Of a stretch of DNA of 64,000 nt, positions 1 through 64,000 are shown piece after piece. The DNA lies in NCBI GenBank assembly GCA_018902385.1, contig JABSSW010000002.1:1426001-1490000 (forward strand), written 5' to 3'. How positions within the stretch are numbered: the first letter of the stretch is position 1; every line of letters begins with the position of its first letter. Source of the stretch: Physcia stellaris. Its lineage: Eukaryota; Ascomycota; Lecanoromycetes; Caliciales; Physciaceae. The notes below the pieces were generated by a model, which made no database searches, was not told the DNA's origin, and saw only the letters and a list, made by a program, of their open reading frames with translations. The position numbers and the translations under genes are program-made.

Positions 1-495
1 CTTGAGTGTATGATCTGACGATGCAGATTCGAGATCTCCACCGTATCCCCGTCAACTAGTCCAATCTTCCCTACCCCTGCACCAGCTAGATATGCTGCCG
101 CCGGACATCCAAGACCTCCAACTCCAACGATCAGTACCCTTGCATTTCTGAGGAGAAGCTGACCTGTGGCTACAGGTGAGCTAAGGTATTGCAAGGGCGG
201 CATGCCACAACGCGGCCTGACCTTGAAGGCCAAACCCTGGGATGATCATTTGTCGCCCATATCTCTTATATTCCTCGACAGTGAACTCCAGGCGCGGGTT
301 CCAATGTCTGATTAATTGATTGGGTGCAAGCTTCCGATTCTTCTCTGGCCCCTCTGGCGAGTCCAGGTCTGTTGGGCGTAGCTCCTCGGACTCGAGGGCG
401 GCAAGTTCTTCTCTGAGCTGATGTAGCTTTCCTTCGAGTGAGGCAATAGTTGACCTGAGGTCCTCAATAGAAGCAGCCACATGCCCTGGCATCAT
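1..495 (-). CDS. UBA4: UBA4/MOCS3-type adenylyltransferase-sulfurtransferase, N-terminal part (runs off the left edge)
   Basis: E1-like enzyme that adenylates and thiolates the C-terminus of the ubiquitin-like protein Urm1 (tRNA wobble-uridine thiolation) and, in the wider MOCS3 family, the molybdopterin synthase small subunit. Exon 1 is 222-495 (ATG at 495); a 58-bp intron at 164-221 (donor GTCAGG, acceptor CCACAG) joins it in frame to 1-163. Exon 1 has a Glu/Leu-rich N-terminal helix typical of UBA4, then [18 protein letters not shown]. Exon 2 gives the nucleotide-binding GVGGLGCP and, further on, [13 protein letters not shown], both hallmarks of ThiF/MoeB/E1 folds. The catalytic cysteine and the rhodanese domain lie beyond base 1 and cannot be seen. 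It is divergent from SLX9. The family is clear from motifs; the assignment to UBA4 rather than another ThiF-like protein rests on the N-terminal helix and motif context. Confidence 0.88.
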
Positions 496-858
496 GCAAA
501 TGAGGGGGAACGATGAAGAGGGTACGGCAGGGTGAGTCGTGCTCTAAGTATCTTAGCCACTTCGCGCCAATGCTTGCGCCATTCTTGACGTTGGAGCACG
601 AGGACACAGACAGTGAGGAGTAAAAGGAAAAAAGGACTGCGATGTCGTATTACAAGAGGAAGAAGCCGATAATAGCTAATTGGCCGTCGCGGTCGCGGTC
701 GCTCAGGCTGTTGGTGGCTCAAGGCTTAGGGTTAGACGGATTCAACCCTGGTGATAGTTTTCCCGACTCAGACACTGGCCGCTCCAAGACAATTGCAGGA
801 CGGAGCGTACAAAGAAGCGTAGTAAGAAAACACAGTGATCCTCAGGTGATGCGACGAA
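496..858. promoter_or_regulatory. Divergent intergenic region between UBA4 and SLX9
   Basis: A 363-bp spacer separates the two divergent start codons, so it must hold both promoters and 5' leaders. Open frames on both strands here are short, low in complexity and match nothing I know. I see no clear TATA box. Confidence 0.45.
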
Positions 859-1474
859 ATGGTAAGGCAGCGTGATTCGATGTCCGTACTGTTGATTGAC
901 TGACCCCAACAAGGCACCCATCAAACCCACAACGAGCAAGAAAGCCACCAGCCGTCGCAACTCCTCATCTAGCAAGACCCCTTTGGTTTCAACGAGGAGA
1001 GAAAGCGACAAAGGTCGAGGGCTACTGGGTATCACCTCCAAAAAGGACAAGAGAACTATCAAACACTCCGCACTCGTCTCGCGCATCGAGAAATCCAAGG
1101 CTACCCCCAAGAAGCGACGGCGTCCATCAAAGAAGCTCGTCACCAATCTCGAATCTCTCGCAGCTGCCTTGCCCGATGCACCGGGATCAAAGAGAGAAGG
1201 GACTGTCATTGGAGATGGGAAAATTAGGCAGAAAAGCTTGAAGAGCCGACCTGGCGCGATGAAGCGGAAGGAGAAGCTGGCGAGCTTGGAGAAGGATCGC
1301 TTCAACAAGAACATGGCACAGATGATGGCTCCAAGGAACATGAGCCAAGACGATCAGTTCGCCTCTGGTGGGGATGAAGCAAAGAGTGGGAGCCGCAACA
1401 AGTGGGCTGCGTTGCGAGGATTCATTCAGCAGACAATGGAACAACGACCCGAGACCGAAACTAGAAGAGACTAA
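859..1474 (+). CDS. SLX9: Slx9-family ribosome biogenesis protein
   Basis: Nucleolar protein needed for pre-rRNA processing and export of pre-40S particles in yeast. The diagnostic C-terminal half is present: KSLKSRPGAMKRKEKL, then DRFNKNMAQM, then WAALRGFIQQTME near the end. The N-terminal half is Lys/Arg/Ser-rich and probably disordered, as usual for the family. Start choice: the longest open frame begins at a TTG (896), not ATG. An ATG at 859-861 is followed at once by a good donor (GTAAGG), and a 52-bp intron (862-913, CTGAC branch-like site, acceptor AACAAG) joins it in frame to GCACCC, giving MAPIKPTTSK. MAP(I/V)(R/K)P is, from memory, the usual start of filamentous-fungal Slx9. The product is 187 aa. 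The first coding exon therefore consists only of the start codon. Confidence 0.85.
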
Positions 1475-2677
1475 TGACAACATTCATGACGATAAGCACA
1501 GCCGGGAAACACCATAGAGGGCTGTACAGGAGTCCGGTTCCGCTCTTCACCCTGACGATATGATGCCTGAGGCAGAAGCGTCTCTGCGACACCTTTTGAT
1601 TTTGGGTGAAATGGCCGAGAAGGTGTGCACCCTCTCAAAATATCGAATGACTTTTCAGAAGATACATGGCTTCTAGAAATATCGCAGCGAGTCACTGGTC
1701 TTTGTAGCAGGCACGGATGGTAGGGATCAGGGTATGTGATAGGCGCAGTACAGTCAAGACCCACTCGGCTTTGCCTCATTAATTGAACCGGAACCGAGCT
1801 CAACTAATTATTCGACAGCGAAACCTATTCAATGCAAATCAAAGGGCCTTCACGTACAGATGCGCGCTCTGGGTGGTAGGACAAGGCTGGAGCTGAACAA
1901 GCGGGCGGAGCAGTAGACTCATACATGGCTTTCCCCTTAAGGCTCCATCACCACCAACCATCAGCTGGAGTCTGACACTGCTTATATCTGTGCCGCATCC
2001 AGCGCTTAGGTGCCCTACTACAAACGGCCATAACCTTCTGTCACCTTGCTCTCAGGTAGCGGTGATCATCGTCAAGAAATCCTCCGCACCATCTAGAGTC
2101 GATGTTCACAGGCAGTAGTTTTTCCATAGGCAAGGCCTTCTTGATGGGCAGACTGACTCCTGATGCGAACTGTGTCTGCCTAGACGAAGGCAAACCTCAG
2201 GCTCCCTCCGGTAACGCTCCGATGAGAGGGCGATGCTCCATGTGCCGCCCTCCAATACTTCAGATGACCACCATATCGCGACTTGGGCCTTTTCACCGCC
2301 CACTCTTGAAGTCGCATGTCATAACTTCATTAGAGATCGTTAGCCCCATCGATTATCCTTCGAGATGGCGAATCGCTGTTCCAATGGAGCCTACCGCTTA
2401 AAGCAATCTTCTCCGCAAGTATGGCACAGTCTCTTCGTTCTCTCTCTCTTAATTACCTTAACATTAGCTGTTAAGCCTCTTTCTCTTTCCATCTTTCAAG
2501 CAATCTGTGGCAGTTTCAATTACTGTCACCGTGTCTTCACCTCTAGAGAAGCAATTCAGAACGAGAGTGCTCTCTATAAGAATCCACACATATTAGATAC
2601 AACCTAGACCACAAGTTCTTCTATAATTCGACATCGCTTCCGTTATCGCTGATTCCTTGCTACACAGCTCATTGAGA
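1475..2677. other. Intergenic region, no gene recognised
   Basis: About 1.2 kb between SLX9 and the next candidate gene. The open frames here are short and shadow-like. A CT-rich stretch at roughly 2430-2500 is the kind of sequence often found just upstream of fungal transcription starts and fits the promoter of the plus-strand gene that follows. Confidence 0.4.
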
Positions 2678-3649
2678 ATGGAATTGAGAATCGAGTCCCA
2701 GGCTGCTGTTCGGGATTCATCATCTAGAAGATCAAGCTCCTGTGGATCCGACGACGTTGGTAGTAATATGCAGCCAAGATGCCCACATCAAACTGCCGAA
2801 AGTCAGCATGACTTGCATTTCATCCATGCCCGTCACGATGGATCTCCTCATCGTGCTTCAAGACAATCTTTTGAAAACCACATGGCGACGATAGAAAGCC
2901 CCGCTGACTGCACGGTAAACCCTGAAGAGCCAACAGAGCACATACGCACAATGGATCGACCAATCCACCAATCTTCCAGTATACCCCCTATCGCCGAAGA
3001 TCGTATGTCCGATGGCGTTGGGGCTGAATTGGCCACGACCATGCAGGATCCCTTTCCAGATCATCCCACGTCTCACGTATCACTTCCTGATAACACAAGC
3101 GAATTTCCTCTTGTATCCAGTTCCTCAAATACGTATCCGACGCGACCTCCAAGCGACCAACAAGACTCTGCTCCATTAGAGGTACCAGCCTCCTCACACG
3201 ATGCATCCGCCTCACCATCTGATAGATCCTCAGCTGGACAACGAGCGCCCAGAAACCTACCATTCAGATCGCCCACCCCTCCACCAATTGAACCTCAACC
3301 CCAATCTCAACCTCAGCCCTCTAATCCCTTTCCCGCACCACTCCCTTCATACGGCAATCAGCGTGCTACACCTTCTCTCTATCCCTCTACCACGAACCTC
3401 ACAAACCGAACCACCCCCGCCCCACCCCGCCCCCAGACCAACCAACCAACCACTCCAGCTTCCAACCCCCACCCCTCCCATCACCCACCAGTCCAGCGTA
3501 ACCGTCGTCGCCGCCGATTTGTCCACTGGCTACGACGCAGGTTCCGACGCCAATTGCCGTGGCTGGAGGGATGGCTGCATCGACGCGAGGGAAGCGAGAG
3601 ACGGGAGGCGACAATGGCGATCAAAGCTGCTGAGAGGGTGGGGCTGTAA
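2678..3649 (+). CDS. Hypothetical Pro/Ser-rich protein with a basic C-terminus
   Basis: I do not recognise this protein. The open frame begins at a TTG (2657); the first ATG is 2678, giving about 323 residues with no obvious intron. Residues 1-150 are Ser/His/Asp-rich. The middle (about 170-270) is strongly Pro/Ser/Thr/Gln-rich (runs such as PQPQSQPQP) and presumably disordered. The end has a very basic segment (NRRRRRF, then RRRFRRQLPWLEGWLHRRE) that could be an amphipathic membrane- or nucleic-acid-binding helix. No signal peptide or transmembrane segment is visible. The C-rich plus strand of the proline region leaves long open frames on other strands, so coding is supported mainly by length and by the CT-rich upstream region. 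It could be a lineage-specific gene or a spurious frame. Confidence 0.42.
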   Translation: MELRIESQAAVRDSSSRRSSSCGSDDVGSNMQPRCPHQTAESQHDLHFIHARHDGSPHRASRQSFENHMATIESPADCTVNPEEPTEHIRTMDRPIHQSSSIPPIAEDRMSDGVGAELATTMQDPFPDHPTSHVSLPDNTSEFPLVSSSSNTYPTRPPSDQQDSAPLEVPASSHDASASPSDRSSAGQRAPRNLPFRSPTPPPIEPQPQSQPQPSNPFPAPLPSYGNQRATPSLYPSTTNLTNRTTPAPPRPQTNQPTTPASNPHPSHHPPVQRNRRRRRFVHWLRRRFRRQLPWLEGWLHRREGSERREATMAIKAAERVGL

Positions 3650-4187
3650 AGGGCCGATGGGTGAAAAGAGTTTTGTGAGGAGGGATCTTCGGCGTTTCGT
3701 TTGGGGATAGGATTTCGTGTGGCGTATGGATGGGGTGTAGGTAGCGTGAGATATCCACTTTTGTTTTGTGCTTTGGGTTTTCTTTTGATTACTATTACAA
3801 TAAAGAGTGGGAAGGGTAGCGGGCGCCGAGTTGGATGGAGACTACTTGAATTCGCTGGCTGCAAGAGGAAGGGTCCTATTTGTCTCTCCGTCCTTGGAAC
3901 CGCCGCGCTCGGATCGATCGAACACCTATCATGGGTCTGTCCATGCAATCTTGATATCATACATCTGGGGTCTTGTATTCTGATACCAAACATGAGCTCA
4001 GCCATAGCGAACATTCGCAGCACCATCAGCAGCCTCTAGGCAGTAAAGTAGCGCCACCCAAAAACAACCCAATAACCCCTTCTTTCAATCCCAGCTCATC
4101 TCAGTTCATCTCCACTCACCACCAACACCATCATCTCCCATCCCAACGCCATTCCCATCCCCATCTCCCTCCCTCTCAAAAACCCCC
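3650..4187. other. Convergent intergenic region with strong strand asymmetry
   Basis: Lies between the 3' end of the plus-strand Pro-rich gene and the 3' end of the minus-strand zinc-finger gene. From about 4056 to 4187 the plus strand is rich in C, A and T and nearly lacks G, so a transcript of the zinc-finger gene would have a G-rich 3' untranslated region. No gene is recognised. Confidence 0.4.
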
Positions 4188-5331
4188 TCACATCGCAATC
4201 TGCAACTGCTTCACAAACCCCAACCCCCCCAACCCAACCCCATTAAAGCGCCAACTGCCACAGCTCTCGCTCTCGAGGTGATTGATCAGCCCGCTCAGCA
4301 CCGTGAATTCGCGCCTGCATCGCGGACAGTGGTAGCTCTTCTGCGCGTGGACCGGGCTCGCTAGATGGGAGTTTAGTCCCTTTAGAGTGCTGAAGCCTTT
4401 CTGTTTGAAGGCAGTTCGGAGTCAGCTAGGCCTTTAAAGCTTCAAACTATGGAAGGGAACTGTATTTCCCAATCTTGCGTTCTTTTCCATCCACGAGTCT
4501 TACAAGCTCGACTGAAGAGCCCAGAGGGGGAAAACAAAAGGGAAGGCAAGAAAACACAACACACCTGACATAAATAGCACCGATACCAACTCCCATCCCA
4601 CGCCGCTCCCGTCGCGATGCTAGGACTATAGGAAGCCGAATCATCGGCATGCCAGCCGATCTGCTTGTTGGTGAAGAAGTGTTGCGTGTCGATTTGGCGG
4701 CAGTAGTTGTCGATTTTCTGGCGGTTGATGCCCGAGGGGCAGGCGCCCGATTCGAGGTGCAGGCAGACGCCCGTCAGGTTGGTGAATTTGCAGGGACACC
4801 AGGGGCATTTGGCGGGTTTGCCGACGTGGGTGCTGGATTTGAGGTGCTGTGCGAGGGAGGAGGGGGGGTGAGCAGACACATGGGGATCGGGTTGGGGATT
4901 TCGATTTGGTGGATGTGGATTGGAGGGGGGGTAGATTCAGGAGGAAGGAAAAGAGTAGGGAAGGAAGAGTAACAGGGTTACAGGCCATGTACCAAGGGAA
5001 TGAGTTGGGGATGCAAGGAGAATGGAAAGATACGAACCTGATTCAAATTGTTCAAATTCATGAAGCTCCGCTGACACTCGTAGCAATAATTCGGTGGATG
5101 TTCTTCTTCTTTGTGCACTTGCAAAGCACTCTCGTTCTCGAAGATGCAGGTGCAGGAACCGCAGGAGAGCCAATGCTCCCTCTGCTCGTGCTGCAAGCGG
5201 CGTCGTCCATCGTGAGAAGGCCAGCGCGCCCAACACCAGCGGCATTCGATTTCGTTGGTGTGTTGAGAGGCGTTGTCGAGATGGTTGCGCATGCCATTGC
5301 CGGTAAAGGTGCGGCCGCAGCAGGAAGGCAT
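4188..5331 (-). CDS. Multi-C2H2 zinc-finger protein (fungal, three exons)
   Basis: Exons on the minus strand are 5038-5331, 4565-4846 and 4188-4400, with introns 4847-5037 (GTTCGT..CGCACAG) and 4401-4564 (GTGTGT..AAACAG). All junctions are in frame and give 262 aa. Splicing restores finger units cut by the introns: CYECQRSFMNLNNLNQ joins HLKSSTHVG, and CYLCQ joins KGFSTLKGLNSH. Other fingers include CPWCPCKFTNLTGVCLH and CPRCRREFTVLSGLINHLES, followed by the C-terminal ESCGSWRF typical of a widespread fungal C2H2 group. N-terminal Cys/His pairs (CCGRTF, CRWCWARW, CGSCTCIF) are less regular. The role is unknown; DNA or RNA binding is inferred from the fingers. The last residues are Gly/Val/Leu-rich because of a G-run tract. 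Confidence 0.83.
4218..4241 (-). other. Potential G-quadruplex tract in the zinc-finger gene's last codons
   Basis: On the minus strand four G-runs (4, 3, 7 and 4 bases) are each separated by TT. They lie inside the last coding exon, just before the stop. The runs encode the Gly/Val/Leu-rich tail. Runs of at least three G with 2-nt loops fit the standard quadruplex pattern; formation in vivo is inference. Confidence 0.6.
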
Positions 5332-5795
5332 GACGGATGCAAGGGAAACAGATTGGGATAGCGAAGAGAAGAGATGGTGGGGAATGGGAATGGTAGAGTA
5401 GACAAACAGAGTGAGATTAGGAATGTAAAGTACCTAAGGGAAGTTAGGTCAAGGAGTAGTGTCAATGAACAAGGCGGATGCTGGCAGAATCTAAAACACA
5501 CTTTCGGCATCCATGAAGCCTCAACCTTGTCGCTCAACCAACCGAAGAGATGACCAAGTATCCGAAACGAGTATAAGCGACCGAGAAATAGCCGACTTCT
5601 GCTTCGGCACGACGGTAATAGCACTCAGAGGCCTTAGCGAAACCAGAGTCTTTCCTGTTCTAGGAGTTCTTCCAATGTAGATACATTTCCACGTGCATTT
5701 GTACAGAAGCCCATGCGCTCTTCCTCTTCCCCGGTCCGACCACACCATCCCTCCATTTCCATAAACGTGGCGTCCGATTGCGGTCGCGCTCAACT
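5332..5795. other. Intergenic region between CYT1 (3' end) and the zinc-finger gene (5' end)
   Basis: 464 bp expected to carry the CYT1 3' untranslated region and the zinc-finger promoter. Overlapping open frames on both strands are shadows. I see no RNA gene. Confidence 0.4.
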
Positions 5796-7074
5796 CTATG
5801 GCCTCCCTTCAGGTCGGTTATACCCTCTGCTACCCATCCCTGGTCCCTTGATTGGCGGGTCGTACATCAACTTCCTCGTCTTGACCGGACTCCATTTGTA
5901 CCTCTTGACCCAGATACTCAAAGCCAGCAAGACAGTGGTGATTGTGATGACCGCCACACCCATCTTTTTACGCTGGTCCATCTCGGGCTCGGCGGCAAAG
6001 TTGAGGAACTCGACCACATCCTTGGCCATTTGGGAGGTTGTCGCTGGTGTGCCGTCATCGTATTCGACCAGACCGTCGTAGAGGACACGAGCCATCGCTA
6101 TGCCTAGAAGTCGCGGAACGATTAGTGACAAGACCTTTGGTAGTCATGATGGAGAGGCTAAGAAAGGGAAGGGACGTGGTTGTGACATAGAATGACTGAC
6201 CGGTTCCAGGGAAGTAGGGATTGAAGTTCAATCCAGACGCGACCGTAGCCCCTGGCGGTGGTTCTTCGGGGTACCCTGTCAACAGACTGAATATGTAATT
6301 GCACCCTCCATGCCGTGCTTTGACCATCAGACTCAAGTCGGGAGGCAGAGCACCGTTGTTGGCCGCTCGAGCAGCTTCATCGTTTTTGTAGGGTTTTGGT
6401 ATATAGTCAGAGAGCTTGCCAGGCCGCTTCTCGATCTCGCCTTCGTCATTAGGCTCAGTGTCGTATTCATTCTCCTCCGCCATTGCCTTCATCTCGTCGA
6501 CTGTGTGGGTAGCGCCAACCATGGACCGCCAGGGAACGCGGGCGAGAGAATGGCAGGAGGAGCAAACTTCGCGGTAGACTTGGAAGCCACGGCGGAGACT
6601 ACGACAGGAGTTAGAAAGTAGCGTGCGGAATAAGGGAGGTAGGAAATGTTACGCTTGGTGATCGAACGTCTTGGTGAATTGCTCGTGTTCCCAGGGATAT
6701 TTGGTAGCATGAAGACTGTATCCTGATATCAGCACCCATCTGGAGATCATTGAAGCGGTAACATCGTACCCTTCTTCTGCCGGTGTCATGGCATATATTG
6801 TGTCTTGTCCAAAGAGATGGTAATACCAAGCGCAAGACCCGACCGCAAGAACAGAGGCAGCGACGCCGGCGGCATTGAGAGCGAAAGGGGAAGCTGCAGC
6901 TTCTGTAGCAGAATGAGAAGATGATGAGGTAGTAGAACGCTAGAGTGGTAGGATGTTAGCTATGGTAGTTGGGCAGGTTGCGTCTAGGGATGGTCTTACT
7001 GCTGTAGTTCGCCGGATTGCGCCTTTGGCATTGCTAGCCAAGCGCGAATTGCGCAAGACTAAGCGTGCCAGCAT
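5796..7074 (-). CDS. CYT1: Cytochrome c1, heme protein of mitochondrial complex III
   Basis: Passes electrons from the Rieske protein to cytochrome c at the outer face of the inner membrane. Five minus-strand exons: 7000-7074, 6770-6939, 6653-6715, 6201-6598 and 5796-6103. The introns (60, 54, 54 and 97 bp) all have GT..AG ends, and the sum is 1014 bp, or 337 aa. The N-terminus ([15 protein letters not shown]) is a basic, Ser-rich mitochondrial presequence, followed by a hydrophobic sorting segment ([20 protein letters not shown]). The body shows [18 protein letters not shown], then [11 protein letters not shown], with covalent heme site CSSCH. The axial Met lies in [13 protein letters not shown]-terminal transmembrane helix ([17 protein letters not shown]) is followed by the basic KRYKW. 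Length and motif order match the family. The final residues after PPIKG are less conserved, so the exact C-terminus is slightly uncertain. Confidence 0.95.
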
Positions 7075-7428
7075 CGTGGCAGAGATGGGAGGGGAAACAA
7101 AGGAGAGATAGTCAAGAATGGATGATGGGCGTAATGGGGAGAGTGACTGTTGATGGTTGAGGCGGTTTGGGGGAATTCCGAGCGATGAGAAATCGGATGC
7201 TGTGATTGGACAACAATACTTGCTGAGTCATCGTCTTATTCCATCCATCGTGCACAAAGACCGATGCACAAATTACGCAGCATCGAATGAACCTCGGCCC
7301 GTTTTCAGTGGATCGCTTGTCGCCGATATCGCCGGTCGCATTGAGTCGCAAAGAAGAGAGGTGGCTGGATGGCATATTCTACATTATAATTCATCCTCAT
7401 CACCACTGCTCTGTTCATTGATACGGCC
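7075..7428. promoter_or_regulatory. Divergent CYT1 / DAHP synthase promoter region
   Basis: 354 bp between two divergent start codons. It contains TGAGTCA (7224-7230) and an inverted CCAAT (ATTGG, 7205-7209), a common fungal activator site. Confidence 0.55.
7224..7230. promoter_or_regulatory. Gcn4/CPC1/CpcA-type site (TGAGTCA)
   Basis: A perfect palindromic TGAGTCA lies about 200 bp upstream of the DAHP synthase start codon. This is the cross-pathway-control element bound by the bZIP activator Gcn4/CPC1, which is known to induce aromatic amino-acid genes in yeasts and filamentous fungi. The site is 7 bp, so chance is possible; its position before exactly such a gene makes function likely. 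Confidence 0.6.
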
Positions 7429-8823
<1,395 letters not shown>

Positions 8824-9317
8824 TTCGGAGATATGAGCGATGTGATCACGAAATATGTATCCTCTAAAAGTTTTGTATGTGTGAAGATTATTCACGACCA
8901 CGCTCTGAAGAGACTCCATTACCTTCGATTAATTTTCCGAGAGGAATATTACATTCACGAGCTTGGTCTGCTGCCCGGTCCGTAAAGTCTCTTCATTATC
9001 CAGTTACTGTCCCGTTCTGCAGAAAGAGTCTATAAAGGCCTCAATGCTTCAAGGCAATGTGAGTTCAACTCTCGGAAACTAATTTGTAACATACCCCTCT
9101 TCCTACGCAACATACCTATTCCCATACTCTGGGTCCCGGAGACCCGCTGCGGAGATTCTCTCTTTTCGGCTGTCGAAAAGTACAGTTTGATCTACTTCTC
9201 ACACTCTGAGTCCTGGAGACTCGGTGCAAAGATTCTCTCTGTTTGGCTGTCCCTCGAATCTTGGAACTCACATACTACCGATAACAATCACTGGTATCTT
9301 CACGTATCAGAATATCC
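8824..9317. other. Intergenic region with an imperfect direct repeat
   Basis: 494 bp between the DAHP synthase and the RS/H-rich gene. It holds the direct repeat listed separately and otherwise shows nothing recognisable. Confidence 0.4.
9123..9258. repeat. Imperfect direct repeat, two ~55-bp copies
   Basis: Copy 1 at 9123-9177 and copy 2 at 9200-9258 share the order ACTCTG, GTCC(C/T)GGAGAC, then AGATTCTCTCT and GGCTGTC, with scattered substitutions. They lie just upstream of the start of the RS/H-rich gene. An old local duplication in its 5' leader or promoter is the simplest reading. Confidence 0.65.
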
Positions 9318-10634
9318 ATGTCCCAAATCGATATGGATAGACGATGCCTCGTCAGAGACAGAAAGCGAAACGCAAAAGCCTTAATCTATGTTGATCTTCC
9401 TTTTACCTCTTGGCCAAGCAAATCAGAAGACAGCATTGCCGTGAAGAATAGAGATTGCAATGTTCGAAGGCGTCACTCTGTCAGTTTTAGTATTGATGAG
9501 CCTCACAGAGTCGCGCCTCCAATTATGAGAGCTCCAACTCCTGGTCCTGGATTCTACCATCATCGGCATTCGGAAGTTCCCGATATAGGGCAGTTCGAAC
9601 CTGTCCGCGAACAGCTCCCTGAGACACCTCATAGTTACTATTCTAATGCTCGACCTTATCCACAGCACCCTAATTACCGTTTGACGACACATGCTCAGCC
9701 TCGATACACGGACTCACATCAGCAACCCACTTACGGTCACGACCAACACCTCGGTAATGCTGAGGAGTACTATCATGGCGAGCACAGAGATACCCGGCCA
9801 AGATATGATAGACATACGAGGAGTAGGGACAACACAGGAGCGTTCAAAGCCGATTACCCTGCTGTAGCCACTACACCTGGTCAGCCTCAACACACTGGCT
9901 CATATCAACAACCCACTTACGGTCACGACCATCATCTTAGTAACACTGGAGCTCCATTTCATGACGAGTACGGGAATACTCAACCAAAACACGATAGACG
10001 TAGGAGCAGTAGGAGTAGCCCTGCTCGTTCTGGAAGCAACTTTCACTCCGGTTATGACCGTCGCTACAGTAGCAGTCAACAAAGAGTTCCACGCGATAGA
10101 TATGCTAGTCGCTCAAGGCGTGATAGTGAAAGTACAGAGTCGTCAACCTCCCATGACTCTACTACTGCCAGCCACTCTAGCAGCAGTCGTGGCGGAGCTC
10201 CCTATCATAGACATGACTCCGAGCGCTCCCGAAGCCGCTCGGGAAGGTACCACCCAGAGGATTCGGACCTGGAAAATAGGCAACAGTCAAGCTTCATCCG
10301 GGAAATTCCACGTCATAGACATAGAGGGGATGATCTTCACGCAAACCATGATGATTATGATACAACCGCCACGAGCTATAATGACCCGCCAAGGAACAGT
10401 CGTCGACCTTCTTCTGTCGATGACTATCATCGAGCTCTTCCTAGGTCAGGCTCACGAAGCAGACATAGAGTGAATGCGGGGAGGGCTCATGATGTTCGAG
10501 CCCGAGACTTATATGTTAACGAAAGAGAACCAAGCGGGTCGGAGGAGCGAGAATATCCTGATTCTCGAGGCTATGAGATTGATTATCCGAGATCCCCATC
10601 AACGAGGAGACGTAGGAGGGAATTCTACACTTGA
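9318..10634 (+). CDS. RS/H/Y-rich low-complexity hypothetical protein
   Basis: Open frame of 438 aa from ATG 9318 to TGA, no intron seen. I do not recognise a domain. The protein is rich in Arg, Ser, His, Asp and Tyr and probably disordered throughout. Residues about 127-235 contain two copies of a 62-residue unit built on QQPTYGHD(Q/H)HL followed by acidic/His residues and an RSR-type patch. Residues 235-400 are dense in RS/SR dipeptides (for example RRSSRSSPARSGS and SERSRSRSGRYH), like SR-type RNA-binding or splicing cofactors, though there is no RRM. The C-terminus is SPSTRRRRREFYT. The length of open frame in DNA of normal composition supports coding. Nuclear location is an inference from the basic RS patches. 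Confidence 0.62.
   Translation: MSQIDMDRRCLVRDRKRNAKALIYVDLPFTSWPSKSEDSIAVKNRDCNVRRRHSVSFSIDEPHRVAPPIMRAPTPGPGFYHHRHSEVPDIGQFEPVREQLPETPHSYYSNARPYPQHPNYRLTTHAQPRYTDSHQQPTYGHDQHLGNAEEYYHGEHRDTRPRYDRHTRSRDNTGAFKADYPAVATTPGQPQHTGSYQQPTYGHDHHLSNTGAPFHDEYGNTQPKHDRRRSSRSSPARSGSNFHSGYDRRYSSSQQRVPRDRYASRSRRDSESTESSTSHDSTTASHSSSSRGGAPYHRHDSERSRSRSGRYHPEDSDLENRQQSSFIREIPRHRHRGDDLHANHDDYDTTATSYNDPPRNSRRPSSVDDYHRALPRSGSRSRHRVNAGRAHDVRARDLYVNEREPSGSEEREYPDSRGYEIDYPRSPSTRRRRREFYT
9696..10015 (+). repeat. 186-bp (62-codon) tandem duplication inside the RS/H-rich gene
   Basis: The first unit starts at 9696 and the second at 9882, exactly 186 bp apart, so the reading frame is kept. The core CAACCCACTTACGGTCACGA is identical in both, while the flanks have diverged. 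An in-frame internal duplication is inferred. Confidence 0.75.
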
Positions 10635-11085
10635 GAAAGCTTCTCGACTTTCATAGCATTCTCCGGTTTTCAATCACGCGGCGAGTAGTGAATGAAATCT
10701 TGAGGATCCGGAGAGTTGAATTCACGAGTTGTATTTAGAGTCTAGCTTGCTTCAATATCTTCTTTGCTACGATGTAAAGAGTATGTGAATCACTCATTCA
10801 AGAAATTCTCCGTTACCACTTCAAAAAAAAAAAAAAAAGACTGTGAATTGAAACATCTTGAACATCTCCTCAAGATCCATACTTCATCCTCAGCTCCCTT
10901 ATGCAACCTTTGGCAACTTATGGATATATATACTAGCCTATCCCCCACTGGACTGCAAAATCCTCACCCACGGTCATCAATTCTAAGTGCGTTCTTCCAA
11001 TACCTTCTAGTCCCCGTTTCAGCAATCAATATTACGGCCAGACTACCGATACAAACATCTCTCCACGTTCTCAGACCCTGGAATC
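10635..11085. other. Intergenic region with an A16 tract
   Basis: 451 bp. The only remarkable item is a run of sixteen A at 10823-10838. Presumed 3' region of the RS/H-rich gene and promoter of the next gene. Confidence 0.4.
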
Positions 11086-11697
11086 ATGAGCGACAACGAA
11101 GACTTCCCCGACGACGAGCAACCACCGCCAGCTCTTCGAACTCGAAGCCACGCTAGTGTGTCCAGTATCTCGGCAAGAGATAGAGAGTCCAGTATTTCGG
11201 GAAGAAGTAGTGTGTCCAGTAATTCGGGAAGTCAATATCGACCTGAACGTCGAGCTCCAAGCTCTGGATGGGCCACCCGTACCGTTCCAGATGGCTTACG
11301 ATTTGTCCGAAGGCCCGGTGAACCGTTAGCCAGAGCCTTTATACGCGACGGAGGAGACAAAAGGGCAGGTGCCGTTGTCGAAATCCAGCCCAGAAAATCA
11401 GTCACGCAAAGCCTGGTGTCAGCCGTGAAGGTGGAAGAAGATTGGAAGGGCATTAAAACTTTTGATAATCACGATTGTTGGGTTAGTAGCAGGACTAGTA
11501 AGGAAGTTTACGTGAGGCCCAAGTCGAAAGTGCCCACGGCGCATCGGAGTGTTAGAAGGACATCTGATGCTGGTCGTTCTTGGTCGAGAAATAGAGAGAC
11601 GGGAGGAGATTGTTACGTGGTATCCAAGAGTGGAAAGTCTCGAAAGCTTGTGGATGAAGAGGACTATAGTATTTCTTCATTGAGTGGACGCGATTAA
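11086..11697 (+). CDS. Small Ser/Arg-rich hypothetical protein
   Basis: 203 aa from ATG 11086 (context ATCATGAG) to TAA. I do not recognise the family. The N-terminus is acidic (MSDNEDFPDDEQPPP). Residues 20-50 are a Ser-rich repeat (VSSIS..SSISGRSSVSSNSGS). A more ordered middle follows (GWATRTVPDGLRFVRRPGEPL, cut here at about residue 80, and KVEEDWKGIKTFDNHDCWV at about 117-135). The end is basic and Ser-rich (DEEDYSISSLSGRD). No membrane or signal segment. It lies in the same orientation as the RS/H-rich gene upstream, with which it shares Ser/Arg bias but no obvious alignment. Confidence 0.55.
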   Translation: MSDNEDFPDDEQPPPALRTRSHASVSSISARDRESSISGRSSVSSNSGSQYRPERRAPSSGWATRTVPDGLRFVRRPGEPLARAFIRDGGDKRAGAVVEIQPRKSVTQSLVSAVKVEEDWKGIKTFDNHDCWVSSRTSKEVYVRPKSKVPTAHRSVRRTSDAGRSWSRNRETGGDCYVVSKSGKSRKLVDEEDYSISSLSGRD

Positions 11698-12463
11698 GCT
11701 GGGGATGGAGATGATGGATACGAAAGCAATCGGCTTAAGAATCGCAGAAGCGTAGGTCTCTTTCTTTCTAAGCAATCACTGTTACTCTAATTGACACTAC
11801 ATCTACAGACTTGGGTTCACCTAAACTGGTCCCTTCCTATGCCAGAAACTCATACTCAGGACAACCAATTCTAACGTGCTGACGATTCTCGATATATCGA
11901 TCACCCTCAAGACCCTCAAAGACAGCGATCAAGCGCTTCTGCAACCCGATCACAAGATGAGTCTCGTCGGCGCCAACAAAAGAAGTCGGCTTGACCAGAA
12001 GGAGCAGACTCTCTCTGAGGAGTTTAGAGGATTCACACCAGAATGTTGCAGTACAATTCAATCATAATTCCCAGAAATTGAAGACAGAAACTACTAATAG
12101 AAAGAGATGTAACATCCACAGATCATAGAGTATTCTGTCTAATGATAGATGGATAGTTTGAAAGCCTGGAACTATATTTCCGGAGTCTTTCTACTACTTT
12201 GGAATCTGGGGGAGAAATAATATCAAGTCCTTTTGATCAAGCTGTGTGGATGATGTTGCCTGCTTAATATATTGCATCTCTGGTAAGTGCTAGTACGCAA
12301 TTCTGGAAAACATCCTTGTAGTATATGTCATTGATCATGTCCCTTGATGGTGCGCCATAGCATTGGAAGGTCTCAGCTCATCAGCTACATTCTCAAGCCT
12401 ACCCTTTCACATACCTCCTTCTTGCCTGCGCCTCTGGATCCTAAGCGACCAACCATCTGTCAC

Positions 12464-12492
12464 ATCAAAACCAAGGTTTCGTTGGTTTTGAT
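12464..12492. repeat. Perfect 11-bp inverted repeat (hairpin)
   Basis: Arms ATCAAAACCAA (12464-12474) and its exact complement (12482-12492) with a 7-base loop. No T-run follows, so a bacterial-type terminator is not implied. Function unknown. Confidence 0.6.
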
Positions 12493-13496
12493 ATCCTCAC
12501 AAATTTGAAAACATCGGGCTGCACTCTTTCGAAACCACCCACTAAGAACGAGTATCCCAAGACAAGCTTCAGAGATACATAGAAGCCTTAAACCCGTGCT
12601 CGTCACTCAGGTCACAAGTTCACCGGCGGTAGGTGGTTATCGTAGCTGCGCACAAGAATCAAGATGTGTCTTCTCTATTGATTCCTTATCCCCTCTATTC
12701 CAGAGGGAGAAGATTTCCAGCGGAATGCAGCGCGTGACCCATACGAGAAATTGTGTAGAAGTACAAGACCAGTCCTGATATCCTGACGCGCAGATAACGA
12801 TACATCCATGATCGGCCTGGAGAGAAGGTAGAAGCATCGCAGATCGACGGCTATGAGCTGCTTCTTCTCTTACCCATTTAGCAACCCTATCCAAATGCAT
12901 CAGTATAGCCCAGCGCAAAAAGTGCTATGGAAAACATGACGCCTCAGTATATCATTACAAGAGAAAAGGCGTTTATATCCATGAATGTATACCACGCCAG
13001 TAAACGTCCGTCTGCTGGAGCAGACACCTTTCGGTAAACAGAATAAGAGATCGATGACTAGGATCATTATGGAGCGGGAACAGTTTGCAAGAATAGGCAC
13101 ATTGCGCTCCAGCGTTGGTCAACCGATCTGGGGAATAGTCGAGCCGATAGCTAGACGGGGCGTACCGATGTGTATTGGAAACATTGCGTCCGATCTGAAG
13201 AGTTCACTAATTATCGGGTGCTGGACTTTAGAGGCTCGTTCTTGGTTAAAATCCGAGCGCCTTCGCTGTGGTGCAGTCTAAAGATCCATATTGTAGCGGG
13301 ATACTAAACTCATTATCCCGATCGGAGAGATTCATTGCTCCGCTCCACTGCTACTCTTCACTCGCATTCCTTTATGCTTTGGGATGCGGATAGACCTGAA
13401 TCCCGGAGACAAGACCGAAAAGGGGAGCTAGGGGGGTTAACCGGCATTTACGGGCTTTTAACTCCGTCGTGATAGTACACAAGGAGACAGGGCAGT

Positions 13497-13524
13497 CAGT
13501 CCCCGTTTGGCCCGTTGGGGACTG
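13497..13524. repeat. 8-bp inverted repeat upstream of the epimerase gene
   Basis: Arms CAGTCCCC (13497-13504) and GGGGACTG (13517-13524) around a 12-base spacer, 162 bp before the epimerase start codon. It could be a dimeric regulator site, but a chance palindrome is possible. Confidence 0.45.
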
Positions 13525-13685
13525 GCCTCTTTCAATCATCCCATGCTGCCATTCGAATATATGGAGCGCTGCCCAGGAACCTTTCATGAAAGCAGGTACA
13601 TAGTCTTTACTCCGCCATTCACCGTTTGTAGATCCAGACAATCCATCTCTCTGCCTCATCCATACGAAACATACCATCTACAGCC

Positions 13686-14648
13686 ATGGCAGACCAGACT
13701 CAGCAGAAACGTGCCTTCGTGACGGGCGGAAGCGGTTATGTGGGCTCGGTGGTGACGGAACATGCCATCGCAGAAGGTTACCGAGTCTATGCCCTCTCCC
13801 GCACGGAAACCAGTGATAAAGCAATCAGCGAGCTAGGCGCCGAGCCCGTCCGCGGAGACTTGAGCTCCCTCGATGTCTTACGCGACCAAAGTTCCAAGGC
13901 AGATGTCGTCTTCCACATTGCATCCGCCTACGGATTTGGACTTACAGAATTCGAAACCCCCAAGAGAATAGACATGGCCGCTGTGAAAGCCATTGCCGAC
14001 GGCCTGGAAGGGACAAATAAGCCGCTGGTCATTACCAGCGGTACCTTGGCCGTTACCCCAGATCCTAATGGCGTCGAGACAGATGAGACTTCGCCGCTAG
14101 CCGATAGTGCTTCACTAATAAGCTCCCGTTTGGAGGTGGAAGCATACGGGATTGGACTTGCTAGTCGCAGCATCAGAGTTACCGGTATAAGACTGGCGCC
14201 TTATGTGTATGGTCGCGGTGGTAGCGGTGTGAAGCTGTTCATGGGCATGTCCCTCAAGTCAGGAGCTATTACCTATGTCGACGGAGGGAAGAATCATACG
14301 ACTATAGTCCATGTCGATGATGCGGCAAAGCTGTATTTGCTGGCGGCGCAGAAAGGAAAGGCCGGCGAACTCTTCAATGGCAGTTCTGCCACAGATGTGA
14401 CGGTGGGGCAGATATTTGGCGCTATGGCTGAAATCCTTGGGATGCCTGTACGGGACCTTGCTCACGACGACGCAAAGGCGCAACTTGGCGACACATTGGC
14501 TTGGTTTCTGAGTGCCGAAAACCGGGCTTCAGGCGCGAAGGCGAGAAGAGATCTAGGGTGGGAGCCGAAGGAGGTGGGAATCCTGGAAGACATCCGGCAA
14601 GGTTCCTATCTGGCCGTTGCAAAGGGCTTACGACAACAATCCGGATGA
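13686..14648 (+). CDS. Atypical SDR-family NAD-dependent epimerase/dehydratase
   Basis: Single-exon gene, 320 aa, ATG 13686 in a good context (GCCATGGC). The N-terminal Rossmann motif FVTGGSGYVGS (residues about 10-20) binds NAD(P). ADVVFHIASAYGFG and LVITSGTLAV mark later strands of the fold, followed by RVTGIRLAPYVYGRGGSG and the substrate-domain segment TTIVHVDDAAKLYLLAA. This matches extended/atypical SDR proteins annotated as NAD-dependent epimerase/dehydratase. The usual catalytic Tyr-x3-Lys is not evident: the expected place reads EAYGIGLASRS, with Tyr but no Lys four residues on. Catalysis may thus be altered, or another residue may serve. Substrate unknown. Such proteins are common in both bacteria and fungi. 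Confidence 0.85.
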   Translation: MADQTQQKRAFVTGGSGYVGSVVTEHAIAEGYRVYALSRTETSDKAISELGAEPVRGDLSSLDVLRDQSSKADVVFHIASAYGFGLTEFETPKRIDMAAVKAIADGLEGTNKPLVITSGTLAVTPDPNGVETDETSPLADSASLISSRLEVEAYGIGLASRSIRVTGIRLAPYVYGRGGSGVKLFMGMSLKSGAITYVDGGKNHTTIVHVDDAAKLYLLAAQKGKAGELFNGSSATDVTVGQIFGAMAEILGMPVRDLAHDDAKAQLGDTLAWFLSAENRASGAKARRDLGWEPKEVGILEDIRQGSYLAVAKGLRQQSG

Positions 14649-16319
14649 TGGAGGATTACTCCGTAGGCAAGAGCGCCAGGATGCAGTGGGAAATGAAGAG
14701 TTTTTCTTGAGTGGGAAGCACGAATCATAGCTACTGGCAAACCGTTTAGTGGAGAGTCATAATGAGATTCTTCCCTTTCCCCCCAGAAGTAATGCATTGG
14801 TTATCTCCCCCATCATTTGCTTCTGGGATCCTGACCTATGACCTCTCTGCACCCTTGCTAGAATCAAAAAAGGAGGTGACAGCAGTTGTCAGTGAATTGC
14901 GCGCGTCCGGTAAATGAAGTATCTGTGCGATCTGTGCGTTCTGTGATTTAAGCGACATTTGAGCTGGTGTCGGTTCTGCCCGAGTGCCCCTACTGTCGTG
15001 TGCGTACAAATACGCACTTCTGCAGGAATAATCACCCTACCGGATACGCTTCCATTTTGCTGCAGTCACATATGCACAAGGACTAGCACCTGTGGCTAGA
15101 GCTGCATGGTGCTGTAACTCTTAGTCTTTTACTCAATGACTCAATGAACGACCTTGGCATACATCCTCGAGCAGAGTCTCCATAGGTACACTTACGTATC
15201 GACTTCTCGTTACCTCCTTAGTACACTGGCAGCCTCGCAACGAAATACTGTAGATGGACCTTACAGCACCCCCGGACGCATTTCGCGATGAGGACAATAC
15301 AGCATCTTGGACCAGAGAATCGAGAACACAAGGGAAGTTTCTTCGACCTGTCACTCTACTGGCAGCATCGCAACTTTACTCACTAATTGGAGCGCGATGA
15401 TCAAACCGACTTTCCCCGCATAGAAAGACACTTGAACTTTGATGACGAGCTTTGATCTTTTCTGAGAGAGAGGACGTCACGGATCCGATTTGGCGATCGA
15501 ATCACGAGGTCGAAAGAAGATGGACTTCGGGGAAGCGGTTGGTTGGAATGCTTAGTGCTTACTAGCATATCGCCACCAGCGCTGTTTGACCCGCTATACT
15601 GTATAAAGCAAGCGTGACAATGTCATGCTGCAGCCTGCACGGGAGTTTCATGAGCTAATGTGGCTTCCCGACACTAGATCAGTCACGAATTCTTCTGCTC
15701 TGGACGACACGCCAATGCATGGTGCTCCGAAGAGTCCACTTACGATATTATTGTGAAAGAATATCTATACTTCGTTAATGCCTCTGATACTGTCGATCAG
15801 TTTAAAAGGCGAAATAAGTGCTCACGGTTGGATCCCCTGTGACGCAGATGGAATTACTGCTTTAGGAGTATTTGTATTGTCCCAACGTTGATATCCAGAA
15901 GGAACAAACCTGTGCAAAGGAGCCATGGCCATGCAAGCACGCTTTGAAGATACTTAACAACCAACGATATTACGACAGACTCCTGCAGGGGACCTACGCA
16001 GTCTCACACGTCGCCGGCTTTGGCTCGCGAAATGATTCTTAGACGATCTTTGGTCCATGTCTAGATTTCCCCTTTCAATTTCCCACCTGTAAGGTAACAA
16101 ACCCCCACAGTATGCTAGTTGACATCTCTAAACAAAACATTCGACGCGTCCATTGAGCTAGGTAACGTGTACTGTACGCGTTGTAGAAAGTAGAAGTATC
16201 TTGTATCTTGACAACCTACCCTCGCTGTTGAATTCTCATAAGCCATTAACCATCTCTCGGTGCTTTCGTCTCTATCTATAGATGTCGCCATAATTAACAA
16301 ACTCAATATTCCAGAGACC
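14649..16319. other. Intergenic region, about 1.7 kb, no convincing gene
   Basis: No open frame with recognisable content. A short hairpin at 15000-15017 is listed separately. Two imperfect tandem copies of ATCTGTGCG occur near 14920-14940. The end of the region should carry the promoter of paralogue A. Confidence 0.4.
15000..15017. repeat. Perfect 7-bp inverted repeat with 4-base loop
   Basis: GTGCGTA, then CAAA, then TACGCAC. The stem is perfect but short, and the region has no gene to assign it to. Confidence 0.5.
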
Positions 16320-19300
16320 ATGTACGTTCCATCTGCGACAATTCATGACCTCGCTAATCCATGTAGAGCAATGGCTACCAATTCCCAACCGATCAACAGA
16401 CCATCGGGTGCTCCTCATAGCACGAGAAACCAATCGTCGTTTTCACTTCAAACCACGGGTGGGCTTGGGAAGGATGAAAGAAATTGCATACATAGCTTCA
16501 AGAGGTCGCGGAGACCCAAATACAGCCCTCTATTCTTTTCTTCACCTAACTCCACCGACTCCTTCCCGGAATCCTCAGATATGTTGAGAGACTCGTCACG
16601 CACGAACAAAAATTGTCAGGGTTCCACCGTAGTACAATCTCATCTAGGGGTCTCAACGCCCAGACTTGGCCGATCCCCGTCGAGAGTTGTCCTGGATACT
16701 CCTCAAAGCAATGGTTATGAACGGATACGGACAGCAAATTTCAGTCCAGACAACAATTTCAATCGGGTCACCAGCGTAGAGCTCAGTTCACCCACCCACA
16801 ACGGCACTCGGGCATACCATCCAATGTCCAAGCTCAAGACTCGCTATCACCTTGCTCGGGAGGCGAAGCTCATACAGTCCATCGAGGGTACATTAGAGCA
16901 AACAAAACCCTATAGTTCCACATCTAGTTCACCAGCTTGCCTCTCATCGTCAGAGTACCACCAAAGCTCAGACTTATCCGTGGAACGATCACCAAGCAGA
17001 TCATTGAATGGCCACGGAAAGTCCTCACCTGCGACCTCTATTCCATCTTCAGAACACTCCGCGGATGCAGAAATTGAGGCCCAACCATTAAGTAAATCGA
17101 CAACGCCCGAGCTTGAGCTTCCCCCTACCTCTATGGCCTTGACAGAAAGGACCCCAAAGTGAAGGCGTACAAGAGAGTTCTCATAGCACAGCTACGAGCG
17201 ATCAAGCTCAAGATGAGCGGTTTCACGAGGCTTGACAGACACTCACCGGAACGCGACTTTGAAGACCCTCTCCAAAGCCGTGCCAGTAAATTAGAGGGAC
17301 GAATGGCAGAGTTGGTAATGCAGATCGAGATTCTGCTACGAGAAGGTCTCATTAGACGAAACGACAAAGTTCTTCAGGTGGCCAGTGACTGTGTGCCCCC
17401 GGAGACTGACAGTCAGTCTACCGCTATGGACCTACGAAGCCTATTGTCCCAGATGCAGTCCGAGAGACCTGGTACCTCATGCACGGGTCACGTATCAGTT
17501 CACTCTGACACGGAAGCCAAGTCGACGACTCAGAAAATGGGAGGCTCGAACACACCACAAGGCGGCAGCCATCTTCGTCAGAGGTCTGGCGCTGCAGTTG
17601 TTTTTAGTGGAGAGAAAAAGTCCTCAGACGACCTAGGTAGCGACGTTAAGGTAAGTCAAATTTGAGATACCATATGTCATCATTAATGTGGCAGTAGAAT
17701 GCGACTCTAAACCATACCCCTACTGTTTTCTCCTTGGGATATCTCTCTGGAAAAGCCTCAGATCCAGATGAAGCAAACGGTCTCGATTCACATCACAAAG
17801 GTGAATGTTGCCAGGACAAGGTCGTTGAGCGAGCAAGTAAAGCCAAGGATACATCAACTCGGTCCAAAATTGTCCCGCCTTCAAGACAACGCCCCAGGAC
17901 AAACTCTCCAATTCCGAAAGGCCCTCGGAGTGTGTTTCCATCTAAACATGAAGATGTATTCACTAGATGCAACAACATCCCTACAGGTCGCCATTTACCT
18001 CCGTCTCAAACCAGTGGTATCGAGATCCAGATACCAATGCGGAAGCACAATCCGATTCCACGGTGGCATGTGGGTCATTCAGAACGGCAGCGAAGACGGG
18101 AGATGGTATGTCAAGGTCTGATCATTAATCGTAGTTCCATGACTGACATGCGAGATCAGTCTGCATGGAGAGTTGGTGGCACTTACTCCTACAACGGCGA
18201 CTCCGACGATGCGCTCCAGACAGTGAGGGTCAATGGCAGGGAGGTCTCGACTATCCCATCCTACGAGTTTTATGGAACCTCACAACTTACCGCGAAGCAG
18301 CCTGTTACTACCTCACTCACTGAGTCTTCTACTACCACCAGCATTGCATCATCAGACTACCATGGGTTAAACAATGGCGAAGTGACACACACATTTCCAT
18401 GGACACAGCACAGGAAGTCTGAGAAAGCCAAAAATTTGATCGAACCAGCTGAGTTTTCCAAACCCACCCCAAAACGGCACAATTCCAATGCTCCTCACGA
18501 TCCAATCTGTTCCTCTAGTCAAACACCAACCAAGAAAAGGAGACACATGCGCCAGGACTCAAGCGAGTCTAGTTCCTCGTCGACACATCAATCCAAACGC
18601 CTGAAGTCTATAGATCGTTCACAATGTCCACCGGACCGTTTGGCTGAGGATTCTAGTGACGGGCAACTTAGCATCAATCCTCGGAATTCGGCTGGGGCTT
18701 TGACTAGTTCTCGGGCTTCACCGAAGGGTAAAGGCAAGGCAACTCAACCCCTGGGTGTCTCATCTCCATTAGGAAGCGAGACTCTCTCTTCAGATACCGC
18801 TCGTGATATGGACTCGTCACCAACCGACACCGATGCCCCTAGCCTCGATCCAGGGGCTTTGCACAATCAAAGCAAACTCAACGACGCGCCACTTACAAAC
18901 AGCGCGCAGCCTGACATTCTAGGACATGATCCGCTTCTCACTAATGAAGATGATGACTCGGAGACAATACATCTTCGACGATTACAACCTTTTCCCACTG
19001 TCTCCTCCTCGCGAGCGGTTCTCAACGACTTCTCTTTGAACATACCGTCAATGCGGTTTCAAAGCATGCCGCCGCCTCGGCCCATGACTACTCCTTTACA
19101 CCGAAGGCTATTGCCGCCGCAGACATCAGACATTCTCCCCCTTAGCATCAAAGAATCAGTTCGAAAGGCTTTGAAAGAATGCATTCAAGAAAACCAAATG
19201 AATCTGCAAGCTCTCCAACCCCAGCTACCGCCACAGCCTGTCTTTGCAAATCCACTGCCTCCTCCTGGTGTTGTGCGACAGCGAAGAGACAGTCATGATT

Positions 19301-19512
19301 TTGGTAACTTGAACCAAGAGCAGGTTATTACAATTATCAAGAATCCCAATCTGGGGCCATCGGCTCGATTCGCTAGTGCTCCACGCATTTTTACTTGTAA
19401 GGGTAAGGTTTGCGAACGGTTTCAGTGGTTGGGCGAGAGAGGGTATTTCACCGAGCCAGAATGGAAAAAGGTTGGAGGCAAGATGGAAAGATATAGACCG
19501 CGTGCAGAGTAA
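16320..19512 (+). CDS. Hypothetical protein, tandem paralogue A (~1007 aa, four exons)
   Basis: I do not recognise the family. Model: exons 16320-17091, 17160-17650, 17698-18105 and 18160-19512; introns 68, 47 and 54 bp (donors GTAAAT, GTAAGT, GTATGT), all in frame. The 54-bp intron could be read through without a stop, but paralogue B has a donor at the matching place. An ATG at 16371 is an alternative start. Most of the protein is Ser/Thr/Pro-rich and disordered. Blocks shared with B: LAREAKLIQSIE (about residue 177); a helical basic stretch ending LLREGLIRRNDKVLQV (about 315-330); LPPSQTSGIEI before the third intron; and a C-terminal domain (about 937-1000) with QVITIIKNPNL and FTEPEWKKV. 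A KKRRHMRQD patch suggests nuclear location. Sequence in B supports real coding. Confidence 0.68.
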
Positions 19513-20271
19513 TTCATTCCTGGTTGTTGATTGTTTAGTGAAACAAACGTTGTTTATAGCTATTGTAGTCTTTGCTTTCAGGCTTCTTCTCGAGGACGAA
19601 TCTCGAGAACACTTAGAGATTATCTGCAATCCTTACAATGCATTAAATACAGGATCCGACTCAGACGAATCGGGACTGCCAACTCCATCTGAGGGGGTTG
19701 TATCGGTACGGTATTACATAGGACTAAATGCTAGCTCGGAAATTTCACGCCGGCTTGAGACCGCAGCTGCAGGCTTCTCTACTTGCTGATCATTCCTCGT
19801 GTTATCCCTGGTACCCGCATTTATCCGCTTGGGTCTTCCACGTGTCAACTGGTGTCAGGAACAGACGCGTTGGTCAATGCGCCCTCCTGATGCGTGTGGT
19901 CGTTTGTTCTGAGCCCCCGGGGACCGGTCTCGTCTTCCTTGTAGAGCTTCATTTGTCGGCTGGCAGTCTTGTTAGAACGGAGTAAGGCAGTCCTTCGTAA
20001 CATTTCCCTATGTTGAGATCTTACATTGACTCTGTATAGAAAAAGTTGGACGAAGTGGTACGGTACCTAGGTGGAAAATTGTTTGATTAGTGCTGGGCTT
20101 TGGAATTCATGATAGATTGGGTGGCTAAGTAAAACGTGCTCAAGTCTTTGGTAAGAGACAAATGCTAATTATACATATAGGTGCAGGACCTTGAACGGAC
20201 GAAATTACCCAATACCTTCGCAGACCTCCTCCTGCCCAGGCCTTGACCACTTAAAATCAATATCACCTACT
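19513..20271. other. Intergenic region between paralogues A and B
   Basis: 759 bp. Open frames here are shadows or readthrough of gene A in another frame. It may contain an unrecognised 5' exon of paralogue B, since the first clear frame of B is open upstream to a TTG at 20191 and follows a possible acceptor (CATATAG) near 20180. Confidence 0.4.
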
Positions 20272-23200
20272 ATGGAAAGGAGGAATAAGATCAGAAAATC
20301 ATCACGGTCCAGCTTCTACGCTGTTCCAGAAACACCTCCAAGCAAGAACACAACAGGAATGGCATCTGAAGGTGCCCCCGAGTCTCAGACCGGCAAAGTG
20401 AGGAGGAATCCAAATATCTCCCTTCGCGTCCGCGGTATCCTGCTCGCGGTATGGACAGGATTCCATTTGCAAGGGAAGTTAAGACTATAGCATCGATTGA
20501 GCATATACCGGCCTCGCAAAGACCGCCCAGGAGATCGACAACCCCCTCGTCCCAGAGCGACAATTCCTCTGAGTATTTGCCGACTCCGCCTTCTCCGATG
20601 GGCAGCCAAGAATCAAGGGGCTCAAAAGGCCCGTGCAAGCAAGTCGGGACAAACTTCATCGGCAGCATCAGGCAGGATCGACCCTTCATACACACAGCTA
20701 CATCTGGTAATAATGGTTGGCGTCATATTACAAAGATGCCAAGGTATCTCTTAGAGCTTCCTTTCAGGCATCCACATGTACGTCGCTTTAAACGCGACCT
20801 ACGTCTGCAATTTAGGAAGGTTAAGCGTGAGGCAGTGCTTCTCTTCGAGGTAGATGCCCGGTCTATGTCCAATCCTGTGAGATGTCGGATCGAGGAAACG
20901 TATCAAAAAACCTCTTCTACACTAGACGTTTACAAGGTTATGCTTCGGAACGGATTCATCAAAAGCAACAACAGAGACTACAAGCAGGTCAGACGCTTTT
21001 GGAATGTATGCGACGATCGAATGCGGAAACTTCGCTTTCGAATAATCGAACAATATACGCCTGGCAAGTGTACGAGAGGCGCTAGAACAACTGGGAGTGC
21101 TACAAAGACCGGGAGAACAGTCGTTCATGTACCTTACACGCGAGAGACAAACAGCTATCATGTACATCACACTCCTACCTCGTGTTCCGTTTCTAATGTT
21201 ATTTTAGCAGCCATCGTCAGACGTAGTCAGCAAATCCAGAAATGTCGACGAATCCACTAGACCGCCTTCATATTCCACTCACAATGAAGAGGCTTCAAAC
21301 ATACGATCCTCGGCCGAAAACGTTCATCACTTAGCTTCATCTGTCTACATACATTCATCGTCATTGGAGGACGTTAATCCGTCCTTTCCTCAATTTGGCA
21401 ATTGTTCTAGATCATCACATCGGTCTGATCTCTCTACACCAATGGAAAAGCCTAGATGGAACAGAGTTTCGGGTGGATACCGACCTCCCGAGACGCAAGT
21501 CTCTGGAATTGCCGTAGTTGTCGACAACAAAACATCTCAATGGCGCAGGAAGCATTTGCAGGATGAACAGGAAAGTCAAATGGTATGTCAATGACACTGT
21601 TATCCCACATAGTTTCCTTCAGCTGCCTTTATTCAACGCATACACACCGTACCGCCGCACGTGAAGGAAAACTTGAGAATCCCCGCAAGTCTCAGAAACC
21701 ACATCTCTGAATCTGTCGATTGCGACTCATGCCAACTGAATTGTCCGCTGACACCCACCACGTACCCTAGAAACCACCGAGACAAACGTTTCCCATGCTA
21801 GACCGCGTCAATGTCCGGTCGGGAGATATCAGGGCAAGCAAACCTTCAAGTTATTCATGTGACACAGAACAGCCAGCCACAGACGCTTCTAAGATCTCCA
21901 GCACTGAGCCTTCCAGCTTCGAAAGAGTCAGGCCTCCTCTCGCCGCGACTACTCAGTCGACGAGAGACGCTGCACCACACGAGAAGAAAAGTAAAAACAA
22001 TCCGCTCGGCTGCGCAATCACTACCGTCGCTGCTCATGCCCCCGCAAAATCTTCCTCCTCTGCAATTCTCTCAGAGAGAGTTACAGACAAAGTATCAAAA
22101 AAGCGCAGACACGAGCGGCGAACCTCGGAGTTGTCCATCGTACCCGAAGCATCATCTAACGTTCATAAGAAACGTAAGAAGACTACGAGCCGGTCGCGTC
22201 CTTTGAAGAATAGGTCTGCAGCGAAGGCTAGACTTGGTGAGTCTCCGTATGGTACGGAGACGGCACTGGCTACTGGCCTGGCCGCTTCATCCTCTAGCGC
22301 GTTGCACAAGCCCTCCGAAAGGAAAAAAAGCAAGGATAAAGGTAAGAATGGGACACTGTCCGGAGCCCCAACTCCTTCCACCTCATGTATACCTCAACAG
22401 CCAGCAGTCAAACCCCGAGTATCCGGTAGTTCCAACCTCACCGATGCTGATAATGATGAGGGCGCCTCTTCAAGCCTAAGAAGGAAGAAGAGCGAAACTG
22501 TCCCACAGTTGAACATCGTTGATATCGAGTGGCCAGAACCGTTCACTTTATCGCAGTGCTCGACTCCTGAGAAGAAAAAATTCTCATCGGGAGGCAAGCG
22601 CAAGAGACGTGGGACTGATAGGGATTCTTCCACTGCTCCTTCGGCACGGAAGAAATCTAAGCAGTCCGAGGCGACAGCAAAACCATCAAAGAAAAGCTTT
22701 CCTAAAGTTGGCAGCTCTGAGGCAGGACCATCGAGGCAGAATAAAGGCAAGGGCAAGGAGGTAGTAACCTCACCAATTGTTTGGACTGACAACGGCTGTG
22801 CCGATCCCTTAGTCTTCGATTGCTTCCCAGACAATGGCTTTGCAGACTTTGTAGATGAGCCCTCAGCCCTGAGCAACAAAGCAGCAAGAAACAGACGGGA
22901 AGAAAGTAATTTTCCAGTGAACCCTTCAAGGTTCAGGTCTCAGACGATGCCGCCTCCCAGCTCGTTCAACTCTACTCGCCCGAGCCTTCGCGACAGCCTT
23001 GGACTTGACCGTGGAGATTTCATGGGAGCCTTGATAACTACCTTGAACGATAGATATATCAAGGAAGTCGTAACGCAATCTTTTGACGAACTGCAGAGAT
23101 CTTCACAATCGACTGCACCGGCGGGAGTAACTTCCGGACCACCACCTCCACTCGCTTCGGCCACCCATCACGAGATCCTACAGTACTATGGGGCTAGGAG

Positions 23201-23411
23201 AGAGCCTTTTACCGAGGACCAGCTGGTGGAAATTATCAGGAATCCTATGTTGAGCGGCTTGAAAAGGAACAAGGTTGCGGAAGACGCCTTCAGCACCAAT
23301 GGCTCGGTCAAAGCTTCTTATCGTCACTTGCAGGCTAGACTCACGGAAGCTGAGTGGGCGAAGGTGGCGCCGAAGCAGAAGCGACACAAGGACCGAGATC
23401 GGCTAGGTTGA
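20272..23411 (+). CDS. Hypothetical protein, tandem paralogue B (about 940 aa, gene model partly uncertain)
   Basis: Unrecognised family, paralogous to gene A. Good parts of the model: frame 20451-21161, exon 21211-21582 (intron 21162-21210, donor GTACAT, acceptor TTTTAGCAG) and exon 21771-23411 (intron 21583-21770, GTATGT..CCCTAG). Shared blocks: FAREVKTIASIE; a basic helical stretch ending MLRNGFIKSNNRDYKQV; RPPETQVSGIAV just before the GTATGT donor, as in A; RFRSQTMPPP; and a C-terminal domain with QLVEIIRNPML and LTEAEWAKV. The 5' end is unsettled: an ATG at 20272 opens a frame that must change near 20400. A GTGAGG donor at 20398 with acceptor at 20483 keeps frame but removes the conserved FAREVK. 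A frameshift or another splice is possible. The middle is Lys/Ser-rich with a KKRRHERR nuclear-type signal. Confidence 0.6.
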
Positions 23412-24190
23412 ATTGAGTGAGAGGACGGCCATGATGGGAGCAGAGGTGATATGGGAGGGAATTTACAGTTCGAGATTGCCAAGGTCTTGAGATATCTAAT
23501 TCTTCCTTTCTTTGTTGTTTGGGGTCACTGCGCAAGTACGTGACAGGAAACTGTCTTACTAAGTTCACCCAGTGGGTCGGCGTCGCTTAGATAGATTTTG
23601 GACAAAACGCGAGTAAAATAATGACTTTTATCCAGATGGGATCTGTATGAACGTCCCGCCCTATGTGAATGTTTGACCATGATAAACGCCACCAATGAAA
23701 GAAGATTACATCGTCCTCGTCGTGCTCTGCTGGACGGCGATTTTCGCGTCTTGGAAGATCAATGCCTCGCTCTTGAAGGAATATAAGAGTAATATATAGA
23801 GACAAGTTGGTGATTAACCCGTTTCTCCGACATGAGATCAAGGATCTTGGAACCATGACATTGCGTTCTAGCGCGCCTATTGAGACTAACGTTGTGTGGA
23901 TGGACAACATGCTTGATCATACTATCTAAAACTTTGCCAGCACATATGGGAGCTCTGATGCGAGCGCTAGTCCCACACAAAATCCAGGACAAATACTCAC
24001 GAAAAGCGAACAAGACTGCATCGGCGCTGTCATATCACTGCAGAAGATACAGAATTCATCGCTGAAAAACTCTGCTAGTAATACAGCAGAAGATTTAAGA
24101 AAACAAGTCTGTTAATTCGTAATCTGATAAAATAACTCTGAAGAGTGCGTCCGACACGAAAAATACTATCTAGATCTTTTTGTCGAACTG
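23412..24190. other. Gene-free border region before the AT-rich block
   Basis: Normal base composition to about 24060, then AT-rich but still containing AG, CT and GG/CC dinucleotides to about 24190, where the altered spectrum of the block begins. No gene recognised. Confidence 0.5.
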
Positions 24191-25394
24191 ATTCAAACGT
24201 TGATCAGAACGCATTCGTTCGATAAAACGACGACGACGTAAATTTCAAATGAATACATCGCAAACGTTCATCAAAATCATCATTTAAATTAAAAATTTTA
24301 AAATAACGAAAACATTCGTAACGAATGATGAAAATTTTCGAAATTTGATTATCAATATATTGTTTAACAAATGTAAATTTGATTTTTTAATCATGTATTA
24401 TGCATTTTTAATAAAATACGACTTTTGATAATCGATATATTAAAATATATCGATATTTTACATGCAACATTTGCGATTAAATTTGTGTTTATAATTTGAA
24501 AAAAATTAAACGTAAAAATTATATCATAAAATATATTTTTTAAAAAAATATTTATCGTTTTTTTTTTGAAAAATTTATTATTTTATTGAATTAAATTGAT
24601 TTTGACGAAAAATATTAAATTTTTTGTGCAATTTTTTCGTAATTTATTTACGAATCAACAATTATATATAATTTTTATTTATTTAATTTTAATTGTAAAA
24701 CAAAATAATCGTAATTTAACGTTGCAATAATAATAAAAATTTATTTATTATTATAATAATTTTAAAATTTTCAAAATTTCGTTGTTGTCAAATATTTGTT
24801 GACGAAAAAAATTTTCGACAAATTTTTTTTTAAAAAATTTTCGAACACATTTGTTTAAAATAAAAAATATTCAATATTATAAAATCGTTAATATTTTTTA
24901 ACAAAATTTGATAAAAAAATTTGTACGTATATTTTTACAAACATAAAATGATAAAATTTTTTAAATTTGAAATTATCGAATTTCGATTAATCGATTTGTG
25001 TAAATTTATTACAAATTTACAATAAAACGAAATTTTAATTTAATAAAAAATTGTAAAATTTGTATTAAAAATAATATAAAACACAATTTATAAAAAAATA
25101 TTTAATATATTTATTTAACGCGAATAATCGATTAATGAAAATTTTAAACAATTTTGTATTCGTATTTTTTAAAATCGATAATTTTTATTAATTGAAAATT
25201 TAAATTTTCAATTCAAATATACGTTAAAATTATTTCAAATCGTTTTAACAACGTGTAATTTTTTTATTTTATGTAAAATATTATAAATCGTATTTGTATA
25301 ATTGTATTGATTGATTAATTAAACGAAAACAATAAATTTGCAAAAACAAATTGATATAAAATATTAAAATTGCAAACAATGTATAACGTTAAAT

Positions 25395-25612
25395 TGTAAA
25401 TTGTTTTGCATTAATATAATATTAATACATAATTACACGAAAATTTTTAAATAAAAAACAAATACATGAAAATTTGCAAAAACATATATAAAAAATTTAA
25501 TTTTTCGAATGCGTCAAAACGAATTTCGATTTTAATATTCGAAATGACAAAATAACGATATTAACACGATATTAATTTTGTTAAATGTTGAATTCGATGC
25601 ACGTTCGTTATA
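25395..25612 (-). repeat. G1-family LTR copy (3' LTR of the truncated element)
   Basis: 218 bp matching, in reverse orientation, the 217-bp LTRs at 32129 and 39450. Its ends have decayed (TGTAAA at one end, GTTATA at the other instead of TGTGA..TCACA), consistent with further G-to-A and C-to-T change. Confidence 0.8.
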
Positions 25613-27099
25613 TTATTTTTCGTTTTTTTTCGATTTCGTTTTGAAACGATTAACAAATTTTTTTTTTCGTAACAATGAACGTTTAACGCGTTTCAAATGT
25701 TTTGTTGAATAATATTCAAAAAAATATTCGTTAAAATAACGAAACAAATACGAAATTTTGCGAAATGAATTTCGTTCGCGAAATAAATTCGTTAAAAATT
25801 TTCAAAATATCAAATCGATCATATTATGAAACAAACAATTTAATAATATTGATAAAATCAATGTAATAACGATTAACGCATCAATATTTAATTTCGTGCG
25901 TTTTTTAATGCGTACATTTCATTTTGTAAAATGAATATGCGAATTTTTTTTTGAAAAATATTTAATTTTGAACAAATTGTACAAATAATTTCGTCGATTA
26001 TTAATAAATATTTGAAAATTTTGTTAAAAATTTTGTTAACAAATTCGTATATTTGTCAATTTTAAACAATATATTTGTTTACATGCATTTATTTTTTATC
26101 GTTCAATAAAATTAAACAACAATTTTTGAAAATGTTTTTGACACGATTCAACTTTTCAAACGTCGTAAATTCTGATGATAAACAATAAAAAATTGATAAA
26201 ATTGTGAATTAACGAAATCAATTTCAAAATAAATATTTAACAAATTTGACGTCGATGTTATGTTTTTTAATCGATAATAATATTTTTGAAAATCATTATT
26301 TAATTATTTCGTAAAACAAAATTTGTTGTTTCGAAATTGATTTCGTGAAAAACGTTCACAATATTTTGAATATTTTGAAATTTATTATCGTCGACATAAT
26401 ATCAAATGCGATCGTGAAAATTTCAATTCGATTATTTATAACGATATTGTAAACGATGATAATAATATCGAAATTGCAATATATCGTTCAATTTTTACTC
26501 GAATATTTCATTTGCAATAACGAATTCAAAAAAATCGTTTTGTTGTTTTTTCAATGAATTTTTTGAAATTTTCTCTTAACAATTACGAATGAAAAATTGA
26601 ATGAATGTGTATATCGTTAAACAATTTCAATTCGTAAACAAAATTTCGTTTTTTAATGATTTTATATGAATTCAATTTTTTGTTATCGAATTTGTCGAAC
26701 GAACGAATTATTTTTATGTAACGACGATTCAATTATACATAATTTTTTATTTCAAAATTGATTGAAAAACGAATTTTGTTGATTCGAACAATCATTTTTT
26801 GTTTAACATTCGTAACATTAATTTTGACATATTCGATAATACGATTCATTTTTTTTGTTATGAATTCGTTTTTTTTCATCAATAATCATTTTTTAATCGT
26901 TTCGTAATTATTTAAATTTGAATCAAAAATTATTCGAAAATGATAATTTTTGTTGATAAAAAACGAAATGAATTCTGTAATCGTCGATACATCATTGTTG
27001 TCAAAAAATTTCATGATATCGATTCAATCAATTCAATTATTTTGTCGATAATTACAATACAAACGTAATCGCGTTTCGATATTTTGATTCGTTTGTTCG

Positions 27100-29000
27100 A
27101 TTTGATCATCAATTTCGAATTGAAACGTTATGAACAATTTACATTTGATTTTTAAACGTTTACAAAAATTTTTTCAAACGCGATTTACGAATTGATCGTT
27201 TCGATTCGAAATGATAAAAAACAAATCATGAATTCGAAATACGTAATGCAATAATATTTTAACGCAAATTTTGATTGTCAAATCGTCGTCATCGATCACG
27301 CAAAAAATATAATAACGTTTTTTGATCAAACGATCGATAATAATACAAATAACGTTATTATTTTTGAAATCAAATAATTCAATTATGAAATTCATTGAAA
27401 TGTCGATTCATCGTTGATTGAAAATTAATAACGATATTAATAATTCATGACGATTGTCGTGTAAAATTTTCGATCGTTGACATTTATAACAATTGCGAAT
27501 ATAACGTTTAACAAATAATTTCATATTAAATTAATAATAATAACGTTTAATGAATTTTTCAATTCGATTTATGTTTGAATGAACACAAAAAAATTGATCG
27601 TAAATATCGCGAATTATTTCAATCATGAAATTTAATCGATTTGATATTCATAAATTTTCGTTTTTGAAAAAAATTTCGTTTCGATCGAAACAATTTTGTA
27701 AATTTATTTTATCGTTAATGATTTGTTTATCGATCAAAATTTAACGATAATTAATGCAATTTTCGTTTTTTCGATTAATTTGCATAATTCGTTCGTATAA
27801 ATTATTTTGTGCGTCGATCGAACATAATTGTAATCGTGAAAATGATAACAAAATTTGTTTTTTATAAAGTTTTCGTTCGTCGTTTTCGACAAAACGAAAA
27901 TTAAACATACGAATTAAAACGTTTATTTTAACGTTTTTGATTTCGAATTGATATTGAATTTTGATATTGTAATCGATCAAAATTTTTGTTTAACGTATTT
28001 GACGAAAAATAAATTTTTTGTTTGTTATAAAAATTTTTAAATTTTTGTAATCGATATAAATTTCGACGAATTCGTCGATGTTTTCGAATTCGAATTTTCA
28101 ATATTTCAAACATCGAATAATGATTAAAAATTTTTTGTTGTATATTTCGTAATTGCATTCGACAAAAATCATTTTTTTGTTGAAAAAAATTATCGAATAA
28201 AAATTTTTTTTCTCGTCGTATTGCGACAAAATCTCATTTAAATATTAATTCGATAAATCAATTTTTAATATAATTTTACGATTTCGATCGTAATATCGAA
28301 ATATGAAAATTTCGATGATTTGTTTTTTTTTTTTCGAACGTTTTATTGACGAAATCGATTTAATCGAAATCAATTTTTTTTTGATTATTCGAATCAAAAA
28401 TTTGACGAATTTGAAAAATTTTGATAAAACGACGATAAAAATTGCAAAAATTCACAAACGTTTTTATTTTTTAATGCAAATTGAACGAATTCAATTGACA
28501 ATATTTTGAATTTTTTTGAAATTTATACGTAAATTTTCTGTTGATAATATGACGTTCAAAAATAAAATTTTCGTTTGAAAAAATTCGCATTTTTTGATAT
28601 CAATTTAAAATTCAATTTTTTTTAATCTTTGAAACATTTGTGTGAAATGTCGTTCATGTTTTTTTCGAATTTTGTTGTAAATAAAAATATCGTTCAAATA
28701 TATTTGACAAAAATAATTAATGTATTCGAATAACAAATCGTTTATATAATGTAATCAATTCGTCGAATCATTGATTAATTCGAAAAATAATACATAATAT
28801 TTGTAAATATTTAACGAACATATAAAAATAATCAATTTTTCGTTTTGTGAATTTATTCGAAATTTATTGAAAATCGATATAATGTTCAATTTGAACAGAA
28901 ATTTGCAATTTATAATTCAAACAAAATTTTTTTAATCAATGATATAAAATAATCATTGCGTTTGATTATAACGTTCAATTTTCGATAATTTATACATAAA
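27100..29000 (-). pseudogene. Mutated pol fragment (integrase, RNase H, reverse transcriptase) of the truncated G1 element
   Basis: Several in-frame stops, mostly TGA. The integrase core is the clearest part: FNNNVICIIIDRLIKKR-like residues, then RIHDLFFIISNRNDQFV, where the second catalytic Asp of the D,D(35)E triad has become Asn in the SNRNDQF position. RNase H connection residues and the reverse transcriptase palm follow on the same strand. Not functional. Confidence 0.75.
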
Positions 29001-29104
29001 AAATGAATCGTGTTTGAATAAACGTATTATTGATTAGTTAAACAAAAACAATAAATTTGCAAAAATAAATAGATACAAAATGTTGAAATTGCAAACAATA
29101 TGCG

Positions 29105-29330
29105 ATTTCAAATTTCAAATCACGTTAATTTCGACGTAAAATTAAAACATAATTCGTTGTTCGATTATATTATATCAATTATTTGTTCATTAAATTTATT
29201 TGTCAAATTTATTTGTCAAACATATTCGTAAATTTTTTTTTTTTCGCGAATATCGTTTCGACAATTCGTCGTAAATTCGAAACGAAAACGTTGTCGATTG
29301 TTTTGAACGAATTCAAAATTCGAAATTTTC
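29105..29330 (-). repeat. Degenerate G2 LTR segment (left copy)
   Basis: Shares with 44490-44720, in the same orientation, the string ACGTTAATTTCGACGTAAAA and further on GTCGATTGT preceded by a TTCGAAAC(G/A)AAAACGT segment. Two direct copies 15.4 kb apart flank the G2 remnants, as LTRs should. Exact ends could not be set by eye. Confidence 0.55.
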
Positions 29331-32123
29331 ACGATTATCATTTTTTGATTTTTTCAATATGTTGTATCAATTCACAATTCAATAAAATCGAACAACAATT
29401 TCTGAAAATGTTTTTGACACGATTCAGTTTTCTATACGAAATAAATTCTGATTGTAAACAACGTCGAAACGATAATAATGAAATTTGAAATTGAAAAAAC
29501 AAATTTTGAAACGAACGAATAAAATCAAAATAAATTCAAATTTAATTGCGATTTTCAAATTTTAATCGAACGTAATTTCGATGAATGTCAAAACGACAAT
29601 TTTTTTTCGAAAACGACGACGATTCGCGAATGAATTTTGATCATCGATCGAAAAAATGATTTTAAATGATTTCGAATTTGCGACGATAAAATAAATTCGA
29701 TAATAATTATTTATCACGTTACGAATATTATCGAATTCATTGTTATCGACGTAATATCAAATTCGATTATACGATCAATTTGATCAATTGACGCGATATT
29801 GAAAACGATCGTAATAATATCGAAATTTTAAAATATTGTTCATTTTTTATTCGAAATTTTCGTTAATTACAACGAAATCGAATGATTCGTTAATTTGATT
29901 TTCGAAAAAATTACAAAAATTTTTACGCAAAAATCAACAATAAAACACATCATAAATTCGTATTGTTTTAAATAATTCAAATTGATAAAAATTGTTCATA
30001 CGTTTTAATATTTTGTATTAATCAATTTTTTTGTCATCAAATTTGTCGAATGATTTAACGATTTTGATATTTCGTCGATTCAAAAAACGTAATTTTTTCG
30101 ACGTATTCGACGATTTTGCGATATTTGTTGATTTGTGTCGTCATGCGTTTTTGAATTATTTCGACGTGAATTCGTATATAATCGAAAATGTTTTGCATTG
30201 TGTTCGTGATGTTTTTCGTTTTAACGATCAGAAATTGTTTTTTTGTAATGACATACGAAATAAAATTCAATAAAAATTTATACATAAATGAAAATTTTTG
30301 TTGACAAAAAACGATAACAATTCAATAAATACAAAAATCGCGTTATTGTTTGTAAATTCGATTATAAATAATTAAACATTATAATCGTTTTGCATGTAAT
30401 TGCAATATTGTCGCAATTGTTTTTCGATGTTTTAATTGATTTTTTCGATTTAATCATCAATTTTTAAATGAAAAATCGTGAAAAATTTACATTTGATGTC
30501 GAAAATTTTGCAAAAAACTTGTCATACGAAAAACACGAATTGAAAATTTCGATCAAATATTATAAAATAAAACAAATCATAAATACGAAACACGTATTAA
30601 ATGAATATTTTTGTTGTGATTTTAACATTCGTGTTTTCGTTTTTCGTTGTACAAAATGCATAATGACGTTTTTTATTAAATTTGTCGATTATTGTGCAAA
30701 TAACATTATGATCGTGAACGTCAAATAATTTCGTGATGAAATCAATAAATATATTCGTTCAACGTTGCAAAAATATAATAAAAAAAATGAATAATTCGTT
30801 TTTACGATTTTTGAAAATTTTAATTCGTTGATATTCGTGACAATTACGTACGTATCGACGAATGATTTTGCGCATGTTGAATCAATAATAATCACGACGT
30901 AAAAAATTTTTTATACGATTAAATTCAAAATAATTCGATACGAAAAATTCATGAATTTTTTTGAAAAAATCAACGAACAAAAAAACATCGACGAGCATTT
31001 ATAATCGATTTTTGTAATATAAAATATCGTTTTTTTTTGACAATCGCGTAAATTGATTTTATTCACGAAAATGAAATTTTGATTAAATATTTCACGATAT
31101 GTTCGACAATTGTCGTTTGTTTTGTTTGCGACGAAAATTCGTTCGTAAATTGATTCGTCAAATTCGACGACATGAATTTCGAATCGTTTTAAAATGAATA
31201 ACATTTGTTTTTTATATTGATGTCGTTCGTCGTTATCGTTTTTGAATCGTAAATTCGACATACGAATCAAAACGTTTGTTTTAATTTTTTGAATTTTTGA
31301 TTGAAATTGAATGACGATATTGAATTTCGATAAAATTTCTGTTCAACGAACTTGACGAGAAATTGATTTTTTCGAAATTATGAAAATTTTCAAATTTTTG
31401 TAATCGATGAAAATTTTGATCGATTCGTTAATGTTTTCGAATTTTAAACGTCAATATTTTAAACAACGAATAATGATCAATAATTTTTTGTTATAAATTT
31501 CGTAATTACATTCGATTGAAATCATGTTTCGATTGTAAAAAACAACGAAATGCAAAATTTTCTCGTTATCGTATTGCGATAACATTTTCGCATTGACGTA
31601 ATTTGAAAAATCGATTTCTAAAATGATTTGTTTGATTTTATCGTAATGACGAAATATAAAAATTTCGATCACGATTTTTTTGAATAAATTGAAAATTTTT
31701 TCGATTTTCGTAATTCATTCGAAATTTACGAATTTCTTGATTATACGAATGAAAATTTTGATTTTTTTCGAAAAATCGCGAATAAAACGTCAATAGAAAT
31801 TGACGAAATTCACGAAAATTTGAATTTTTTTGAAATTGATAAAACGTGTTCAATCAATTATAATTTGCATTTTTTTAAATTCATGCGAAAATCATTTATC
31901 GAGAATATAACGTTCAGAAAAATCATTTTTTTCTTGAAAAATTCGCATTTTTCAATATTCATTTGTAAATCGATTTTTTTGAGTTTTTTCAACATTGTTC
32001 GAACGTGCACGATATATTTTTTCTTGAATTTGTTGTAAATGAATATGTCATTCAAATAGATTTAACAAAATTCGTTCAGAAAATTGAACAAAAAATCATT
32101 TATATAATGTTATCAATTTGCAA

Positions 32124-32128
32124 AATCG
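32124..32128. other. 5-bp target-site duplication, left copy (AATCG)
   Basis: AATCG immediately precedes the TGTGACG start of the left LTR and is repeated exactly after the right LTR at 39667-39671. Five base pairs is the normal duplication length for Ty3/Gypsy insertion. Confidence 0.9.
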
Positions 32129-32345
32129 TGTGACGAACGTACATCGAATTCAACATTTGACAAAATTAACATCGAATTAACATCGTTATTTTATCACATC
32201 GAATGTTAAAATCGAAATTCGACTTGACGCAATCAAAAAATCAAATTTTTTACATATGTTTTTGCAAATTTCATGTATTTGTTTTTCATTTCGATATTTT
32301 CGTGTAATTATGTAATAGTATTATATTTTTGCATAACATTTCACA
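32129..32345 (+). repeat. 5' LTR of nested G1 element
   Basis: 217 bp, TGTGACGAACG..ACATTTCACA, with 5-bp terminal inverted repeats TGTGA/TCACA. About 97% identical to 39450-39666. Related copies in reverse orientation are at 25395, 47075 and 54369, with a decayed one near 46032. Confidence 0.93.
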
Positions 32346-32848
32346 TTATATCGAAGTTTTTTTCTTTCATGTTCGTTTATGATACGCGAACATTCAAATA
32401 AACAAAGTTTTTTACAATTAAATTCAATGAACGAATAGAAACATAATAGATTCAATTTGATTTTGATCATTCAACGAAAACAACGAAACATAATAAATTC
32501 GTTGTGAATTGAAAAAAACGAAACATAATAAATTCGTTTGTTTTGTTTTAAAAACATTCAAAACAAACGAATTTTCGCGATAGTTTCGATTCACAATACA
32601 ACAAATTTCTTTTTTTTTTATCATTTTTAACGAAACATTCGTGTTTGAAAATCAAAAAATCATCAAATCAAATTATCAAAAAAAACATCAACAAACACGA
32701 TTATTTAACATTCAATAATTTCATCAAAAAACAAATATTTAGAAATTTTATTTAATATCACACATAATTTATCATTTTGAATGAAATTCAATCATTGAAA
32801 TTTATTTAAGTTTTCGATTTTTTTTTTTTTTTTTATTTTATCAATTAT

Positions 32849-34200
32849 TTGAATTTGATTTATTATCATGATTTTTTCAAGTTTTTTTTCGAAATCAATT
32901 TGAAAAAACGATTGTTGTTTAACGAAATCAAACAATTGAACGTGTATGTTTCGAACGTAAAAATCAAAAATTTCGAACAACATATCATCGATATTTTTTT
33001 AATTATAAATTTCAATCAAAATGACGATGAATTTGATGAAAATAATTCGTTCAAAATTGTTAATTCAATAAACATTTTTTCGAAACAACAATTTCAAATC
33101 ATGATCGTTAAACATTTTGACGAATTATAAATTATTTTCGAAATTTTTCGACGAAATCGAAATCGAAAAATGATCGCAATTCGAATTTGAAATTTTCAAA
33201 TAAAAAACATGAAAATCAAAATTTCGAATCATAATAAAAAAAAATATGAAATCAATAAAATTTTACGCATCGTCAAAATCGAAACATTTATCGTTCAAAT
33301 TCGATACAACGAATTTTTTAAAATTCAACGAATACGTGAAAATAAAAAAACACAACGAAAAAAAAAAAAATCGTTACATTATCAAAATTTGAAAAAATTT
33401 TTTCAATATTGACGAGAAATTTCGTTTTGCATTTAAACGACATTCGTTCAAACATTTTTATTTTTTTATTTTTTTTGAACATAAAAATTTCAATACATTC
33501 GAATACATTCGTTATAACATTTGAAAAAATAAATGCATCGATAAATTGAAAATCAATTTCGATTGATACGCAAACGATTTCAAAGAAATTTTCGCAATCA
33601 TTGATTGAACGAAAAATAAATCAGCAAAGCACATTGATATTCGACGTGAATTTTAACGTCATTTTTTCGTTTTCGTTGAACAAATTTTCAAATTGTTGAA
33701 CGATATTTATATCGATGTCGATCATTTTCGAAACGTTCGTCGTCAATACGATGATTTAAAAATGAAATTTATCGAATTTTTCAGCGAATTCTATTTCGAA
33801 TTTCTTTTATTAACAAATCAATTATCTAAGAAAAATGAAACGAACAAGATTCACGATTTTGAAAAAAAAAATTACAATCAAATTTCAACACGTCGACGTT
33901 GAATTGAACGATTTTGAAATTTTTGAAAATTATTCACGCAAATTTCAAATCATGAATAACAAACATCATCGTATCAAAAACAACGATGTTAAAATCAACG
34001 TTTTTTTTATGAAATTCAAATCGTCGATCAACAAATTAAATTTTCGAATTCGTCGCAATGAACAATACATTAAAAATTTGAAAATTAAATACACAATTTT
34101 TTTCGAAAAAAAAAACGTACAAAATTGTCATCGTTCGTTTAATTTGAAAAAAATTTGTCGCAAATGTGATGAAAAAAATCATTGATAAAAAAAATGTTCG
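32849..34200 (+). pseudogene. Mutated gag remnant with CCHC zinc knuckle (nested G1 element)
   Basis: Gag-like frames with many stops. Near 34158-34197 the frame reads CRKCDEKNH, two stop codons, then KKC, which keeps the C-x2-C-x4-H-x4-C spacing of a retroviral-type nucleocapsid zinc knuckle. One or both stops are TGA/TAA in place of ancestral residues. The upstream part is too altered to assign sub-domains. Confidence 0.7.
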
Positions 34201-34462
34201 TTTGACAAATTTTTTGATAATTGAATTCGATAATTTGATCAAACAAAAAATGTTCAATTTACAAATCATTTTTGATCAACGATAATTTTTCGAACATCGA
34301 CGACGACAATATCAATTTCGATATTTTTATCATTTTCGATTGAATCGAAAAATTAATTGTTTTTTTCGAAAACGCGAAAAAAATTATCAAAATTTGTTCA
34401 CGAAATTTTCAACATAACATTTTTAACGAATTTCATTGTAAATTTTTAATTAAAAAATAAAT

Positions 34463-37400
34463 TTGTTTTCGAACGATCGAAAAATCATGATTCGTGATTT
34501 AATTGATATCGATGTTTCTGAATACGTTTTCATTAATGAAGAAATTGCGCAAAAAATATGTCATAAATTAAAATTGATTTCAGTATTTTTATTTCGATTC
34601 AAAAAATTTTTAATTTCGAAAAAATTGAAATCAAATCTATCATTCATCAAATATTATTCAAAATGACGTTACAAAATCATTCAAAATTTTTCGTTTCATT
34701 GTTATTATCAAATAAAACAACATTCGTTGATTTTAAATAAATTTTGAATGAACAAACACGAAATGATTTTCAATATGATCAATGACGAATGTTATTTCAT
34801 TTCAAATCATTGTGATCACGTGAAAACATTTTTTTTGTTATCGCGTTCATTCATATTTCAAAAATTGTTTAATTCGAACAAACAATCGAATAAAACGTTT
34901 TATTTGTTATCGTCGAAACGATTTTTGACGTCGTTGTCATCGATAAATGTTCAAAAATATCAAATATTTCAAAAACGATCAGTTTCGACATTTTTCGAGT
35001 AATTTTTTTTCGTTTTATCGTAAAAAACTCGAAAAAAACGAACAATCAATAAAAAAATTTTTGAATTCAAATTTCAAATATGTCATTGAAAAAATAAACA
35101 AAAATTATTTTTCGAATAAATTTTTCAAAAAAAAACGAAAAACGAAAATTATACGCGAAATTCAAAAATCGAATTTAATCAACGTTTCAATAAAAAAATT
35201 TGACATTATCAAAAAATTTACGCGTCGATTTAATCGACGATTCAAAATTACAACGATTTTCGAAATGAAAAATGACGAACAAAATTTCGATTTTGATATA
35301 TCGTTGAATGTCGCATTTATTGACGCGACGATTTTTCAATCGTTGATCAAAATTAAAAAAAAAAAAAAAATCAAAATTTTTCGTTGATATGAAAAAATTA
35401 AACGAAATTATTGACAACGTCAAAAAAAATTAATCAAAATAAACGTTGATTCTGATTTGAATTTCAAAAAAATTTTCAAAATCATGAAAACAATCGTCGA
35501 AAAATTAAAACGTAAAATTTTGAATTTTTTAAACGTTTCGAAAATGTATTCAATTCAAAAAAACAAATAAATTATTTTTTCATAAATTTTACGATCACAA
35601 AATCGAATTGACGAAAAATTTCGAACAATTATTTCGAAGTCGAGTTTATTTTTTATCGTCAAAAAATTCGAAATTTTTCAAAAATATTTTCATGACAATT
35701 TTCAAAAAAAATTTATCAATTCAAACAAAACGTTTTATGTTTTATTTATTTTATTCGTCGTCAAATCGAACGAACAATTTCGTTTGTGCGTGAATTATCG
35801 AAAATTGAACGTCATAATCAAACGAAATAATTATTTTATTTCGTTGATCGAAAAAATTTTTGTTAAAATTATCGATTGTAAATTTTTGTTCAAATTGAAT
35901 ATTATATCGATTTTCAATAAATTTCGAATGAATTCACAAAACGAAAATTTTATTATTTTCATATGTTCGTTAAACATTTACAAATATCATGTATTGTTTT
36001 TTGATTTTATCAATGATTCGATCAATTGACAACATTACATGAATAATTTGTTGTTTGAATATATTAATCATTTTTGTCAAATGTATTTAAATGATATTTT
36101 CATTTACAACAAAATTCGAAAACAACATGAACGACATTTCATTCAAATCTTTCAAAAATTGAAAAAAATTGATTTTCAAATCGATATCAAAAAGTGCGAA
36201 TTTGTTCAAACAAAAATTTCGTTTTTAAAAATCATATTATCGACAGAAAATTTACGCATGAATTTCAAAAAAATGCAAAACATCGTCAATTGAATTCGTT
36301 CAATATGCATCAAAAAAATGCAAACGTTTGTGAATTTTTGCAATTTTTATCGACGTTTCATTAAAGCGTTTTCGAAATTCGTCAAATTTTTAATTCGAAT
36401 GATCAAAAAAAAAATTGATTTCGAATGAATCGATTTCGTTAACGAAACATTCGAAATTTTGAAAAAACAAATAATCGAAATTTCAATTTTTCGACATTAC
36501 GATCGCAATCGTAAAATTATTTTGAAAATCGATTTTTCAAATTGATGTTTAAATGAAATTTTATTTCAATACGACGACGACGAAATTTTTTATTCGATGA
36601 TTTTTTTCAACAAAAAATGATTTTTGTCGAATGCAATTATGAAATATATGACAAAAAAATTTTGATCATTATTCGATGTTTGAAATATTGAAAATTCGAA
36701 TTCGAAAATATCGACGAATCAGTCGAAATTTATATCGATCACAAAAATTTGAAAATTTTTATGACAAACAAAAAATTCATTTCTCGTCAAATACGTTGAG
36801 TCGAGATTTTGACGAATTACAATATCAAAATTCAATATCAGTTCGAAATCAAGAACGTCAAAACAAATGTTCTGATTAGAATGTTTGAATTTCGTTTCGT
36901 CGAAAACGACGAACGTGAATTCTATAAAAAACAAATTTTGTTGTCATTTTTTCGATTGCAATTATGTTCGATTGACGTTCAAAACGATTTATACGAACGC
37001 GTTATGCAAATCAATCGAAAAAACGAAAATTGTATTAATTATCGTCAAATTTTGATCGATGAACAAATCATTAACGAAAAAATAAATTTGCAAAATTGTT
37101 TCGATCGAAACGAAATTTTTTTAAAAACGAAAATTTATGAATATCAAATAAATTAAATTTCATGATTGAAAATAATTCGAATTGTGACGTTCACGATCAA
37201 TTTTTTGTGCACATTCGAACATGAATCGTATTGAAAAATTCATTAAACGCTATTATTATTGATTTAGTATGAAATTATTCATCAAACGTTATATTCGTAA
37301 TTGTCACAAATATCAACGATCGAAATTTTTTCACGATAATCGTCACGAATTGTTAATTTCATTGTCGATTTCTAATCAACGATGAATTGATATATCGATG

Positions 37401-38062
37401 AATTTCATAATTGAATTGTTTGATTTCAAAAACAACAATGTTATTTGTATTATTATCGATCGTTTAATCAAAAAACGTCATTACGTTTTTTGTGTGATCG
37501 ATGACGATAATTTAACAATTCAAATTTGTGTCAAAATATTGTTACATTACGTATTTCGTATTCATGAATTATTTTTTTTCATCATTTCAAATCGAAATGA
37601 TCAATTCGTAAATCGCGTTTGAAAAATTTTTGTAAACGATTAAAAATTAAATGTAAATTGTTCATTGTTTTTCAATTTGAAATCGATAATCAAATCGAAC
37701 GTGCGAATCAAAATATCGAAATTCGATTGCGTTTGTATTGCAATTATCGTCAAAACGATTGAATTGATTGAATAAATATCATGAAATTCGTTGACAACAA
37801 CGATGTTTCAACAATCATCGAATTCATTTCATTTTTCATTAATAAAAATTATCATTTTCGAATGATTTTTGAATCAAATTTGAATGATTACGAAATCATT
37901 AAAAAACGTTTATTGATCAATCAAAACGAATTCATTGTCGAAAAAATGAATCGTATTATCGAATACGTCAAAATCAATGTTGTCGATACAAAACAGAAAA
38001 TGATTGTTCGAATCAACAAATTTCGTTTTTCAATAAATTTTGAAATAGAAAATTACGTTTGA
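34463..38062 (+). pseudogene. Mutated pol remnant: protease, reverse transcriptase, RNase H, integrase (nested G1 element)
   Basis: Protease (34463-34666): LIDIDVSEYVFINEE, where functional enzymes have an Asp-Thr-Gly active site; Thr and Gly read Ile and Asp (codons ATC GAT). Reverse transcriptase (about 35600-36300): VNYRKLN in finger/palm, then QMYLNDIFIYN with the first catalytic Asp changed to Asn, then KKCEF. RNase H at about 36470-36800. Integrase core at 37398-37622 (IIDRLIKKRHY; SNRNDQFVNRV) and C-terminal region 37781-38062. Stops in frame are nearly all TGA, at places where the family has Trp. No chromodomain seen. Confidence 0.88.
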
Positions 38063-39449
38063 TTGAATCGTCGTCATATAAAAACGATTCGTTTTTCAAA
38101 CAAATTCGACGACAAAAAATTGAATTCATACAAAATGATGAAAAAAAAAAATTTCGTTTATAAGTTGAAATTGTTGACGATATGCATATTTATTCAATTT
38201 TTCATTTTTGATTGTTAAAAAAAATTTTAAAAATTCGTTGAAAAAACAACATAACGATTTTTCAAAATCAATTATCGCAAACGAAATGTTTGAATGAAAA
38301 TTCGATGATATATTGCAATTTCGATATTATTATTATCGTTTTCAATATCGTTGCAAATGATCGAATTGAAATTTTTATAATCGAATTTGATATTATGTCG
38401 ACGATAACGAATTTCAAAATATTCAAAACATTGTAAATGTTTTTCACGAAATCAATTCAAAAACAACAAAATTTGTTTTGCGAAATGATTAAATTGTGAA
38501 CATAAAATTGTTTATAATCGATTAGAAAAAAATTTAACGTGAATTCGTTACAATTCATTGTTAAATTGATTCAAATAATTTTTTTTTTTTTCGTTTTTCA
38601 TGTTTATTTCGCGTTATTTACAATCAAATTTACGTCGCATGAAAAATTGAATCGTGTCAAAAACATTTTCAAAAATTGTCGTCAAATTTTATTGAACAAT
38701 AAATAATGCAAAAAACGTCAAAAAACAATGATGAATAAACAACAAATTAAACGTTAAAAAAAATTTCGAACATTTACAAATTCGTCAACAAAATTTTCAA
38801 TTGTTTATTAATGACACGCGAAATTATTTGTAAAATTCGTTCAAAATATTTGTTTTTCAAAAAATTTAATACATGCATATTTCGTTGAATGCAATATACG
38901 AATCAATTGTCGTATATGTCGAAATATCGACGCGTTAATTTTAATGACAAAAATTTTATCGACACGATCAAATTGTTCGTTTCGTGATATCAATTTGATG
39001 TTGCAAAAATTTTCAAAATTGTTAACGCATTAAGTCGAATTCACAATTATTTGTTTATTAATGTTCGTCGAAATTATTTTTGACAAAACATATGAATTGA
39101 TTATTTTTCAAAATATTCATTACATTCACGTTTTGTCGCATGCGATATACACACAAATTTTCGCATACGCGAAAATGTCAATGCGTTAAACATTGTTACG
39201 ATGATTTTATCAACATGATCAAATTGTTCATTTCATCGTAAATTGATTTGATGTTTTCACGATTTTTGACGAATCGATTTCGCGAACGAAATCGATTTCA
39301 TAACATTTCGAATTTATTTTTTCATTTTATCAATCATTCAATTCAACATCATTCAACAGCGCATTTAGATCGCGCAAAACGTTCGTCGAAAAAAAAAACA
39401 CAATTCAATTAATCGTTTCGAAACGAAATTGAAAAAAAACGAAAAATAA
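38063..39449 (+). other. 3' untranslated part of the nested G1 element
   Basis: About 1.4 kb between the integrase remnant and the 3' LTR. No coding remnant recognised after about 38200. The same segment is present in reverse at 47293-48640 and 25613-26700, so it belongs to the element. Confidence 0.65.
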
Positions 39450-39666
39450 TGTGACGAACGTACATCGAATTCAACATTTGACAAAATTAATATCGAATTA
39501 ACATCGTTTTTTTATCACATCGAATATTAAAATCGAAATTCGACTTGACGCAATCAAAAAATCAAATATTCTACATATGTTTTTGCAAATTTCATGTATT
39601 TGTTTTTCATTTCGATATTTTCGTGTAATTATGTAATAATATTATATTTTTGCATAATATTTCACA
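39450..39666 (+). repeat. 3' LTR of nested G1 element
   Basis: 217 bp, TGTGACGAACG..ATATTTCACA, same length and ends as the 5' LTR. Four of about seven differences are C/T or G/A. Followed directly by the AATCG target duplication. Confidence 0.93.
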
Positions 39667-39671
39667 AATCG
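39667..39671. other. 5-bp target-site duplication, right copy (AATCG)
   Basis: Exact match to 32124-32128. From 39667 onward the minus strand again reads as reverse transcriptase sequence of the older element. Confidence 0.9.
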
Positions 39672-41050
39672 TTCAATTAATTCAAAAAATAACATTCGAT
39701 TTTTATACGATTTCATAAAAATAACGAACGTGATAAATTTTTCATTTTTTCATTTATTCGAAATTTATTGAAAATTGATATGATATTCAGTTTGAAAATT
39801 ATTTGCAATTTTGAATTTTGATCAAAATTTTTCAATGAAAATGAAATATCGATTGCGTTTCGTAATTAATTGAATTTACGATAATTCACACACAAACGTA
39901 ATTGATCGTTGAATTTGATCGCAAATAAAACAAATAAAACATATGTCGTTTGATTAAATACGAAAATTTTTTTTGCAAATTTTTTTTTCAAATTTTTTTT
40001 CAATTTTTAAATTTCGAAAATTCGAATAAAAAATACATTCGATTGCGAAAAAAAAATTGTTATCGTTTAAAATTCGATTTTATAATCGTATAATTTATGA
40101 AAAAACAATTTGATTTTTTTGAAAATCAAATATTTTTGATAAATGACGAAAATATTTTGACATTTTTTTTTTATTATGCGTTCGAATATCGATTTGATTT
40201 GTTCGTGTTTTAAAATTTTTTGATTATAAAACGATTTTTAACGATTCAAAATTCGTTTGTAATGTTTTGAACGCGAAATCGATTTGATTGATCGTAATGA
40301 AAAACATTGAACGTTTTCGATTTTTTCGATTTTTGATATCGATCAACAAACAAAAAAAAATTGAATCAATTATTCGATACGTCGAATCGTCAAAATTCAA
40401 TTTTGAAAATAACGAAAATTTTGATTGTTATTTTTCGTTTCAAAAAATCGTTTATTACGTTGAATTTTTCAGTTTTTTTGACGAATGTCGTTTTCGTAAC
40501 AATTTAAAATCAATTTCTGAATTATTTGATTCGATTGTTGACGATTCGTCGTCGATATCGATTTTTGAATGATTTGAACATTCGAAACATTTCGAATCGA
40601 TTATATTTGATTCGTTTTCAACAATAAAAAATAAAAGTTTGATTTTGAAACGAAACAAAATAATAAATCGAAATTAAATCGTCGTTATGTGTTTTTATTA
40701 TTTTTTTTGCGATAATTTTGTTCGCGACGTTAAATTAAATATATTTCATCGACGATTTGATTTGAAAATTTCTAAACGACGAATTTGAATCGTTTGATTG
40801 AATATTATTGTAGTGATAATTGCATTTGAACGATTTAAAAATCAATTTATCGTAAAATTTCAATATAATTTCGAATGTTTGTTTATTTACGATTTTTTTA
40901 AAATTATCGAATGATTATCGAAATCAATGATTAACAAAAAAACGATTAATTCGAAATGTAATTTTATCGTCAATTTGAAATATATCGCGTGAATTATAAA
41001 AAAAACATAACGATCGTGATAAATTCATTTCGATTTTTTAAAAATGAATT

Positions 41051-41269
41051 TCATTTCAACATTTTTGCATACAAATTACGCAATTTTTTTATCAATAAAA
41101 CATAATCAAATGCATCAATGTTTATTAAAATTTTTAATTTATGTTTATTATCGTTGAATGATAACGTACAAATAATGATTAAAAATCGTTTTGAAAAAAA
41201 ATCAAACATATTATCATCGTGAATAAAAAAAAAACATTTATCAATCGCGATTTTGACGTGAATCGTCAA
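41051..41269 (-). pseudogene. Mutated retropepsin domain of the G2 element
   Basis: The frame contains KHKLKILINIDAFDYVLLIKKL. The position and context (hydrophobic, Asp/Asn, then Ala-Ser/Phe) match the aspartic protease active site of Gypsy elements, with the Asp-Thr-Gly triad altered. Not functional. Confidence 0.65.
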
Positions 41270-44200
41270 TTTTTCGAATCAAATTCGTTCGAATCAATAT
41301 CGAAATTCAATTGATTTTTTTTGTAATTTATGTCATTGACGTTTTTGAAATTTATTGACGTTGAAACAAAATTTTCAAATGTGAAAAATTTTTCACACGT
41401 GAAACATTTGTTCGTAACAATTAATTGATCGATAATTGAATCATGATTTTTATGATCGTTTGAAAAATTTGACAAAAAACGTCAATGTGATTAATTTGAC
41501 GAACGATATTAATTTCGAAACAACAAACGTCGATTTGAAAAAAAAATTGATTTTTGAATTCGAATTTCGAATTTTTTTTTCGAATGTTGATCAAATCGTT
41601 ATACATTTGTTGAATGTTATTTTTTCACGCGAACAAAAAAAATGATAAACGAAACGAATTGTTCAAAAAGTTTGACGTTTCAACGATATGATAAATTTTT
41701 CAATCAAATTTTTTATCAAAATGAATTGATCGAAATTGATTTAAATATTCAAACAATGAAAATTCGAATAAAAAAACTGAAAATTTGAATATCGAACAAA
41801 ATTAAATTTCGATATTTTCGTACGTTGACGAATTTCAATCGTAAAAAAATTCGAAAATTATTTAAAATGTTTTACAAATCATTTGAAAATTTTTTTATCA
41901 ATGAAAACGTATTCAATAACATTTGTATTTATTAATGTTTGCAAATTATGTTCGTATTTATCAAAATTAAAAAATTTAATCATGAAAAATTGTTTTGAAA
42001 TTTATTAAACGTGTTAAATTTTTGAACATTGTTGAAATAAATAATAAATTTATTGCAATTTTGAAAAAATTTAAACGTTTTTCGATTTATAATTAAAAAA
42101 AATTTTATTTTTAATATTATTAAAATAATTATCAAAAAAAATTTGATCGAATTCAAATTGAAAATTTATCAAAAATTTATTCATTTCGTTGATTGTTAAA
42201 ATAATTTTTTTGTTTAATTTTCTTGAATAATCAAATGTCAATGATTTAAAAAAAAACAATTTCGTGTTAAATGATTGAAATTATTACAACGATAACAATT
42301 TTTGTCGATGTTATTTTAATCGTAAAAATTTTTTGATAATTTGTAATCGAAAAATCGAAAATTTTAATTTTTGACGTTAAATACGTTGTTTCGATTTGAA
42401 AAAAAATTTTAACGATAAATTTTTGAAAATAATTCGTGAAAAATTTTTAAAAATTTTCGTGACGAAAATTTTTAAAACGTGTAAAAATTTATTTTTCGAT
42501 AAATTTTTTAAATTTTTGACTGTTTGAATTTTTCGTTATTTTAACGAAACGTTTTCGTTCGAAATTGAAAAATGAATTTTTATAAAAATTCGTTTATCAA
42601 ATTTTGTTTCGAATCGTTAAAACAATTGAATTTAAAAAATTGAAAAAAATTTTTCAAAAAATTGAAATTTTCAAAAAAAACAAAAAAATTTCGAAATTCA
42701 AAATTTTAAACGCGAAATTGATAATTTATTTATATATTTTTTTTTGTTCTTTTCGACGTAAATTAAAAATAAAATATCGAAAATTAATTTGAAAAAAATT
42801 TTGAAAAATGCGATATCGATTTTACGTTTAACGAAAAAATTTTTTAATTTTGTTTTCAATTCAATTACAAAAATTTCGTTGTTTTAATATATTCGTCGAC
42901 GAAATAAATCGATATTAACAATGAATTTATTCTTTGCGAACTGTTTTCAAATTTTATAAAAAAAATTCGAAATATTTTTATTGAATTTAGAAAACGTTAA
43001 ATTTCGACATTTTGACATTTTTAAAATTTTTTTGAAAATAAACATTTCAAAATTGAAAAACGACGATTTTTAATTTTTTTAAATCGAAATTTCGTTTTTG
43101 TAAATTAAAATTTTCGATTGATTAACAATTTGATTTTTCGATTTTTCAAAAAATTTTAAAATAATAATTTTTTTGACGTTAATTTCGATTTTTCGAAACG
43201 AAAAAAAATTTTTCGATAATTCGAAAAAAAAACGAAATTTTTTTTTCGAAAAATTTTTTTTTTTAAAATTTTGAAATTTCGAAATTTTGATTTAAAATTA
43301 CACGAATAAATTTGATTTTTAATTTCGTTTTTCAAAACATTGTTTTTTTGAAAAACAAATCGAAAAAACAAAATTTTTTCGATAAATTTTTGAAATTCGA
43401 AAAATTTTCGATTCGTTCGAAATTTTTGAACAACAAATTAATTTTTTTTTAAACGTTTCAATTTCAAACAATTTAAATTTTTGCGTTACGATTTAAAATG
43501 AAAATTTTTTTGTAATTTCGATTTTAAAAAAATTGTTTTTAATTGTTGAAATTTATTTTGTTCAAAAAAAAATTTTTCGATTTAAAAAACGTCGTTCGAT
43601 TTTTTTGCGTTTTTTCAAAAAAACGTTTTTAAAAATTTTAAAATTTTTTTATCAAAATTATTTTAAATCGATATAATTTTTTAAAAAAAAAATTGTTAAT
43701 TGTTAAATTTGATTAAAAATTTTTTCGTTTTTTTAAAAAAATCGTTTTTTTAATAAAAATAAAAATTTAAATTTTTTTTTTGAAAAATTGTCGAAAAAAA
43801 ATTTTGATTTTAAAATTTTTTTTTTTCATTTTTTGTTTTTAAAAATTTTTTGACAAATTGATAACGATTTCGAAAATTTTCATTTTAATTTTGAAAATGA
43901 AATTTGTTTTGATTTTGATTAAATTTTTAATTTTAAAAAATTGAATTTTTTTTTAACGAAAAATTTATTGATAAAAAATAATAAAATTTAAATTTGAATT
44001 TTGAATGAAAATTTGATGACGATTATTTTTCAATTTATTTTTATGTTTTTTGAAAAAATTAATTTTCAAAAACATTTCGATTTGAATTTTTTGCAAAACA
44101 TTTTTATCGTTTTTGTAAAAAATTGATTCGTTGAATAATTTGAAATTTTTTTTTGTTCAATTTGATTTTGAAAATAACGTTTTTTAAATTTTAATAAATG

Positions 44201-44489
44201 ATTTGAAATATTTGATTAAATAAATTTTCGTATTTCGAAAAAAAAATATTGAATTTTTTTAAAAAAATTAAAATATTATTTTGAAATATTAATAAAAATA
44301 AAAATTATGTTTTTTGACGAAAACAATTTTGAAAATTTCAAAAAATTATGTAAAAAATTTGATTTTTTTTCGTCAATTAAAATCGAATTTCGATTTCGAC
44401 GAAATTAACGTTAAAATCAAAATTATTAAATTTGATTTAATTTTTTCGATTTAACAATTTTTTTTTTTAACGTAATTTTTAAACAATTG

Positions 44490-44720
44490 TCAAAAATTAC
44501 GTTAATTTCGACGTAAAAAATTAAAATATAAATTTGCGTTAAACGCAATTTTTTTGAAAAATATTAATGAAATTTATTTTCAATTTCAAATAAAAATTTA
44601 CGAATTTTAACGAATTTTCGATTTCGATCGATATTGTTCGAAACAAAAACGTACGTCGATTGTCGAACGCAAATCGAACAAATACACGAAATTTTTTTTA
44701 AAAATATTTTTTTTCGAAAT
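44490..44720 (-). repeat. Degenerate G2 LTR segment (right copy)
   Basis: See the left copy at 29105-29330: the same orientation and same two conserved strings. Ends not defined. Confidence 0.5.
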
Positions 44721-46031
44721 TTAATAACATTATGATTTTGAAAAACAATTGCAATAAAAAAAACAAATTTAATTTTGAAAATTTACAACATTCGAAAAAA
44801 ATGCGATTGTAAAAATTTAACAATTAACAAAAAAATCGAAATTAATATCGTTTTTTTGAAAATTTTTTTTTGTGTTTGAAATTTCGAAAAAAAACGAAAT
44901 TTTACGTTTTAATCGATTTTTTAAATCAATTGAAAAATTTTCAAAATACGTTTTCGAATTTTTCGAATAAAAAAACGAAAATCAAATTTCGTTCGATGTT
45001 GAATTTTTCGACGAATAACGAATAAACGTAATAATTTTTTTGAAATTATTTTTATCAAAATCGAACAAATAATTATCAATCGAAAAAATCGATATGATAA
45101 AAACGAAATAAATTAAAATTCAAAACGAAAAAATTGTAATTCAAAATTTTGATTTGTAATTTTTTTAACAAAAAACGACAACGAATTGAAAAATATCGCA
45201 TGAAAAAATTAATTAATAATTTTAACATATTTATTATTTAAAAATTTTACATATTTAATTCAAAACAATAATTATTGAAAAAAATAAATTTTATTAATGA
45301 ATTATTTTGAAATAATTTATTTTGTAAAAAAATTCGTATTTTCGTTAATTCGTTAACAAATCGTCGTTTTTTATTTAATTTTCAATTTTGATCGTTCAAA
45401 ATTTCGTTTAAACGATTATAATTTTTTGACGAAAAAAATCAAATTTTTTTCGACGTATTTTACGTTTTCGATTTAAATGTCGTCAATTTAAATTATTCAA
45501 ATTTTTTTTTGAATTTATTATCAATCGATGAATATTTTTTCAACGAATCAAATATCGAAAATTTTTTTCACGTCGAATTTTTTTAATTTTTCGTTTTGAA
45601 AATCAAATCGAAATTATTTTCGCAAACGATTTTGTTTTGATAAAAATTTTTAACAAAAACAATTGAAAAATTGAATAAATCAAATTTAAATAACAATTTT
45701 AAACGATAATTTTACGTAAAATTTTTTTTCAATTTTAAAAATTCGATATATTTTTCGACAATTTTTTTTAATCGAAAATTTTTGTTTTAAATTTTTTTCG
45801 AAATCGACAAAATATTTTGATTTTTTATTGTTAAATTTTCGATTTTGAAATGTTTTAACATTATAATTTATTTTTAAAATTTCATAAAATTAAATCAATT
45901 TTGAAATTTAGAAATTGAAAAAAATTTTTTCGAATTTAAAAAAAAAAAAATTTTTGTTTCGTTGAAAAATGTTTTAATTGAAAAAATCGAATTTAAAATT
46001 GAAATTTGAAATATATTCGAACAAAATTTAA

Positions 46032-47074
46032 AATGTTATGCAAATATAATAATAATTACAAAATTACACGAAAATTTCGAAAAAAAAACAAATAAAAAAT
46101 TTATATTTTTCAAAAAATAAAAATCAACGAAAAAAAATTATCGAAAAACGAAAATTTTAAACGATTGAATTTTTTAAAAATTTCGTAAAATTTTTAATTA
46201 ATGTAAAAAACGAAAACGAAAAAACGAAATTCGATTTAATTTTGTTAAATTTGAATTCGATTACGTTGATTTCAAAATTTATTTTTCGTTTTTTTTCAAT
46301 TTCGTTTCGAAAATTCGATTTAAAAAATTGATTTTTTTTTCGACGAACGTTTTGCGCGATTTAAATTTCGAAAATTTAAAAATAAAATGAACGAAAATTT
46401 TTTGATGAAATGAAAAAAATTCGAAAAAAAAATTTAATTCGAAATCGAAATTTTTCAAAATTTTTTGAAAACAAATTAAATTTTTCGCGAAAATTGTTTA
46501 AACAATTTTTAAATTAATTTAAAATCATTTTCGAAAAATTTTTATTTAAAATGTCGATTAAATTTTGACGAATTTTATCGAAAATTTAAATTTTTCGAAA
46601 TTAAAAATTTTTTTCGAAAAAACGAAAATTTTTTTGAATTTTGAAAAATTTAAAATAAATTTTTATTTTTCGTTATTTGTTTTCGAACATCAAAAATAAA
46701 CAATTGTAAAAAAATTAATTTTGTTAGAAATTTTGAACAAAATTTTTTGAAAATCAAATTGATATCACGAAAAACAATTTGATTTCGATTTTTTTTAAAA
46801 AAAAAAATTAACGAATTCGATTTTCGCATATACGAATAAAATTGATCAATTTTTAAAAAACGAAATGAATATGTATTAAACTTTTTTGAAAAAAAATTTT
46901 TAACGTTTTTTAAATAATTTCGATTTTGATTTTTTAAAAAAATCGCGAAAATTTTTTGACGAATTTGTAAAATTGAAATTTTTGACAATTTTTGTTAAAA
47001 TATCACGAAATTTTAAAAATTTTTTTTTTCAAATTTTTCGATTTTAAAAATTGAAATTTGAAATTTTTTCAAAA
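46032..47074 (-). mobile_element. Truncated G1 3' end (decayed LTR plus 3' untranslated part)
   Basis: 46032-46290 resembles the reverse-orientation G1 LTR (GTTATGCAAATATAAT.., ATTACACGAAAAT..). The following sequence to about 46990 tracks the element's 3' untranslated part at 47293-47990 (TTATTTTTCGTTTTTTTT, ACGTTTTGCGCGATT). It is more AT-rich than the other copies. It ends where the next element begins. Confidence 0.65.
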
Positions 47075-47292
47075 TGTGAAATGTTATGCAAAAATATGAT
47101 ATTATTACATAATTACACGAAAATATCGAAATGAAAAACAAATACATGAAAATTTGCAAAAACATATGTAAAAAATTTGATTTTTTTGAATGCGTCAAAA
47201 CGAATTTCGATTTTAACATTCGATGTGATAAAATAACGATGTTAATTCGATTTAATTTTGTCAAATGTTGAATTCGATGTACGTTCGTCACA
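47075..47292 (-). repeat. 3' LTR of the second full-length G1 element
   Basis: 218 bp, reverse orientation, begins TGTGAAATGTTATGC and ends GTTCGTCACA. Confidence 0.9.
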
Positions 47293-48670
47293 TTATTTTT
47301 CGTTTTTTTTCAATTTCGTTTCGAAACGATCAATTGATTTTTTTTTTTAACGAAACGTTTTGCGCGATTAAATGCGTTTAAATGACGTTGAATTGAATGA
47401 TTCGATAAAATGAAAAAATAAATTCGAAATGTGAAATCGATTTCGTTCGCGAAATCGATTCGTCAAAAATTTTGAAAACATTCAAATCGATTTACGATGA
47501 AATGAACAATTTTGATCATGTTAATAAAATTATCGTAACAATGTTTAACGTTTTGATATTTTCGCGTATGCGAAAAATTTAACATTGCATGCGACAAAAA
47601 AAATGTAAAATTTTTGAAAAATAATCATTTTAATCAATTTATACGTTTCGTCAAAAATAATTTCGACGAACATTAATAAACAAACAATTTTGAATTTTTG
47701 ATTTAACGCGTTAACTAAATTTTGAAAATTTTTGCAACATCAAATTGATATCACGAAACGAACAATTTGAACAAATCGATAAAATTTTTATCATCACGAT
47801 TAACGCGTTGAAATTATCGCATATAAACGTTTGATTTTTAATTGCATTTCAACGAAATATGCATGTATTAAATTTTTTGAAAAAAAATATTTTGAACGAA
47901 TTTTACAAATAATTTCGATCGTGTCATTAATAAACAATTGAAAATTTTGTTGACGAAATTATGTAAATGTTCGAATTTTTTTGACAATTTGTTGTTTATT
48001 ATTTCATTGCATGACACGTTTTTTACATTATTTATTGTTCAATAAAATTTGACGACAATTTTGAAAATGTTTTTGACACGATTCAATTTTTCATGCGACG
48101 TAAATTTTGATTGTAAATAACGCGAAATAACATAACGAAACGAAAAATCAAAAAAAAATTATTTGAATCAATTTGAAAATGAATTGTAACGAATTCATGT
48201 TGACAATTTTTGATCGATCATAAACGATAAAATTCACAATTTAATTATTTCGCAAAACAAATTTCGTTGTTTTTGAATTAATTTCGTGAAAAACATTCGA
48301 CGATTTTGAACATTTTGAAATTCGTCATCGTCGACATAATATCAAATTCGATTATAAAAATTTCAATTCGAATCATTTTGCAACGATATTGAAAACGATA
48401 ATAATGATATCGAAATTGTAATATATTATCGAATTTTCATTCAAACATTTCATTTGCAATAATTGATTTTGAAAAATCGTTATGTTGTTTTTTTAACGAA
48501 TTTTTAAATTTTTTTTTCAACAATCAAAAATGAAAAATTGAATGAATGTGCATGTCGTCGAACAATTTCAATTCATAAACGAAATTTTTTTTTGATTATT
48601 TTGTATGAATTCAATTTTTGTCGTTCAATTTGTTTGACGAACGAATTGTTTTTATATGACGACGATTTAA

Positions 48671-51600
48671 TCAAAAATAATTTTTTATTTCAAAATTTAT
48701 AAAAAAACGAAATTTGTTGATTCGAACAATTATTTTTTGTTTTGTATCGACAATATTGATTTTGACGTATTCAATAATACGATTTATTTTTTCGACAATA
48801 AATTCGTTTTGTTTAATTAACAAACGTTTTTTAATGATTTCGTAATCATTTAAATTTGATTCAAAAATCATTCGAAAATAATAATTTTTATTAATGAAAA
48901 AAATGAAATAAATTCGATGATTGTTGAAACATCGTTGTTGTCAACGAATTTCATGATATTTATTCAATCAATTCAATCGTTTTGACGATAATTGCAATAC
49001 AAACGTAATCGAATTTCGATATTTTGATTCGTTCGTTCGATTTGATATCGATTTCAAATTGAAAAACAATAAACAATTTACATTTGATTTTTAATCGTTT
49101 ACAAAAATTTTTCAAACGCGATTTACGAATTGATCATTTCGATTTGAATAATGAAAAAAAAAATTCATAAATACGAAATACGTAATGTAACAATATTTTG
49201 ACGCAAATTTGCATTGTTAAATCATCGTTATCGATCACGCAAAAAACGTAATAACATTTTTTGATTAAACGATCGATAATAATACAAATGACATTGTTGT
49301 TTTTGAAATCAAATAATTCGATTATGAAATTTATCGATATATCAATTTATCGTTGATTAAAAATCGACAATAAAATTAACAATTCGTGACGATTATCGTG
49401 TGAAAATTTCGATCGTTGACATTTGTGACAATTACGAATATAACGTTTGATGAATAATTTCATATTAAATCAATAATAATAACGTTTAATGAATTTTTCA
49501 ATACGATTCATGTTCGAATGTGCACAAAAAAATTGATCGTGAACGTCACGAATTATTTCAATCATAAAATTTAATTGATTTGATATTCATAAATTTTCGT
49601 TTTTAAAAAAAATTTCGTTTCGATCGAAACAATTTTGCAAATTTATTTTTTCGTTGATGATTTGTTCATCGATCAAAATTTGACGATAATTAATACAATC
49701 GTCATTTTTTCGATTGATTTGCATGACGCGTTCGTACAAATCGTTTTAAACGTCAATCGAACATAATTGCAATCGAAAAAATGAAACAAAATTTGTTTTT
49801 TATAAAATTTTTTTTCGTCGTTTTCGACGAAACGAAATTCAAACATTTTAATCAAAATATTCGTTTTAACGTTTTTGATTTCGAATTGATATTGAATTTT
49901 GATGTTGTAATCAATCAAAATTTCGATTCAACGTATTTGACGAAAAATAAATTTTTTGTTTGTCATAAAAATTTTCAAATTTTTGTGATCGATGTAAATT
50001 TCGACGAATTCGTCGATATTTTCGAATTCGAATTTTCAATATTTTAAACATCGAATAATGATTAAAAAATTTTTGTTATATATTTCGTAATTGCATTCGA
50101 CAAAAATCATTTTTTTGTTGAAAAAAATTATCGAATGAAAAATTTCGTCGTCGTCGTATTGAAATAAAATTTCATTTAAACATCAATTCGAAAAATCGAT
50201 TTTCAAAAATTGTTTTACGATTGCGATCGTAATGTCGAAAAATTGAAATTTCGATTATTTGTTTTTTCAAAATTTCGAATGTTTTGTTAACGAAATCGAT
50301 TTATTCGAAATCAATTTTTTTTTTATTCGAATTAAAAATTTGTCGAATTTCGAAAACATTTTAATGAAACGTCGATAAAAATTGCAAAAATTTACAAACG
50401 TTTACATTTTTTTGATGCATATCGAACGAATTCAATTGACGATATTTTGCATTTTTTTGAAATTATGCGTAAATTTTTTGTCGATAATATGATTTTTAAA
50501 AATGAAATTTTTGTTTGAAAAAATTCGCATTTTTGATATCGATTTGAAAATCGATTTTTTTTAATTTTTGAAAAATTTGAATGAAAATGTCGTTCATGTT
50601 GTTTTCGAATTTTGTTGTAAATAAAAATATCATTCAAATACATTTGACAAAAATGATTAATATATTCAAACAACAAATCGTTCATGTAATGTTGTCAATT
50701 GATCGAATCATTGATAAATTCGAAAAACAATACATGATATTTGTAAATGTTTAACGAATATATAAAAATAATAAAATTTTCGTTTTGTAAATTCATTCGA
50801 AATTTATTGAAAATCAAATATAATATTCAATTTGAACAAAAATTTACAATCGATAATTTTAACAAAAAATTTTTTCGATCAACGAAATAAAATAATTATT
50901 ACGTTTGATTATGACGTTCAATTTTCGATAATCGACACACAAACGAAATTGTTCGTTCGATTTAACGACGAATAAAATAAACGAAACATAAAACGTTTTG
51001 TTTGAATTGATAAATTTTTTTTGAAAATTATCGTGTAAATATTTTTGAAAAATTTCGAATTTTTTAAACGATAAAAAATAAATTCGATTTCGAAATAATT
51101 GATTCGAATTTTTCGTCAATTCGATTTTGTGATCGTAAAATTTATGAAAAAATAATTTGTCGATTTTTTTCGAATTGAATACATTTTCGAATCGTTTAAA
51201 AAATTCAAAAATTTTACGTTTCAATTTTTCGACGATTGTTTTCATGATTTTAAAAATTTTTTTGAAATTCAAATCGAAATCAATTTTTATTTTGATTAAA
51301 TTTTTTTTGACGTTGTCGATAATTTCGTTTAATTTTTTCATGATCAAAAAAAATGTTTTGATTTTTTTTTTTTTTTAAATTTTGTTAACGATTGAAAAAG
51401 CAATCGCGTCAATAAAAACGACATTTAATAATGCGTCAAAATCGAAATTTTTTTTCGTCGTTTTCATTTCGAAAATCGTAATTTTAAATTTTCGATTAAA
51501 CGTCGCGTAAATTTTTGAATAAATCGAATTTTTTATCGAAACGTTAATTAAATTCGATTTTTGAATTTCGCGTATTAATTTTCAATTTTTCGTTTTTTTT

Positions 51601-53843
51601 TTTGAAAAATTTATTCGAAAAATTTTTTTGTTTATTTTTTCGATGACATATTTGAAATTGAAATTCAAAATTTTTTAACGACGTTTTTTTTTCGATTTTT
51701 TCAACGATAAAACGAAAAAAAATCGATCGAAAAAATCGAAATTGATCGTTTTTGAAATATTTGATATTTTTAAACGTTCGTAAAAAAAAAAAACGACGTT
51801 AAAAATCGTTCAAAAACGACAAACAAAAAATGTTTTATTCGATTATTTGTTTGAATTAAATAATTTTGAAATATCGACGATCGAAACGATAAAAAAAATT
51901 TTCGTCATGATTACAATGATTCGAAATGTGAAATAACATTCGTTATTAATTCATGTTGAAAAATATTTCATGTTTGTTTATTCATGATTTATTTAAAATC
52001 AACGAATGTTGTTTTATTTTGATAATAAATTTTGTTTAAAAAAAAAAAAAAAATTTTGAATGATTTTGTATCGTTATCTTGAACAATATTTGATGAATAA
52101 TAAATTTGATTTTTGTTTTTTCGAAATTAAAATTTTTTTTGAATTTCGATAAAAATATTGAAATTAATTTTAATTTATGACAAACTTTTTGCGCAATTTT
52201 TTTATTAATGAAAACATATTCAAAAATATCGATATCAATTAAATTATAAATTATGATTTTTCGATTGTCAAAAAACAAATTTATTTTTTAATTAAAAATT
52301 TACAAAGAAATTCGTTAAAAATGTTATGTTGAAAATTTCGTGAACAAATTTGATAATTTTTTCGCGTTTTCGAAAAAATAATTAATTTTTCGATTTATCG
52401 AAAAATAAAAAAAAAAATCGAAATTTATATTTCGTTAATCGATAATCGAAAATCGTTGCAAAAAATATTTTGAAAATTAAAAATTTTTTTTTAATCAAAT
52501 CGTCGATTCAATTCGAATAACGATTTGTTTGATTTTGCATTTTTTTCATTCAATGTTTTAAATTATCACAACGACGATTTTTTTTTTTTTTCAAAACAAA
52601 AAAACGAAATTATGACAATTTTATAAATTTTTTTTTTTGAATTGATGTAATGATGATTAATTTCGCAAAATATTTTTCGTTTCGACGAATTCGAAATGTT
52701 TAATTTATGATTCAAAAAAAAAATTTGAAAAAATTATCGTTGTCATTTTGAATACGTCGATGACGATTATCGATTGTTTGAATTTTTCGATGAAAAAAAT
52801 AAACGAAATCAAAAATTATTCAAATTATTAAAATAATCAATTTGAATTTAACGATAAATTTTTTTTCAAATCATGAATTTTGTCGTTATCAAATTTTTGT
52901 TGAATAATTGATTAATCAATAAAAAAATTTTGAATAAAATTCGTTGTATAAATTCGAAAATTTCATTTTGAAATCGTCGTATTGACGTCGAATATTTCGA
53001 TTATGATTTGCATCGAACGTAAATGATATCGAACAATTTGAAAATTTTTTCAATTATTCGAAAAAATTGACGTTTAATTTTACGTCGAATATAAACGTGT
53101 TCGACGATTTTTTTTTTTTAATTATTGAACGATTGCAAAAATTTTTGAATTTAATAAAATATCAATTCGAAATTGATTTTCAATTTATTTACGTATTTAT
53201 TTTTTCAAATATCATATCGAATGTATTCGAAAACGTTTGAATTTTTGTGTTTAATAAAAGAAAAAAATCGAAATTTAAAAATCAACTTTTTGTTTTTGAA
53301 CGAATTTTGAAAAAATCAAATTTTTTTTCGTCATAATTGATTTTTGAAAAATATCGACATTTTGATCATTCGAAAATTTTTTTTTTTTTTTTTTTTTTTA
53401 ATTTACGATTAACGATCGAATCGTTTGTTGATTTTAATACGATATTTATAAATTTCAATTCGATTTGTTTCGAATAAAACGTTAATTTCATCGAATTTTA
53501 AAAAATGTTTTAAATTTTTCGTTTTTATGTATTTTTCGCGATTGTTTCAAACACGAATGATATTGATGTTTTTGTTTTTATTTTTTCGAAAAAATTTCAA
53601 AATTTTTTAAAATCGTGCAAATTGTTCAAAAGTCGCTTTTTTTAATTTCGAAAAATTAAATATGTCAATTGACGTCAAAATTATAATGAAATTCGATTTT
53701 GTAAAATCGAACATTGTTGTGATCATATAAATATCGAAAAAACGTTCAGAATTATCGATTTTCTGATTAAAATCGAAAATATTCAGTTTTTTTATTTCGT
53801 TGAATCGTTGACGTTTTTTCAGACGAATTGAAAAAAATTGCAA
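48671..53843 (-). pseudogene. Mutated gag-pol of the second full-length G1 element
   Basis: Same domain order as the nested copy, on the opposite strand. The longest surviving frame (50859-51347, 162 codons) spans the linker and the start of the reverse transcriptase, including LCVDYRKLNVIIKRNNYF. The palm has LNDIF rather than a double-Asp motif. Multiple TGA stops. Non-functional. Confidence 0.85.
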
Positions 53844-54368
53844 AAAATAATAAAAATTGAAATCGAAAAAAAAAAAAAAAAAATTCGAAATATAAAAAGT
53901 TTAAATAATCGATTGAATATAATGTCGTTTAAAATAAAAAATTGAATATTATTGAAAATGAAATTTTGATTAATTTTTGATGTTTTTTTGTAAAAACAAA
54001 TGAATTTTTTCGAAATGATTTGATAAATGTTTGATGATGTAATCGAATCATTTTTGAAACAAAAAAATTTTGTCAATTAATAATGAAACGAACTTGAATC
54101 GACGTTCGAAAAATTATTTTGTATTGTGACATCGATTATCGTTGAAATTCGTTTGTCAAAATATTCAATTGAATCGACAAACGAATTTATTATGTTTCGT
54201 TTTTTCAATTTACAATCAATTTGTTACTTTTGTTGTTTTTTTGAATGATCAAACGATACGAATCTATTATGTTTTTTTATCAATTTTTGAGTTTTGAAAC
54301 AAAAAGTTTTGTTTATTTGAATGTTCGCGTATCATAAACGAACATGAAAAAAAATAATTTCGATATAA

Positions 54369-54584
54369 TGTGAAATGTTATGCAAAAAATATAATATTAT
54401 TTATATAATTACACGAAAATATCGAAATGAAAAGCAAATACATGAAATTTGCAAAAACATATGTAAAAATTTGATTTTTGAATGCGTCAAGACGAATTTC
54501 GATTTTAACATTCGATATGATAAAATAACGATATTAAATCGATATCAAATTTTTAAATGTTAAATTCGATGCACGTTCGTCACA
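54369..54584 (-). repeat. 5' LTR of the second full-length G1 element
   Basis: 216 bp, reverse orientation, begins TGTGAAATGTTATGC and ends GTTCGTCACA. Small length differences from the other copies come from homopolymer runs. Confidence 0.88.
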
Positions 54585-56399
54585 TATTATTCATTTCGTC
54601 GTGTTGAAAAAAAAAAATTTCAAAAATCGTGACGAAAAATTTTGATTACTTTTCGACGTATATGAAATTTACGACGTAATGAAAATTTCAAAAACGCGTT
54701 GAATCGTGTCAAAAACATTTTTTGAAATTCAGAATTTCGTATTACAATTCATCGTCGTGATGATGAAAAGACATCGATGTAAAAAAAAAAAATAAAAATG
54801 ATGAAAAAAAAAAAAAAAAAACGAAAATTTTTGAACGACGATGCGAAATTAAATTTAAATATTTTCAATTTTCAACATCACGATTTCACGATCGTGAAAC
54901 ATTTTTTTCTAGATGAAAACATTTGTTTGAATCATTAAAATTTAAATCATTTGTTTAAAAAATTATTTGAATGAAATTTGCAAATAAAATTTGCGATATT
55001 CGTACGAATAAAAATCGTGAATGATCGATCAATTCGACAATGTTATATACGAAATTTTATATTCAACAACAATGAAACAACGATCGAAATGTTTTTTTGT
55101 TATATCATTCAAAATTTAATATGATTGCGAAAAAAATCGTTTTGATTTTATATATCATATTACGATTAACGAAATCAACAAAAAATGATTTAAAATTTAA
55201 TGAACATGATTGTCATGTTTTCGATTAAATCGTTTCATATTTAAACAATGAAATTGTTTGTATTTTTTTTAATTTTTCGAATTTCTGATATTTTGACGTA
55301 TAATTCAAAAAACAATTTTTTTACAATTTCGTGTATAACGAAATATGCAAAAATCGTTTTTCATAACAAAATTTTTTATACATGATTTTGAAAAATCGTT
55401 TAAACGTCGAATTTCATTTTTATGCGTTTCGTTTATTTAATTTTCAAATGAATTTGTTTTTTCGTTTCATACGTATTCAAAATTTTTTTTTTCGAAAATA
55501 ATATCAAAAAAACGATAAAATTTTTTACGACACGAGATTGATTTGAAATTCGATCTTTATCATTTTTCGAAAATTGATTTTTGAAATTTTGTTTTTTTGA
55601 AATAATTGATAAAAACAACATTCGAAAATTCGAAATTAATCGTTCGATTTCGATATCAGAATCGAAATCGTAATTAATTGTTATGTTGTTCAAATTAAAA
55701 TGATTTTTCGTTTTAAAACAAAAATAATAAAAAAAACGATTCGATTTTAACACGATTATTGATTGTTTCGTCGATTTCGTCGAAATTTAAAAAATTTTTT
55801 TTTTTCGTTTACGATTTCAAAAAACGTCAATCGATTTTTTGTTGAATAATCGTTGCGAAAAATTTTTTAAAATTAAAAACGTTTTCACGTTTTTTGTAAA
55901 TTTTCGTTTTTTTGATACAAAAAAAAACGATGATGTTGACGAAAATCGAAAATATCATTTTTGCGATCGCGAATTTTATTCGTATCGAATTTACATCATA
56001 AATGTCATGTTATGTCAAGATCGTCAATCACGTTAATTTGATCGAATTTAACGTTTTGATCGATAAAATATAACATTTCGAAAATTTTCACTTTTTTTCG
56101 TTTTCACGATTTAATTTTATCATTATTCACAATGTTATCACGATGATTTATCATCGTCTCGTAAACATTGCGTTTGTTTGTAATCATTTGATCATTCAAT
56201 CGTTTATTTTTTTACAATTTTGAATCGTTTAAATTTTCGTGAACGATTGTTCGATCAAATGACATCATTTAAAATTTTGAAAACATTTGTTGTCATTGCG
56301 TTCGTGATTCGAAACAATATCGTTATTTCGTTTCAACAATTATCATTCGACAACACGATCGTAAAATCGTTTTAATTTGAAATCGATCAACGAAACGAA
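54585..56399. other. AT-rich interval without a recognised element
   Basis: Same depleted dinucleotide pattern. It contains a segment near 54690-54720 resembling the GTGTCAAAAACATTTT string of the G1 3' untranslated part. It may hold the 5' LTR and leader of the chromodomain element that follows, but I could not find its mate. Confidence 0.4.
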
Positions 56400-57477
56400 T
56401 TGATTTCAATTCATGAAAATTCATCAAACGACGAATGCATTGTTGTTGTTTTTCGCGTGTCGTTTCGACGTATTATCGTCGTTTCAACGAACGTCGACGA
56501 TTTCGAATTCGATAATCAAACGAATTACGCACAATTGCGAACAATTCAAACGATAATTGAAAAAAAAACGAAAAACAAACGTGAATATAAATTGTTTTTG
56601 ACGAAAATCAAACGTTTCGATACAACATCATTTTTAAAAAACGAAATTAATTCAATTCGCGTTGTTGAAAAAAAGCGAAAACGATCACAAACGTTTTTCA
56701 ATAACGAAAACGACGATGACAATAACGACAACGAAAAATTTCGTAATAAATTTATTTTCAAACGTTCGCGTTTTCGACGAGTCATCGAATTCAAATTCAA
56801 AAATTTATTTATTTACAACGTCAAAAATATTAAAAAATTTCAATCGTGAATTCGAAACGTCGTGTGAATTTTCGACGCAAATTTTAATTATTTTTTCAAA
56901 CGTTGTATCAAAATCGTTTAAACGCAACAATTTTTTGATGCGATTTCAATCGAATTATAAAAATCGCATCAGAAAATCAATCAATATCGAAAAAAATTGA
57001 TGATAACGTGATCGTATTTTTCGAAATTTTTTCACAACGATGTCGAATTTTTTGAAACTCGTCGTTTTGATGTGAATCAAAAATACAATAATGTCAAACA
57101 AAAAAAACGATGAATGAATTCGCGACGTATTTCGAATCGTTAAAAACAAAATTGAACGTCATCGAAAACATCAAACGAAACAAATTTTTTTATGATTTGA
57201 ACGATATTTTACGAAAAATTATTATATTCGATGCAATTTCGTTGACGATTCGTTAAAAAATTTTGTTCAAAATCGTCAATGCAAAACGATCGTCATTTTA
57301 TCAAAAATTTTCAAAACGTTTTCGATTTTCGCAAATTTTTTCGTTCGAAAATCGTGAAAATCAAAAAAACAAAAATTTCGTCAAAAATGATTTTTTTGCG
57401 CAATTTGATAAAACGAAAAATCAATTTAATAAAAACAAAAAAACGACGTCGATTCGTCGACGAAAAAAAATCGAAAT

Positions 57478-57519
57478 TGTTACAATTGCGATGAATCGAA
57501 ACATAAAAAAAAAAATTGT
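57478..57519 (+). pseudogene. Gag zinc knuckle (CCHC) of the G3 element
   Basis: The frame reads CYNCDESKHKKKNC, an exact C-x2-C-x4-H-x4-C knuckle, and continues FYSK. It marks the nucleocapsid end of gag. The rest of the gag frame is broken. Confidence 0.75.
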
Positions 57520-58051
57520 TTTTATTCAAAAAAAAAACAATCGTCGACGTCAATGCGATTCGCAAAAATAAAAACAAAACATTTTCAAAATTTATCGAAA
57601 TCAAAAATGATTCGAAAAATTGAAAAAATTTGTTGCGATAATCGTCGTTGTCGTGACGAATTTACACAAAATTTAATCAAATAACATATTCATTCGCGTC
57701 AACGTTAATATTTTTAACAAATGATAATCGCAAATGAATTTCATGAATTCGATCGTTAACATAAATTACATTTCGAAATCGTTGACGAAAAAATAAAATT
57801 TGCAAAATATCGACGAAAAGTTCATGAAAATGAATAATTTCGATGTCGAAAACAAATTTTTCATTAATACGTATCAAATGAAAATGAATGTTCGTGATAA
57901 CAAAAATAATTTTTTCATTTCGATGCAAAAATTTTATTCGTTTCAAAATTTGATGTATTTTCTGATAATGAATTTTTCATGAATAATAAAAAATAATTTA
58001 CACGTACATTGATTCACGATGACGTAACGTTACACAATCAAAAAAAATCGA

Positions 58052-61000
58052 TTGAAATTAAACATTTTCGAAAATTTTACGACAATGTTGAACGATGACA
58101 TTATTTCAATGTACGCGTTGATATGTATTATACGAAAAAACGACAAAACGTCGATCGAAATTTCGAACGAATTGCAAATATTCGAAAATGTGTTTTTTTT
58201 CAAATCGACAATCACGTTTTTTTCGTACGACGAACACGATCATGTCATTGATTTAATGTCGAACAAATTTTCGTTTTTCGAATTTTTGTACAATATGTTT
58301 CAAAAAAAATTAAAAATTTTTCAAAAATACATTCGCGAAAATTTTGCGTTGAATCGTATTAAACATTTGATTGTCGATGTTGATGCGTCGATATTATTCA
58401 TTTTCAAAAAAAATGAAAATTTAAAATTTTGCGTGAATTACAAAAATTTGAATGCGATCACGATCAAAAACAAAATTTCATTATCGTTGATTGATAAAAC
58501 ATTGAATCGTTTGATAAACGTCGCGTATTTTATCAAATTAAATTTGAAAAACGCGTATTATCGTATAAAAATCAAAACGAATAACGAATGAAAAATCGCA
58601 TTTCGAATACGATACGATTTTTTCGAATACGTCGTGATATTTTTCGATTTTGTTAACGCGTCGACGATTTTTCAATCGTTCATGAACAAAATGTTCGTAA
58701 AATTGATAAACAAATTGTGTGTGTTGTTTTTAAACGACATTTTGATTTATTTTCGAACGAAAAAAAAATATTGACGTTACGTAAAGACGATGTTTAAACG
58801 TTTTCGAAAATTTAATTTTTTCGTCAATTTGATCAAATGTCGATTTATGCAAAAATTTATCGAATTTTTAAAATATATCATCAATAATAAAAAAATATTC
58901 ATGAATATGAAAAAAATAAATTCGATCAAATCATGATCGATTTATGATAATTTCAAAAAATTGCAAATTTTTCTGAAATTCGCAAATTTTTATCGAAAAT
59001 TCATCGTAAAATATACGAAAATGTCGCGTTCATTTTTCGAATTATTGAAAAATAACAAAAACGAAAAACAAATCGACGAATTCATTTGAAACGACGAAAC
59101 AATGAAAATTTTCAAAAAATTTATTCGCATGTTTATCGAAACGTTCATGTTGATACATTTCGATTTCAATAATCGAACAATGATTGAAATCGATATTTCA
59201 AAATTCGTTATCGCAAAAATGATTTCGTAATTGATGAAAAATCTCGATATCGAAAATCAAACGCAATGACATTTCGTCGTTTTTTATTCAAAAAAAATGA
59301 TATTTATCGAAATCAAATATTCAACGCACAATCAAAAATTGTTTGTTATCGTAAAAAATTTCAAACAATGACGTCATTATTTAAAAAGTAATCAATTCAC
59401 GATTATCGTAATGTCGAATCATAACAATTTGAAATATTTTATGTTTATTACGTTTTTGAACAAACGACAAATCAAATAAATTTTATTGTTAAATGAATAT
59501 GATTTCGAAATCAAATACAAAAATGAAAATTTTAATTCGACAAACGAATCATTTCGATGTTCAAATTACGAAAACGAAAACGAAAACGATAATATTTGTT
59601 TGTTCACATTGCAAAACAAATTTCGAAATATCGCAATTGCAAACATTGCGTTTTCAACGAAATCAAAACAATGTCAAAAAATTTTTGACGAGAAATTTTC
59701 AAAAAAAAATTTTCAAAACGAAATTGTCGCGATATCGTAAACAATGCGTCGAAAAAAAATTGTTGAAACGTGTGACAAAAAAAATTCGTACGAAAATTCA
59801 TTTCAGAAATTTTTCAACAAAATTGAAAAATTGCAAATATTCGACAATGAATGCGTAAAACGTCGCGCGTTCATACGAAACGATAAAAAATTTAAAAATT
59901 GAACATTAAATTCGAACAATATTTTACGATATTGACATGTTGTATATGTATCAAATGAAACAAATTTAAAAATCAAAATTTTGCGACGTTGTCACGACGA
60001 TTTTTTTGCAAAACATTTCGAAATTGAAAAAATCGTTAATTTTATTCAACGAAAATTTTATTGAATGTACATGCGAAAAAACATCGAAAAATATATCAAA
60101 AAATGTGCGATATATCAAAAAACAAAAATTCATTATTATCGTTTTTACGAAAAATTGTCGAAATTGTCGATATCGACAAAATCATGAAAAAAAATTATCA
60201 TTGATATGATTACAAAATTTTCATTCAATAAATGACGCAAAAAAGTTTACGATTCGATCATAATAATAATAAATCGATATATCAAAATAACGATTGACGT
60301 TTCGATAAAATTCATCATGAAAACAAACGAAATGTGTGATTTGTTTTTCGACGACGTTTTTTTGAAATATGATTTATCGAAAAACATAATTTCAAATCGT
60401 GAATTTTTGTTTACAAGCAATTTTTGATCAACATTGTGTTATTACGCGAAAATTAAACGCAAATTTAATATCGTTTTTCATTCACAAACAAATAATCAAA
60501 CAAAAAAACAAAATCAGATTTTTAAATATTATTTGCGATATTTTTGCAATTACAAACAGAACAATTGAATTTCGTTATTGTTAATGATCGTTTTCGTATA
60601 CAATTGCGCGAAACACGCGTTTATTAAAATAATTTCGTTTAAAATTTTGTTCGAATATATTTCAAATTTCAATTTCAAATTCGATTTTGTTTAACAAAAC
60701 ATTTCGACGACGAAACAAAAATTTCAAAATTTGTTCGATAAACGAAAAAAATTACAAAAAAATTTGAAACACAATAATGAAACGCAAACAAAATGAATTA
60801 ACAAAAAAACATTCGCGAAAACATACAATGTAAAAAACAAAATTATGTTGTCGATTAAAAATTTAAAACAAATACGATCGAAAAAAAAAAAAAAATTGTT
60901 CGACAAATACATCGAAATTTTTGAAATTGAAAACGTTGTCGACACGCAAATTTATCGTTTAAAATTGTCATTCAAATGACGCATTCATTCAAAATTTTAC

Positions 61001-61250
61001 GTGTTTTTATTCGAAAAATATTATATCAACGAATTCACAAAATCGTTTGCGAAAATAATCTTGATAAACGATCACGAAAAATGAAAAATAGAAAAAATTC
61101 TCGACGTGAAAAAAAAAATGTCTCGATATTTGATTCGATGAAAAAAATATTTATCATATGATAATAAATGAATTAAAAAAAAAATTTGAATAACGTCGAC
61201 GAAACGTTGACGACGTTCAAACGAAAACGTATCGAAATTCAATTGTCATT
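58052..61250 (+). pseudogene. Mutated pol of the G3 element (reverse transcriptase to chromodomain)
   Basis: The reverse transcriptase frame of 179 codons (58052-58591) is the longest coding remnant in the AT-rich block; it includes ASILFIFKKNENLKFCVNY and KLNLKNAYYRIKIK. The catalytic region downstream (about 58730) reads LCVLFLNDILIYF, again Asn in place of the first Asp. RNase H and integrase fragments follow with TGA stops. The C-terminal part aligns with the chromodomain tail of chromoviruses (NNVDETLTTFKRKR). Confidence 0.8.
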
Positions 61251-61400
61251 TTTCGTCAAAAAAAAAAACGATCGTTCAAGCGAAATTTTGCGAAATCAAA
61301 TTTCAAATTCAGAAAAAAAAACGACGATTTGTAACAAGAAAAACGCAAAATGCGAATTTTTTTACAATAAATTGTTTCATATGTAATAAAATCAATAAAG

Positions 61401-62770
61401 TTCATTTTTTTAATAATTGTGTCGTTGCATTGAATATGTACAAATGATTAATAAACATATTAAAAATATCAATTAATTTTTTCATGCGATGTTTTTTCAA
61501 TTCGTCGTCGTTTTTGTGTTAAAAAAATCACAAATTAAAGTTTGTGAATTACAATGAACATCGTTTTGAATTTTATTTTCGTTTTTATCGTATCGATTTT
61601 TTCGATTGATTACGATTTGTTCGATTTTGATAAAAATAATGTTCAAAAACGATTATCACGTTTATTCGACGTCATTGTCGTCGAAATTCATGATTTCAAC
61701 ATCAATCGAAATTTGATTTTCATTTTTTTTTTCATTCGAGAAATTCGCGAAACGCATAATTGAGAAATTTTCATTGACGCGAAACGAATCGATCATAAAA
61801 CGTAAAATTTGATTGATGTCGACGAATCGAAATTTCAAACATAACAACAAATTTTCAATAAAACGATATTGATTTGATTTTTTTTGTTGTGTAAAATATT
61901 GTTGAATTTTCACAATCGTATTTTTCAAACGCAATTGCAAATTGAACATCAAATTGTCGCGTTTGTGTTTTATTGCAATTGTTAAAATCGTCAAATATTG
62001 TTGAATTCGACGAACATATTTAAAAAAAATTAACGTACAAAATTTGCGAATCGACACGCACGTAAAACATTTGTCGTCGTGAAACGATCGAAAACATTGC
62101 GCAAATCAACGCGATCAATTGAAAACGCAAAATACATATTTCATGTTCGACATCGTCAAGTTTGCGTTTGACGCATTTTATACAACATTTTACACGAAAC
62201 GTGTTCACATCACGTTTAGAAAATTACAAGAATTAACACACGAAATCACGAAGTCAAATCAAATTTACAATTTTGATTTTGACGTCACGCGAAATCATTA
62301 CGTGTTTCAGTAACAACAATCAAAAAAGAAACAATAAATTTATTGTTGACAATATTGATATTGTACAAATTGTCAACGTCAACAAAGCACAATCTAAACG
62401 CGAAAAGCATTTTTATTAAATTGTTTCAAAATAATATTGAAAAAAAAAATGAAAAAATGATCGCAATGAATTTTTGTGTACGCGTCAAAACGTTAATCAA
62501 ATGTTTAACACATTCATCAAAACAAACAACGAACGCGATGAATCGCAAATGAAACGAAAAAAATTATACAACGAACGCGACAAAACGTTTGTTCAACGAC
62601 GACAAATTAATGTCGATTCGAACAATTGAATATTAATTTTTTTCATTTTACATTGAAAGCATAACAATGAATGAAATCGTCGTCACGTCATCGATTCATG
62701 AATTACAATGAACATTTCATCATTTGAATTACAATAAACATTTGTCATTAATAATGAAAATAATCATGTA
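61401..62770. other. AT-rich interval between G3 coding remnants and the right border
   Basis: Contains a degenerate minus-strand open frame (listed separately) and repeated GAATTACAATGAACAT strings at about 61543 and 62698, with a variant at about 62723. These could be parts of an LTR or a short tandem repeat. Confidence 0.4.
61662..62208 (-). pseudogene. Degenerate open frame with a CxxC..KRKLDD motif, not Gypsy pol
   Basis: Two overlapping minus-strand frames (62020-62208 and 61662-62057) give CIKCVKRKLDDVEHEICILR, a His/Cys arrangement, then SRRQMFYVRVDSQILYV and a longer basic, helical part. It does not match gag or pol of the elements here. It may be a mutated duplicated host gene or an accessory gene of a transposon. 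One frame change is needed near 62040. Confidence 0.35.
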
Positions 62771-63774
62771 AAAGTAAAAATGAATGAAAATCAAAACAAA
62801 TAGAACACAATCTATAAAAAAATATCCATTAAAATCGCTTAACGCGGGTGATCGATCGGGAAAAATTCTGGTCAATTCTGCACTCGTATTTCTTAAACCC
62901 GATAAATTCAACCAATACTTAATTTTTGTTCTCAATCGGGGCATACGCCAAGACCACTTCAAAACGCTTCAGCGACGTGCAATTACTTCACATTTTGCAC
63001 CCTAACCAACAATCACATATGATTCTGATCTATCCATCCAAAGTTATAGAGCAGAATCAGCGCATTCTAACGCTGTAACAATAACAGAAATCGGCTCATT
63101 ATCGCAATAGTTCTGAGACTTCGAAGACTCCGTCGCTGCCAAATGCCTGCCCGCGGAGCTGCTTCGCCCTAATGTTTGCAAAGCAACGATGCAATTTTCA
63201 TCATAACTCAATGCGCACTCGATGGATTTTCGATATTATTGATTATTTGAATAGAGCTCACTTCGAGCTTCAAAACGAGCCTTTGGTTGTAAGTTTTACT
63301 TTCTGGGTGCAAATGCTATTAAGGTGCGAAAGCCGCGAGGTCGCAGAGCAATGGCGGGATGTCGAGCTTCGCAATCTTATCAGATGCAGCCCTAACCCTG
63401 ATCGAGATCCAGAGAATTTTTTTTAAAAAAATTCCCCCGGGCCTACTTGTTTATTTATATTTGAAATGACGCAAAGAAATCGTCATCAAAACACAAATCG
63501 AAAAACAAAAAAACAAAAAAGCGATGTTCAAACGTCGATTCGAACTGTTACGGTAAACCTGCACATAGGGCTGGAGTCAGGATATCTTGACAAGAACGGA
63601 CTAGCGCCTTGGCGACCTGGCCCATATCTCGCACTCTGCCTTCTAGATAGTAACAATTCAACCACTTTATCCACCACATTATTATCCAATACGTTTTATC
63701 GTAACAAATGGTAGCATCATCATGTCGATCTAGACAGCTTCCATCGCTGTCTTGAACAGAGCAGCTTCTAGTTA
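62771..63774. other. Right border region of ordinary composition, no gene recognised
   Basis: CC, CT, AG and GG reappear from about 62770. An 84-codon frame at 63172-63426 (plus, ATG at 63172) has no recognisable motif. A small AT-rich patch at about 63420-63545 begins with a T8/A7 palindrome-like run. Confidence 0.4.
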
Positions 63775-63963
63775 CCGTGTAACGCCTAGCTGCCGTGCAG
63801 TTCTAACTCCCGTGGAGTACCTAATCCAGCAGACGATAATTGCTGCAACTCCCGTGGAGTATCTAGTCAGGCCTGACGATAACGACCCCAATTGCTCTGC
63901 AACGCCTAGCTTTCGAGCACCTATCGAGTCAGAAAACCTAGCTTTCAAGCATCTAGCCAATCG
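63775..63963. repeat. Degenerate minisatellite / short interspersed repeat units
   Basis: AACGCCTAGC occurs at 63781 and 63901 (120 bp apart). AACTCCCGTGGAGTA occurs at 63805 and 63847 (42 bp apart). CCTAGCTTTC(G/A)AGCA occurs at 63905 and 63937 (32 bp apart). GACGATAA occurs at 63832 and 63875. The units are interleaved, so a higher-order repeat is likely. It continues toward the window end. Confidence 0.7.
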
Positions 63964-64000
63964 GCACCAGAATACCTTGTCACGAACCCAGAACCAAATA

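Follow-up and report, generated by a model that had tools for sequence, protein, structure and literature searches.

The block at positions 24190 to 62770 of the window (the whole 64,000-nucleotide stretch of Physcia stellaris DNA analysed here) is very probably, to judge from its sequence, a nest of LTR retrotransposons mutated in this lichen fungus by a RIP-like process directed at cytosines with a 3′ pyrimidine (CpY). The 3′-neighbour order is CpC > CpT >> CpA > CpG, with CpG at about background, a rule almost inverted relative to that of usual RIP. The CpC-first, CpA-sparing pattern is best read as an apparently undescribed variant of this known process.

Composition of the block and its elements

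All 16 dinucleotides were counted in the block and in the flank at 1-24000, with expectation taken from the block's own base composition. The block contains no CC and no GG (464 and 489 expected), 72 CT (0.04 times the approximately 1626 expected) and 109 AG (0.06 times the approximately 1708 expected), while CA (1919, 1.15×), TG (1994, 1.19×) and CG (2239, 4.70×) are kept; in the flank, all 16 observed/expected ratios lie between 0.70 and 1.23. The first-pass annotation had described CC, CT, GG and AG as nearly absent and C as surviving before A or G, and the full count bears this out, with CpA undepleted relative to expectation rather than depleted like CpT and CpC. It had also described the 5′ neighbour of C as free, and surviving C indeed follows A, G or T, with C missing from this position because CC itself is absent. 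The density of CpA is lower in the block than in the flank (∼50 versus 76 per kb), but just 5–7% of CpA sites are changed in aligned copies. The block edges are sharp, the final CC and GG on the left being at 24151 and 24023 and the earliest on the right at 62826 and 62846, with none between. The features of the window are as follows.

1..24150, no strand: unaffected flank, GC ∼50%, with normal CC and CT (dinucleotide counts, open frames)
24190..62770, no strand: AT-rich nest of mutated repeats, CpC/GpG zero and CpT/ApG nearly gone (dinucleotide counts)
25391..29000, minus strand (presumed coding strand): third copy of the 32122..39666 element, partial, 83% to 47713-50943
29709..32118, minus strand (from the L026 open frame): copy of a more distantly related element (68% against the 32122..39666 element copies)
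32122..39666, plus strand (presumed coding strand): 7.5-kb LTR retrotransposon copy, full length, with LTRs at 32122-32345 and 39443-39666 that are 96% alike
47071..54596, minus strand (presumed coding strand): second full-length copy of the 32122..39666 element, LTRs ∼47073-47305 and 54367-54596, 90% alike
58406..58876, plus strand: stretch of reverse transcriptase (PF00078 match) containing two TGA stops

Eight open frames, 296-604 aa long, lie in the flank; the one at 7697-8644 is a DAHP synthase. The coding strand of the copy at 32122..39666 is assigned through reverse-transcriptase matches in other copies; this copy aligns to 47075-54584 in inverse orientation, with 84% identity over 7735 columns. 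Elsewhere in the genome, the segment at 47000-51500 has at least 31 long matches, at 84–93% (32 of 882 candidates scored). Pattern matches to the element of L025, an unmutated reference copy, occur in six stretches of viral contigs, none of them a true relative.

C-to-T changes in aligned copies

Alignment with less mutated relatives, with C-to-T changes tabulated by context, reveals the 3′-pyrimidine rule in two retrotransposon families. Nine mutated relatives among the loci examined, compared with the single unmutated reference L025, have C-to-T changes at 3469 of 3554 CpC (97.6%) and 3188 of 3725 CpT (85.6%) sites, and at 258 of 3549 CpA (7.3%) and 111 of 3301 CpG (3.4%) sites; split by 5′ base, the mutated fraction is 0.96–0.99 at CpC and 0.82–0.89 at CpT. 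In the second family, four copies compared with the unmutated L026 are changed at 1631/1860 CpC (88%), 1052/1724 CpT (61%), 85/1795 CpA (5%) and 54/1775 CpG (3%) sites. In the window itself, 30661-32111 compared with L026 gives CC 172/192, CT 165/190, CA 51/184 and CG 32/190. The contrast is weaker where the unmutated reference is distant, as with L027 versus L041 (CC 84/147, CT 83/187, CA 32/158, CG 29/145) and L026 versus L044 (CC 21/39, CT 22/46, CA 7/54, CG 10/42). The changes are C-to-T transitions on both strands, with other changes at background (L025-family substitution table; L042).

Most C-to-T changes in aligned copies therefore fall at CpC and CpT rather than at CpA, and the CpA preference usual in RIP is not seen. 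Canonical RIP whose CpA decay has been masked by age is rejected on these direct alignments in the L025 and L026 families. The rule as first proposed can be refined: the exhaustion of CpC and CpT stands, but CpA, although nearly spared, is a weak third target, and CpC is mutated first and CpT second.

The mutated sibling L042 is ∼99% like L025 outside CpY sites. Its CpY sites are changed at 884 of 897 positions (98.6%) and other sites differ at 28 of 2538 (1.1%), with a transversion rate of 0.0004; CpG is changed at 0/408 and CpA at 26/441 sites. Because CpY is near saturation with the remainder almost unchanged, the mutations reflect a burst and not slow decay. Strand-wise action within a single event is a feature of RIP, and at positions 1-590 of L045 the top strand is mutated at 4/68 sites and the bottom strand at 68/89 (Fisher p 2.6e-20; 0/1000 permutations). 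Such patches are significant in one of four copies, the values for L046, L047 and L048 being 220, 682 and 284 of 1000 permutations. The alignments, the L042 burst and the L045 strand patches together support the earlier proposal of a RIP-like C-to-T process with a different 3′-neighbour rule. In the reverse-transcriptase frame, 58 TGG codons are changed (55 to TGA and 3 to TAA), accounting for 58 of 61 new stops, whereas CAA is unchanged at 27/27 and CAG has become CAA at 67/81. Three other open frames are less clean, with 14/41, 70/102 and 78/89 new stops derived from TGG.

The CpY signature is present in 31 of 150 1-kb windows sampled from three contigs, and none of 70 affected windows passes the thresholds of the standard RIP indices. 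Since C-to-T change at CpC and CpT leaves CpA largely spared, the usual index tests miss the damage, and context-free tests are advisable in the search for CpY-type systems. The affected elements are multicopy, in a copy test that covered part of the affected stretches, and the flank of the window is untouched. L026 and L027 are nonetheless an unmutated pair, 95% alike over 3.4 kb, which under fully efficient RIP should have been attacked; likewise both L025 and L042 should have undergone RIP, unless L025 evaded it or arrived later.

Candidate enzymes and alternative mechanisms

A diverged RID/DIM-2-type methyltransferase had been suggested as the mutator, and a search for homologues finds two RID-family genes (RID-a and RID-b) and one DIM-2-like gene in the Physcia stellaris genome, all three with open catalytic frames. 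RID-b is canonical-looking and belongs to the Lecanoromycete RID clade, with a loop and motif VI (PPCQFFSDAHT, LEQT) common to Teloschistales relatives. RID-a, at C6:791557 in the assembly, is an extra, divergent RID; it has PF00145 (alone in a Pfam scan), a PPC loop, an E[QE]T motif VI, IGNAVPP and a short target-recognition region, and lacks a BAH domain, as in the RID/Masc1/DmtA type. At catalytic-loop position +7, Q is present in 32/32 of the RID-a lineage; most of 68 other fungal matches have H (43) or K (19), with N in 4 and one each of Q and Y, and the 115 from the RID-b search have H (114) or R (1). The DIM-2-like protein has the PF25423 plus PF00145 architecture of its fungal relatives, which are 92–61% alike. 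No BAH match was found in this protein at E 0.001, nor is one present in its three closest relatives (P0239-P0241), and PF01426 is carried by most of the more distant DIM-2 relatives listed.

The mutator would belong to the RID family of cytosine-5 methyltransferase-like enzymes, its target choice having moved away from the customary 3′ A towards a 3′ pyrimidine. It may act in the course of the sexual cycle and over several rounds, with CpC filling first; RIP itself is RID-dependent and pre-meiotic, occurring in crosses. RID-a, with its catalytic-loop Gln, is the best single putative candidate. The unusual second RID makes a diverged RID/DIM-2 enzyme a lead, and the apparent link between RID-a and the CpY process is a correlation in one genome. 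That RID-a of the Physciaceae has recoded RIP from CpA to CpC/CpT, leaving CpA hardly touched, CpG untouched and the process invisible to CpA-based surveys, is put forward tentatively, with somewhat more doubt than confidence.

RID-b or DIM-2 might instead be responsible for the same CpY process, perhaps mitotically as for Dim2 at CpA in Zymoseptoria; this alternative challenges only the role of RID-a, and has close to an even chance of being correct. It is consistent with the open catalytic frames in all three genes, with the position of RID-b in the Lecanoromycete clade, and with CpA-type index values in 0/70 affected windows, so RID-b lacks a canonical signature and would be inactive, outpaced or itself CpY-specific. 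Gyalolechia flavorubescens is a Teloschistales lichen. A mitotic mutator that depends on Dim2 and leaves CpG alone is already known (PMC8016269, available portions), but RID-b has its loop and motif VI as in Teloschistales, and RIP is reported by CpA-based indices in G. flavorubescens (PMC7882544, available portions).

Gradual loss of 5-methylcytosine by deamination at the CpC and CpT sites of methylated repeats, with no mutating burst, also yields C-to-T and could draw on the DIM-2-like gene, but it is very unlikely, and slow decay is rejected on the contrast in L042 between CpY and other sites. CpG is unchanged in L042, although it is the favoured methylation context in Zymoseptoria in the accessible part of PMC8016269. 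The single-strand patches in L045 also argue against slow deamination. These patches fit an AID/APOBEC-type single-strand cytidine deaminase editing repeats or reverse-transcription intermediates, but the AID/APOBEC enzymes known so far take their cue from the 5′ neighbour, which here has little effect at CpC and CpT, and on this ground such a deaminase is disfavoured. Whole nested blocks are moreover affected on both strands, and we consider this explanation very unlikely. A search of the genome gave no APOBEC_N match, but its control was equally silent. Separately, the genome has eight matches to PF00383. An artefact of sequencing or of base conversion, such as the inclusion of bisulfite-treated reads in the assembly, can be dismissed with near certainty: we found no point in its support, both strands are changed, flanks on the same contig are unaffected, CpA is spared besides CpG, and an ascospore culture, sequenced with Nanopore and Illumina, was the source of the published assembly (PMC7513301, available portions). 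With its near-inverted 3′-neighbour order and, next to a RID of ordinary appearance, a second one as candidate, this genome offers a direct route for mapping target choice to residues.

Comparison with known systems

To our knowledge the basis of RIP's cytosine choice is not known, and ascomycetes were reportedly surveyed by Clutterbuck in 2011. We found no report of CpC-first RIP with CpA spared in the open-licence literature. CpC and RIP terms do occur together in PMC5602860, PMC5496416, PMC5555474, PMC3017866, PMC2973834, PMC8545091 and PMC10170752. A survey of 1,239 fungi gives CpA preference as common to RIP-like defences (PMC12543289), the whole words 'RIP' and 'repeat-induced' are absent from the main text of the Physcia genome paper (PMC7513301), and the available portions of PMC8016269 note that neither RID nor Masc1 has any enzyme activity data.

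The Physcia process resembles Neurospora-type RIP (RID/DIM-2) in its both-strand C-to-T changes in repeats, its 3′-neighbour rule and sharp compartments, the presence of RID and DIM-2 homologues, and the single-strand patches in one early copy (L045). It differs in preferring a 3′ C and then T, in nearly sparing CpA, the usual main target, and in that reverse-transcriptase stops derive from TGG and not CAA/CAG.

Among other departures from CpA, repeat mutation is of CpG type in the basidiomycetes Microbotryum, Puccinia and Melampsora (PMC4352252, available portions) and is described as CpG-biased in Rhizoctonia solani AG8 repeats (PMC4014442, available portions), whereas CpG is at about background in Physcia. 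A table in the accessible part of the Rhizoctonia paper gives CpC SNPs the highest per-base density of any class (one in 214 bp versus one in 370 for CpG), although genes and repeats are alike in this and the values are not normalised, and the authors do not there term this a CpC bias. In the available text on Monilinia (PMC8959702), CpC is mentioned as a CpC to TpT double mutation, but the main pattern there, as expected and as reported, is the classical CpA to TpA. The Dim2 mitotic mutator of Zymoseptoria tritici likewise makes C-to-T changes in repeats and spares CpG, but its target is CpA, with >98% of C-to-T in Zt10 (PMC8016269, available portions). CpT to TpT is given as dominant in RIP-capable control fungi in the accessible part of PMC7882544, which is hard to square with that paper's CpA indices.

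A CpT signature besides CpA is reported in Magnaporthe, Botrytis and Sclerotinia (PMC4352252) and in Colletotrichum truncatum and Anisogramma anomala (PMC6180176, PMC10998396), in the portions of these papers available; the term CpC is absent from the main text of all three. These fungi share with Physcia the mutation of CpT, but on the same partial texts CpA is mutated too, whether within a single genome or in sister families of TEs, whereas in Physcia CpC is mutated first and CpA is nearly spared.

Composition of the block and its retrotransposons

Between 24190 and 62770 of the window CpC and GpG are both absent (464 and 489 expected from base composition) and CpT and ApG are reduced to 72 and 109 (1626 and 1708 expected), with CpA at 1.15 and CpG at 4.7 times expectation. 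This full count confirms the claim of the first-pass annotation that CpC and CpT, together CpY, had been exhausted with CpA kept. The flank at 1-24000 is ordinary, all 16 dinucleotides falling at 0.70-1.23 of expectation, and the edges of the block are sharp, CC and GG being missing from 24152 to 62825. We note that the GC-poorest part of the block (42001-47000, 14-17%) has fewer CpA and fewer TpG than most other parts; since TpA shows no matching rise, AT-rich ancestral sequence is as likely there as extra CpA loss.

The block is a nest of LTR retrotransposons, with two full-length copies of a 7.5 kb element, coding strands being inferred from the strand of reverse transcriptase (RT) matches in sister copies:

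32122-39666, full-length copy, in opposite orientation to that at 47071-54596
47071-54596, full-length copy of the same element, in opposite orientation to that at 32122-39666

The two are 84% alike over 7735 columns and have LTRs of about 225 bases; partial copies and copies of related elements also lie within the block. Of 882 candidates for matches to segment 47000-51500 in the rest of the genome, 32 were scored, giving at least 31 long matches (84-93%).

Mutation spectrum in aligned copies

Locus L025 is an unmutated element (GC 0.51) matched at 24 places in the genome, itself included, with nine mutated relatives among the loci examined. These nine were aligned to it, and alignment columns that adjoin gaps or lie in regions of poor match were excluded; the filter scored C>T and G>A as matches and is therefore blind to the 3′ neighbour. 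Four copies of a second family were compared with unmutated L026, and further, more distant sequences with L026 or with unmutated L027.

C-to-T changes by 3′ neighbour (changed/total sites, percentages or, by 5′ base, fractions)
Comparison	CpC	CpT	CpA	CpG
Nine copies, L025	3469/3554 (97.6%)	3188/3725 (85.6%)	258/3549 (7.3%)	111/3301 (3.4%)
Same, range by 5′ base	0.96-0.99	0.82-0.89	0.06-0.09	0.01-0.07
Four second-family copies, L026	87.7%	61.0%	4.7%	3.0%
L045, least changed of the four	77%	44%	3%	2%
L045 1-590, mutated strand	53/59	15/30	4/48	1/46
Window 30661-32111, L026 (more diverged background)	172/192	165/190	51/184	32/190
Window 40821-41171, L027 (more diverged background)	35/42	32/35	11/47	3/31
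L041, L027 (distant pair, weaker contrast)	84/147	83/187	32/158	29/145
L044, L026 (distant pair, weaker contrast)	21/39	22/46	7/54	10/42

Tabulated against less mutated relatives, the predicted preference for CpY over CpA thus holds; in the nine copies the reverse changes amount to 1.4% (A-to-G) and 1.8% (T-to-C). The four second-family copies were the top-scoring mutated ones among 44 matches and hence the least mutated, and the difference between CpC and CpT in L045 indicates that CpC fills first.

The mutated copy L042 points to a burst of CpY mutation and speaks against slow decay: 884 of 897 CpY sites have changed relative to L025 but only 28 of 2538 other sites differ, with a transversion rate of 0.0004. 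In this copy 26/441 CpA and 0/408 CpG sites have changed, which excludes CpG and suggests that CpA is a genuine, though weak, target. In the remaining eight copies 86-97% of CpY sites have changed and 2.4-5.7% of other sites differ. In positions 1-590 of L045 nearly all the mutation lies on a single strand (top 4/68, bottom 68/89, p 2.6e-20), and 1901-2380 has a similar look. No significant strand patches were found in L046, L047 and L048 (220, 682 and 284 of 1000 permutations); later rounds of mutation may have overwritten such patches, in which case none would be expected in these copies.

Some copies have escaped. The Ty3/gypsy-like L026 (C5:1165021-1168497) and L027 (C12:58812-62288) are 95% alike over 3.4 kb and differ by ordinary substitutions, a pair that fully efficient RIP should not leave unmutated; there are about 38 further matches at 69-81%, and the four examined are all CpY-mutated. 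L025 is itself unmutated although its nearly identical sibling L042 is mutated.

All 58 TGG codons in the copies' alignment to the L025 RT frame have become stops (55 TGA, 3 TAA), supplying 58 of 61 new stops, with CAA unchanged in 27/27 and CAG changed to CAA in 67/81. In the three other L025 open frames, which aligned less well and one of which may not be coding, TGG accounts for 78/89, 70/102 and 14/41 of the stops gained, and 13/254 CAA codons have turned into TAA. Judged by eye, stops in RT matches across the genome are mostly TGA.

RID-family and DIM-2-like genes

A search for the RID/DIM-2 homologues anticipated by the annotation recovered three PF00145 genes:

L006, DIM-2-like, with PF25423 and PF00145; best relatives at 92-61%
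L007, RID-b, 934 aa in our gene model and 932 in retrieved protein P0121
L001, RID-a, 513 aa in our gene model

A Pfam scan of the DIM-2-like protein at E 0.001 gave no BAH match, and its three closest relatives likewise lack one in Pfam calls, whereas most of the more distant relatives listed have one. The genome's second RID-like protein is identical to G7Y79_00005g016670 (Physcia stellaris) over the part searched. A quick tree built from 54 catalytic domains places RID-b among Lecanoromycete RIDs; in it RID-a and its relatives form a nine-row clade (SH-aLRT 100), whose only named members are RID-a and Heterodermia, near Eurotiomycete DmtA proteins (93, a branch not firmly placed).

Position +7 after the catalytic Cys is Gln in 32/32 of the RID-a lineage (P0001-P0032, cut by rank), versus His 43, Lys 19, Asn 4, Gln 1 and Tyr 1 in other fungal matches (68 readable of 69) and His 114 and Arg 1 in new matches of the RID-b search (115 readable of 118). 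In the stretch before motif IX, Physcia RID-a has Tyr where the eight readable lineage members have His. Both residues are leads from sequence comparison, candidate specificity determinants in RID-a, and the enzyme assignment for CpY mutation is likewise that of a candidate.

A further RID-like group, in Caloplaca-like, Teloschistes and Fulgogasparrea lichens (P0047, P0063, P0068), is placed close to Sarea and Pleopsidium and separately from both RID-a and RID-b; two of the three have an altered motif IV (SPSC, SPCC). The genome's best PF00383 deaminase match (C64:178666-179121) contains four in-frame TGA, which could be introns or mark a CpY-mutated copy.

Genome-wide extent and comparison with described RIP

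The published Physcia stellaris genome, described as from an ascospore culture sequenced by Nanopore and Illumina (PMC7513301), has 184 scaffolds and 46.57 Mb; the assembly analysed here comprises 147 contigs totalling 43.97 Mb. One-kb windows were counted as affected when CC plus GG came to at most 25. In the sampled parts of contigs C1, C4 and C7 (15 stretches of 10 kb in all) 31/150 are affected, and 70/214 when the 64-kb window is included. The standard RIP-index thresholds (product >1.1, substrate <0.9, composite >0) are passed by none of the 70 affected and none of the 144 unaffected windows; pooled indices of the affected windows are 0.48 (product) and 1.35 (substrate). A second CpY-depleted block begins about 2 kb past the window's right end (about 2001-9000 of C2:1490001-1500000), and C1:704001-705000 (4001-5000 of L013; GC 0.62, CC/GG 209) ranks top among sampled windows.

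Our searches of the open-licence literature gave no report of CpC-first, CpA-sparing RIP. RIP is described as CpA-directed, most broadly in a 1,239-species survey (PMC12543289). Other papers describe CpT targeting beside CpA (PMC4352252, PMC6180176, PMC10998396) and CpG-biased mutation in basidiomycetes (PMC4352252, PMC4014442), and in a table of PMC4014442 CpC is the densest SNP class per base. For lichen fungi, RIP has been reported in Gyalolechia flavorubescens and Cladonia metacorallifera by CpA-based indices (PMC7882544) and in Cladonia rangiformis largely from GC content (PMC12542154). Given these reports, the 3′-neighbour rule of Physcia may have changed within the Lecanoromycetes.
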